From the NCBI GenBank assembly GCA_963457665.1, contig OY735228.1, forward strand, positions 640,001 through 704,000: a stretch of DNA of 64,000 nt, written 5' to 3'. A model generated the notes under the pieces. That model did no database searches, had not been told where the DNA came from, and saw only the letters and a program-made list of their open reading frames with translations. The DNA is from Thysanoteuthis rhombus (lineage: Eukaryota; Mollusca; Cephalopoda; Oegopsida; Thysanoteuthidae). Below, in pieces: positions 1-64,000 of this stretch. Each line of letters opens with the position of its first letter. Position 1 is the first letter of the stretch. Position numbers and translations under genes: made by a program.

Positions 1-766
1 CTTATAAGCGTGATGTGTAAGTAGATAGCCAGCCAGACCACATTAAAAACTTAAGAAACATGTGTGGACTGTTTCAGTTGACAGTTTCTCACAGTTTGAA
101 AAGCGCTGGTTTAGACCTTATGATCATCACTCAACTTCCTCAGAGTTGAATCACTTGGAACTGCAAGACATGTGCTTTTCTTCCTTCAAAGACTGGAGAT
201 CACCCTTGCAGCTGGCCTAAACACATAATACCTTGATTTTCTTACTTGGCCTTGAAATGATTTGAAATATTTCAAAATTTAATTGGGCCCCACCCATTTT
301 TTAAAAAGTCAAGCTCATTTTGCCAAATGCAAGTAATCTAAGTAGTAAGGGGGTCTATTATGTAATATTAAGTGAAAAATGATGGATCTAAATTTATGTA
401 ATATTCGGCGAAAAAGTAGCCAGAACTGAAATATTGTTGAAGAGGTAATTCAAGTTGAGTTCATCCTTAACCAAACAACACTTGAGTGAATTATTTCTTG
501 TTAGTTTCCTCTCTCTTTCTTAATCATTATAACATCTCTAATTTGGGTATTATATTTCAAAATAAAGGCCTTTTTTGTCAACATAAGTATGATGGATACA
601 GCTCTTATTATATGTATTATAGTAAAAGCCTCTCAAGTTTGAATAGGTGTGACAGATATGGTTCTAACTTCCTATGCTCAGCTCTCATCCAGACTGCTGA
701 TGATGGCTGACAACATCAGGTGTAGTGGATGGCCGTTACTGGTACTATGTATAATAGACATTTCTC
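1..766. other. Noncoding, nothing recognised
   Basis: AT-rich sequence. A 74-codon open stretch at 486-710 has no coding character or splice context. Confidence 0.5.
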
Positions 767-792
767 ATATATATATATATATATATATATAT
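767..792. repeat. (AT)n microsatellite
   Basis: Thirteen AT dinucleotides lie about 70 bp before a tRNA-like SINE head. Confidence 0.95.
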
Positions 793-860
793 CTCCAATG
801 ATTATAAATGCAGTATATTATATAGAATACGTAACTATCATGTTAAAAGAAGTTGTTTGG

Positions 861-1055
861 GCTTTTGCATTACCGGCAACTGTTTAGCTCAATGGTAAGA
901 GCATCAGTGGCGGGTTCAATTCCTTCGATTGGTTATTCTTTTTATGTTGTCTTGGGTGAATGATACATTAATCATGTAAAGACAGGAGATTATTGGAAGA
1001 AAGTTTCTAGATAATATAAAGCAATTTTCAATCATTCTGTCGGATCACATATATC
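861..1055 (+). mobile_element. tRNA-derived SINE-like element
   Basis: It has a box A-like TTTAGCTCAATGGTAAGAGC at 883-902 and a box B-like GGTTCAATTCC at 913-923, then a body ending in ATTCTGTCGGATCAC. The same GCATTACYGGCARCTG lead-in and ATTCTGTCRGATCA end recur at 58840-59030, and the ending also near 57180. These are copies of one family. Confidence 0.65.
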
Positions 1056-1284
1056 CATTTCTGAATATGTACATGTATGCATTGAAATAACTTTTTCTAC
1101 ACATTTAGTGTTTGAAGCTGTGAAGCCTTCTAGACACGTGCACATATATCTGGAAATGGACAATTCATATTCCACATAATATGATAATAATATAGACATT
1201 TTTGAAGGAACATATTTTGCTTGGCACCTATGTTACTTGGTACCAAAACGAGCCGCACCAGATCATCTGAATAAAGAAATGAGC

Positions 1285-1375
1285 ATTGTGCAGGGATCAA
1301 ACCCGCATCCACAAGGAAGCAGCCTTTATATGCAGGCTCTGCTGTTACCAACTGAGCTAATAACACTCTGGCAAG
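1285..1375 (-). mobile_element. tRNA-like SINE head, minus strand
   Basis: On the minus strand a box A-like TTAGCTCAGTTGGTAACAGC (1360-1341) and a box B-like GGTTTGATCC (1302-1293) are spaced as in a tRNA. The acceptor and anticodon stems do not pair, so it is not a working tRNA gene. Confidence 0.55.
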
Positions 1376-2430
1376 AGTACTTTTACAATTATCATATTTG
1401 TTCATTTATTGATACTTCTTACTGTCAGCGTAGGGGACAACACATGTATAATTTCTTAAGAGAATCTGCTGACATTTCAGCGAACTTCCTTCCTGCAAGT
1501 GTCAGAATTTGTGACCAGAAACAGCCATTACCAATTCCTAATCGGAATGAATTTACCAAATTTTACATGAAATCATTTTTATGAATTACAAAAGGAATAT
1601 TTTCTTACAATCTTCGAGGTACAGAGAAGATTTAATAGGCACGTATTCATCATCAGAGTACTCGTCCAATTTTCTCCCTGAAAAATGTAACAATCCTTAT
1701 TTAAAAGAAAATGGCTGCCAATTACATTGAATGTCACTATGCTCATAAATTGTGCAAAATAATTTGATTGTTACAATTAACTGAAATGGTTTCCATTCTC
1801 CATTATTTCTTGCCACAGTAAACTCCGCACCAGGACTTCTGAGAGGCAGGGGTGCAGCTGGTGCATTACACCAGGGCTCAGAGGGCAAAGAGGGGCCCAT
1901 GAATTTCTTGGATTGAGCTGTGTATCAAAACTTACAAGTTGATACAATAGTAGATTGACAGACATTTACCGGCTAATGAAAATAGTGCTAAAAGGGTTAT
2001 TGCAGATGAGAGCAGGATGGACAAGGGAATTCGTGCAGTCTGCATTTGGGGCTGAGGGGGCTGAGATCTGCTTCAATTCAATTTTTGAATTTGGTATTTT
2101 CACAAATGCAATCAGGTCAGGGATTCTTTTCTGCTACCGATACCACAAGTCTCATATTACATGGAGAGGAGATGGGCACTGCCAAGTAATTCCCATTGTC
2201 TTGAAGAGGCAGTGAAGAACCTAGTATGGCACCCTGACAGGGTAACTTTTATCATCAAATCTCACTTCATCAAAATATTACATTCTAAAAATTGAAATAT
2301 TACTTATCTGATTAAAAATATTATTTCATAACTAAAAATTGAGATGAAAATGTTAATTTGTTTTTGTTTTTTTCAAATTTTTCCCTTTACTTTTTTCTCA
2401 ACCAGAAACCAAAGTTATGACTTGTTTTCT

Positions 2431-2560
2431 ATTTCCATCAATATTCGGACCATCCTCATCTTTGTTGTTTTTCACACAACGTTTCGGCCTTTGCACTCTA
2501 CGGCCGAAACGTTGTATGAAAAACAACAAAGATGAGGATGGTCCGAATATTAATGGAAAT
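2431..2560. repeat. Near-perfect long hairpin: 60-bp arms, about 10-nt loop
   Basis: The left arm (2431-2490) and right arm (2501-2560) are reverse complements with about two or three mismatches. The inner part carries ACAACGTTTCGGCC / GGCCGAAACGTTGT. The middle segment (CCTCATCTTTGTTGTTT) recurs at 32388-32404, also paired with an inverted copy. It looks like a recent fold-back insertion. Confidence 0.9.
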
Positions 2561-4435
2561 AATGATAATAATAATAATACCTCATCTCAAAAATTCCGAG
2601 ACTTGTTTTCTGTCGTACATTAGCATACATAATTATTTTTTCTCCTATGACTGGCGAAAACAGCCTGAAAGTCTCTATCAAAACTTCTATTTTTTTAAAA
2701 ATTAAACATAGAAAAATTCCCCTTGCAATAAAAGCCAAAAGAAAAATAATTTTTGTGAAAAGGTAACAGTAATAAATCATGAGATAGAACGGCTATCTTC
2801 GGAGACATACCTACAGATTTGTGAGAGAGGTCTCCTTTAGGGGTAATCCCCAACATTCAGTGATATTTGTCAATGGAAATACATTGGTTGAACTACTATT
2901 CATGAAGCTTTTTAAATAATAGTCCACCTACTTCATTGGGGGACTATTTTCAAATAGCCACGGGGAGGGGGCTATCTTTCAGTATAAAAATTTTTTCATC
3001 TGAATCAAAAGTGGAAGACTAACCAGGCCAAAACAAAAATTGATGTATTTAATTTCTTCTTTGAAACTACAAATTACTGTACATGACCTCTTCGCACATA
3101 TGACATTTCAAAGCAGATATTCTTATTACTGTAATTTTTGTAGGGATAGACACCATTTATTTCTCTCTCTGGCTCAATCCTGTCTTCAAGGCAAGTTTCC
3201 TCTCCTTGGTTTACAGAGAAACCTTGCCGGTCAAAATAAACGATTCTTCTACTTCTCTCTCCTACCCAACCACGGTTAATTACTTTGAAGACCCGCCATA
3301 TAGTCAACGGGTTTATTACAAGTGAAAGTGAAAAACAGAAGTCAATGTAATAGATGTACAAAAAAAATTATGAGAGAGAGAGAGAGGAGAAAGGAAAGGA
3401 AAGACAAACTGGCAATGCTAGGAATATAAAGGGCCACAGATCTCTAGAGATTTGGAAGTCCCCTTAAATGGGCATACCTGATAAGTCCTTGTCAACTGTC
3501 TTTTTATCCATTAATTTCTCAGTCACAATTTCTTTGTTTGAAGTAGGGGATTAAGTAATATTAGAGAGAGAGAGGGATAGTAGCAGCAGGGATTAGCAGA
3601 GTGTTGCTGTTAAAGGAATCTAGTTTACTAATAACAGACAGCTTTTAGAGCCTGCCTTATGGGTGAGTTAGTTGCATATGTCCCACTTGCACCAGTGGCC
3701 AAAGTTCTAACTCCAGTTAAAGCCAGGATATTAAATTCTGATTTCAAGGCAGTCCGACTCTAGGATTGGTGAAATAAAAACTTGTGCCTCTTTTTCTTCC
3801 TGTTTGCCTGGCATTAGACTTATTTAAGCTGTTCAGATATATCTATTCCTCTTCTACTCAAACAGATCACAATTATTTCTTCAAATACCTAAAAGAAATT
3901 TTGTAAATGGAAGCCCAAATAATTAAAAATTGACCTCTAAAACAGATTTGTCATTCTCTCTTTCATCAAATATAAGCAAGATGTCGTCCATCTTATTCTT
4001 TATGAATTTATTTATTGGTTTTGTTGTAAAATTCTTTGATCAAATTTTTTTACTTTACGCTTTCGGGATAAAAGCTACGACCCAAATTCAAGTGAAAAAT
4101 GCTGGATTACATATTACCTTCTTGGTTTTGATGTTTTAGATTTTTCTTTTTCATGTATTCATTTTTTTTGATAGATTTTTTTTTTTTTGACCCCCCCCTC
4201 CCTTGCTCAGTATCTGGAGTCTATCTCGGAAATCTTACGCTGTGTCTAATGCACTAGTATCATGACTAGGTGTTTGTCTACTGAAGTTCAATAAGGACAG
4301 CTGTAGGATTGGTTACAGTGAGTGGTAGTCCCCCAAATACTCTTGTAAACCATTCATATCATGGTCCAGCATAAGCCAGAAAAAGGGAAAGGCTAGTTGG
4401 CATGAGCCAACAATCAACATCTTCCTATCTTGCTT

Positions 4436-4580
4436 GGGCCTGCATTTTCCATCCGGCCTAGGCCTATCACCAGCTTTGCACAGGCCTGCATTTCCCCATC
4501 TGGCCTAGGCCTACTACCAGCTTTGCATGGGCCTACATTTCCCACCCGGCCTAGGCCTATTACCAGCATTGCATGGGCCT
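4436..4580. repeat. Three tandem copies of a 46-47 bp unit
   Basis: Each unit contains GGCCTGCATTTCC, CCGGCCTAGGCCTA and ACCAGCTTTGCA. The GGCCTAGGCC core is itself a palindrome. Confidence 0.9.
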
Positions 4581-4753
4581 GATCCGCCGTATACGTTACT
4601 AAAACAAAGATGAACGTGTTCCACTAGTTTCCTGCCGTCTACGCCCCTCTCCTACATTTCTTATCCAGATGTGAGCCATGACCATACATTCTTGAATGGG
4701 GTTGAGACATTGTTAATTTTCTTTTCTCTTATAAAAAAAAAGAATCCACATTG

Positions 4754-4815
4754 CATGGGGTCAATTTGTTTGAATCGAGAAAGCACATGGGGTCAATTTG
4801 TTTGAATCGAGAAAG
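4754..4815. repeat. Two tandem copies of a 32-bp unit
   Basis: The unit CATGGGGTCAATTTGTTTGA plus ATCGAGAAAGCA occurs twice with almost no change. Confidence 0.9.
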
Positions 4816-5147
4816 CGGCAGATGTGTTTATTAAAACCAAGTTTTCTTCTCGATTCTCGCATGCAGCTGCCTTTGTGTCGTGCTCTGTTAAATTTCTGCT
4901 CAGTTAATTAGTGAAGTTTCAAACAATAAGTATTACTATGAGTATTATTTACATTACAATAAGTATTCGTTTATATTGAAAGGAAGTCGCACCAGTTGAT
5001 AAGTATCAACAATTTCACAACGGCTATTTGTCAAGTTTCGGATCAGTTTCAGTATTTTTCCAAAGTTTCAAAATTTTTGAGTAAATTTGCCGACTTAGCA
5101 CTTTCATTGCCACATGACCCGGCCAAATTTAACATTGGTGGTGTCCA

Positions 5148-5290
5148 GTGCATAACATTTCTTAGAGGACCTTCTATCTGTGTATTTAGGGGCTCAATGC
5201 GTAATATTTTTCAAGGGCCCTTTTATTTTTGTATTTAGGGCCCAGTACTTAATACATCTTGGGGGGGGGCTTCTTTTCTTGTATTTAGCT
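5148..5290. repeat. Three degenerate copies of a unit of about 55 bp
   Basis: Each copy has the order CAGTGCATAACATTTCTT, a GGGCCTT-like stretch, TTTTTGTATTTAGG. The same unit reappears at 21325-21395 in receptor intron 3, so it is a dispersed motif. Confidence 0.7.
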
Positions 5291-5670
5291 TTTTCATTCA
5301 AATCAAATCAAAACAAAAATTATGTAATCAATCATAAAATTATCATGTTTAATTCAATGTGAAGTCCACTATGGATCAATGATATCACTCTGTGTAAAAT
5401 AATAAATCCTCAAACATGTTTAATCTAGACATATTTTTCTTTTTTACCTGCAAAAATATTGAAATATTTTTCAAGATATATTTTTGGGTGGTCTCTAAAA
5501 TCTTGGGGGCTTATCTAGCTGCTCTGTTTGTTTTGCCTCAAGTACAGCCCTGTACACAACTTGCGTGTGCATCTTGTGGTGTGTTGCGTAATGCCTCATA
5601 TTCATATGCATCTATTCCTCAGTTAAAAATGATCTCCGAGACCAGCTTGTTGACCATTACCCCTCAGTGA

Positions 5671-7797
5671 GGTGCTCAACAACTAGCAAACAATCTAACT
5701 CTCTATCATCATTTATCCATAAAAACTTGATTCCTGTCTGTGTGATGAGATTACTCTGACACAATACTTGAGTCAATAATTTTGCCTCCGTTTCACGAAT
5801 GATCTAGGGAGACCAATCACATTTTTTTGTGGTAATCATGGATTTTTACAGCGAGCTGGGTGCTATCCCTACACCAAAGATAGCCTGTCTTACTTGGCTA
5901 ATAAGCTCCAACTATACTGCTATTTACTTGTAGCTAGAGGGAAAGTAGATTCATGCCTTTTAATTAGTGTGAAGAAGCGTGCCAGTGTTAACTCAGGCTT
6001 GCAAATCCCATACTCCATAAAATAGCCATATCTTGTGATGAAATGGAAAGGCCAAATATCAAAGCCGTTGAGCTTCATTTCATTTAAAACCTACTACAAG
6101 ATTGACCCTAAAGCCGAGAACCATGCAAAGGGCACATGAGAGAATCATGCTCAATATCACATCTGAGAGATTAGAAGACAGCAAAGTATATTAGAGAAAA
6201 GACAGGAGTCCAAGATATCATGAAAACCATCTGAAAATTGCAGGACATTGTGTCTCATAACGTGGATCCCCAGAGATCATATGCAAAATCGTGGCTGACA
6301 GAAAGTGAGATGGTATGACAGTCTAAACAAATTTAGAAAGTACTGGTCTAGCATATCTTGGAGAAGTTCAGTGTCCAATGACAGATGCTAAAAACGGAGA
6401 AAAGCTGATAGGATGACAAGAATATTTCATTTACTTTTACTCCGCGTGGAGAATTCCTTTTCTTTCGTCTTAGAACTACTGTGCCATCTGTTGTTCAGCC
6501 CAGGTACTAAACAAAATGGTGAGAGAGAATATAAACCTCAATGCTCTTAGATAGATGAAGATAAAAAAAGGTGGTATTAAGAATGACCCATGAAACAGAT
6601 CTCAATTGATACTTCCAAAGGGAAATTAAATTTATCCCCTCCCGAGTCTGATGTGTCATAGAGTCAATGAAAGACAAAACTCTGTTTTATTCATTTGCCT
6701 GTACAATTCTGAGACTCTCGAAGGGATTGATTCTCGAAGGAAACTCAGATATTTGTCAAGATGTCAGCCAAACTTTGTTGAATGCAAAATAGTATGATTT
6801 CAACCATTATTAATTTCTGATCAGTATTTTCTTTCACAAGTCTTGAATATTCTACTTGCTTTTCATTGCAACTCTTTCTGTTATCATTTGGTTGTACCAT
6901 TTTGGTGTAACTGCCAGTTGGTGTGTCTTTCATCTGGTTGGTTGGTTAGTCAGTTGAGGCAATCCAGGCAAAATTTAATCTTTGATAAGGGAATGGACAC
7001 ATAGCCCTCTCCCAGAGCTCTCTCTCTTCTTATTCCCTAATTTGCCCTCCTTTGTCCTCCTGTAGACATAATGTCCACTTATCAGCCTTGAACTGAATAT
7101 AGATACTCTCTTATCTTGACCCAAGTCAATGGAATTCTTTTTTTCTGCCCTCCCCTCACCGATCTTCTGGTAAGTTTTATCTTGTGTTTCCATTTCTTAG
7201 AGGTAAAAACAAACATCAACGAAACCAACCAATGAGGAAATAGGCCGATGTGGATTCATGTTTTGGTAAAGACCAAGAATCTCTTGTTCTTTCTTTTGGG
7301 TGAAGTTGAAAAATGGAACCGGCAAGACTGGAACAGTTAAGCTACAACATTTTACAGTTTAATGGCCGTCTTTTAGAATATGTTCAACCTCCAGAAATAT
7401 ATACCTCCCCCCCATCCTTGATTTAATGCTCTCCACCCCGGGGAAAAGTAGCAGTGGACACCCATTTTGGACATTTAAATTGTTTGAATACATGTTTTCT
7501 CCACTATCTAAGAATAAAGGATTCTTATTAAAAAAAAAACTTTGAAAAGCCTTAATGGTATGAAGTAAAGACAGGGGGGATCTTTCTGCAGATCTAGACT
7601 CCAAAAATGGTAGTGATGGTATATTGGGCTGAGTTGTCGGAGGTTTGGGTAGCCAGAGGTACAGGGGGCTAAGGAGAGATATGAAGAGGATGTGTGCTAC
7701 CTCTATAACTGCTTGCTATGAAACAAATGCTGAACATTATTTTTGCTGTTAGCCTTTATCATAAAAGCAAAAAAGTGATACAAAGCAAAGATAATCT
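5671..7797. other. Noncoding, nothing recognised
   Basis: Mixed-complexity sequence with stops in all frames. No exon-like stretch, tRNA or tandem repeat was seen. Confidence 0.45.
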
Positions 7798-7814
7798 CTA
7801 TATATATATATATC

Positions 7815-7847
<33 letters not shown>

Positions 7848-7850
7848 TCA
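7798..7850. repeat. Interrupted (TA)n microsatellite
   Basis: A run of TA dinucleotides is broken by single C and G changes. Confidence 0.9.
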
Positions 7851-8343
7851 TATAAATAAATATGAATAAATACCTTCTTCAGATTTCAGTGATTAAAAGG
7901 TAAACAGTACATAAATCCAACTTGTATCTCCTCTCTTCTCTGTTCATAACAATTGACTCTTCCTCTTATAGATAACAATTTTACTAATATCTTCTAACCA
8001 CTATTTGAAACAATGGATTCTTACACTTAAACAAGTTCAGCAGTTCCTTTTCTAAAAAATATAATCTCATGGGAATTTAAATGCATCTGTTTTGTTTTCC
8101 ATCAGATTAGTTTTTAGGATTCATTTTTCATTTTTGCAAATTGACTCTTGAATTCATTCAAGCTAAATAGAATGATAATCTCTTGGGAAATAACTTTTGA
8201 TTGAAATTATCTTCCTTAGAACATTCGGTGAATTTTCTCATTTTTTCCATTCAATACTCAGAAGATTTTCTGTGTCAGTCACAAGGGGTTAATGAATTCA
8301 TAAGTTAATTTCATTGTTCTAGTATAGAATATCTTTATGCTAA

Positions 8344-8380
8344 TAAGTAAATTACGTACTAATAGTACGTAATTTAGTTA
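8344..8380. repeat. Short palindrome
   Basis: AAATTACGTACT (8349-8360) and AGTACGTAATTT (8364-8375) are perfect inverted arms around AAT. With one mismatch the arms extend to 17 bp. Confidence 0.85.
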
Positions 8381-9331
8381 TCAAATAGAAATCACCTAGA
8401 GAGTGCATATTTCTGCCAATGTCAGACATTAATAACCAAATGAAAATCTGTTCATCTATTGCTATGGTGAAGGATACTTTCAATTTTCCTGTGTATGTTT
8501 CAATTTTCAATATGTTGGACTATTCTTTATGTATGGAAAAATGTTTCTCAATCTAAGAAGAATTCCTGGATCCACGCCAAAATTCAATGAACTTTCCCTT
8601 AGCCCATGACACACTCTCCCACTTAAATTCTTTGCTAACTCTTGGAGATATTGAGTGGACTAACATAGCAAACAAACAATATATCTCTTGCAATTTCATT
8701 GGCAGCAATGAATTATAAGATTGGGAATAAAATCTTCCCACCTTGAAAGAAAATGGAAAAAGGAATTCTCACAATTTACTGAAGCTATTTATTTTTTCTA
8801 TATTCGTTGAAGCCCTGGTCTTTCATCTTTTTTCTGAATTTGAAACATTTAGAAAAGACAAAGTACTTTACAGTTAAACCTTCAATGACTTCTTAGGGAA
8901 AATAACAAGAATCTTGTTGAAAAGAAAAACCTTTCTGCAATTCTTCCAGTGTAAACATTTCCCAATTTTTTCTTTCTTTTTTTTTCCATACTCATACTTT
9001 CAAGAGTTTATTCAAACATGTATAAATCTTTCCCTAAACAAAATCAAAGCCCCCCAAAATGCAATTCTTTAATCTGCAAGGTCGCTAATTTCTCCAGATT
9101 TATGTAACCTGTTCTAACACCGTCAACTTTTTAGAAAAATCAAGGCAAGCACTAGAGGGCAGGGTGAGGGGGCACTCTGTCAGTTTTGTTGGTCAGTTGC
9201 ATGTTTATTTTTCTCTCTGGCTTTTTCCTCTTCTAGGATTTCCCCCAAAGTTCTTCTGACATACAAAATGGTATCTTTTAATCTCAAATCCACACAGGCA
9301 GTTAATAACTTTATTTTACACACAGTCAAGA

Positions 9332-9958
9332 ATGAAATACCCTGGCTTTTTCAGAGTGGAAAGGAGGGGCTCTGTTCTCTCTTTTCTTAGCCCTTCCCCA
9401 TTTTTTTTTATTCATTTGGAAGCAACAACTAAAAGACAGGAGTTAGATTCCAACCACAGTGATCGTGAAGATTTTTATCTTTACTCAGTGTATGAGATGT
9501 TTGACACTGAATCAAACATGTCTCCTCTGACTGGAGAGTTGCCCTCTCCAAGAACAAATAACCATTCATAGATATCAAATATACCAAGAACAAGAACTGG
9601 TCTGTAACTTCTGACAATTTTCACTTTTTTATTATGGTTTTCTTTCAGACTTTGAGATTCCAAGAATTAATGATTAGAAAAAAGGGAATAAAAATAAAAA
9701 CAACTATGAGAGTTAAAAGTTTGCATATACAAGTTTCATAGATCCAAACTTAAGAATTTTTTGTGGTCCTTCGTGTGGTTACAGACACATGCATTGAAAC
9801 CCATCCCTCCAGGAAGTTCACCAAAGCTCAGTCTATTTCCTCTAAGGAAAACTTGGACTTTAAACAATGGCCCTTCTATGTCATTGAAACTGGTTGTTAA
9901 AAGTTCTTTACTTTCCAACTTACTTTATCAAGAAGACGGTTCAGAAATCTGAAGGTAA
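9332..9958. other. Region with coding-like but unassigned open stretches
   Basis: After a strong acceptor-like TCTTTTCTTAG (9381-9390), the + strand reads open to a TAG at 9569-9571 with a polar, acidic product (ELDSNHSDREDFYLYSVYEM). A second stretch after GTGGTTACAG (about 9783) reads to a TGA just before a GTAAGG donor at 9956. The minus strand is also open over 9736-9918. No family was recognised and the frames do not join cleanly, so no gene is called. Confidence 0.3.
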
Positions 9959-10215
9959 GGTTTCTTAACCTTTTCAAAACTAACATATTAAGAATCTTAA
10001 TGCCTGAATTTTCCATTCCTTGGAGAACCAAAATCATGATAGGTGTATATTTGTCCCATTAGACATTTATCCTCTGAACATATTTGTCTCAGTGGACATT
10101 TATTGTTGTTCAGGTTTTATTTCATTTACTTTATTTTCCATGACATTAATCCCAGTAGACTTTTAAGAGATCCAAGAGACATGTATATCCCAGTAGTCAT
10201 AGAAAACTTGGGATA
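9955..10215. repeat. Dispersed repeat R6, copy 1
   Basis: Shared segments include TTAATGCCTGAATTTT, AACCAAAAYCATGATRGG and TTTGTCCYATYAGA. They occur in the same order at 50195-50375. It contains several near-repeats of a 'cccagtagacatttat' phrase. The origin is not recognised. Confidence 0.55.
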
Positions 10216-10329
10216 TATATGTTCCAGGGCCTCAAAAAGGTTAATGGAATAGTATTGTGTATTTTTTCATTTCCAACTTTACCAATAAAAGAAGTATTTG
10301 ATAATATTAAGTTTAAAATAGACAAGACA

Positions 10330-10520
10330 AATTTGTATGGTCTTGGGACCAAATTGAAGAACCTCAGTAAAAAAATAATCAAATAACTTCAGATCCATCA
10401 CCTATAACAAGCTCATATGGTCTTGGGATCAAATTAGGTAGCTTCAGTACCAAAATAATCAAATGATTGAAAATCCCTCATCAGACTAAACTTGCAGGGG
10501 AAAATTGATTAAAATATATT
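10330..10520. repeat. Dispersed repeat R7, copy 1, with internal duplication
   Basis: TATGGTCTTGGGAYCAAATT occurs at about 10336 and again at about 10417, each followed by CTTCAGTA and AAAATAATCAAAT. The 3' part (CCCTCATCAGACTAAACTTG, GCAGGGGAAAATTGATTAAA) recurs inverted near 48100-48170. Confidence 0.55.
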
Positions 10521-11588
10521 TCTTTTAATCTATTGTTCATGTGTAGTCATATCATACTTTATCATATGTAAAGGACTGTTATTTCATAAATTTTCCCTCA
10601 GTACCAAATCTTCATTTTCAGAACCAAATCGCTTTGTTCATTTCCAAATTTTCCGAATTTTGGTCTTGAGTACCAAATAACAACCCTGATTTCTAGATGA
10701 GCTCGCCAATTTACACTTTGTAGTAGGTACCTACTCCAGCTGAAGGTATTCCAGACCATCTGTGATTGAGACTGTTAGCATGGTGCCAATGTTTTTTGTT
10801 TTGTTCTCCTTTTCTGTCTTTCTTTGGTCTGGAAAAGATTACTGTAAATGTTTTATTGGCATTTAGTGCCCACAATACTTTTCAGCTTACCTCTCCATCC
10901 TTTATTCCAAGAAGGAAGTTAGATAAGCAACTCCCAGCTGAGTCCATCTCCAGTTAGTCTTGCAAAAACACAAGACAACAACAAATGACTTTCTATTTCA
11001 AAGCAACAATAAGCAAAGGAACTGATAGGAATTTACATTTGGTGGAATGCAAGTTTTCTTCGTTGTTGTTTGAGTATCAGCTGCTCCCGTGTCGCACAAC
11101 ACAAAGCAATGACTTAATCTCTATTTCTCGAACAATCCATGAAGACTTAATCATTGTAGCAATTGTGGGCTTTTACAAGCTGTGATGGAGATGGGGGGGG
11201 GGATATACAGGGGTACAGCATATACCTACTTCTCAATTTCAAGGTTTTTAGTATGTTCAATGCCTAATAATGGAGACATTACCATACACCTAGTTGCCAA
11301 AACCCATTTCCATCACTGTTTACAGAGCTGGCCCAGGGTGCTAGCTCAACACCTCAAGTACCAGCAGGACATTTTTAATTGGTATTTGACTTATTTGGCT
11401 GGCAAGATTTTATGTATTTTTCAAAGACTTGGTAGCCAAATGTACAAGTAAGTTTTTCTCTTCTTCTACCACGTGTTTGACATCTTTCCTTTCAGTAATC
11501 CTCCATAATGACCCCAACTCAAACAATTAGTTTCTATTCTATATAATTCTGTTATTCTTTTATGAATATTGGGAGGCACTGAAATTCT

Positions 11589-11617
11589 AGCTAAGTAATT
11601 CAAACAAATTACTTAGC
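11589..11617. repeat. Short palindrome
   Basis: GCTAAGTAATT and AATTACTTAGC are perfect 11-bp inverted arms around a short CAAACA spacer. Confidence 0.8.
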
Positions 11618-12701
11618 AGGCATTTTCTCCCACAATGCATCAGTTCATTCAACACCCTAATGACCTAGTGAGAACAACCTTGGCCTTCTGCTGGCTGACA
11701 TATTTGTGCAGATTTATTTAAGAGGCTCATAAATCTTTGTCACTGATCTCAAGAATTTTTCCCTCTGTATATTGAATCAACCACGAATGACAAAAATCTT
11801 GTAAAATCCAAAATATTTTTATTACTTATATCATTTTTTCCTGTTCGGAAATTCAGTTTGAATTCTCTGATTTGGATTTTTTTTCATTGTGAGAAAGTTA
11901 TGTTTCAACTTCTAGCTTGGAGAAAAAGAATGACATTTTTCTTCCAAGAGCTTTTCAGCTTCTAATTTCTACCTTGTGAGTTGATTTTCCTCACTTGTTT
12001 GGAACGCAGGTCTGCTCAAAGATGATGTCACTAAAATGATATCACCTTTTTGGAAAAATAAAATAAAGTACTAGAATAATTTGATTGGACAGATTGTGTA
12101 GTCATGGGAAAGTGCTCTCTCACTTCTATACAAACTCAGTGGTTTAAAAAAGTGAGAAAAATCAAGAACCCCTTCAATAAAGGAAACATTCTCTTTGACC
12201 CTTATTTTTTAATATTTAGATTTTGATTAATGCAATATGATAATAACCAATTTTTAACCTTTGACGACCATATTTGTTTTGAATAGATTACATTTATTTG
12301 AATATATAATACAAGTCTGTGTACAATAATTATGTTTTTCAATAGCTGTATGATGGATTATGTTATTTCTCTGCCACAAGACTCACAATACCAAGTTTCG
12401 AGACCCTCAGCAGAAACTGACCTCCAGGGGTCTCCATATCCCAGTTTCGAAACCAATATACTAACTGAAAACTGAATGAAAATCACTTCATATATGACTA
12501 GGTTGCAGGGGGAAGAAATTGTTAAATTTCAATTTCCTTAGAAAAAAATAGAAGTACCGCAATGATTTGAAATTTGTTCTTCAGTTTAAAGTTTTTCTCT
12601 ATCAGAAATTGTCTGGAATTTTGTTGTACAAAAAACCCTACCTATTTTACTCCCTTCCAACCAACAAAGTTTACATTTTCATCAATCTATGTGTTTAAAA
12701 C

Positions 12702-12728
12702 TATATATATATATATATATATATATAT
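12702..12728. repeat. (TA)n microsatellite
   Basis: About thirteen uninterrupted TA units. Confidence 0.95.
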
Positions 12729-13224
12729 CCACATATATTTTTGTGTGTGATATACTCTTCAATGAGCTCACAGATACTACTCTCTGATCCAAAGCAAAGG
12801 GCTGGGGCATGACACCTCGGGCCTAAGCAGAGTGCATAGGTAACACTGTGCAATGTGATTTTTGTTCCTGGGTAATGAGCATTATTTTCTTATTTCTATT
12901 CTTTTTACACATAAGCAAATGGCTATGATTCATTTCAAATTTTACTTTTATTGCCAGGACAGTGATATTCAGATTTTGTTTTTCTTGGTCTCTGATTGAA
13001 AATGTGCAATTTTGCCAATTGTCTGATTGAAGATAAGTAGATTTCAAATCATCATCGTCCTGGTCACAAAAGCAAAATTTCAAGGGAATGATTTACATTT
13101 TCTATACTCTTCAGACAAAATCAATCTGAAAATAACACTTATATCCCTAGAACAGAAAGAAAAAGTTTGAAAAAGTTGCACAGTGTTATCTTAGTAGGCA
13201 GTGCCAATCCACACATTAACAATC

Positions 13225-13560
13225 ACGTGATTTCTAAGAGGTACTATGCTAGTTAGTAATCTAACTACAGTTAATAGAATATGTATATGCGTGAACTACA
13301 ATTACTCAACAACTAGTCATTGTACAGAGTTACCATTCACCAGATATATTAGTTAGCCCTCAAGGCATTGTTGTGTAGACTTTCAAGTTGTTTGGATCTG
13401 CTGTTTTCGAGAAATTTAATTAACAATGAATCTTTAAAAATTACAGATTATAGATTTTTTATCTGAAAATATAGATATAAATTCAGATATCTTATATCTA
13501 AATTGGCAAGTATCAAAAATACCTCGAAGCCATAGTTCCATATGATTGACAGAAAGTCAT
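13225..13560. repeat. Dispersed repeat R5, copy 1
   Basis: It shares with 53420-53760 the order CAACTAGTCATTGTA, ATTCACCAGATATATTAGTT, AAGGCATTG, AAGTTGTTTGGA and TTTTCGAGAAAT. The second copy contains the unit twice. No coding potential was seen. Confidence 0.55.
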
Positions 13561-15919
13561 TTTATATGACTATATATCATGGCATAATGTGTGGTCCCTT
13601 CCAAAACTACATCTTTGGAATGGGTACTGCCCTAATTACATGAATTGCATATTTTTGGTTAATCAAAATGAATATTTGAAAAATTTTAAGCCCTGTAATC
13701 AGAGGTCCTGCTACAATAAGTTATGTTGTAGAGAAACCTGATTCTTGCAATGAATGTTAATGATTGCTTGACTGAACTGTGGAAAAAAAATTGGGAATTT
13801 TTTGCTTAAATCATCCTGAGAAAATGTTTTTATTTTTAAATATCCAAGTTTGTGATGACTTAATATAAGACCGACTGCTTCAGGCTTCAACTCCAGACTG
13901 ACTGAAGTTTGAACAATTCAGTTTACAAGTTTTGATAATATTTCAATTTTTGTGAAAACAGTTTTCCTTTAATTGAAAAAGATCTTTGGATTTGGCCATG
14001 GAAGGAGACTTGTTGAAATAGTACCTAGATATTTTTCCAAGATAAGTGGCATGAAAATCCAGATAACTCTAGATATCAACTGAGAAAAAAATGTGGCCTG
14101 TAGGGTGAGGAGTTGTAATGTGATCCATAATTTTTCTTTATAAATCTTCTTGTGGGTTTGAAATAAGGTTGCATGTGAAATTTCAATTCCCTCAGTAGCC
14201 TTGAAGGGTTCTAATTTTGGTGAGGGTCATTGTTGTTGTTATTGTTTTTATGAGGGGAAAATTAAGTCAACTTCCGAGTAGGAGTTTGAAAATAATACAA
14301 GATCACTTCTATCTACATGAGCTCACAACATGGATTCCTCAGATGGGTTGACATTCCCCTCAGCCACTTGGTAAAAAAGAATTTATTGATTCTTTCAATC
14401 AGGTGACTTGGCATTTAAATAGTAAAGCCAAAGTGACATTATTTTGGGAAATTTATGTTTGACCTTTTGACCTGCCCTCTGAAAGCTCATGCTGTGGAAT
14501 TGGTAGATAAAAACCCTAGAAAGAACATCAACAAACTGTTGATTCCATCTCCCAGTGGCCATGATTGGTGACTGATATCTCTCAGTAGCCATTTTGATCT
14601 GCTGTGTTAAGGTGGCCATGTTTGATGAGAGTTATCTCTTTTATTCACATCTCAGTTCCCTTTTTGGGGATCAGCTGTGTTGAAGGGGGGAGAGGCTGGT
14701 AGGGAACAGGAGGGGACAAGGATGGGGTTTGTATTTCCAGATGGCTAAACCAGATAGGAGCTCAAAAAGGAATTTTTATTTAACACTCAGGCTTTCTTTA
14801 TGCTTTTGACAACTTGCAGAGCCACCAATTTTTATCAATTCCTGAAAGTTGACAGTTTTAAGGGAAACTGAAAACTTAATTTTGGATTTACATTCCAAAC
14901 ATTATCATGGAAGGTCTTCAGATAGAAAATATTTGTAAATAGAGAAAACATAACTCCTTTTATTCGATAAGATTATTGGTTTCAAGAATTTTACTTGTTA
15001 GAGATGAACTTATCATTTCAAACTTCTTTATAAAATGTCTGTGTTTATTTATCAAGTGTGTGTTTGAACAAGATACACATACTGAGAATAAGTGGAATTA
15101 TAAAATTTTCCGTGAACTATTCAGATGAGTATCCACATTTTAGTGCTTTGTCACATTGTTTCATCTGGTAATCTTTTTATGCTGTTTTTTTTTCATTTCG
15201 TCATGAATATTGCAATCTCTTTGGAACGTCTTCTAGATCGAAGTGTTAAAGCTTCATGATGATATGAATTCTCGAATGCATTAGTCAAAATAAAAACAAC
15301 TAGGATGGAGATATCAATCCAAATAGCTTGTGAAATAAGGAACACAAATCATCACCCCTATTGGACAAAACCCCTACTTAGTCAAAAATAAAACGGAATT
15401 CATTTGATACTCTTAAATGAAAAAAAGTATCATTTTAGAACAATGTCTTTTAATTCTTTCAATTGAAAATTATACATTTGAGACTTGATATGACTCAAAG
15501 GACCAACTAAAACCAGATATTATGAGATAATACTTATTCCAATTGTAAAAAATTGTCTTGAAATATGATTTATTTCCTTTATAAGTATTACTTGGTTCTC
15601 ATTATAATTTTTTTTCAAATCATTATTTTTTCTTCCTATGACACATGGCACAAAATAAAAACAAAATCGCAATAAGACCTACATTCATTTAAACTTACTG
15701 AAAACGCTAAATTAAATTGTTTGATTGGTACAAATTCAGTTGAAATATTTGCACTACTGAAACCATTAAACATTGAAAACATTAAACAAATTGTTTAAAT
15801 TTTTCTACATGGGAATTTTGTCTAGTACTCGTGAAATAATGGTAGTGCTATACCTCAGTGTTTGTCATCAACATTTAGCCTTCTCTTCACCTTAGATAGA
15901 ATTTCTCTCCACTCTTTTA
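13561..15919. other. Noncoding, nothing recognised
   Basis: AT-rich sequence without exon-like stretches. A locally repeated 'agtggccat' phrase occurs at 14550-14620. Confidence 0.45.
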
Positions 15920-16370
15920 TTAGAAACTATTAATCAAAACTGTCAACATAGGTTTCTTCAGTTTTTAAGTGGGTCTGGCAGGCTATGTATTTGCCTTGCA
16001 TACAGGCCACACCAAGTGCTGAACATTCAACATTTAGTCCTTTTCGTTTGAAAAACTCAATAGATTTTAAATCAGAGTTCAAGTTTCAAAGTGAGTTTCT
16101 GCTAAATCAGTCCTTGAGTTTGTGTCCAGCATTTTGCATGCTGTTTTTTTTGGGGGGGGGGAGAAATTAATGATCGCCACTCAACAAAAGGCAAGTGAAG
16201 CAACTTATTTATTGATCACCCCTTTTTCCAGAGAGGTAACTTGTTTATCGGTTACCCCTTTTCCCCAGTGAGGTAACTTGTTTATCGGTTACCCCTTTTC
16301 AAATTATTTAATTGATTATCCTCAACATAGCACTCTGCCAAAAGACAGCCATTGGTTACATCTGCTACAT
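15920..16370 (+). mobile_element. Dispersed repeat R1, copy a
   Basis: R1 has the order AACTGTCAACATAGGTTTCT, a CATACAGGCCACACCAA block, TAAGTTTATGCTAAATCA (diverged here), GTGTCCAGCA, TGATCGCCACTCAACAAAAG, GTAACTTATTTATTGATCAC and a final AGTGACTAACCAGACCTG-type end (lost here). Read on the other strand, the CATACAGGC block resembles a tRNA box A (TAGCTCCATTGGTACAGCCT at 30292-30311), so R1 may be a tRNA-derived SINE. This copy has a short internal tandem duplication near 16233-16300. Confidence 0.65.
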
Positions 16371-17034
16371 GTTCTTCTTGGACAAAAGTTGATATCTAAG
16401 ACAGAGCTTCTCAAAGTAGAGGTCACGACTCCACACAGGCTCACATGAAGACTGGGGGGAGGGGAGAGTATTTGAGAAAAAATTTTTTTTTCGTAATAAT
16501 TAGTTATCTACATTTTTTTTCTTATTTTCAAATCTTTTAATCAAAATGTATATCTTATGGTGCTTATTTGTAAAATGCCACAGCATATAGTTTGAGAACC
16601 ACTGGTCTAAGATCTGAGATGCTGCTGATGATGTCATTGATCTTCTGTTTTCCAACTGTTGGTCTTTTGTGTGGACTTCCTGGGGGTTGTGTCTGTTAAT
16701 TCTCTCTCTACCATAGAGGGATGAATGTTTATAGACAGACTCTGTGGCCGTCCCCCTGACTGCTTCACTGATTCCTCTCACTGATAAATGATTCTTTATT
16801 TGTCCTCAAGTAACAAATACTTCTCTCTTCCTGACTACTGGCTGGAAAATCCACTGCCTGTGCCTGCTTACAGTTAGAGACATTTTTCTCTTTCTCAGCT
16901 TCTGCTACTGATGCTGCTGCTGCTGCTCTTACCCAGAGCCACCCCTTTCATCTAACCACCCCAACTCAACAAGTGCAGTCTCGATTTCAACAAACACTGG
17001 ATTAAGTGTTCTCACTTTTTATCAACTCTTGTTC

Positions 17035-17165
17035 AACTGATTACCTCTGCCAAACAAGTTGGAAGAGGTACATGTCATTCACTCATATTCTGTTTATCCG
17101 CACAATATCTCCGAAAGTTCTCTTTTTCAGAAGTGTGGAAATCTATAAGTTACCACAGTTCTTTA
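17035..17165 (+). mobile_element. Dispersed repeat R2, partial copy
   Basis: It contains ACCTCTGCCAAACAAGTTGG, AAGAGGTACATGT and ATATCTCCGAAAGTTCTC. These match the start of the longer R2 copies at 40110-40445 and 42005-42560. Confidence 0.6.
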
Positions 17166-17301
17166 GATTAAATTGGGTGGGTACCCAAGAATCTTTTTTT
17201 TTTTTTTGGTGATAATGCACTTATATGCATTGATGAAAAACTTCTAGTCCATACAGAGGCAATATGATCAAAAAGTTATCCAATGTTTTTCTACGATAAA
17301 A

Positions 17302-17628
17302 GTGCAATGCCAAGCTTCTTTCATTTTTGAGGTAGTCACTTGTAAGATCCCAGATTCTGAGGCCACAGATTCAATGTATACAAAGAGAGCTGTGAAAAAA
17401 GATATCAGAAGATTCTTTTCCAAGTGCCGAGTCACTGAACAGTGGAGCAATCTTCAAGTTGAAGCACTGAGCCTAAATGCATTCAAAAACCAACTAGACA
17501 AAAGCCCTTGATGTAGATCTCTAAGCAATAACATCTGCTCACCAAGCAGGATATGAAACGATCGATATATTTGTACGAGAGCCATTTCTAAGACCTTATC
17601 CCAGAATACTATTATTATTATTATTAGT
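17302..17628 (+). mobile_element. LINE 3' end: reverse-transcriptase C-terminal remnant plus (ATT)n tail
   Basis: A 70-codon open stretch to 17511 ends in DIRRFFSKCRVTEQWSNLQV and LNAFKNQLDK. This matches the pattern at the C-terminus of non-LTR retrotransposon polymerases (FFxxRVxxxWNxLP...FKxxLD). A short 3' region ends in an ATT repeat at about 17609-17626, typical of LINE tails. The element is 5'-truncated and ends about 170 bp before the receptor's leader exon. Confidence 0.6.
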
Positions 17629-17800
17629 TGTAGTAGGAATTAAATATTCCAGTTTTTTTAAAAACCTCCTGTACCCCTGTTATTTCTCTCATGTACGCCA
17701 GTTTGAGAACTCTTGTTCTAAGAGGGAAAAAAAGATATAGCTATGTTTTTCAACAAGTTGTTTTGTTGTTAATATTTGAGTTGTTTTTTGTATTTTTCAG

Positions 17801-17945
17801 ATCTCATTCCAATGAACATAGCTGTTTGTGAAGCAAAATGTTCTTCACAATGAAAGCCTCCTTTTCTGCACATGTGCATTGTCTTTGAGTTGTACCACAC
17901 TGTACACTTCAACGTGTCAGGACAACATAGGGCATTTTTGGCAAA
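17801..17945 (+). other. 5' untranslated part of the receptor's first coding exon, with two short uORFs
   Basis: A strong splice acceptor (pyrimidine run then TATTTTTCAG, AG at 17799-17800) lies 145 bp before the start codon. The exon holding the ATG therefore probably has a noncoding exon upstream, as in vertebrate MET. That upstream exon was not identified. The leader contains two overlapping short ORFs: ATG 17812 to TGA 17853, and ATG 17838 to TGA 17888. Confidence 0.6.
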
Positions 17946-18959
17946 ATGGTTCTAATCAAACGCTTGACACCGGTTTCTTTCCTTCTCATTTTATTCCACG
18001 TCTCGGCGGCCAGCATGTACAAAACATTCCACGCTGAAGGGAACAAGTTCTTCCAACTTGTCCAGGATCCCAAAACTCATGACGTTTATGTTGGCGGCAA
18101 AAACAAAATCTACCGCCTGGATTCTACGTTGAAACTCAAGCAGGAGATAACTGTTGGGCCTATACAAGACAATCAAAAATGTTTGCCAAAAGCAAAATGC
18201 CAGTATAGTAGAACGTCAACAGATAACAATATTGTCGTGCTTGAGATTGAAAATTTCTCAAGATATCTTTTTGCTTGCGGAACGGTTGAGCAAGGTGCTT
18301 GCACGAAGTATGATCTCGCAGATATTCAGAAATCAACACGCTTTGCCATGGTTAAAGCTGAAAACTTTATTGGTAGTTCCAAATCCAGCATAGCTTTTTT
18401 TGAATCTGACCCTGTATCGAATGAAACTGTTCTCTATGTTGCTATGTCCTATGACGGACGAAACATTGACGCTTTTCCTAAAACAATGTCGGAAAGAATT
18501 ATAACAAAGTCAAAAAACGGGGTTTATAACTTGTCCTACCGTAAAAACTATTTAGGTATACCAACAAATAAAGCGATGCTTGGTACTTATCCAGTCAAGT
18601 ACATTTATGGATTTAAACATAACCATTTTATTTATTACATATCTTTGCAAGGAAATAAAACCTACATTGGTCGTGTATGTGAAAAGAGTGAATTTTATTA
18701 TTACGTAGAAATTTCTCTCAAGTGCTGGCATAAACACATCATGTATAGTTACGCGACAGCTGCAAAGTTCATTTCCAATCAAAGTCTTTTTGTAACATAT
18801 TGGAGTGAAGATAAGAAAGCATCATTTCTTTGTAATCATTCCTTCAATGAAATTCAGTCCAAAATGAGAGATACGATCAATGAATGCTACAGTCGGAGCA
18901 GTAAGAATCCCCCTAAGCCTCCATCTTGGATTGAAGGAAATAAATCATGCATAGAAACG
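17946..18959 (+). CDS. MET-like exon 1: start, signal peptide and most of Sema (aa 1-338)
   Basis: The ATG at 17946 is in a good context (A at -3, G at +4) and begins a hydrophobic leader, [14 protein letters not shown], ending near residue 23. The rest reads as the N-terminal two thirds of a Sema propeller, with early motifs such as [16 protein letters not shown], a CGTVEQGAC stretch and several N-glycosylation sequons. It ends ACG|GTGAGG in phase 0. At 1014 coding nt it is unusually large, like the large first coding exon of vertebrate MET. Confidence 0.93.
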
Positions 18960-21900
18960 GTGAGGAAAATATTTTTTTCTTTTTTCTATTATTTGTTCCA
19001 TCATTTTTGGAAAGTTATAGAAACTGTCAACGAAAACCGTCACCTAAACTGTCTTCATTCTTTAAACATGTCTGGTTATCTGTCCAACGTGAGTAAAAAT
19101 CATACCAACGAAACTGAAGAGATGAAAATTCAAACATTCATTCCTTGTTATGTCTCGAAAAAAAATGTTTTTTTAGAATATCCACTTTGAGGGTTGCAAT
19201 TTTCAATCTAAATTTATGCTAAATTAGTCCCTTAGTTTGTGTCTGGCAGCAATCACATTTGTGTTTTTAAAAAAATCTGACTTTTTTAGTGATTACTGCC
19301 CAACAAGGGGCTTGAGATGTAACTTATTCATTGATTAACCCTTCTCCAATTTTTTCTAATTGTTCACCCCCAACACAGCAAAAAGACTTTGTTCATTTGA
19401 CAGTTTCTATTCAGTGACCAACCAGACCTGTTTATCATTATTATTTTTGCTTTTTTTTATATCTTTCAGTATGGTTACAGTATCGAAGTCGATACATGTG
19501 GATATGATGAAGACAATGGCTACATTTCAGGAAATTCTCAATTATCTATTTCTGAATTTGTTTACAAAGGAAAATTCACAGCTATTCAGTCTTACGTCCA
19601 TGACGGAACTATCTTATATCTTTTGGGCACAAGCAACGGACATCTTTTGAAAGTTGTGAGTTTTCCAACTTTTTCTCTTTTTATTATTTTCAATTTTTTT
19701 TTTTTGACTACATTTTACCATCATCTTAATTTATTAGTTGCTTTGTATCGCAACTTTTACTCAGACCAATTTCCCCCTGGCAGTGAGTAAACATTATTGA
19801 TTGGGGAGTGGGGGGAAATAAGTTTTTGGTGGGGCTACATTCACTGCTGGATGCTCTGTCTGAGCTCCCAAGAATCAACCAGAAGGTAGAAGTCGAAATA
19901 TCACCCTAAAATATTTCCTCTCTTTGGTTTAGGAAGTTTAGTGTAGCTGGTGCATGTGGAGGGGGGTAACAGCACAGCGAATGGATTTGGGAAGCCAAGT
20001 TCAATCTCCGGCTGAGACAGTTTCAGTTCACTTCACATTAATGTCCTTGGGAAAGGCATGAATCCATCTCTTCCCCCAAGCTATGATTGAAATAGCTCTG
20101 GGTGAAGCGAGTGACGCCCTTCGTGCTTATCCCCTCTAAGTCTATTTCATCAATCGAAAAACCAGTAAGTAGTAATGTGATATGCGGAGAGACTGAGCAG
20201 GGACAGCTGAAGCCATAAGCAGCGTAAGGGCACTACTCTTTTTTTTTTTATGGTGCGAGTTTTTCACTTCTTTGTAAAAAATATATGTACAGCTAATATT
20301 ACATCAATGTTTTGGATTTATATCTATCATCAAAAACTATCGACCAAAAGTATCATAGGTTTCTTCAGTTTTCAAACTGGTCTTGCTGGTTGGCATCACA
20401 TGTACAGGCTGCACCAATGGAGCTAAGGGGCTAAAAATTTAAACATTTACTTATGTCTACTGAAAATGTTTTTTTTTTTTTTTACTTTTTGAAAATTCCC
20501 TCTAAAATAAATTTTTGGTGGTGGGGGTTCAATTTGCTGTTTAAGTTTATGCTAAATCAATCACTTAGTTTGTGCACAGCAGTATTCATGCTTGTTTTTT
20601 GAAAGCTCAGACTTTTTAATGATCGTTTCCTAATGAAATGAGAGAGAAGTAACATTAATTTTTCTACTTTTTTCACTTGATCACCTCCAACACTGCGTGC
20701 TGGTTTCCTTTGAGTGTCTAACCTGTTTCTTTCATTTTCATTTTAGGGCAAGGTTGATAAGGTTGATAAGGGATTCAAATTAATTATGGATACAGACATC
20801 AGCCAAGGGAGTGGGCAACCAATTCAACCAGATATGGAAATTGATGCCAAAAAAACTCATGTCTACGCCATGAGTGGCTCGAATGTAAGTTTGACATTAT
20901 CCATCCTGCAGTAGGATTTGTTTTTCAGGGAATTTGTAAGCAAACATAAGTAACATTTTTATTTCGATTCTTATTATTTTTAGTTATTTTGTCTGAATTT
21001 CTGAGATGAGGAATTATCGTTTTTCTACACTGATTCACTAGGACAAGTGTCCTCATCTTGGTTGTTTTGGTTACAATGTTCCGGTGTTGCTATGTCCCTT
21101 GTCTGCCTCCTATAGTGAAAAAGTCATATACTCAGGTTCAGTGGAAGAGGCAGACAAGTGACCTCACAGGTAAGAATTGACTGAAATGTTGGGACTGTAA
21201 CAAGCAAGATGAGGACACTAGTTGGCATAAATCAGTATTTAATTATTCTTTGACTTTTCTTTCAAAAATAACGATGAATTCGTTTTACAAAAAAACTGCT
21301 TGGGGTAGAATATGATTGGGACCGGTGCATAACGTTTCTTGGAGGGCCTTGTATTTTTGTATTTAGAGACCCTGTGTATAACATTTCAAGAATGAAAATG
21401 GACTCATGCACAAACAGGAACGAACATTAACATTGCATAATTTTCACTGCTTCAAGTACAGCCCTGGATATTGCTGATAAAGATAACTATAGTGCTTCAT
21501 TCGACCACTTTTGAAGAACAAAGAAGTTATTTATTTTGACACTGATTTATTTCCTGACCCAATTATAAGCTTTGTAAATACAAAGTTTCCAACAGGAATT
21601 GTTTACGACAAAAACTCCATACACAGCTTTAAGCCGTGGCTCCTAAAACCATGATAATGACCAAAATAAGGGTCATAGAAATGCTTTTGGAGGATGAGTT
21701 GAGAAAAGTAAGTAGACGAAAATTAAAAAACGTTAAAAAAAAAATTATGAAAAATCTTAGAAATAGCGCAAATATATTTACATCACAATTTTGGAAAATG
21801 CAGTGTCATTGAGACTAGAGCGGAAAAATGATTGTGAATAATGAAGCCTCCACAAATGGATGACAAATCCTGACATATTCTAATTTCTTATAATATTCAT

Positions 21901-24828
21901 TCTAGTATGGATTTGTGTTAGCTCAAGTTCTGCGATGAAACATTTTCATTATTCAATGAATTATGCCAACTAGAATCTTCATCTTTGCTGTTTTCAGCAC
22001 AACATATCTGCTGGAAATGTTTCTATTGAAAACTGAAGATGAGGCAACAAGTGAAGATAATTCAAGCAGTTTCATCTTTTATTTGACTGAATTCAAAAGA
22101 AATTGTTGTTAAATATGTATGACTTGGCTGATTACAAAAAAATGTTATTTTCACCCATGATATATTTATGAATTGATATAAATCCTGAATACATTCATGC
22201 AAAAACTGACAAATCTATCAAGATAGATGTATTCATTTGACATTGAGTAAACAAATATATTTATTTATATATATTTACAAAATGACAATATGAAGGTGAA
22301 AAGAAAATTAAAGAGAAAAACAAATGTTACGTATCAAATTTGTATTATCATGTGGGCATGTTCTTATGCATTTTAATGGTTGCTAGCTACCTTTTTCAGA
22401 AAACTTGCATAGAAAACTGTTCGCTGTTTCATCCCCTTACCCCTCCTCTCACAGTCCAAACCTTACTCTCACCAACACAGATACAAACACCTCCTCTGCC
22501 ACTCCTACTAAATGATCCATAACTCTCAAATATCCCTGTTTCATTTCTCTAATCTGAAATATGTAAACAGCATTCAGTTCTCTGTGCACCACTGTAAGTT
22601 CTCTAAAAAAGGTAGCTGGCAACCATCAAAATGCATCAGAAGATACTTGTGTCAGAATAAAAAATTTGGGGATATAACACTTGTTTTTCTCTTCAATTTT
22701 ACTTACCTCCCAATTATCATTTTACCAACACTTTGTCAGATCACCTTATACCAAGACAACAAACACACACACACATATATATATATATAGATCTGGTTTC
22801 CTTCACTATCAGAATGTGAAGCATTTCAATGAAACCTTTTGTGGGCCAAAATGATATGTAGTCAAGAAGCAATTACCATAAAATTATTCAGGAAAAACTC
22901 TCTTTGAAAGTCATTTTGTGTTTGGAAATGCCAGTTTTATCCAAAGCGTGATACTTTTATGACAAAAAAAATTGAGATGAAGGTATATAGTAGTCAAAAA
23001 TTGATAATGGTTCACAATACTTCATTTAATAAACAATAGAAAAATTAGTCAACTTCAGACTGATCATTTATTAAAAAGTTTAGGAAGGAAAAATGGGAAT
23101 GAGCAGAAGGCTTGCATCTCTACTACAGCCCCTATTTCATTGTTGAAAATGCGATAAATCTTATGAAAATTTGCCCTGAACTTGTGAGAAAATTAATTTT
23201 ATTGTACAAGATGTTTATGCCATTTGTAAGAATAATGATTGAAGATAATTCTGCTATAAAAGAATTTTTGTTTGCGATGTTCAGAAGTGGAAATTTATTA
23301 GAAATGATCTCTAGTGATATAGAATGACTTCTGAAGTCAACCTCGCATAGATTATGTCACAAGTAGATCTTTTGTGAGTCTTTATGCCAAATATCAGGTC
23401 AATCAGCATTGTAGTTTTGGTGTGAAATAAGCGTAAGTAGGCTCAAATATTAGTATGGATGATTTATATATACACATAAATAATTTATCACATGAATTGT
23501 ATTTTTCAGGTTATCCGATTTCTTTTGAAGTCCTGCAGTGTTTATACAAATTGCTCCACGTGTGTAACAAGCAATGATCCCCTCAATTGTGGCTGGTGTC
23601 ATGATAAATGTACAATACACAGTGAATGCAGCAATGGTTGGATTCCTGACTACTGTGTTCCTCAAATAACTTCTGTAAGTCTTGAGTTGTATTATTTTCT
23701 ATATCTTCCTTTTTGATCCACCATATTCACATGTGAATAATACGAGAAACTTATCATTAAAGAAATTCAGGTCAAGATTTGTGGGTAACATTACACTGAA
23801 GTGTAGAAATAATAACACGTCTATGTTACACTGAAACCGGTGGAATTGACGAAAAAAGATAATTGAACCCATTGTTTTAATTTGATCAAGTGTTTAACTA
23901 TTTTTTTCCAGATCTAAAGTTAATCTAATTAAAGTTTTGTTTTTTTTACAAAAAACAAGTAAATTTTGCTGATTTGGTTCATCATTTACAAATTTTGCTG
24001 ATTTGGTTCATCATTTACAAATTTTGCTGATTTGGTTCATCATTTACAAATTTTGCTGATTTGGTTCATCATTTACAAATTTTGCTGATTTGGTACATAA
24101 TTTACAAATTTTGCTGATTGCTACAAAAACAATGGTTGCATTCAAGATCATGTACTTGAATAGAGAGAGTATTTCTGTACACTTATCTAATACTTTCTTT
24201 GTATCTTCCTATGCTGAGTTTACCAAGTACTGGGCAGTAATATTCAGGGCATTAGTTTATATTTTGAAAGTTGAAAAGCTGTACAGATTCAGTATTAAAC
24301 ACTGGTATATACAGGGTTAGGAGTTCAAATAGTGTTCTATGAAATTAGGAAGATTTTTAAAAATGAAAAATATGAAACATTTAATCCGAGGAGGAGTATG
24401 GTTATATCAATCAAATCAACAAATAGTGGACTAAGCAGATAAGTCAGATACAAATTCTTCTCTTTTTTTGAGTGTCGGTCTTTCTGTGAGTGTGTCCGGG
24501 CATTCCTGGTCACTTTTTTTGCGCTTCAACCTTGAAAATTTGTACAAGTCCGCCATTAGGCACCATCTAATAGTTGGTTTGCGTTTTTCTTTTTTTTTTT
24601 CCAAAAAGTGCTTTTTTGATCTCTCTGGTCATTTTGGACCAGCAATGGCCAAAGCTTGGGCTGGTATTTTTAAATAATTTCAGATAAAATACTGATTATC
24701 AGAAATTATCTGAAAAGTTATTTAAATAATCTTAGTTTAGAAACTTTTCCCTTTTTTTTTTTCCTTCGATAATTTCAGATAATTTTTCCTGGTACATGCG
24801 CTGGTGCGAGGTACGGATATCTATCTAT

Positions 24829-24905
<77 letters not shown>

Positions 24906-27900
24906 AAGAGAGAGAGAAATGTATGCATGTGTATGTTTGTGAAGCTATTTCTCCACCACCCACACACACCATACAATTTGGCGCTCATTAAATTTGCCCT
25001 TCACCATCCAACCAACCCTCCTCCTCCTCCTGTCCTGACTGAACATTCCCCAACACAAACAAGGTGCCATTATTGTCGGAAATATTTCCTTTTTGAGAAA
25101 CTGTTTGTTTTGTAGGTCAGCTACAACTCCCCTTCCCCGTTGCCAGTCCTTCTCACCAGGATCTGCGGAAATTGGACTTGGATTATCTCTCCTATACACA
25201 TGGCAGATTATCTCTCCACCTCCTCATGCACCCCCCCTCATCTACCACTGCCTTTGACACTCTGGTCCTTGTCTGTCTATTGCTTTCTGTCTGTCTGTCC
25301 TTTTGTATTTCTTTCTCTTTGTTTTCTTCTCCAAGCCAGATTGTTCGATGTTTGAAATAAGTCAGGCCAATCATTAACTGCCAATCAATGACAGGCTTAG
25401 ATTCTATAGCCAATCGTATGCAAGTTACAATTTTATCTGACCTTTTCATGGTCTTTTTACTACATGCACTCTGTTGGGACAGATCTGTCTAAACATTGTT
25501 TATCTCTCTGATCAACATCTCTCTACTGCAGATCTGTCTAAACATTGTTTATCTCTCTGATCAACATCTCTCTACTGCAGATTAGTCTAAACATTGTTTA
25601 TCTCTCTGATCAACATCTCTCTTCTACAGATCTGTCTAAACATTGTTTATCTCTCTGATCAACATCTCTCTTCTACAGATCTGTCTAAACATTGTTTATC
25701 TCTGTGATCAACATCTCTCTTCTACAGATCTGTCTAAACATTGTTTATCTCTCTGATCAACATCTCCCTACTGCAGATCTGTCTAAACATTGTTTATCTC
25801 TCTGATCAACATCTCTCTACTGCAGATCTGTCTAAACATTGTTTATCTCTCTGATTAACATCTCTCTTCTACAGATCTCTCATAGTCTATCTAATCAATA
25901 TCCCCTCTCATACACGTCATAAATGCAAAAAACAGAGATGACGCACATGAGAGAAGATGTGCTCTTGGGTATCCGCTGGGAGGTGCAAGCGGGTCATTTA
26001 TCCATTATCCTTTTATCTTCAAAAGTAGCAACAGATGCCCATGGATGTGCATGCTCCCCCAGAACTAGATTTGACACTTCAGAATACAAAAGATACTACA
26101 GCAAGGCCAGAGGAGAGGACAGAGTCAAAACATAGTTTGGAAAGCAAACAAGAAAGATACAGAAATTTGTCTGAATGAACCACATATTAAGATTTGAAAT
26201 ATTTGTTGTAGCCTTCTAGCTGAAAAAATCAAAAGTTAAATAATCACAAAAGGAAGAAGTGGCTTGAAATTTATGATATAAGTTTATGCTGAATTGGCCC
26301 CTTGGTTTGTGCCAGGGAGAGTTCATGCTTTAGTAGTCACTGTCCGAAAAAAGGCGAGAGAAGTAACTTATTCATTGATCACCCCTTTTTCCTATTTTTC
26401 TAATTAATCACCCCAGCATGTTGCCAAAAGATGTCTATTACAGTACAGTTTCCATTGAGTGTCTGTTATTGCATTCCTGTGGTAAAGCTGTGCCATGCAT
26501 AGGCAGGCTGACAACGAGACAGACCAACAGAAAAAATAAAGAAACATAGTTGACAGGTTTCAGATAATCTGGATAATACCACCGCTGCCACTTAGTGTAG
26601 TACATGGTCAGTGACAAGATATGGCACCGAATAATTGGGGAAGAATAGAGGCTGAGTTTAAGTGCGTGATTTGATCTTCTGCCATCTGTGAGAGCTCTAG
26701 TAGCTCAGTCAGTAGAGCAGTGCCGTACTATTAGAAAATTATTCATTTCTGGAATGGAAACCTTTGCCGCTTTGTTTTTGTTATCACCAAACTGAATTTT
26801 TTTGCATTTCTAGATTAGCCCAACAAAAGGCCCTGTAAAAGGTTGGACGAAGTTGACAATAAAAGGGAAATATTTTGCAAATGGCAATCCTACGCGTCAA
26901 ACCACTGTCAAAATCGGTAGTGCACCTTGTTATGTGAATGGAACCAACAGTACAAAGTGAGTATTTTGGTATAAGATTCTTTTTTGCTATTTCTGCCATC
27001 TATCAATAATTCTAGGACTGATAATGTAATTTTTCAGGGATTTTAGAATGAAAATTGACTAAAATATCTTTTTTTTTTACAAAATGAACCATATTGGGAA
27101 TAGGCACCCCAGATTGATCAAATGTCAGTCATTAATCCATTGTATCCAAAGTGCCATCTGTCTATATCATAAGCAGTGTGACCTTTTCTATTTGTTCCTC
27201 TTTTGATTCTCTGTCTGTAACTTCAATTGGAAGGGTCTATTGTTTCAATTGGTGGGTAAGAAATGTTTTCATCAGCAAAATATGAATTCATCAGACTTTT
27301 ATTAATCACACTATCGAAACAATGAACTATTCCAGTTGAACAAAGTCAGTCAATTTTTGATGAATCCTCTGGCAAAACTGAGTGGATAAACATTTATTTA
27401 CAATGTTAATGGTAGCTACTAGTGAACTATTTAGTTAAAAAGTAAGAAATTGTAAAAAAACTGCTCAAACTCTACAGAAACATTATTATGTATCTTTGCC
27501 AAATACATTTCAACCTCCAATAATGTATGATATAGAGTCGAAAGTATTGAAGTATGCAAAGTACTCATGTGTAATCTCAGATCATTTTTGGACTCTCATC
27601 CCTGCCTCTTCTAGGCCCCATAGGCTCAGGCCTACTCAGTCTAATGGTTAATCTGCCACAGTGTACAACATAGTTTATCATTTTGTTTTATGAATAATTG
27701 TCTGTGTTCAAAATTTGAAATTTTTGTTGATCTCTTTTCTCAGTATCTTTTGCTACACAACAAAGGATGTCAGTGTAAAGAAAGGAAATGTTCAAGTGAA
27801 AATCAGCACCAAAAGTATTTATCCAAACCAACCAAAGATTGAAGGAGAAGGCAGAAGCAAAGAAATCTTTTACTTTATGGTAAATATAGGTTTATGATTT

Positions 27901-30900
27901 CATCTGAATTTCTGAGATGAGGAATCATCATTATATACGGATTCACTTGAAATTCCTCATTAATCTGACTTGTATACCTAGCTGACAAATTAATGTATGA
28001 TGATTCTTTCAATTTTCTCACTCTCCAGCAGTTTCCTCAATGTATCATTTCAGAGAGGGTAATTCACACTCTTCTTTCACCAAATGTGATCTGTCATATC
28101 AGATTTTCTCACTTTTCTTTAGGACGTGGCTTTTCCATGTTCCTTTGGGAAACCTGGCCTAGGGAATAAAATATTGGTTAAACGTATCTGGTAACCTACC
28201 TGACAGTCATAAGTTTAATCCCTGAGTCAGATAGTTTGAAAAAAGTCATGAACTCTAGTTGATTGAAAGAAGCAGATAACTAATATTGTCAAAATTAATC
28301 AACTAGGAAGAATTACCAACTACGAGATATCCCCTGACATGGACAGTGGAACGAGAACAATCTATTTTTGTGGATTGAACAAAGGGTTCAGTTTCCCAGA
28401 AGGTTACCGTTTATAACAAACACCTCAAGGCTTGAGGGTACAATAGCCAGAATGTTACTATTACAACTGAGATAAGGACACTAGTCCAAGTAAATCAGTG
28501 TAAAGTAGGTTTACATTTGAAACTAGAAAGCACTCAGAGAATGTGTACTTTTGAAATTCAATGAGAACTATTTGGGATATTGTGTGGATACTCATGAGCA
28601 TATACATGAATGTATGAGAAAGAAAAACAGAAAAATATCTCTCGATCCAAAAAATTCCTGAATCCGCCCCCAAATTTAATTAACTCTTCCTCGCCTCATT
28701 GTTCTCCTTTCCACAGAAATTCATGGAAATTCGTATAGTACCTGTGGAGATATTTTTTGGACAGACAGACAGACAGAAAGACAGTCTGACAGACAAAGAG
28801 ATGGAAAGACAGTCTGACAACTGTATTTTTATTATTATCTGTTTATTATATATATTCAACATAAAAGTTACAGAAATCATCTTCAGTCGGGGTAGAAGTT
28901 GGAATGGCATTTGGTCCTGCAGCAGCCAGTATTGTCAACTGATTTATTGTTCTTTTTCATTTGACAGGTTCCAGAGATCTACAATTTCACTCCAACATCT
29001 GGTCCCATGTCTGGGGGTACCGAGTGTAACATTACTGGTAAAAATCTGGATATAGGGTCAACAGTCGATCTGTACATAAGTGATCAAAAAGTCTCAATTC
29101 AAAAGTAAGTTTCTCTATCATTGTTTTTAATTTAGGAATCGTTGATATATCTATGTTATCTATTAGACACGCATTCATGGCTGGATTAAGCTAGTGTTAG
29201 GCTTACAGCATATGTTATAGAGGGGCCATGAATTTTTTTTACATGCACATAAATATATCCATACCTTGCATTGATGAATCACTGTAGGCCATGTGTGTAC
29301 TGGAACAAATTAACTCAAGAAAATAGATCTTTCATCTAAAATTATTAATACAGGATTCAGGCATTGTTCGTCTATGATCACATGACTGTTGAGATCCCAA
29401 AAAGCCGTTTCCTGAAAAGACCAAAAGAAGAGTTTTTAGATGGTGTCTAGTGGTCAGTGACATTCACTATCTTTAAAAATCTTTCAGCCGAAGCTGACTT
29501 TGCCGCAATTCCATTAGGTGTCTGATCACCCTGCCTACTCATCATGTTACTGCCTTGTTTCTCTTTTTTGCTGATCCCCACATCCATTGCGCTTTTTATG
29601 TCTACTCCTCAGGCTACTATTCTTTACTATAGAACTACAAGAACACTTTTTGAACCTTTGGCACTCTGTAGGTGACTTTGTTCACTGAGCTGAAAGCTTG
29701 TCCTGTCACTACAGGCAACACCAATCAGAAATCTGCCTGTAAAATGTTTTTAAATGTTCCACAAATTTTTTGGATGAATAACCTCAACGTTACTCTTTTT
29801 GTTCATCTGATTCTTTCTTCAGCCTTCTTCAAACGTTCAATTTTTTCCAACTATTTCAACTCTGTATTCATTTAGCAAAAATTGATTGAACTGAGCTGAT
29901 GCCATTATTCTATGTGTTGTTCAGACACTTGTTCTCATCCTTGATGTTGTTACAGACAAATCATCTTTGATACACCAATTCTCATATGATCATCAAAGTT
30001 CAGTCATCGTATAAAAACTGGTGTTAGATTAAATAGCATCATCAATTTAAACTTTGGAAAAAAGGGAGATCAATGAATAAGTTTCTTCTCTTGCCTTTCA
30101 TTGTGCATCAATAAGAAAGTCAGAATTTTCTAAAAACAAGCATGAATGCTGCTGAACATGAAATAAGGGACTAATCTAGCAAAAACTTACATTGTAAATT
30201 GGACCCCCCTCTCTAAAAACATATTTTGGAGCAAATTTTCAAAGAACAAAAAAATTTTTTTACAGACGTAAAAAGTTTAAATCTTCAGTGATCTAGCTCC
30301 ATTGGTACAGCCTGTATGCATGGTACATAGATAGCCAGTCAACGCTGTGTACAAGATTGAACAACTGGAATAATGTCATCGTCAATAACTTTAAGAAGAG
30401 TCATTAACATACGAACCTTTGTTTGGATAAATTGATCTCTTCTTCCCATCTTTATACAACGTTTCGGTTAATTCATTCTATGGCCTCCTTCAGATGAAAT
30501 ATCCATTCTTTGCTTTGCACCACCAGAGAAAGAGACAGACAAAAGAGACTCTCTCTCTTTATGGATATTACATATTACAACTGAAGGCTGTTGAATGAAA
30601 CGTCCAAAACACGTTAACATCAAAGATGGGAGAAAGAGATGAAATTGTCCAAACCAAAGTTGGTCTTGAATAATGGTATCATCTTAGAAATCCAGATCTC
30701 ATGAGTGTTTATTGCTATAAATGTCTGTTGAATTTTATTACAGGAGAACACAAGACCAGATCTTTGCTGTAACTCAAAGAGTGAACAACAAAATTGATGC
30801 TCCGTTAGAATTAAAGATTGATGGTCAAACTTTAATGACAAAAAATTCCTACCGCTACACACCAGATCCTAAGGTTCTGAGTGTACATCGTCGGAGGCAT

Positions 30901-33900
30901 ACAATTAAAAGGTACAAAAAATCCTGTTTTTATAACCCTTGCTTTCATATCCCGCCTGTAATTGACAGTGGAACTCTCATGTAAAATGAATGGAAAAAAT
31001 TCTGCAAATGGTCAAAGGGAGGTACTTACAATCAACTTATCTCCCTTGAAATTGGCATTCAATTTCTTTGTATGAAATTAAAGGTTAAATAGTATGATTG
31101 TGCATGGTGCAAGTACACTATTATTCATCTATATATTTTGATAATTCATTTTTTCCACTCAATTTCGGTGCCGATTCTCTTCCTACAGTTTTCAAGGTAT
31201 TAACACTATTCTAATGCTCTCATACAATTTTGAAAAAAATGTTCTATCTCTAGCCGGATGGAATTGATCTCACCGACAGAAATTCACTTGCAAAATGGTC
31301 TTTACTCTGAAGAGAGCGTGAAGTATTGAAACAAAATTGGTTCCTAATATATAAACAATTCTCAAAGATATTTATCAAAATCAGGAGTGCACATTATGAT
31401 TTTTATTTGGAGTTACAGGTCTCTAATTTGCCGACAAAGTGTGCATGCAGGCTGAATGAGAGAATAAATCTGTATAGCTTGTCATTTATAGTTGAAATTA
31501 AAAGTAAAAATAGCTGCAATCAGCTAAATTTTATATATTTTATAAATCTCAAATGTTATATGTATTCATTTGAAGCCCTTTTATCAAATGAATTAACAGT
31601 ATAGGAAATTCTAGATCAAATCATTGATAATGATTTAGTATTTACTTTTATGAAGCTTACCAGACTTATTCAGCTATTAAAGATTTTTGTTGGCTGAATC
31701 AGAAAAATTTAGCCCCCCCCCCCCAATTCGGTACGCCCCTGATCAAAATTCTCAAAATTAAATTAATTTGAAACATTTGTTTTGTTTTTTTTTCAGTGGT
31801 GGTATCGATATCGTATTCATTGGCAGAAATCTGAACACAGTACAGAAACCAATGTTGAGTGGAATTGTTGTTAAAACGGAGGCTCCGTTACCAGCTGAGG
31901 TGGGTTGACTTTGATTCTCTCTAAAAGGCAAGAGAAGTTACTTGTTCATTGATCACCACTTTTTCTAAATTTTTGATTGATCACCCCACCCCCCATACTG
32001 CATGCTGCTCAAAGACAACACAGTTTCTATTGAATGACTAATCAGACCTGATTTTTTTTTTCTTTTCTGCAGAAATGTGTGCCAAATGAAGATGGCTCTA
32101 AACTCTTCTGCAAAATTCCTCCCTTGAATGACAGTTCATCCGATATGGTTCCTGTAGATCTTCGATTGGAAATGGATGGTGTAGAAGAATTGTACAAATT
32201 TGGTAAGACTCACCCGGATTTCAGCCGAATAATTTACCAAAATGATCCAATTCTGTACAAGTTTGATACTAAACCGAATATTTTTTACTATGGCAAGACG
32301 AGCGAAAATGTGATAATCAAGGTAAGGAATCTTTTGCCTGAAATTCTTAGTGTTTCTATCATTTGGCAAATCATTCAGACTGTTATCCTCATCTTTGTTG
32401 TTTCCATTACTTGAAATCAAAACAACAAAGGTGAAGATGTTATTTCAAATAATTTGTCAATTGTGAACTTTTTTTTTAAAAAATCTTCACAAGGTTAATG
32501 TTCTTCATTAATCTTTGGTCTGATGAGTCCAAATTTTGCTTCGCTATAAAATGTCTATTTCCGGTTAAATTTGGCTACAAAAATGACTATTTGCAGTTTT
32601 AACATTAGACTCCATCTAAACGCAGCAGACGATATAATTGGCTTGTTTTTTAGAAGTGGTGGTGGGGGTATGATTTGGGTTATGATTGTGTGGGGACATA
32701 TTGGTTAGAGTTGGTGGGGTGTAGGACAATGATTTCAGAATTTTTTTTTTTTCATCCCAAAAGATTCTCAAGAAGCAACCCAAAACGATCGAACAAATAA
32801 TCGTTGTGTAACAAGATGTTCTTCAATTGTCCTGCACGCAAAAAAGGATTAATAACAAACAGTTAATTAAATTTAAATTTCATGGAAAGTAACTTGCTAC
32901 TTTTGCAAGAATTGCATTCTGCTTCCTGTTCTTTAATGCTTTACTTTCATTCAGTTTATAGTTAGTGTACAGCATTTTCTGAGATATGCACTCTCCGAGT
33001 GCTTTCTAGTTTTACTTAGTTTTAATTGAAAATAATTGTCTAATTTTATTTTCTCCACTCAAATTCCAGGGTAAACATATCACTGACATCATTCAGAAAA
33101 AGGATGTCAACATCACAATTGGATACACTAGCTGTTTGATTACTTCACTGACAAACCAGGCCATTTATTGTAAGCCTTCATCAATACCAAAAGAGGACAC
33201 GGATCATCAGAAGTTTCAAGTCCTGGTAAGATCCACAAAAGTTTTGTCACTTTCACTCAAAGTAGGGTTGCCACATTGGGCTGCAAAGTGATATGATCCG
33301 TTCTTCATCTCGGAGACTTACCCAACGCAGGCATTGGAAAAGCGTTAAATTTGGAAACTGAGCAAGTTCTGAGTCAGAGGTTGAATACCAGCCTCTTTGG
33401 GTGGGAATCTATTGAACCTTTCACAAGAAGCAGTTATCTAGTGTTACATTGCTTTCTATGATACAACTATCACCAAATCTATAATCCACACATGGCTCTG
33501 TATACTAAGTCTGACCAGTGAGTATTCAGTGATTCAGCCTTGCCTAGGGCAATGATGCCTTAGTCCCCTTCAAAATACTCCCCTTAGGACTTCATCTACT
33601 TTTCAAAACAATCTGTGAAATCCTCCTTCGGGATCCTCCTTGGGAAAAATCAGAAGTACGAGGGAATCAAATCTGGATTGTAAGGTGGCTCAACAGACCT
33701 GAATGATGTGATGTTCTACAGAAGAACCCTGCACATGATGTGAATAATTGGCTTTCTCAATCATTGTGAATGTGATGGTCACACAGTACACAAACTCACT
33801 CAGTGTCTAACTGAGTAAACCTGCTGTAGTGTCTGTTTGCACGTACACAATGAAGTCCTCTCTGATTGATTTCCAAGTTACATCTAAACTGCGCAACCTG

Positions 33901-36900
33901 TTCTCATGATATTCAAAATGGCTAGAAGCTGCAAATCTTTGTTGTATTCCAAGTTATTCTCTAATTTTGTCATCACATGCTTGGGACCAAAAAGCCTGTG
34001 GGCAACAGAAGGAGTGCAGTCCGTAGAGAGTATTTTTACTTCTAAGATAATCATTGACGTTTTTTTGTCTGAAGTTTATGAATCAAAGGTCAGTTACTTA
34101 TAACAAAAAGTGAATCATAAAAAATGTTTTTTGGGTGTATTGATTTTTCTTTATCATTTATCCGTTATTTTTCAGTCCTATATTTTCCCTTAATTACATA
34201 AATCACAAGTACAGGGATGCCAAAAAAAAAAAGAGTTGAACAGCTTGATTTCTCTGTAACTTGAACCAAATGTAATGAATGAACAATCTAAATAGTGAAT
34301 GAAAGTTTTATTTATGGAAATCCGTTACATCAAATGTGGAAAATCATATTGGCTGAATGACGTCCCTCACCCTTTCTCCCAATCATGAGCTTTTCTGTAG
34401 CATTTCCGTTTCAGGATGATGATAGTGTTGTCCAGACAATCAATGGAGAGCCCTCACTATAGGACAATGATCGAGAGTTTTCTGATGCCACGGCTACCAA
34501 AAGACTACAATATGTGAATGTCAATACTTGAGCAAAAATGGACAGCATTTTTCCAATTGCGTTGTATCAAATAATAGTGATGTGAGATTGTGACCGCACT
34601 CACCATATTTGAGCACCCCAGAGTTTTTTCTTTGGGACCATCTTCAGGATAAAGTGTATAACAATTACCCTCTAACCAGAGTGGCCACAAACAGAACGTC
34701 TGGCATCATATAGCAGTAATAAGTTAAATTCTTGAATCACTTGATAACACTTCATAATGATCGAAACTCTTCCGTGAATGGAATGAAAAATAATGGAACT
34801 CTTTTGTGAATTAATTTTTTTTTTTTTTTTAACTTGAAAATTGGCCTAAAAGGTCAAAGGAGTTAACTTTAATCAGAAGTCATTACCTATGATATTAAGA
34901 TATGAATTATATGAATGTAAGAGTTAAATATCTGAAAATTATTTCTTAACAACAGAGTAGTGGGAGTATTGAAAAGATTACCAGAATATGTAGCACTCTT
35001 CCCTGATGTTATTATTTCTAAAAAGAATTATATGATGTGATAATTATTGCAACACCACAAATCTTTGAGGCTTTTGATAAAGTGTGAATAAGATTATGAT
35101 GTCTGTTTATAAGTGCAACTCATTTCTTTTTCTTCTTTTTTTCGTACCAAATAAATTCATTGTGTATTTCATTTCTGTAAATGGTTTTCGTTTTTTTAAT
35201 CTTCAGGTCAAAATTGGTTACCGGACATATAATATTGGCTGGGTCATTTTCGTATTGACAAGCTCGGCTCAAGTGAATATATCTATTATTGTCTTGATGG
35301 TGATTTTGATCAGTGTGATGATTATAGCTGTTGTCCTTATTTACTGCTTGTGGAAGAAGAAATTGTTGTTCTTTAAGGAAAGGAGCAGTTTACCTACGGC
35401 CAGATACACAGTAAATGATCAGGTCCACTTTGGTGAAAATGGCAGGTTGATTATCAACTCAAACGGTAGGAAATGAAAATATTTTATCATCTACACAGTG
35501 CCCTCCTTCCCACCTACAAAAATATGCATATGTTAGAGTAAGATTATGAAACTAACGATTTTGTGAAAGCCCTGAATATCTTGGTATTTTCATGAAATCG
35601 CTAGTTTTTTCAATCAGTGCAGTATTGGTTAACAAGCTTTTGGTGCTGACTATTACCACTCTGAGTTCGATCCTCACTGGTTGCCCCACTATTATTCTGG
35701 CCTCGTGTCAAACTAAGCTGTATATATATATATTGTAAATTCTGAAGCAGAATATACTTGATATTTTTCAAAGTCTAGCTTAGTTCGACACAAGGCCTCA
35801 GTAGTAGTTCAACTAGTGAGGATCTAACTCATTAAAGCAGTAATAGTCAGCATTGCAACATTGATTGTGAAAGTAGGGATTTGATGAGATATCTAAAAAT
35901 GTTCAGTGTTTTGATGAAATCCCTAGGAATTTAACAAAATAACTAGTTTCACAATCATCCATACATAATTTGTTAATAACAGCTTTGATTTGAATCGCAC
36001 ATTCAGCCTGGAAAAAATTCAAATAGCTTTAAACAAACTGAGGATAAAATTTCACCCATCATATTCCAGGTTCTTCTTTTTGTTGCTTTTTTACTGATGA
36101 GATTTTTTGCCTCGTGTTTTTATGACCTTTTCTATCAAAAATAATAATGCAATTCATTCGTTTACAGAATACACAGAACGTCAAAACTTCTTACCTGTAA
36201 CAACAGTTAGTAACGATGCTACAAGTTGTCCAGTGATTGATGAAAGTATTCTCTTGGAGTTAGGGGACAAAAAACTTCTAATACCAAAAGAGGCTTTGCA
36301 AATTACAGAAAAAATTGGTCAAGGTAATTTACTTGGGTTTTTTTTTTCTGCTTTGTTTTATTAATGAACAATTTTTCACTCTACATTTTTGATAAGGTCA
36401 GTTTATTTTGTTTTAGATAAATTGCTCAAACCTTTTTTGCTTTGACAAGTTTTTCAATAGATTCATTTTAATAGACTAAAGAAATGAACTAAAATTGTCC
36501 TCCTATGCATAATTCTCTCTAAGCTGTGTGTATACACATGTTTTACAACAAAGGAAATTAATGTGTGGACTAAAGATTAGTTACCTAAAATAATATAGTA
36601 ATTAATAGTTATCCTTATAAATAACTTTAAGTAAGATGATATTTCATGATTACACTTTATGAAAATAATCTTTTAGCTAACTGTGCCTCTTAGTCATTTT
36701 TCTTTTTTTTTTTGAAATGCCACATTTTTACATCACTATACATATAAGTTTACATTTGCACAAGCATTTAGTATTTTATCTCTGGAAAAAAAATGACATT
36801 ACTTGAGATTTTTGCACATCATTTATAAGTAAGAAATAGAGAGAACATTTGGAGCTAGAGGAATGACTTATCCTTCGGATTTAGCTTGAGTTTAATGAAG

Positions 36901-39900
36901 TTTTGCGCATAAACTTTATCACGATATCTCTTGAATATCTTATTGAATCTCTTACTAAATTGAATGCTTTTTCATTTCAGGTCATTTTGGCTGTGTCTAT
37001 CGTGCTCTGTATCGCAAACCTGGGGAGAAGGGAGAAATGCTGGTGGCTGTAAAAACACTTCACAGTGAGTTCTTTTACTTGACACTGAAATTCAGGAACA
37101 GCTTGATACCGCTCTCAACTGACAGAAGAGCTCTTCATTGAAAGAATCAAATTTTGTTAGACTTATTGTCAGATGGAATTTTTTTTTTAATTTACCAAAA
37201 GTTTGAAGGGAGATAATTCTGATCAGTAGTTTTCCGTTTTTATATTAACATTTAAATTTTCTCGTATGAATTCAAGAGTCAGAGCATCTAATACTATTTG
37301 ACAATGTATTTCAAAAGGTTATAATGACGATTCACTTTGAATGAATTTAAACAATGATTTTCGAGTAAGCATCATTTCACTGCAATCAAAATCATACAGT
37401 CTTGTAAAATATGTGAAAACCCGAATGATAGAAATGTTTATACTACTTCAAGAGCTCTTCGGCTGGTTCAACATATGCATACTGCATAATGTCGGAGAAT
37501 TGACTGACCCAGGTCAGTCATAGCATCAGTATACTTCTTTGGGGGTTGGGAGATCTCTACTGCTGTCTCTGGCAATCTGCCTAGGAGAAGGAAATTCCAG
37601 CAGAAAACAAAACTTTGGAACCTTTCATTTTCTTGACTTTTCTCTTTCAAATCCAAATCAAAGTCCACAACCACAAAATTTCAGCTTGAAAAACAAAATG
37701 GCTATTATTCCAACTTTTGTTTTGACAAACTAATCTCTTCTTCACATCCTAGATGTTGTGAACTCAGCATTTCAGCTGATCCATTCTTCTGCTCTTATCA
37801 GGAGTATAATTCAAGAAAAGCAGCAAACCTTTCTCTTTCAGGTGAAGAAAAATTGTGTTCATTAATGTAGCTACCAGATCAATCAATTTCTGGAACACTA
37901 GGGACACAAATGTAACCAAACAGCTAACCAAGTATTAGAATTTGATTACAAACTATACACAAGGCAGTTCCTCCACATTGATTCTAACTCAACATGCGTT
38001 TGGCTGATAAGCCGATACGTGCAGCTTCCTCCAATCTCTTCAATCCCCAATAATGCTCCGAGTCAATTATCTGGACTTCATCCCTGATTAGGTAATGCAT
38101 ATCCTTCTGGCTTCAGATATAGTCCACCACTCTTTTGACTCTCTTATGTTCTTCAAGTCTGACCAAGAGGATTGGCTGAAAGATTGGAAAGTTCGGATCT
38201 GTTTGTCTAAATAAAAGTTGGAGTGTTAACGACTCATCACAAAGTTAGAGACAATGATATGATGGCTTTTAACTCGAACATTTTAATTTTGTACTCTATG
38301 TATTCCTTCAACACTTGTCTGTGCTTTCAATTGAAGTCTATATCTTTTATTATTATACAATCAAGTGTTTTTGTTTGAATTCTAAAGAAATCCCTTTTTC
38401 CTTTCTTTCTTTCAGAAGACCATCCGCGAGATATGGACATTGATGGATTTTTTGGTGAAGCATTAATTATGAAGAATTTTGATCATGAGAATATCCTGTC
38501 CTTGATTGGAATCTGTTTAGGCAAAGACCACATGCCATTGGTGGTCCTCCCCTACATGGCTCATGGCGATCTTCTCTCGTACCTCAGAAATGTTGACAAT
38601 GTAAGTCTCTTTCAGAAATGCATTCATTTTTCGTCGTTTGCAGCCAAGCCAGTCAGAGGGCTTAGCGGTAGGGAAAGGGAGGCTTTTAGTTTGCATTATT
38701 GAACATAGTGTAGAGATCGGTCTTCTCTTTTGGAAGATTGATAGGATCACTTCAGGAATTTCACTACATAATCGCTAGCTACTTACAGCACCTAGTATTC
38801 CCAGATAGTCACCCTAGGTACTGATCAGAAATGTCAACAATGTAAATTTCTTTCTGAAATACCGAAAAGACATCATCTTGAACTGATCAGTACTGACAAA
38901 CTTGACAGTCATTGCTGTATTTTCCTGTAAACTCCTTGGAGAGCCTAAGGCCACAACCACACTACATCAACCATCTCATTTCTGGGAAATTCCCCTCTAC
39001 TGGATCCATGTTACTCAAGCCATTTGCCTCTCAAAACAGGGTTCTTGTATTCCTATCCTGCTTTCTGATTTTGTTGTTGGAAGGTTGTTGAGTGAATTGG
39101 TTTTCCATAGGCTTTTACTAGTATGCGTCGTGAACCCCTCAGATGAGAAATCTTCTCAGCTGGGCTTTTTCTTGGATGGTCGTTGAGGCACTCACTGGCT
39201 TACGGCTGCTGCAGTTTCAGGTGCAAGTAGGATTTTTGGGGTGGAGATGATGTAAGGTCTATAACTACACAGATCTCTCTCGCTTCTCGATACAAAGTTG
39301 TCTCCCTTTATTGATCAAGTCTTCCAGCCGATAGATTTGGCTACAAATTTACAAGTAATCATTTATTTTTCATTACAGGGTTTTTTTTTTATGTACCCCC
39401 ACCCCCAGAAGTATAATTTTTAGTTCTAGAGGATCTGTTCCCCCATACTGTACTTTTCTATTGCACATAAATGGGTAGGCTTAGGATCAATCTTTGATTC
39501 CCAGGGCATCTCAAAGGACTGTAAACAATTTTGTCTCGGCCAACATTAATTAATTTCTTTCTATGAATCTCTGCTGATCTCTCTATAAATATCAATAATC
39601 CGTCTATTTCATACGAATTTGATACTACTTAGCTGATGTACGAGTGTGGGCTCCTCACTGAGCCCCAACATTGTGTTTAATTTGCCCTCATTGGGTAGCT
39701 AATAAATAAATACCTCCATTTTACAAAAAATTTATTTCACATATGTCTACATTTTTCTTTGATTCAGCAACCGACAGTGAAGGATTTAATCATCTTTGGC
39801 ATCAGCATTGCATCAGGGATGGATTATCTGGCCGGCCTCAAGTTTGTCCATCGAGATTTGGCTGCTCGAAACTGCATGTAAGTAATTTTAATAGCTTAAA

Positions 39901-42900
39901 AGGAAAATTCAAGTTCATTGTTTATTTCTGATCCTAGTTTTGAAAATCAAGTTGTTTGAAAATGATCATTTTGTCACTAATTTCATTTAGGTAAATTTTT
40001 TAAACACATTTTTTTTCTCTTTTTTTGTTCCAAATTCTATTATCGATAAATAATAATTCAGTAAAATCTGTTGAAATACATTTTGTATAGCCTAATTGAA
40101 AAGAATAATTTTGGAATGATTCACTTACCTTGACATTGGAAGAGATATATGTATTCATTCATAAAAGACTTTCTCCTTTCAATATCTTTGAAAGTTCTCA
40201 ATGAATTTAAATGACATTTTGTATGAAGATGGACTAAGGATGAAATGATCAAATTTTAGGATACATCCAAGAATTCATTTTTGATCCAGATATAGATTTT
40301 TCACGTGCCAAGAAGAGGTAAATAATAGTCAGAAATATGGAAAATCAAAACCTACATTTTAGCTATATATGAACTGATTTTCAATCAATCTCTGGTTAGT
40401 ATGAGCATTGAAATAGGTATGCACTCTCTGAGTATGTTATGGTTTTACATGGAAAGACATTTATTTTTTTGTCTTGACAGGCTGAATGACAAACTGGTCG
40501 TGAAAGTTGCAGACTTTGGTTTATCACGTGATATTTATGAACGAGATTATTATAGCAGTGATAATAAAAAGTCAAAATTGCCGGTCAAGTGGATGGCCTT
40601 AGAAAGTTTGGAAAATGGAACCTACAATACAAAAACAGACGTTGTAAGTTGTCCCTTTTTTTCAATAGTTATCGATCTTGATGTCACATGAAGGTTTCTT
40701 TTGAGTGACCGACTACATTTGTTTATTCATTTTGATCATCCGAATGTTTTTGCAGAACAATAAGATAAATGCACTTTGATATTTTTGTCACACTTTAGTA
40801 CCTAGTCTGGAGTCAACTTTATTTTCCTACTGTAACAACAAGAACAATCCTCACCAAAATTAGGGATGTAAATCAATATGTAAGATTCACATCCCCCTAT
40901 GGTGATTTGAACTCTGAACCAACTGATTGCCAGGAGGCTATCTTACTGACTGGGCCTAATTGACAAGTCTTGGATATTAACAAAAATAAATTGATACATT
41001 TTTACAAAAATAATATGTATTTTTATTTTCCATTTAAAATATATACAATACCAAAGTTTCAATTATCATCTCAATTGGAATAGAAGTTGGAGAGAAGTTT
41101 GGTCCTGCAGCAGCTACTCTTGAAGAAACGGTCAAAATGTTGTAACGTGGAAATAAAGAATAATCTCTGGATGAAAGTTGAACTTTTCTCTTTTGACTCG
41201 GGATGCTTATTATGCATGGCACTGCTCTACCAATTGAGCTACTTTAGCTCTTACAGCTGGCACAAGATCAAATTCAGCCCTTAAACTTAAATTCTGCCAG
41301 CCATAAAAGTTCTCGTAGTTGGTAGAGCATTGCAATAGATCGGCAGTTTCCGAAGGTGAAAGGGATGCGGGTATGAATCTCACCTAGAGCTCATTCTTTA
41401 TTTCTGATATCTGCTGTTCACTAACTACTGTAGACTGGTAGTTTGAACACAGTTGTGTTAAAAAGCCACTGAAAAATTTAAAATGAAAGAAAATACCAGT
41501 CAAAAATTAATAACGGTTGACAATGCTTTATATATGCTAATAAAAATAGATCTGGATAATGCTCCAACTATGTTTGTTTTTCGTAACATTATATAAAGTT
41601 TTTATTTGATAAACAAAAAATATTCTCTATGAAACCATCATTTTTAGTTTGTCCAAATTTTTATATTCTTGTACTTCCTCTGTCCCATAATAGTTGTCAG
41701 ATTTAGCAAATGAAATGTACATGCAAATGTATCGTCTATTATGTGACAGAAGTAGTAATTGTTGGTGAGCAAAATTTATTGTATGAATGAGACTTCCTTC
41801 TCCTGCACTTTCCTCCTTCTCCTCTTTTCAGTGGTCATACGGTGTTGTACTGTGGGAACTGTTCACGAGGGGAGTAAATCCTTACCCGACCGTCGACAAT
41901 TGGGATATGCCCAAGTATCTAAGATTAAGAAGAAGAATGGACAAACCTGATTACTGTCCAAACAGAATGTAAGAAGATTTTCATTTTGATATTTGACTCT
42001 TTCTAACATACCTCTGTCAACAAAGTTGGAAGAGGTATATGTATTCACTCGTATCTGTCTGTCTACACGATATCTTCAAAAGTTCTCAATGAATTTCAAA
42101 GGCATATTTCCAAATGGTGGAACTCTTCACAAGCTAAAGAAAAAAATTGATTAAATTTTGGGGTGAATAGAGGAATCTTTTATCAAGTGAGAAATGTTTT
42201 TATATATTAACTCTTAAATTCATAGGCCAATTGTAATTAACCAGGGAACCTCTCAATGAATAGAATTGAAAATCATAGAACTCTTTTGTGAATCAAATAG
42301 AAAAAAAATATCACCAAATGGTCAAATGAAGCTAATTATTGTCAGGGGTTATTTCCCTTGATAATGATCGTCAGTCTTTTTTTATGAATTTGAGAGTTGA
42401 GATGATAGTCCGAAATACAGAAAATCAAAACTTATCTTTTTATTCCCCTTGCGTCGTAGCTATATATGAACTGATTTTCATTCAGTTTTTATTTAGGGTA
42501 TGGTGTTGACAGAGGTGCTTTCTCATTATGGTCTATTGAATGTATTTGTAACTTTATTCTATTATCAAGATATTAAAGCAATCTTTGATTCTGTTTTAAC
42601 TTTCAAAGATTTAAAGAAAAGGATTTAATACCACTGATAGAAATATGTCTGACATTTCACTGGTGGTATTACTTCTGTTTCTCTTTGATCTTTTTACTGT
42701 GGCTATGACTCTAGTTTCAAATATTTTAATATATATATGTTGTACATATATCACATAGATACCACACTTCCATTAATCACTTTTAAGATATCAACTCCTA
42801 ATAAAAGCTGAAATTGCTAACCTTAAACACCAAGTTGTTCATAAAAGCAAAAGGCAGTATGATACTATTGTAATGGAACAATTGCGGAATCACTAAATCA

Positions 42901-44137
42901 GAATTGATAGCCTGCAAAGCATTTAGCACTGTGCCTTTGAAATAGTGTGGCTGGTAGATGATAATACTTTTTGGTACTTAATTATTCGTCCAATGGAGTT
43001 TCTATTTTGACGGTTGATCATTTCACTAATTGGATGATCTTCTTGATTTTCTTTTTTGTGTTTTTTTTTTTTTTTTTCTTTGAGTTTTTTAATCAATCAT
43101 TAGAAACCGTCAACATAGGTTCTTATAGTTTTCAAGTTGGTGTGCTCAACTATTGTGTATAGGCCACACCAATAGAAATAGATGACTGAAAATTCAAATA
43201 TCTGCTCCTTGAATGTAATAGATTCTTAGTTTGTTTTTTGTTTTTTGTTGTTGTCTGGGGGTTGGGAGCAATTTGCAGTATAAGTTTATGCTAAATTGAT
43301 CCCTTAATTTTTGTACAGCAGCATTCGTGCTTGTTTAGTTTCAATTAAGACTTTTTTAGAAAAAGTAACTAATTCATCGATCACTCTTTTGTAAATTTTT
43401 TAATTGATCACCCCCAACATGGCATGCTGCTAAAAGATATTGAGCATGTGATGGTTTCAATTGAGTGACTAACCAGAACTGTTATTCATTGATTTACTGG
43501 GACTAGGGTCTTTATTTTGGTTGTTTATAATCAACAACAATCTGTCGGTTGTACCCTCTGGCCTTCGTCAGGTGTCGGTCATAGTCATTAACCCCTATGG
43601 ATTAAATAAAACATTGATAAATAAATAACCGTTGTTGTTGTCGTCGTCATCGGCAATAATGATATTAATATTAATGATAATAATAATAAGAAGAAATTGT
43701 TGTCTAAATTTCTCTACAGTTTCAGAAACAATAATATACTCTTAATGTCATAAACCACTTGATCTACTCCTTATTAACTGAGGAACTCTTCTGTGGATAG
43801 ATCTTTTTTTTCAAATTATAGAACTCTTCTGTGAACGGAATTTCTTGAGAATAAGAAAAAAGAAATTGGTGCTTTTAGAAGGAAGATAACTTCAACCAGT
43901 TTTTATTGCCCTTGATATAAAAACAAAATTTTCTTTGAAATTTAAAAGTTGATATTTTTAAAGGTACTTTTTTTGTATTTCAGTTATGATATTATGCTTT
44001 GCTGTTGGGAATTTGACCAGAACTTACGGCCGGATTTTGCTACAATTGTTAAAGAACTGACTGAACTGAGTGAAATGGAGAAACACAGGGACCTTCCATG
44101 CTATCAAAAAACGCCTTATGAAAATGTTGAGTGTTGA
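17946..44137 (+). CDS. MET/RON-family receptor tyrosine kinase (HGF receptor-like), 19 coding exons, 1280 aa
   Basis: The nineteen exons entered individually below sum to 3843 nt and stay in frame. The product is a single-pass surface receptor. It has a signal peptide (about 1-23), a Sema beta-propeller (about 25-450), a PSI domain (454-498, CGWCHDKC at 473-480), four IPT/TIG domains (about 502-594, 595-682, 683-780, 781-870), a membrane helix (890-914) and a tyrosine kinase (about 995-1260). The kinase is intact: GQGHFGCV loop, K1028, E1046, HRD 1121-1123, DFG 1141-1143 and activation-loop Y1149/Y1153/Y1154. [13 protein letters not shown] (1072-1084) and [12 protein letters not shown] (1162-1173) are close to human MET. 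Vertebrate MET/RON are near 1390-1400 aa; this one is shorter, mainly in the Sema loops and tail. Domain order is seen; ligand and signalling are inferred from the family. Plexins share Sema/PSI/IPT but have no kinase, so they are excluded. Confidence 0.95.
19196..19432 (+). mobile_element. Dispersed repeat R1, copy b (receptor intron 1)
   Basis: It contains AAATTTATGCTAAATTAGTC, GTGATTACTGCCCAACAAGG, GTAACTTATTCATTGATTAA and ends GTGACCAACCAGACCTG at 19430. Exon 2 begins at 19470. Confidence 0.7.
19470..19655 (+). CDS. MET-like exon 2: Sema, later blades (aa 339-400)
   Basis: The acceptor is ATCTTTCAG (AG 19468-19469) and the donor GTT|GTGAGT; both ends are phase 0. The [12 protein letters not shown] stretch matches the LGTSEGRFMQVV region of vertebrate MET Sema. 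A copy of dispersed repeat R1 ends about 40 bp upstream of the acceptor. Confidence 0.92.
19935..20165 (+). mobile_element. tRNA-like SINE in receptor intron 2
   Basis: A tRNA-like block (AGTGTAGCTGGTGCATGTGG, then AAGTTCAATCTCCGGCTGAG as box B) begins near 19940. A body runs to a CCCTCTAAGTCTATTTCATC end. It is a different family from the SINE at 861. Confidence 0.45.
20318..20725 (+). mobile_element. Dispersed repeat R1, copy c (receptor intron 2)
   Basis: A near full-length copy, from AACTATCGACCAAAAGTATC to GAGTGTCTAACCTG at 20725. Exon 3 begins at 20747, so the end of R1 falls in the branch-point window. Confidence 0.7.
20747..20884 (+). CDS. MET-like exon 3: end of Sema (aa 401-446)
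   Basis: The acceptor is CATTTTAG (AG 20745-20746) and the donor AAT|GTAAGT; phase 0 at both ends, 46 codons. It opens with a small duplicated KVDKVDK stretch and ends in MSGSN, the position of the last Sema strand before PSI. An R1 repeat copy ends about 20 bp before the acceptor and supplies a CTAAC sequence at branch-point distance. Confidence 0.9.
21030..21240. mobile_element. Fold-back element R3 in receptor intron 3
   Basis: AGTGTCCTCATCTTGGTTGT (21046-21065) is mirrored by AAGCAAGATGAGGACACTAG (21202-21221). The outer arms ACTGATTCACTAG and ATAAATCAGTATTT also pair loosely. Related pieces lie at 21965-22045, 27900-27990, 28470-28510 and 43498-43585. Confidence 0.6.
22765..22792. repeat. 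(CA)n(TA)n microsatellite
   Basis: Six or so CA units run into TA units. Confidence 0.85.
23510..23674 (+). CDS. MET-like exon 4: PSI domain (aa 447-501)
   Basis: The acceptor is ATTTTTCAG and the donor TCT|GTAAGT, phase 0. It encodes the cysteine-rich PSI knot, with the diagnostic CGWCHDKC motif at 473-480 shared with vertebrate MET, then the PQITS linker into IPT1. The intron upstream is about 2.6 kb and the one downstream about 3.1 kb. Confidence 0.94.
23960..24119. repeat. 29-bp minisatellite, about 5.5 copies (receptor intron 4)
   Basis: The unit AAATTTTGCTGATTTGGTTC plus ATCATTTAC repeats with near identity; only the last full copy has changes. It starts about 285 bp after the PSI exon. 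Confidence 0.95.
24829..24905. repeat. (TA)n(TG)n microsatellite
   Basis: About thirty TA units are followed by seven or eight TG units. Confidence 0.95.
25481..25880. repeat. 49-bp minisatellite, eight copies (receptor intron 4)
   Basis: Units start at 25481, 25530, 25579, 25628, 25677, 25726, 25775 and 25824, and a partial ninth follows. Each reads AGATCTGTCTAAACATTGTT then TATCTCTCTGATCAACATCT and CTCTACTGC. Two unit types, CTACTGC and TTCTACA, are grouped in runs. Confidence 0.97.
26268..26475 (+). mobile_element. Dispersed repeat R1, partial copy d (receptor intron 4)
   Basis: It begins TAAGTTTATGCTGAATTGGC and runs through GTAACTTATTCATTGATCAC to CAGTTTCCATTGAGTGTCTG. Confidence 0.65.
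26640..26745 (+). mobile_element. tRNA-like SINE head (receptor intron 4)
   Basis: A leader (GATTTGATCTTCTGCCATCT) precedes a box A-like TAGTAGCTCAGTCAGTAGAG, ending about 70 bp before exon 5. The same leader and box A occur inverted at 41195-41290 and degraded at 45590-45660. Confidence 0.6.
26814..26956 (+). CDS. MET-like exon 5: IPT1, first half (aa 502-549)
   Basis: It begins [18 protein letters not shown], the classic start of an IPT/TIG immunoglobulin-like fold. The acceptor is TTTCTAG (AG 26812-26813), the donor AAA|GTGAGT, and the exon ends in phase 2. It contains two N-glycosylation sequons (NGT, NST). Confidence 0.92.
27744..27879 (+). CDS. MET-like exon 6: IPT1, second half (aa 549-594)
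   Basis: The acceptor is TTTTCTCAG and the donor ATG|GTAAAT. It enters in phase 2 and leaves in phase 0. It gives the closing strands of IPT1 ([20 protein letters not shown]) and the linker to IPT2. Confidence 0.9.
28140..28510 (+). mobile_element. Dispersed repeat R4, copy 1 (receptor intron 6)
   Basis: It shares with 53140-53430 a box B-like TAATCCCTGAGTCAG, GAGATATCCCCTGACATGGA, GGATTGAACAAAGGGTTCAG and GAAGGTTACCGTTTATAAC, ending in an R3-like GATAAGGACACTAGTCC. It is probably a tRNA-derived SINE. Confidence 0.55.
28968..29104 (+). CDS. MET-like exon 7: IPT2, first half (aa 595-640)
   Basis: It starts [18 protein letters not shown], a textbook IPT opening with the PTSGPxSGGT motif. The acceptor is TTGACAG (AG 28966-28967), the donor CAAAA|GTAAGT, phase 0 in and phase 2 out. 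Confidence 0.93.
30115..30345 (-). mobile_element. Dispersed repeat R1, inverted copy e (receptor intron 7)
   Basis: The reverse complement follows the R1 order. Here the tRNA-like end TAGCTCCATTGGTACAGCCT is best preserved, which suggests this strand is the transcribed one. Confidence 0.55.
30744..30911 (+). CDS. MET-like exon 8: IPT2 end and IPT3 start (aa 640-696)
   Basis: The acceptor is TTATTACAG and the donor AAAAG|GTACAA, phase 2 in and out. It finishes IPT2 ([27 protein letters not shown]) and opens IPT3 ([14 protein letters not shown]). The HRRRH cluster is not a canonical furin RxxR site. Confidence 0.9.
31797..31899 (+). CDS. MET-like exon 9: IPT3, middle (aa 696-730)
   Basis: The acceptor is TTTTTTTTTCAG (AG 31795-31796) and the donor GAG|GTGGGT, phase 2 in and 0 out. 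The product [20 protein letters not shown] corresponds to the MET IPT3 core strand. The GTGGGT donor is weaker than its neighbours. Confidence 0.9.
31918..32050 (+). mobile_element. Dispersed repeat R1, partial copy f (receptor intron 9)
   Basis: It runs from AAAGGCAAGAGAAGTTACTT to ATTGAATGACTAATCAGACC and ends at about 32050, 21 bp before the acceptor dinucleotide of exon 10. Confidence 0.7.
32073..32321 (+). CDS. MET-like exon 10: IPT3 end and IPT4 start (aa 731-813)
   Basis: The acceptor is TTTTCTGCAG (AG 32071-32072) and the donor AAG|GTAAGG, phase 0 at both ends. It contains the cysteine pair and LFCKIPP strand of IPT3, then [12 protein letters not shown] opening IPT4. An R1 repeat copy ends 21 bp before the acceptor and carries CTAAT at branch-point distance. 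Confidence 0.92.
32378..32450. repeat. Small fold-back related to the 2431 hairpin (receptor intron 10)
   Basis: ATCCTCATCTTTGTTGTTT is followed, after about 15 bp, by AAAACAACAAAGGTGAAGAT, its inverted copy. Confidence 0.75.
33070..33225 (+). CDS. MET-like exon 11: IPT4 (aa 814-865)
   Basis: The acceptor is AAATTCCAG and the donor CTG|GTAAGA, phase 0, 52 codons. It carries IPT4 strands ([18 protein letters not shown]) with the paired cysteines TSCL and IYCKP. Confidence 0.92.
33495..33905 (-). pseudogene. Mariner/IS630-type transposase relic in receptor intron 11
   Basis: Read on the minus strand, broken frames give [16 protein letters not shown], the degraded form of the mariner HPPYSPDLAPSDF motif that holds a catalytic aspartate. 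Downstream come an FFPRR stretch, a DCFEK segment and EYFEGD near the end, in the transposase order. Stops and frameshifts make it inactive. The central part before the catalytic motif is shortened. A second copy is at 51985-52390. Confidence 0.6.
34770..34910 (+). mobile_element. Dispersed repeat R2, body fragment (receptor intron 11)
   Basis: GAATGGAATGAAAAATAATG, GAACTCTTTTGTGAAT and AAAGGTCAAAGGAGTTAACT match the middle of the R2 copy at 42005-42560. Confidence 0.5.
35207..35465 (+). CDS. MET-like exon 12: stalk, membrane helix, juxtamembrane (aa 866-951)
   Basis: The acceptor is AATCTTCAG (AG 35205-35206) and the donor AACG|GTAGGA, leaving in phase 1. The helix runs from about I890 to W914 and is followed by the stop-transfer KKK. 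The upstream intron (33226-35206) holds a mariner-type relic and a partial R2 repeat; the next intron holds a fold-back element. Confidence 0.93.
35535..35965. mobile_element. Fold-back element of about 430 bp (receptor intron 12)
   Basis: The inner arms, about 78 bp long (35643-35721 and 35782-35860), pair well, for example CTGACTATTACCACTCTGAG with the complement of CATTAAAGCAGTAATAGTCA. The outer ends GATTATGAAACTAACGATT and AATAACTAGTTTCACAATC also pair. Each arm carries a box B-like GAGTTCGATCCTC. A short TA run sits in the loop. Confidence 0.75.
36168..36323 (+). CDS. MET-like exon 13: juxtamembrane and kinase start (aa 952-1003)
   Basis: The acceptor is CGTTTACAG (AG 36166-36167) and the donor CAAG|GTAATT, phase 1 in and out. 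It encodes [11 protein letters not shown], then the kinase entry LQITEKIGQ leading to the glycine loop. The DYR Cbl-binding motif of vertebrate MET is not seen; EYTER is the nearest tyrosine context. Confidence 0.92.
36981..37064 (+). CDS. MET-like exon 14: glycine loop and catalytic lysine (aa 1004-1031)
   Basis: A short 84-nt exon with acceptor CATTTCAG and donor CACA|GTGAGT, phase 1 in and out. It completes GQGHFGCV and carries VAVKTLH with the ATP-anchoring lysine K1028. Confidence 0.95.
37065..38415 (+). other. Receptor intron 14
   Basis: A 1.35-kb intron. The stretch 37740-38200 is more complex than its surroundings and may be an old insertion, but no family is recognised. Confidence 0.5.
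38416..38600 (+). CDS. MET-like exon 15: kinase N-lobe and hinge (aa 1032-1093)
   Basis: The acceptor is TTCTTTCAG (AG 38414-38415) and the donor AAT|GTAAGT. It includes the alphaC glutamate E1046 (FFGEALIM), [13 protein letters not shown] and the MET-family hinge [13 protein letters not shown]. Confidence 0.96.
39768..39877 (+). CDS. MET-like exon 16: catalytic loop HRDLAARN (aa 1094-1129)
   Basis: The acceptor is TTGATTCAG and the donor GCAT|GTAAGT, ending in phase 2. It contains [12 protein letters not shown], with catalytic D1123 and N1128. Confidence 0.96.
40110..40445 (+). mobile_element. Dispersed repeat R2 copy (receptor intron 16)
   Basis: It contains GGAAGAGATATATGTATTCA, ATATCTTTGAAAGTTCTCAA and the 3' block AGCTATATATGAACTGATTT, ending about 40 bp before exon 17. 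Confidence 0.6.
40481..40643 (+). CDS. MET-like exon 17: DFG, activation loop, APE region (aa 1130-1184)
   Basis: The acceptor is TCTTGACAG and the donor GTT|GTAAGT. It carries [16 protein letters not shown], with tyrosines 1149, 1153 and 1154 matching the MET YxxxYY loop, and [13 protein letters not shown] copy of repeat R2 ends about 40 bp upstream. Confidence 0.96.
41195..41400. mobile_element. Head-to-head pair of tRNA-like SINE heads (receptor intron 17)
   Basis: The left head is on the minus strand (box A CAATTGGTAGAGCAGTGCC read from 41240 down). The right head is on the plus strand (GTAGTTGGTAGAGCATTGC at about 41318, box B-like GGGTATGAATCTC). The spacer between them also contains inverted GCTGGCA / TGCCAGC. 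Confidence 0.6.
41832..41968 (+). CDS. MET-like exon 18: kinase C-lobe (aa 1185-1230)
   Basis: The acceptor is CTTTTCAG (AG 41830-41831) and the donor GAAT|GTAAGA, ending in phase 2. It encodes [14 protein letters not shown] and PYPTVDNWD, matching the WSFGVLLWELMTRG region of MET. Intron 17 upstream contains an inverted pair of tRNA-like SINE heads. Confidence 0.95.
42005..42560 (+). mobile_element. Dispersed repeat R2, longest copy (receptor intron 18)
   Basis: It starts ACCTCTGTCAACAAAGTTGG and GGTATATGTATTCACTCG, passes GAACTCTTTTGTGAATCAAA, and ends with AGCTATATATGAACTGATTT and TGTTGACAGAGGTGC. The last phrase is an inverted echo of the first. Confidence 0.65.
43070..43480 (+). mobile_element. 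Dispersed repeat R1, near full-length copy g (receptor intron 18)
   Basis: It runs from AACCGTCAACATAGGTTCTT through TAAGTTTATGCTAAATTGAT to TTGAGTGACTAACCAGAACT. An R3-like fragment (43498-43585) follows at once. Confidence 0.7.
43984..44137 (+). CDS. MET-like exon 19: kinase end, docking tail, stop (aa 1230-1280)
   Basis: The acceptor is TTGTATTTCAG (AG 43982-43983); the stop TGA is at 44135-44137. It encodes [18 protein letters not shown] (final kinase helices, conserved W and RP) and a tail of about 20 residues. The tail has two tyrosines, Y1270 (YQKT) and Y1275 (YENV). YENV fits the Grb2 SH2 consensus YxN. In MET the two docking tyrosines are seven residues apart; here they are five apart. 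Confidence 0.95.
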
Positions 44138-44149
44138 ACAACAGAAGCA

Positions 44150-44720
44150 CAAAACAGCACTCATAAGAAAAACATACATCTCATCAAGCAGTGAAAAACC
44201 TTATTTTGGTTCAAGAACTAACAAAATATCCAACTTGTAAGAAAATCATACGTCTCATCCAATGGTGAAAACCTTTTTTTGGTTCTTGAAATTGACAAAA
44301 TTGCTCTCTTTTTCCAAAAGATTTTGATGAAATACTTGCATATTTCATCGAGCAGTGAAAAACCTTTTCTGGGTTTTAGAAATGACAAAATTGTTCTTTT
44401 TCTCAAAGATTTTGAGGAAAAACACTTACACATCTCATCAGACAGTGAAAACCCTTTTGAGGAGGTTTTAGAACTGATGAAATATTGGACTTGTAAGAAA
44501 AACACACGGTGAAACACTTTCTTTTGTTTATTTTTGTTTTGTTTGTTTTTATAGAAATGACAAAACTGCTCTTTCTCCAAGAAATTTTGAAGAAAAGCAT
44601 ACGTCTCATCAAGCACTGAAAAACTATCAGCCTTGTAAGAAATACACATGTCACATCAAACGGTGAAACACTTCTTTTTTTTTTTTTTCGGAAATGACAA
44701 AATCGCTCTCTTTTTCCAAG
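44150..44720. repeat. Degenerate tandem repeat just after the receptor stop codon
   Basis: CATCTCATCAAGCAGTGAAA-type phrases recur near 44180, 44252, 44345, 44433, 44602 and 44652. Between them lie AAATGACAAAATTGCTC and TTTTCCAAAGATTTTGA phrases. The periodicity creates a 143-codon open frame on the minus strand (44218-44649) that repeats an FSLLDE-like motif. I read this as a by-product, not a gene. Confidence 0.75.
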
Positions 44721-45544
44721 ATTTTGAGCGTGCAGTATTTTAACCAGTGTTCCTTGTTGAAAAGTATTTGCTGGAATTTTCCATGAACTAAAAATTCAGG
44801 AACCAAAAAAGGCCATTTTGATGGCAGCAGAGAAATAATTCAGAGCAGTGCACAACCTGAAACCTGAACTTTCTACGCTGTGCACAACCCAAAACCCAAA
44901 CTTTCTGACGTCTGTACAATCATCTTTTTTTTTTTTTTACGGAGTGGGTGGGGCTTATTTTTTGTTTATTTTAATATACTTTTTAGTGTTTTATTGTTTG
45001 TTTTTTTTTCATCTTTTTTTACCTTTTTAAGATGTGAAAATTAAGCTGTCTATATTTTTTAAATTTTAATAGCAAAATTTTCTCATTTGTAGGTTTTTAC
45101 TCAATTTTAGATTCTTTTTTTTTTCTTCTATTTTTCCCACCAAATTGTTCAACCAGTCGATTCATTCTATGCTGAAATGACCATTGGCCTCAAAGACAGA
45201 AAGAATCATTGCTAAAAAAACATAAGTCCCTTAATAATTGTATCTATAGAGTTTGTTTGAAAAATGATGTAACTGTCCTTTTAACAACTTGTATTTAAGC
45301 TATAAATCTGAAAACTACTTAAAGACACAAATTCTAGTAAAAGTTACAAGAAAGATGCTAATTATACATACATTTTAGCTTTTCAGTAGATACTACAAGT
45401 GATTTTTTTTTCTTTCTGGATGCAGGTTCCCACCAGTTTCATTATGTAAACATTTCATTTGGAAAATGCGTGTAAATTCTACACTTTTGGGCTGCTTTCT
45501 TTATGAAACACTTTGTAGAAAAAGGTTGTTTTTTATCAAAAATT

Positions 45545-45790
45545 AACTTGGGCTGTTGATCCACTGCAGTGGGGCCAGAGTGACCAGGATGGATTATAGG
45601 TTTAAGATTAGATTTGATCTCCTACCAAACCATCAGATGACAGAGCTGCTGGTGTGTTCAAGTGGGTTTCACCATGGCAAAAGTGATGTTAGTTTGAGTC
45701 TCACTGAAAGCTTATTCTTTATTTCCAATCTGCACAGTTTACTCACTGCCATAAATTGACAGCATCAGTCAAGTTGCGATAAGTAACTTT
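45545..45790 (+). mobile_element. SINE-like element after the receptor
   Basis: It shares with the elements at 26640 and 41195 the leader GATTTGATCTCCTACCA and the tail phrase GAGTCTCACTGAAAGCTTAT plus TCTTTATTTC. The tRNA box A is degraded. Confidence 0.5.
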
Positions 45791-46604
45791 TTTTTTCAAT
45801 TAAGATGAAAGAAAATAGTTGTTAAAAACTAATGTAATATAAAACCCTTCTGTGATAACCAGAAGAATTGTCTGGGGTTTCTTGTTCTGTTTTTTTTTTC
45901 CCTATTTTTTCCTCAAAGAACTTAATAAGATGAAAAAAATCTAAAATTATCTGAGCAACGAATGGTTTTGTGAGGATTTAGATCCAGTTTTCAAAGAAAA
46001 TTGATTTTTTTTTTTCATTTATTTCTACATTCAGCAGATAACTCTTAAATCAGAACTATTTTTCAAAAGTGTATAAAAAATACAGTTTATTCTATAGAAG
46101 GTGATGAAGAGTAATAGTTATCCGTTGCAAAATAAAATCCCTGGTTCATTGGAAGATATCCATTGCTCGATAAAAGCCCTGGCTCATGAATAGAACTGAG
46201 TTGCAATCAGTCTCAATAAAACAGATATAATATTGTGTTAATCATAGATCTGCAATGACGGAAATTAATGAGTTAAAAAAAAGTATTTTTGTTGAAGTGA
46301 ATGATACTGACTAAAAAAAAACCTTTATTGGTCTGATACTGCACTGCATTGTGAAATAAGTTGGGAGGGTTGAGCAGAAGAAAATGGCTAAATCGTTATT
46401 TCTGCTAATCTTTCTATAGAATAAGGGACTGACATGGAAGCATGAGGCCACAACCATTTGTTTTGATCAAGCCGTTCATCTGAAGCACAAAAGGACAGTC
46501 ATGTTCAGGCCAGATATAAATAGATTATATTTGGCCGCAAGGATAATGACCATGAAATCATGGCATAGAAATTGAACCAGGAGTCAAATAAAAGTCACGT
46601 TTGT

Positions 46605-46801
46605 CTCTTATTGCATTGTGTATAAAAATCTATGTACAACTCTGGCGAAAATGTTGCAAGAAATGCTTTCATATATGTCTGGGTCACAAAGGTTTCAACC
46701 CAACTCACCGAATTGTTTTCCCTCCTTGAAATTTTCAATCCACCCTACTGTATGGATGCCATCTGGTATTTTTCACAGTCAACATTTGGCAAATTTGGTT
46801 C
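46605..46801. repeat. About 195-bp duplicated segment, copy 1
   Basis: It is almost identical to 47789-47981 in the same orientation, from TTATTGCATTGTGTATAAAA to TTTGGCAAATTTGGTT, with only a handful of differences. Confidence 0.9.
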
Positions 46802-47788
46802 CAAGTTCCAAGTGTTGTAGTAGTTTAAGTCATGACTCTGATTAGATTTGACTTGGATTATAGTGAAGGAGACTTACAGACATTGTCAGTCCAACTCTCT
46901 TTTGTCCTTGTCTACCTGAATCCAGAGGCAAGATATAGTCAGAATGTAGTAGGTGACCATGTTCATCACACTCCACAATGCATTGTTGGTCTTGAGTGTG
47001 GGGGGGGACCCCACTTCCTGATTTGTAATCACAGTTGTCCTTGGACTAGTTAGTGTTGCATCAAAACGAAGCAGAAATATCCAGGAATTGTCTGATACGG
47101 TCGGGGGCCATATCTGAATCAAAATTATCTCTGGTATTGCTATGAGATATAAAACTGTGTTTTGGTTTTGGGGTCTGTTTTTTTTTTTGTTTTGTTTTGT
47201 TTTTCATGCGATTTTTGGATTGGATTACTGTAACTATGAATCAAATGTGATCATTTTGCTGTTTGCTGTTCTTTTATATTTTGATAATGCAGCCACACCA
47301 TGTCCCAAGGGCTTGTGACATGGGGGGGGTCAAACTTATCATAAATGTTTAGTTGATTGTTTTGTAAAATCAGACAAAAGAATTTCTCAAATGTGAGTTG
47401 TTTCTTTCATAACTTATTGCAGCAGACAACCAGCCGCTCTAGTGTAGTTTGGTTAATGTTAAGCTGGTCAGTCTTTTGTCCCCTTCTTTTCACACATGAA
47501 GGATTCACTGGTCTTTAAACCCCTCTTGACCACATTGTCTCTTGTCCTACTAACTCTCTTTCTGTTGAAGGACACCACTGGTGTCTGTTAAGCAGTGCCA
47601 GCCTTTCTTTGGAGTTTTGCACTGCATTTCTTAGTGGGGTTCTTGCATCTGCTTGTTTTCGTTGCTCAATTTGTCATATTTAGGGATATATCTGGTCTAC
47701 ACACTTGAATATAAAGAAAAACGTAGCATGACATGTTTTGTACTTTAGGAAGCAACAGACATTAGCTTTTGCATGTATAGATTTCTTT

Positions 47789-47981
47789 TATTGCATTGTG
47801 TATAAAAATCTATGTACAACTCTGGCGAAAATGTTGCAAGAAATACTTTCATATATGTCTGGGTCACAAAGGTTTCAACCCAACTCACCGAATTGTTTTC
47901 CCTCCTTGAAATTTTCAATCCACTCTACAGTATGGATGCCATCTGGTATTTTTCACAATCAACATTTGGCAAATTTGGTTC
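47789..47981. repeat. About 195-bp duplicated segment, copy 2
   Basis: The partner of 46605-46801, about 1.18 kb downstream. The sequence between the copies is unrelated, so this is a duplication or two insertions of one short element. Confidence 0.9.
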
Positions 47982-48054
47982 GGAACAAATCTGTTTGGTT
48001 CCAAATATAAAGATTTGGTACAGAAGGAGAATTTACAAAAGATAACAATTCCTT

Positions 48055-48180
48055 ACACATGTATATGATACAACATAAATATTCATCAAAAATAGATTTG
48101 AAAATATGTATTTTGATCCATTTTCCCCTGCAAGCTTACTCTGATGATGGATTTTGAATTATTTTGATTATGAAGTTACT
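48055..48180 (-). repeat. Dispersed repeat R7, inverted copy 2
   Basis: Its reverse complement carries ATCATCAGAGTAAGCTTGCA and GGGGAAAATGGATCAAAAT, as in 10480-10515. Confidence 0.5.
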
Positions 48181-50194
48181 TAATTTTGTCCAAAGACTAT
48201 GCAAATTTGATCTTTTTGCCTCAAAAAATATGTCAACTCAGCTCCCCAAGCGTTCACATAGCCGAACACCATTTGTTTACTGACTCCAAGGGAGGTAACT
48301 CAGTCATACACTTGTGCTGGAGCCAAAGGGAGATAATTTAATTTTATTTTGATCTTCACTTAGTTGCTATGGAATAATTTTTCTCTCTTTCTCTTACTTT
48401 TATTATAACTACATTACACGCAGTTTTTCCCAAAACTCTGGTTTGTAAAATTAAGGTTAAAATATTCACTTGATGTATTTTTTACATTGTTATTGTTTGT
48501 AGCAATGTATTGGGTTTTCGTTTTTGGGTTGTTTTTTTTTTAAACAAATTATGCAATAATTATAGAGAAAAATGAAAAGGTTTTAAGCTTAATTCATAAT
48601 TAATTCAAAACTAATTCATTTGTTTCTGGGGAAAACAAACTCACATTTTTAAAAAAAATTTTTTTTAGTCGAATGTTGCTGCAGGGTAATTTCTAAAGAC
48701 CTTTAGTTCTGTCTTTTCAATGGGAACTTGTGGATGTGCCACTCAGTGGGTAAATCAGGTCTTCTGTGAAGAATTCTATCAGGGTGTACAAAGTTTTTCA
48801 CTCCCCCCACCCCCTTACCCTACTCCATTTGTGATCCTGGTTGTTTCCTGAGGTCCCAGGAAATTCCAATGTCCCCTTTGGAACCCCGGTTACTATTACC
48901 CCCCCCCTCCTGCACAGCCTTCTCATAGGCCCTTTGGTTGATATACTATGATTGTCCCAAAGCAGCAATGCAGTTAGGATTGACCCCATCACCATCACCA
49001 CATATTCTGGAAGAGTGGGGGGGGGGATTTTTTTTTTTTTCCCAGTTCTTATTTTCTTCAGCATTTTGAGATCCGTTGTTGGACATAGATGTTCCCCAAC
49101 TAAGTGTGAGTCGTGGAGGATGATGGGTTTTAATCTTCCGCTGTGGGCAGGGAGGGTGAGATGAATACATGCCTTTCCTAAGGGCATTTGTACTAGACGC
49201 TAACCCCATTCTCCATGCTGTGAACGTTTCACCCCCTTTTTTTTCCTTGAGATTATTTAAAACTTGAAAGTCTGATTGCCAAGAAGTATGTTTATACCAA
49301 GAACTGCAGAGGACAATTTGGAAGGATCACCTTGACAGTTGTGTAGTGCAAGAAAAAAAGTGAGTGAACACAGGGCTGACTGCCAACCCCATTCCCCACC
49401 AAAAAAATTGACCGATTCCAGAAACATTTTGAGGTTATACGGGATGAGTATTCGGATAGATACTGGCTAATTTTTCTTGTCTGAATATTGTTCAAATACA
49501 AAATTTTTACTAGTATATAGTGAGGGAATAACGTCTCCCCTCCTTAAATAAAGTATTGGAATGTTGTTCCTTCCTACAATACTACACAACTGGAAGAGAC
49601 GCATTGAGATAGTTATTTTCAACTGTCTTAATCTAATGGATTCCTTATGAAATATCCCATAGTATTCACCACATTTGCATATAGGAGTATTACAACTATT
49701 ATGGGACAGAGGTAGTAATCGATTTAGTGCATGGTTTATTACAATGCTGACCTAACCATTTGTTTTTATAGCAATCAATGTTAACCCATTTTCTGTGGAA
49801 GGTGGCAAAAGTAATAGTAATCCATTGCAAAGTAATCTATTGCAAATAATCCATCGCAAAATAAAAGACCTGACTCACAGATAGAACTTGGTTGCCATCA
49901 ATCACAATTAAACAGAAATTTCATTGAGTTGACTGTAGAACTGCATTGACAGAATTTCTTGACCTTTGCAATAAATGGGTTTATCTTTGAAGAAATACTC
50001 AGAATTTTAGGTACTTAATCATTTGGACTTTTGTTCAAAAAGCTTCAACTGGAGTTGACCATTTGAAGAATCAATCATTGAATTTACTGTCTAGTCTGGA
50101 GAATTTTGGATTTTCAGGGAAAATAAACGAATTTGTTAAAACAGTTCATGAATTTATCTGAGAAGTAAATGATTAAAAAAATATTCCCATTCAA
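48181..50194. other. Noncoding, with a GC-richer patch
   Basis: 48790-49200 has long C and G runs and an open minus-strand frame of 129 codons. Its product is low in recognisable motifs and shaped by the homopolymers. The rest is AT-rich. Confidence 0.45.
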
Positions 50195-50375
50195 CCCTTT
50201 CAAGACTAACTTATTAAGGTGTTTAATGCCTGAATTTTGAAAAGACAAAAACATGTTCCTTTTCAGTTAATTGTTGAAGAAAATTTTTCTTTTATGAAAT
50301 TAAAAAATTTTCCTATTTTGAAGAACCAAAACCATGATGGGATACATTTGTCCTATCAGATATTTATCATTTTTT
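50195..50375. repeat. Dispersed repeat R6, copy 2
   Basis: TTTAATGCCTGAATTTTGAA, AACCAAAACCATGATGGG and TTTGTCCTATCAGATATTTA match copy 1 at 9955-10215. Confidence 0.55.
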
Positions 50376-51984
50376 TCTTGTCTGAGTAATCTTCACTTAG
50401 ATTGACTGTCCCACAACCCTGCTATTTGCCTATAGCTGAGGGGAGAAGTGTATTCATGCCTTCCTCAAGATCATCGGTGGGAAATGAACGTAAACAGCCT
50501 CGGCTTAAACTCAAATTCAGTCAACTGATTCTGTTTTCTGTGCTGATAACTGTTAAGATACACCATACCAACAATTTTAACAAATATATTTAATCTTAGA
50601 CACAAATTCTTATGATGAATATTACTGTAAAACATTTCCTTTTCTTCCCTAATATTGACCATCTAAGAATTCAATGCTGGGCTGGCTCAAACAGTCTCCC
50701 AGGAGGTCAAGTGCTCGGGGGCGATTGTCATGTGTCTGAGACCGTAGGACTTTCCAAATACAGACAGAATAATAATTAAACTGAACAATAAAAACAGTCA
50801 GCTATTGAAATAAACTTTTACTCCTTTATTGGAAATGTTGAAAATGGCCTCCACAGTCGTAACATGTACATCGAAGGCATCCATCAATAAGAACAAAACA
50901 CAAGACGGTCTTATGTTTGTGAAAATTTGAAGTTTTTTAGTTTTTTTTTTTTAAATTTTTGAAATAAATGTCCAAGAACACAAACGAAAAAGAAAATTAT
51001 TTCCGAATTATTGATTGTTATTCCTCTGTATTTATTTTTCTCGCTGTGAAACGGTGAATAAGATGATACTCTATTCTAATGGGTGCTGAATTTTAGCTTG
51101 CCCAGGGTACCAGGAACTGTAGGGCCGACCCCGAATCTACGAATCCTTAATTCTCCAGATTGGTCACCATCTACCCTGTGACAGATCAACTATCAGACTG
51201 AGTAGACTTAAGCCTACTCCCCCTGGTGCTACACGATCCGTCACAGCCTTTGTGATTATTCCGATAGGACTTTCATCAGATTCTGCTGCATTATTGCTAT
51301 TGTAATTATTGTTATTACTATTCTTGTTTCATAGAATTCTGTAAAATATTTTTGTAAAGAAATTGACAGGATATATTGAAAGTCATCAGTATTTTCTTTG
51401 ACTTCTCTCAATTCATTTGTACATTTATCATTGCAACTCTTGACAACTCCTTCAATTGCTGTATATTTAATAATATTTTTCTAATAAACATAAACAAACT
51501 TGAAAAATCTTTGTACATTTATTACAAGTCTGCATGAATATATAAACATGAATTTAACCTGTTTTTCACCATATACAGGAATACCCTGGACAGTGCAGTC
51601 TTGAATAGTGGGCTTAAGGTATTGCTGTACAAATTAATGTAAGTCAGTAAAAGCTGGGGAAAAAAAAAACAAGTATTAAATCATTATAAGTCCTTGAACT
51701 GTGCAGTTTTGAACATTATGGAAAATTTGGGGACAAATCAATTTCACCAATCAAGGCTTACCTGAATATAATTTATTTTTTTATTTATTTATTTATTTTT
51801 TTTTTTTTTTTCTTTTTCACAGAGGTTAACTCCAGCAGCACAGCACGTCTGTTTTAATCATTTGTACTCTCATGTAAAATCTAAGTTTTAGCAAAAACCT
51901 TTTAATTTTCCTTGAATTTCATCTCAAAACTAATTGATGTGCATATGGGGTTTGTGCTAAAAGTATCTGCCACTTGATATTAAC

Positions 51985-52390
51985 TTGACTCCCTAGGGCA
52001 ATGGGGCCTTGGGCCCCTCCTAAGAATTCTCCTTGGGACACACTTATCCCACTTTTCAAAACAATCTGCAAAAGCCTATTTTGGCATCATCAGTTACCAC
52101 ATCTTCAATCTTGTTCAGTCTGAAATCTTTTTGGGAAGAGCCGGAAGTCACAGAGAGCTAAATCTGGACTGTAGGGGGTGCTGACAGACGTTTTGCCAAA
52201 ACCCCTGCATAAGATGTGGAGAATGACTCATTCTGTCAGGGTAGATTCTACAATATGACAGCACACCAGCACAAGCTCACTCAATGATGTCTCACTGCTG
52301 ACTGAGAGCATGTCTGTTCATACATGTGCAATAAGGTCTTTTCTGATTGGCTATCAAGTTACATCATGTCTGAATACTTTCCAGGTAGAT
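51985..52390 (-). pseudogene. Second mariner/IS630-type transposase relic
   Basis: The minus-strand reading gives TPYSPDLALCDFRLFPK, a clear mariner catalytic-block match, followed by stops and broken frames. The element shares arrangement and extent with the copy at 33495-33905, so both probably come from one family of internally shortened elements. Confidence 0.65.
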
Positions 52391-53139
52391 GTTGTCATTT
52401 AAATTCTTCTCTTAATGTTTTAGTGTTTTTTTAATTCTACAATTTTTATATTATTAGTTTTTTTTACTGGTCTTCATTCTGTGGCATAAATAACTCCTTT
52501 CTTACTGACTAGATAGATAACTCGCTTCTTATTTACCCTTCGATGTGAAAAGTTGCCAAAAGGTCTTACTTAGCACAATTAAAAGTAAACAAAACCAAAA
52601 CAAAATTTGTCCTCAAATTTGCTGAAGTGTTACTAAAATACCATCTTGATGATATGGTAACAATCTCTTTCAATGCTACAACTGCAAATATTCAATTTTG
52701 TACCTCTCAAATAAAGCTACTTAGATAGAAAATAAACCTATACTAGGCAGGGAGAAGAGTTAGCCTTCTCAGTTGGAAACCAGTCCAGGAGAAAGAAATA
52801 TAATTACCAACCAGGAGCAGAAACACTAAGACAGGCTGGTGGTGAACTTTACTTCCTTTCTGGCATCTTTTGCAGTCGAAAAAGGCTGCTAGTTGTGACG
52901 TCTCATCATACTACTGGAAAACCAAGAGGCCAAGAGAGTGAGACAGTCCCTAAGGAACAACCCTCTCACCTTGAAAATAATTTCTCCACGGGTTGCGGAC
53001 ATCATGAGAACCATGGTCAACCAACAACTCACAAATATTTCATCAGATATTTTATCCCTCAATTTCTGGGTGAATATTCATCTCAGCCTTTTTGGTGAAA
53101 ATCCAAGAAGATTAACAATTATTGGCACTATTTATTCAT

Positions 53140-53430
53140 AGGACAATGAACAAGGGGATATGAGTTCAATTCCTGAGTCAGGCAGTTGAATCTTGTTGGA
53201 CAAGCAGAAGTGATATTACAAAGATAAATCAACAAAATAACAGAGGATTTAACTGATAAAGATCTCCCTTGACGGGTACACGGGAATGAGAGCAGTCCAT
53301 CTCCATGGATTGAATAAAGGTTTCAGTTCCAAATTCCATGAAGGTTACTGAATATAACCGTACAGCCTCCATAACATGACTATAGCATACAAGATGAGAA
53401 CAACTGTTTGAACAGATGAGTGTATAAACT
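53140..53430 (+). mobile_element. Dispersed repeat R4, copy 2
   Basis: GAGTTCAATTCCTGAGTCAG (box B-like), GATCTCCCTTGACGGGTACA, GGATTGAATAAAGG and ACAAGATGAGAACAACTG follow the order of copy 1 at 28140. Confidence 0.55.
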
Positions 53431-53760
53431 AACTATAATTGGAGAAATCTATGTGTGTGTATAACTTGACAACTGGCCATTGCGTGATGTTGATATTCAG
53501 CATATATATTAGTTAGCACACCTGGCATTGCAGTGTTGAGTTTGAAGTTGTTTGGAACAGCAGTTTCCAAGAGATCTGATGCATCACAATTACTCCACAA
53601 CTAACCATTGTATGAAGTTGATATTCACCATATTTATTAGTCTGCAGACAAGGCAGAGCTACGGTTCTCAAGAAATCTAATATCAATACATTTTTTGATC
53701 TTCTGTCTAAAATGAAAGCTCTAAATTTAGATGTGAAATATTTGAAGCCGTAGTCTTGTA
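53420..53760. repeat. Dispersed repeat R5, copy 2 (internally doubled)
   Basis: The CAACTGGCCATTG...ATTAGTTAGCACACCTGGCA unit appears at about 53468 and again, shorter, at about 53600. Confidence 0.5.
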
Positions 53761-54594
53761 CGATGGATGGGAAATTATTTTACCTGACAATTATGGCAGG
53801 CCATTCCACGCACCATGAAATCTGGGTGCTTGCTAATGTGCTCTTTCGGAATCGGCATTTCCCAAGAAATGATAATTATTTCAGAAATTTGGAAAGAAAG
53901 CTAGAGAATATTCTTAGGAGAAATGTTCAACAGGTTAATTTCACAAGTTTGTGAATCTGATCCTCAGTGCTCCACTGTTGTGGTCTTGTGGCAGACTTGG
54001 CTAAATTTAGTAAATATTCACAGATTCACAATACATACATTGGCTAATATAATTCATACCAATATGATATATGAGGTCTGAGTTCCTTTCAGGAGAAGAG
54101 TCCATAGTTTCATATGGTTGGTAGAAGATATTTTTATCAGCTAAATTGTTACCTGTAAATGGAAGAATCAATTGTTATGGATAGAGAAACAAAAAAAAAA
54201 CACCCTGTTCATTAGATAAGTAGATTAAATTTCAATGTATTTATAATTTATACCAGCAGGGATACCCAGCATTTCCCCTGGGGGAAAAAAAAATGACTTA
54301 AAATATAACCAAACGAGAGATTATGTTCTTTGATATATTTCTTGTTACACAGCACAACACAACCAATGAAAAAATGATTATTCCCTCTATGTACACATGG
54401 AAAAGTACCTTTGATAGAAGAGATATTCTGATGCACAAAAAAGAATAAATTATGTCGTCGCTTAGTTTGACAGGGATTATTAATATACTTCGTAAGTGTT
54501 TCTCCCATTGGATGCCAGGATCCGACTCAAGAGCAACCAAACTCCAGTAGAGGCCAGCAACTTCGTAACAAGGCACAAGGATAATCTCAATCTC

Positions 54595-55440
54595 TAGAAA
54601 TGACCTCTAGTGACTTCCAGCATCAACTTCACATCACCGATAACTTCTGCTGTGTGAAAATGTACCTCTATGCAAAATTTCAGCATCCTAGATACTATAT
54701 TGTAGCATGACATGTGGTGACCTCAAATGACCCCAATGTCAAAATCATATTTCTAAATACTTTGGCCAAGAAAGGATTTACTAAATTTCAGTTTCATAGG
54801 TACAAAACTGTGGCTAACAACATGGAAAATTGGCTCGATACCAGAAATGACCTCTGGTGTCCTCAATTGACTTCTAAGGTCAATATCGCATTGACCATGA
54901 CCAAAAAAAATTTACTTTATGCCAAATTTTGGTTATATATGGTCAAAATTATTGCCAAAAACATGGAAAATTGAATAGAAATTACCAGAATTGACATCTG
55001 GTGACCTTAAATGACCTCCAAGGTCAACATTGCTCAGCTTGTTACCTTTAATGTGAGATGTATCTCATAAAATCAATTTCAGAAAACCTTGGTGCAAAAT
55101 TATGGCTTTCATCTCTGAAAATTGACAAGAAATAACCAAAAATGACCTCTAGTGACCTCAAATGACTTCAGCGGACAACTCCAAATTGTACATGATCTTT
55201 GCTTTGGATAGATGTATCTTTATGCCAAATTTCAGTTTCATAGGAGCTAAATTGTGGCTAAAAACTTAGAAAATTATGCTAAATTTCTTGGTGCAATTTT
55301 GAAGATTGGCTAGGAATGACCAAGAAATGACTTCTGGTGACCTTGGATGACCTCCAAGGTCAGCCTATGTTTTAATTGAGCTCTGGTCAGTATATGTTGA
55401 ATATTTGGTCAATAGGTCTTGTAGTTTTTGTGGAGACGAG
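54595..55440. repeat. Satellite-like array, about six units of 110-190 bp
   Basis: The phrase AATGACCTCTGGTGACCTCA and its variants occur near 54599, 54707, 54842, 54990, 55139 and 55326. Between them are ATGCCAAATTTCAGTTTCAT and CTGTGGCTAACAACATGGAA blocks. The array ends in a GGCTCAAGTATTGGTATAGA tail (55470-55490) that also ends the element at 23340-23455. Confidence 0.8.
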
Positions 55441-55789
55441 GCATGAATGAACAAAAACAAATGAAAGGCTCAAGTATTGGTATAGATTCAATTTCACATT
55501 GTTTATAACAAAAACATTCTTTTTTTTTTAAAAACAAATTACTTAGACACCAGGTGGAGTACATGTTTGTATAGAGATTATCGAAAAGAACTTTAGTTAC
55601 ATTCAAAAAAAACTTTTTAAAATATTTCAGCGACCCAAATAATCTTTTCATGACTTCCAGCAAAGTCTCGATCCCTATTTTGAAAAGCTCTATCAGAAAG
55701 GACATAATACCCCAAATGGCAGGAAAATTCATAAATTACGTTAGTTTGATTTACTGTAGGCTCTTGAAAGCCAGAATTTGAGGCATAAA

Positions 55790-56034
55790 CATCAAATTTG
55801 TACATTGGCCATACAACTACCACCCTATCCTGTAACCTTACTTGCCACTTATCTGGTCAAAGTACCATTTGTGCCCATATTTACGAACATACATTGCTAG
55901 GAACTGATATTTCTACTAGTATAAGCAAAATACTTATTTACAATACGTGTATACTATACAACATAAATTATTTAAAAAAGGCTCCAGATTCTTTAAGCCC
56001 TTATCATAAAATCAAGAAACACAAAGTTAAATAA
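55790..56034 (+). pseudogene. Degraded GIY-YIG endonuclease-like fragment (Penelope-like element)
   Basis: From about 55798 the + strand reads YIGHTTTTLSCNLTCHLSG, then a KILIYNTCILYNINYL segment, to a stop at 56032-56034. This follows the YIG...TTTTLSRRLTxHL...I.NNT.II pattern typical of the C-terminal endonuclease of Penelope-like retroelements. The frame has a stop just upstream, so only a fragment remains. A minus-strand stretch at 55680-55760 reads NVIYEFSCHLG, which resembles the GIY end of the same domain in inverted orientation, but that is weaker. Confidence 0.4.
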
Positions 56035-56869
56035 GATCTCCTGTTTAGGTACTGGGATTTTGAATGTATTCAACCACTGATTGATATATATCGGCCAGCG
56101 AAGAATCTCATTTGTGTGTCACCTTGTGCCTTATGTCACCACAACACGCAAATGCTACGATGCTGATTTTAAAAATCAAAATTCTTTTAAAAATGACCAA
56201 CATCCATTTGTTGCCTAGCTCCACATTGGCAAGAGGGGTTGAAAAAAACTGGGTGATAGCTGATAGGAATTCAGGGAAATGTGTGTTTTTTTTCTTCATT
56301 ATTCCTGCTGAAACGGGAGGAGGGGTCTTACAAGCTATTGAATACAATATGTTTATGGTGGTAGTAATCCAGCCATGCAGAGGAGACAGATTGAGATATG
56401 TTACATATCAGAAAAATTTTATTATCAGTCATGAGGCTTTATCTTTCAATTGGCATCTTCAGAAGCTCTTTGGCAATGAAGAAAACTGTAGAAAGTGCAA
56501 TCCATTACATGTTGAGACAATATACTAAACTGGAAAACTGAAAATCAGTGTCGGGAGAGAGTTTGGGAGGGATATCAATGAGTCTAGGTATGACTTAGAG
56601 AAAGGCTACAAGGTATCTCTAGACATGGAGTGTGTGGAGTGACATATGTATATGTATATACCACTTCACATTCACAATACAAATATATATATAAATATAT
56701 ATATGATTGCAACCCTAATTCTCATTTTGTTTATTCTGTCTTTTTGTCTCTTTCAACACAACAGTATGCATCTAAGAATTGGTCCATATCTGAAATGATT
56801 TCCCATTGTTACATAGTTAATATAGCACTCTACTTAGACAACATAGATTGAATAAACAATTTAAAAAAT

Positions 56870-57062
56870 GGGGCTGCTGCAGGAATCGAACCTGCAAGCA
56901 ATCAGGTACCATTGCTCTTACCATTGAGCTAAACAGAATGAGGGGTTAAAACAGTTATTTAGGCATCTGCATTCCCAGCGGCTGTCTAACTGAATGGTAA
57001 GAGCAACCTTATGTTGAAGCAGCTACCCTATCAATCACAAATTTGATTCCTACAGCAGCTGC
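56870..57062. mobile_element. Head-to-head pair of tRNA-like SINE heads
   Basis: The left head is on the minus strand, with perfect D-arm (GCTCAATGGTAAGAGC) and T-arm (GCAGGTTCGATTCCTGC) pairing at 56938-56881. The right head is on the plus strand (TAACTGAATGGTAAGAGC, then TTTGATTCCTACAGCAGCTG). The ends GGGCTGCTGCAGGAATC and GATTCCTACAGCAGC are inverted. A SINE body like that at 861 follows to about 57215. Confidence 0.65.
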
Positions 57063-57216
57063 ATTTTTTAATTGTTTATTCTAACTGCATTGTCTAGGCA
57101 GAATGATGCATTCAATATGTAATAACTGGAAATCTTTTCGAATAAGAGTTTCAATATAATATAACACAATTTATAATCATTCTGATCATTCTGTCAGATC
57201 ATATTTCAATTTATTA

Positions 57217-57218
57217 AT

Positions 57219-57252
<34 letters not shown>
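57217..57252. repeat. (TA)n microsatellite at a SINE 3' end
   Basis: About sixteen TA units directly follow the TCTGTCAGATCATATTTC region of the SINE body. Confidence 0.9.
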
Positions 57253-57257
<5 letters not shown>

Positions 57258-57869
57258 AAATCTAATACTTATTGTAACATTTGAAGGTTGTAAGACTTAG
57301 GTTGAAACTTCAGAGAAGGAAGGAATCACTTAGGCAACATGCTTGTAGAAACAACTGTAGCATTAACATCGGCTCAGTGGTGTGAAATGAGCCAGGAGAT
57401 CAGATGTACCATGAAGTCATGTTGAATGAGAAAACAATAGTGAGTTTAACCAACAAGAAAGTTCATTAACAGAGGATCAAAAAGGCATGTATTGATTATA
57501 ACAATTTGAAACATTAAGAGAACTTGAGACAACATGGTTTCTTTATGAGCAATGTGCTGTGCTCTAAAACTAGGAATTTATTAAATTGGTTTTGCCCTCA
57601 AAACATAAATATCCAATCTTCTCCAAATATGCAGTTCTATTCTTGGAAGTCATCTCTAAAGAAGACAGTCATTCTAATGTTATATTTAACATTTTTATGA
57701 GCGGTTTAAAACATAGTTAATTTGACAGCACTTCTAAATGATGTTACAAAATTACAAGGAAGAAATTGTTGAATATCAGAAGTTACTAATCAGGGAAGTT
57801 TTATCTCTTATTTTTTCCTCGCCTTTCTATGTGAGGCTCTTTATACTAGTAAGTCTGTCCCTATTTTGT

Positions 57870-58140
57870 TTCTCAACTGTTTTTAATCAGATTTACTTGG
57901 AACTTGGAATATCATGAACATGATATTTCAGAACGTATCCCTTGATAAGATGGTTCTTACCAAGGAAAATCTTCCCCTCTCGATCACGTGATCTGACAAT
58001 AATTGTTTTAAAATTTATTTTCTCAGCTGTTTTTAGTCCGATTTTCCTGAAACTTGATAGAAAGGTTTACTTTGATAAGATGCTTGTTACCAAAGATTAT
58101 CTTCTACTCAGGGTCATGTGAACTGGCAATAATAGTATTT
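57870..58140. repeat. Two tandem copies of a unit of about 145 bp
   Basis: TTTCTCAACTGTTTTTAATC (about 57870) and TTTCTCAGCTGTTTTTAGTC (about 58018) each lead through CTTGATAAGATG...TTACCAA to CATGTGAACTGGCAATAATA-type ends. Confidence 0.75.
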
Positions 58141-58380
58141 ATAGGTGATGCCTCATTGAACTTTCAGTTCTTGTTAGTTAGACAATGTGTCCAAGAATGC
58201 AAAACAATTACACACAGTATTCAATAGTCTTCAGTTCTGAACCAAATCTCTTGTGTATAATACAAAAATGGAAATATCAATATTTGTAGACGTACAGAAA
58301 TATGGGAGATAGTTCCACTGAAGTGCATACAACCTTTTTTTAAAACTTCTTTTCAATATAGAGTTCATGATAAATTGTTT

Positions 58381-58677
58381 CTACGTAATTGGTTTTGGGT
58401 TATGTTGTAAGAAAGAATTTTCATCTCGTTTCTCTGGTGTGAAAGTATTTGCAAATTTTTCTTTCAATAAAGAGAGAAGTCTACAGATTTTGTGTGCAAA
58501 AGATTTACTTTGAAATATCATGTTCATAATATTAGTTGAGGAGTTAGATAATTGTACTAGCTGTGAGGAGATCTGAATACTGCCAGCTCTGATCAGTCTT
58601 TTTGGCGACATTATTTTCATGTCAACCAAGTCTGGTTGATAGCGAAGCCTCGGATCTACTGACAATTCAACGTCTTG
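58381..58677 (-). CDS. Likely 3'-terminal exon of an unrecognised minus-strand gene (98 aa + stop)
   Basis: On the minus strand a good acceptor (CTATTTTCCAG, AG at 58679-58678) is followed by 99 open codons ending in TAG. The product is protein-like, not low complexity: it begins QDVELSVDPRLRYQPDLVDM and includes MSPKRLIRAGSIQISSQL and a basic segment FAHKICRLLSLLKEKFA. No start codon context is seen, so upstream exons should lie at higher coordinates, but I found none. The downstream flank has TTTATT (AATAAA on the minus strand) near 58014. No family was recognised. It could instead be a captured gene fragment. Confidence 0.5.
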   Translation of the reverse strand, partial: QDVELSVDPRLRYQPDLVDMKIMSPKRLIRAGSIQISSQLVQLSNSSTNIMNMIFQSKSFAHKICRLLSLLKEKFANTFTPEKRDENSFLQHNPKPIT

Positions 58678-58839
58678 CTGGAAAATAGGTTTAGAATCTT
58701 CGTGCTTCTTTCTATTACGTCATTAAAGGAGTTAATTATTGTTTTATTATAAACATGATCCTAACATATATAACTGTTGTACTGAAACAGACAAATAGAC
58801 TGAGAATAAACATGATGAGAATTGGGGTTGAAAGCAGAT

Positions 58840-58882
58840 TTTGGCCTTTGCATTACTGGCAGCTGTTTAACTCAATGGTAAG

Positions 58883-58948
<66 letters not shown>

Positions 58949-59040
58949 GATTTTGAGATGTATCACCTATTTCTTGAGTTTTTCTCTTCACCCTCCAATC
59001 ATCATTTTTGTTTACATTCTGTCGGATCACTTCACATCCA
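58840..59040 (+). mobile_element. tRNA-derived SINE interrupted by a long (TA)n run
   Basis: The GCATTACTGGCAGCTGTTTA head and box A (CTCAATGGTAAGAGC) stop at 58886, where about thirty TA units begin (to 58945). The ATTCTGTCGGATCAC tail of the family follows near 59020. Box B is missing. Confidence 0.65.
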
Positions 59041-59803
59041 CAGTACAAATATACATAAATTTGGATATCTTTCTGTATGTTTGAGTGTCTGCATTTAATG
59101 AGAGAGGGGCAAAAAAGAAAGATGATCTGACAGGTCTGGCTGGAAACATTGGTGAGGTTGTGGGAATATAGCAAACCAGCTGGATTTGCCATTTTTTGAC
59201 TAGAACTGATTGCTTTTCCAATTTATCCAGTAAAAATCAACCATAACCGATTTCATCTCAAGATATGTGTGAGAAAACTATTTGTTCTGGATTCTTAGAA
59301 AAGAGTTATTTTCTTTGATAATTTGCTAGAAATGGAGAAATCTAGCTGATTTCTGTCATTCTTTAAGACAGTTTCACTTCTCAATGATGAAGCATACTTG
59401 GCTATACTAGGTGAAGAGGGCAGGAAATTTTTGTATTCCCTTTCAATTTTTGAGGAGAATATCATAAAGTGCTGAGTGGATACTTGAATGATGGAGCGGG
59501 CAAAAAAGAAAGGTGTGCCTGACAGGCAGACCAGAAGGCTTGGCTACACTGGGTGGGATAGGAAGGAAATTATCTTATTCTAAGTCAATTTTTGAGGACA
59601 ACTTATAGCTCAACCACAAAGATTTATATAAAAGTACTAGCAGGGTGTTCTGGCATCGACAGGGAAAAACAAACCTCAAATTTGATATCAGCAAGGAAAT
59701 AATGCTCAACTGTACACTGGAATGTGCATGGGTGGGCCCCAAAATATACAAGAAGTTATTTGATTCCCAGGCAATGTCAGAAATCTATGCTAGTAATATA
59801 CGT

Positions 59804-59874
<71 letters not shown>

Positions 59875-60599
59875 TATACTAATCTTATTAGTTCAATACT
59901 AGGCCATAGTAGTGGGTATTCAACCAACAGCACTAATGTTCTATAACAGCCATTCTCAATGGTGACCATAGCACCTTGGAAGTGGGGTCATAGGCTGAAA
60001 TGATAATGAATGAATTTCTGTGTTAATATTGTATCCCTGTTGGAAAGGACGCCAAAAGAGGACAGAGGCCAGAAAAGGTTGAGAATGGCTGGTCTACAAT
60101 CATCACTTTAAATTAGTTGTTCCCAAATTTTTCATTTCCACGGAACCCTTTGATTTAAATGAATTTTTTATAGACCCCTAGGTTTCTGGAAGGTCTGCCT
60201 ACTCAACAAGCCTACAGACCCCCCAGTAATACTTTTGGTGGACCCTCAATGGTGCCCCCTTCCCCTCACCTTGGGAACTGTTGATCTATACCCACCACTC
60301 ACCGTATGCACGTCATGGTGTTAGGGGTGGGGCATTTTTCTCCGGCCCATTCGCCCGTCCCCAAGGAAATTGGCAAAGTTCCCCTTTCTTTCCTTGCTAT
60401 TCAGCCTATAAAGTTATTGGCAGAGAGAGAGAGGGGTGAGAGAGAGAAAGAGACACACATATCTCAGCAAGCAACGCCCTCTGAATTAAAGCAACAAGGG
60501 CAGATAACTCCAATAATCTAAATTGCAATTATAAAATGGCTGTTGATGTAGGATGAATCGGACGTCGGTGTTTGTAAGGTTTGTCTTTTCCTTTTCGCA
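59041..60599. other. Upstream region of the small gene, partly repetitive
   Basis: Two related phrases (GGCAAAAAAGAAAG then CTGACAGG) at about 59107 and 59499 indicate a diverged repeat. 60420-60455 is a GA-rich run. The last 50 bp before the ATG are CpG-containing and may be the promoter. Confidence 0.4.
59813..59872. repeat. (TA)n microsatellite
   Basis: About thirty TA units, preceded by TACATACATACA. Confidence 0.95.
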
Positions 60600-60742
60600 A
60601 TGGGTCAGACCGCATCGAATGTTGCCAAGAAAGTTGTATCGCCAATAACATCATTTTATTCCCAGGGTCATGCTGATTCGAACGAGTTGTGTAAAAGATC
60701 CTCGAAATATCCAGTTACACCTTACGTTTTCAAACGTCGTGG
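60600..60742 (+). CDS. Exon 1 of the small myristoylation-signal gene (aa 1-48)
   Basis: It runs from ATG (60600-60602) to a GTAAGT donor at 60743 and leaves in phase 2 (GG|C). It encodes MGQTASNVAKKVVSPITSFY and a KRSSKYPVTPYVF stretch. Confidence 0.65.
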
Positions 60743-62264
60743 GTAAGTCTTTCAGTCAGTCAAAAGTGTCGTTGCTCTTCTTCTAGAGATCGAACAATAA
60801 AATGAAAATTTCTTTTCTTTTCTTCGAAGCAAAATAAAGAAATCATGAATTAATTATAATTGATAATCTTTGGTTTGATGGCTTTAAAATACGGTAGTAT
60901 GAGGCTGGCTTTAAAAATGGCCAAAATTGGCCAGATTTTTAATTTCCAGATAATGTACACTTAGCTAAAAAATATTAACAAGGAGAAGGAAGGTACCAAA
61001 CCAAGGATTACAATAAGATGGACCAAATCAATGACTTTATTTTCATTATTGTGTTATTTGATCGAGATACTTTTATCATTATACTTTCTGGAGCCTTTGT
61101 ATGAGTTTTTGGAGCGTATATAACATGGTTAGCTATAGTTATCTGGAAAGTGGAAATCTAGCCAATTTTAGCCATTTTTAAAGCCAGTCTTATGCAATCA
61201 TAATTTTAGCCATTACCTTAGCTGGAAATAGGAAATGTAATCGATTTAAAGGCCTATCTCATGCAATGTATCTTCATCATTTTTTGCTTTAAAGTTAGCT
61301 GGAAATTGAGGATTTGGCCAATTTTTGCCATTTTTAGAACCAGCTTTATGCAAGCGTATTTTTAGCTATAAAGTTAGCTGGAAATAGGGAATGTAGCTAA
61401 TTGTTGCCATTTTTAAGGCCCATCCTATGCTACCGTATTTTACTCCATCTAACCAAAGATTGTCTTTATTATTTTCTTTCCCCATTATTATTTATTATCT
61501 ATTTAGGGTTTATTCTTAGATCATGCTCATAAACAAGGAAATAAAACTATGAATAGTTTTTTAATTGAATTTTAGTTTTAATTCTTGGCAATTTTTATAC
61601 GAAGATGTTTCTTCGGACAAGAATTGAAATTAAATGTTGATTATTTCTTCTTTTCTTCCTTCTGCTTTTGATAATCGAAAGTTCTCGATTTTCTTGTCTA
61701 TTTCTTCTTCTTCTTCTTCCCAGGTAAACATGAATTTCTTTGTTGATAAAATCGATTATTTTTCATTCTTTCTTTCCTGTATTTAATTGAAAAAAAAAAG
61801 GCCTGATTATTTTATAAGTCAAGGGTTGGAAAAGAAATCCCAAATCGCTTTTTTGTCAGAAAAATGTGAAATTTCCGACGATGATGAAATCAACAAAAAA
61901 AGGAAGAATTAGTGTAAAAAAAAATGTTGAAATTACGAAAAAAAAGTCTTGTATTTATTTATTTATTGTGGAATAAAATCGCAATAAAAAGCAGTTGATC
62001 TTTTGAAAATGGATTAAAATTAATAAAAAAGAAGGATTCTTTTATTTAGTAAAAGTAGTTAATCTTTTTTTATAAATACCTTTGAAAGATCGAATGATTG
62101 GAGCTAAAAATAGGATTTTTTTTTTAAACTCTTACAATTCAAATGATATGAAAATCTGTTTGTTTGTTTTTCATCTTAGCAAATATAGAGGTATTAAGAG
62201 ACAAAAAGAAATGATTTCTTCCGTGTTTTACACCCAGAGACTTGAAGATAAGAAAGGAAAATAA
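60600..62264 (+). CDS. Two-exon gene for a 75-aa basic protein with an N-myristoylation signal; family not recognised
   Basis: Exon 1 is 60600-60742 and exon 2 is 62180-62264, joined across a GTAAGT donor and a TTCATCTTAG acceptor. Together they make 228 nt with no internal stop, ending in TAA. The ATG has G at -3 and +4. The product starts MGQTASN, so Gly2 and Ser6 fit the N-myristoylation consensus. Lys10/Lys11 and a very basic second half (VFKRRGKYRGIKRQKE, LEDKKGK) would favour attachment to acidic membranes. The sequence before the ATG is richer in CpG than its surroundings, as in a promoter. Read without splicing, exon 1 stops after 48 residues. I do not recognise the family and assign no function. 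Intron frame agreement and the start context support it as real. Confidence 0.65.
60863..61466. mobile_element. Fold-back/MITE-like element in the intron of the small gene
   Basis: The ends are inverted: ATAATCTTTGGTTTGATGG, AAAATACGGTAGTATGAGG and CTTTAAAAATGGC at the left match, inverted, GCCATTTTTAAGGCCCATCC, TATGCTACCGTATTTTACTC and CATCTAACCAAAGATTGT at the right. The arms are about 60 bp. The right half holds about four degenerate tandem units containing GTTAGCTGGAAATAGG and GCCATTTTTAAAGCCAG, so the terminal sequence has spread inward. No ORF was seen. Confidence 0.75.
62180..62264 (+). CDS. Exon 2 of the small myristoylation-signal gene (aa 48-75)
   Basis: The acceptor AG is at 62178-62179 after a T-rich tract. 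It enters in phase 2, the only phase compatible with exon 1, encodes KYRGIKRQKEMISSVFYTQ and a lysine-rich end, and stops at 62262-62264. The first AATAAA after it is at 63724. Confidence 0.6.
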
Positions 62265-64000
62265 TGACCTTTAGAACTAATTAGGTAAGTGACCGGAATA
62301 GAAGAGTGAATTCCTTGGGTAGAAATAATAATTTTTTTTTCTAAATTAAAATGATTTTAAATTTGAGGGTGTTTGGGTTGATGGTGTATTAAAAGAAATA
62401 ATGTAACTTGACTAAGAGAAGATAATTTGTGTAATCCGCACCTCCGTAGAAATGACGGAAAGTAAGTGCCCACTTTTACCTGAGTATTAGTTACATTGTA
62501 AATAGAACACTCATCCCTCGTGAAACCTCGAAATATTTCCTTAGTAGTTTCATTCTAAAATGCATATACACTATGCATTTTCGAATGTTATTATTTTTTA
62601 TTATTTACTAACCTATTCCGGTCATTTACCGCAAAGGTAATGGATTAAAATTGGATCATTAATAGAAAATAATTTTTAAAAAAGAAGTCAGATGAAAGAA
62701 AAAAAGGTAGAAAAGGGACTGTAAACACCAAGAAAATTTAAGCAAAGATCAACAAAGTTCTGTTGAATTAAATGGAAATATCAAGGACATTCTTAAATGA
62801 ATGTCTTTAATACAAAAAGGACGAAAAAGGACAATCGGTGGAAAACGAGATTAATTTATGATTCTCATCAACGAAGGAATTCAGTTAATTGATAAGTCTT
62901 TTGTTTATTTCTCTGATGAGAAAATGATTATCAATTACTTCTTGGCAATTAAATGTAGAATAATTTGATTAAACAAAGAATTTCTTCGGTCTGTACTGAG
63001 AAGATAATAGATACTTTGTAAAGGATTATATTTAGAACACTACAAAAATGTTGAAAGTTTTCGTTTTTAGTACCATGTAAACTAGATTTGTTGATGTGTG
63101 CTCGTATACATACCTTCTTTTTACAGTCACCTCCCCTTCATCCTAAAAATTTGATTTTATGTCCAGTTCTTAATGACAATGGAATTGGTACATATGCGCT
63201 GAGTCTAAAGAATTCACGGATATATTTAAGGAAAGAATCTAAATGTTTACGTCTTATCAATTTAATTTGAGGTATTATTTTAAAAAAGTTACTGAACTAA
63301 TTTCAAGTGGAAGAGTCCATTGTTTCAAATGGTGGGTAGCAGATATTGTTATCAGCAAAATATCTTATTTTTACGAAGAGAAAAACAAACAAAAAAACAG
63401 AAAAAGGTCTCACTGTTCATCAATCAGATCTGTTTATTTCCTTCTTCACAAAATCTTTTCCTCTCATATTTTATTTAGTTGTTTTTTTTATTGTTTCTAG
63501 AGGAGGGAGAATGAACATGATTAGTTCATCTAGATTTCCCTTAGGTTCAAATATGATCACCCATTTGATAATACCTTTCAACTTCTTTCATCCAGCAACA
63601 TCAGGGCCCAGAAATTGACCCCTAAATTTACGAAAAAAAATTTTTTATAAACTCATCAATTCTTCTAAAGTAAAACAATTGGATCATATATTGTTAATAT
63701 AATTCATATTGCATGAATTATAGAATAAATGAAAATTATTCACGTTTGCTTTATGCTTTTTCGTTGGTGGTGAACTGTTGTGCGGTTGTACACAAGAAAA
63801 AATTATGCTGCACACGATATAGGATTAAATGATAATGAATAAATGAAGAAAAAAGATCAATACACCGAATAAATCTTTCCTTTTATGATAGACTTTTTGT
63901 CAAAAGTAATTGACCTTTGTTTCGTAAACTTTAGACAAGAAAATCAATGATCATCTGAAAAGTAAAAATAATTTCGGCACACTCGGCTCTTTCAGTTTCT
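62265..64000. other. Downstream of the small gene, nothing else recognised
   Basis: AT-rich sequence. It includes the probable 3' UTR of the small gene, with AATAAA at 63724 and again at 63838. No further exon was seen. Confidence 0.4.

Follow-up and report, generated by a model that had tools for sequence, protein, structure and literature searches.

Results

The window, the whole 64-kb stretch of Thysanoteuthis rhombus DNA analysed here, carries a Met-type receptor gene on its + strand at 17946-44137. Rebuilding the gene from the sequence confirmed the prediction as complete and intact: 19 exons, the first opening with an ATG at 17946 and the last closing with a stop codon whose final base is 44137, encode 1280 residues with no stop or frameshift across 3843 nt. 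The 18 introns are 173-3139 nt long, 18 of 18 have GT-AG borders, and the phases are consistent. The first-pass annotation had described 19 in-frame exons and a 1280-residue protein. Its end points and exon count were known to us beforehand, its exon list was not, and coordinates, exon count and length all agree with the rebuilt model.

Exon 1 (17946-18959; all exons are on the + strand) encodes residues 1-338, which comprise a putative but probable signal peptide and the larger part of the Sema propeller. Sema continues in exon 2 (19470-19655), which was aligned to two 'lgn' contigs, and ends in exon 3 (20747-20884), whose start may be a few codons off. Exon 4 (23510-23674) holds PSI, residues 454-487, at 23531-23632. 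The IPT borders that follow are our interpretation of the alignment to human MET. IPT1 is divided between exons 5 (26814-26956) and 6 (27744-27879). Exon 7 (28968-29104) has the first part of IPT2, and exon 8 (30744-30911) has its end, the start of IPT3 and the IPT2 furin slot near residue 655, where the pattern is absent in T. rhombus. IPT3 continues in exon 9 (31797-31899) and ends in exon 10 (32073-32321), where IPT4 begins, to be continued in exon 11 (33070-33225). The membrane helix (about 35276-35344) and the start of the juxtamembrane region lie in exon 12 (35207-35465), and the juxtamembrane tyrosine Y953 and the beginning of the kinase, up to the P-loop, in exon 13 (36168-36323). The rest of the kinase occupies exons 14 (36981-37064; GHFGCVY and the VAVK lysine), 15 (38416-38600), 16 (39768-39877; catalytic loop HRDLAARN), 17 (40481-40643; DFG, and activation-loop tyrosines Y1153/Y1154 at 40548-40553), 18 (41832-41968) and 19 (43984-44137), the last of which also encodes the tail, with a docking-type motif, YENV, at 44117-44128, before the stop codon that ends at 44137.

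The predicted domain order is Sema, PSI, four IPT, a single membrane helix and a MET-type kinase, as the first-pass annotation had proposed; the assignments draw on Pfam, alignments to solved structures and a model of exon 1. The kinase domain (995-1255) scores 303.6 bits with Pfam and PSI (454-487) 25.8 bits, above the cut-off. Three TIG/IPT stretches are individually above the cut-off. Among solved structures the IPT region as a whole aligns to plexin-A1 and the human MET beta chain, and the fourth IPT was detected in that comparison alone. As Pfam alone falls short for Sema (19.3 bits against a cut-off of 23.7), the N-terminal assignment comes from two other comparisons. Residues 25-489, Sema and PSI, align to plexin-A4 among solved structures (121 bits), and an AlphaFold2 model restricted to the 338 residues of exon 1 (36-row alignment, pLDDT 88.6) retrieved with Foldseek the Sema domains of plexin-B1 and plexin-A first, then those of MET and RON, among the matches listed. 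The membrane helix is predicted at about residues 889-911, with the hydropathy maximum (3.4) at 890; the peak before residue 860, which is N-terminal, reaches only 1.6.

The best solved-structure relative of the whole protein is human MET (447 bits, E 1.1e-132), and 2933 of 6549 candidate proteins match the product at E ≤ 0.001, which excludes chance. Kinase-only PDB chains run MET (about 311 bits), RON (290), Mer (234); one EGFR construct scores 322 bits, which is the sum of two stretches of about 160 bits from its two kinase copies, and otherwise the order stands. The ectodomain scores higher against plexin-A1 (230 bits) than against human MET (139) or RON (82), and the N-terminal Sema piece is about 27% identical to human MET. 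The catalytic K, E, HRD and DFG of the kinase are all in place.

T. rhombus Met shares 73% identity with a 1244-residue protein encoded in one frame by a 5470-nt 'lgn' contig, and 67% with one of 1280 residues, also in one frame, from a second such contig of 4657 nt. As frames of this length are unbroken in contigs so short, they look like spliced mRNAs. Within ten residues of the junction, 16 of the 18 junctions have no indel against either contig, 12|13 and 13|14 among them. At 2|3 T. rhombus is longer than the two contigs by 4 and 7 residues, and a 9-nt tandem repeat adjoins, hence our caution over the start of exon 3. At 11|12 only contig protein P0001 differs, by two residues. The Octopus protein, which is more distant, shows indels of one residue near 2|3, 3|4, 8|9, 11|12 and 12|13.

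Elsewhere in the window, Pfam gave nothing credible for other genes in 10 of the 47 open frames of at least 90 aa, a set that includes some of the Met gene (best E 0.015, below cut-off). At 44268-44458, starting 131 nt after the Met stop codon, a 90-bp unit is present in about two tandem copies. The sole Rfam match at gathering score in the 64 kb is a tRNA match at 56874-56936 on the - strand (33.7 bits against a gathering score of 29), possibly a tRNA-derived repeat.

The kinase tree had 48 rows: the T. rhombus gene, 44 of the 120 homologues listed, human MET, and P0026 and EGFR as outgroups. T. rhombus, the two 'lgn' contigs, Octopus and Argonauta form a five-row clade (100/100) nested in molluscs and an annelid (95/96). 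The Mets are split from the two outgroup kinases at just 88/88, and the outgroup branches are long. For the Sema tree (47 rows) a chiton row was omitted as too short and three plexins were added. The five-row clade is again at 100/100, and molluscs and annelid at 84/87. The three plexins form one clade (98/86) attached among deuterostome Met rows, and the positions of amphioxus and the nemertean disagree with the species tree, so the deep branching of the Sema tree is unreliable. The two trees agree at the cephalopod and mollusc level.

A kinase-plus-ectodomain tree had been proposed as a check in the first-pass annotation; in our two trees the kinase groups with mollusc Mets, as does Sema. 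Judged by the tree with its two outgroup kinases and by the order of PDB bit scores, the kinase is assigned to the Met family. The suggestion of a Met-type receptor in a lophotrochozoan also stood: the gene is complete and its source is a cephalopod mollusc. Vertebrate contamination was considered and ruled out, as Octopus and Argonauta are the gene's neighbours in both trees. The genome also has a plexin-like gene (L005, G000:C42:36390715-36393909), which groups with plexin-A1 and A4 (98/86). Its first exon ends, judged by eye, at the same place and phase as Met exon 1 (C-x-x-T, phase 0).

The Octopus vulgaris and Argonauta hians members of the clade (P0003 and P0004) are both annotated as 'hepatocyte growth factor receptor-like'. 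The Octopus protein is 51% identical over 98% of the T. rhombus query and that of Argonauta 55% over 61%; all three share the juxtamembrane motif NEYTERQ and the tail motif YENV.

The motif alignment had 120 rows, T. rhombus and 119 of the 120 homologues listed, with P0026 omitted. The furin pattern RX[KR]R occurs nowhere in the T. rhombus ectodomain, the Sema site included, and is absent from 94 of the 120 rows, among them the two 'lgn' contigs, Octopus and Argonauta. It is in the Sema slot in 3 of the 120 (skate MET, shark RON and P0094), in the IPT2 loop slot near T. rhombus residue 655 in 17, and elsewhere in six, three of them ticks with the pattern near residue 637. All 15 species-named rows with the IPT2 pattern are gastropods or bivalves; other named gastropods and bivalves are without it. 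The pattern suggests cleavage, and as both furin slots of its relatives are unoccupied in T. rhombus, its Met is probably a single-chain receptor. Vertebrate MET and RON, the two-chain receptors of HGF and MSP, have a furin site in Sema, while T. rhombus does not. The 'full vertebrate-like architecture' claimed in the first-pass annotation holds for the domain order and not for this site.

The tail motif Y-x-N, which binds Grb2 in human MET, is present in 91 of the 120 rows, and 12 of the 29 rows without it have tails of fewer than 15 residues. T. rhombus has tail tyrosines Y1270 and Y1275, with the Y-x-N-V form at the second only; vertebrate MET/RON has two docking tyrosines in the tail, Y1349/Y1356. 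A juxtamembrane tyrosine placed similarly to Y953 is common among 45 rows, and its position presumably resembles that of the Cbl site of human MET.

Met rows among the homologues listed come from molluscs, an annelid, a nemertean, arthropods, echinoderms, a hemichordate, amphioxus and vertebrates. The arthropod Mets, with Sema, IPT and kinase, comprise at least seven chelicerate rows and one millipede row (P0032, P0038, P0040, P0041, P0045, P0051, P0053 and P0062). The eight are 1337-1461 residues long, with P0045 labelled partial, and form one clade in the kinase tree (96/98) and in the Sema tree (98/96). Arthropod proteins named HGF receptor-like or similar belong, among the matches listed, to a horseshoe crab, spiders, mites, ticks and a millipede.

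The T. rhombus genome has 13 kringle matches and at least 138 trypsin matches (150 of 189 candidates scored). One locus, C20:52973024-53019184 (L021, L015-L017, L019 and L020), has three kringles, each split in two exons at the same place. No trypsin match lies near 53 Mb among the at least 138 listed, which, as the count is a lower bound, is weak evidence of absence; a lenient regular expression applied to both strands of 52.92-53.08 Mb gave a single His-type match, at 52972556, which we take as chance. Among solved structures, the top scores of the joined kringles are with plasminogen (329 bits) and HGF (259 bits), as might be expected of any tandem-kringle protein. In a protein search with them that gave 400 matches, no named cephalopod was among the 120 listed, most of which are nameless and all of which are within about 434 aa. 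A second locus, G000:C46:30344377-30389521 (L014 and L056), has a C-terminal kringle half at 30.344 Mb and, further along that strand, trypsin matches (30.373-30.390 Mb) in which the serine motif CQGDSGGP is intact. These may possibly be one protease, either like SVH-1 of Caenorhabditis elegans or like neurotrypsin. We regard the C20 and C46 loci as weak candidates for a Met ligand.

Sema pieces score higher against plexin-A1 than against human MET in 39 of 45 rows (39 of 43 invertebrate rows). The six nearer to human MET are the nemertean, Physella, two sea urchins, shark RON and skate MET. We dropped these scores as evidence for a semaphorin ligand, since the plexin piece from the N-terminus is the longer of the two and identity differs little between them.

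Discussion

The intact gene, its domains, its placement and its conserved motifs lead us to identify it, with a probability of about 0.95, as the cephalopod orthologue of the bilaterian Met receptor tyrosine kinase. Like vertebrate MET and RON it combines this domain order and kinase family with twin activation-loop tyrosines and a Y-x-N tail. The roles we assign to those tyrosines and to YENV follow human MET. By that analogy, the Sema-PSI-IPT ectodomain of a probably single-chain receptor, neither furin slot being occupied, would sense an extracellular ligand; receptor dimerisation would then allow the kinase to phosphorylate Y1153/Y1154, and YENV in the tail may recruit a Grb2-type SH2 adaptor.

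Other readings of the locus have to account for the same evidence. That this is a decayed or non-signalling copy is very unlikely. T. rhombus does differ at positions where its closest relatives are conserved (LRLRRRM against LKLGRRM, and KGW against EGG or AGG), and its end branch in the kinase tree is 0.046, against 0.016 and 0.024 in those relatives, but a reading frame unbroken over 3843 nt, canonical splice sites and intact catalytic residues argue against decay. We think it even less likely that the gene encodes not a Met but a Met-LP receptor, in which a kinase follows a complete plexin ectodomain. The preference of the ectodomain for plexin-A1 over human MET is what such a receptor would give. 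The 19 contiguous exons have one PSI match and four IPT, where the plexin layout is longer, and no complete plexin ectodomain precedes the kinase; the two 'lgn' contigs share this layout, and the three plexins form a clade of their own in the Sema tree (neither tree includes Met-LP sequences).

Least probable of all is a plexin fragment wrongly joined to an unrelated neighbouring kinase gene. The exon joins in T. rhombus are predicted from genomic DNA alone, which leaves room for such an error, yet both halves are in one frame in the two 'lgn' contigs and in the annotated Octopus and Argonauta proteins, and of the junctions leading from the ectodomain into the kinase only 11|12 departs from a contig, and from just one of the two.

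Mollusc and invertebrate Met is already known. The part of PMC6374515 open to us describes Met with Sema, PSI, four IPT and kinase in the annelid Capitella and the mollusc Aplysia in 2019, a layout that by this description is like that of T. rhombus, and places the origin of Met in the bilaterian ancestor; annotated Octopus and Argonauta copies also exist. The spread of Met over protostomes and deuterostomes in our data fits an origin before these lineages split. The first-pass annotation had argued as much for the complete receptor, should the source be a mollusc or relative; the spread of taxa bears this out, although the conclusion is not new, being that of the same part of PMC6374515.

The position of Ecdysozoa is different. 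Met is stated to be undetectable there, as far as the accessible text of PMC6374515 goes, and the eight arthropod rows, as predicted proteins, contradict that statement. The accessible parts of PMC5161311 and PMC11305532 call C. elegans SVH-2 c-Met-like and give SVH-1, whose protease triad is intact, as its HGF-like ligand. By that description this is a Met-like receptor kinase with a kringle-protease ligand in a protostome. The first-pass annotation had the main ecdysozoan models lacking Met; by the arthropod rows and the description of SVH-2, not every ecdysozoan is without it.

A literature search lying mostly outside subscription journals gave nothing pertinent beyond PMC6374515, among the matches listed, on Met or its ligand in cephalopods or on Met in chelicerates, and nothing pertinent beyond it on furin sites in mollusc Met. 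Relative to the accessible part of that paper, our analysis adds the arthropod Met rows, the furin-like site in IPT2 and the kringle genes as weak ligand candidates. It also contributes a complete cephalopod Met gene and its exon structure; protostome members of the family have been published but have had little study. T. rhombus Met is a true, intact and ordinary member of that published family, and its interest lies in the questions of ligand and processing rather than in the presence of the gene.

A chordate survey, in the part of PMC6337849 available, finds HGF and MST-1 first in lampreys, with no orthologue below vertebrates, so the ligand of T. rhombus Met is probably another. We tentatively suggest, while thinking it rather doubtful, that Met predates the vertebrate ligands and that protostome Met, single-chain in cephalopods or cut in IPT2 in other molluscs, has an activator other than HGF, whether an SVH-1-like kringle protease, a kringle-only protein or a semaphorin. 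If this is true, the C20 and C46 kringle loci would be the cephalopod ligand candidates. With Met found across bilaterians, HGF and MST-1 confined among chordates to vertebrates as far as the available part of PMC6337849 goes, and SVH-1, the single ligand described from a protostome, a kringle protease, the ancestral ligand and processing of Met become testable.
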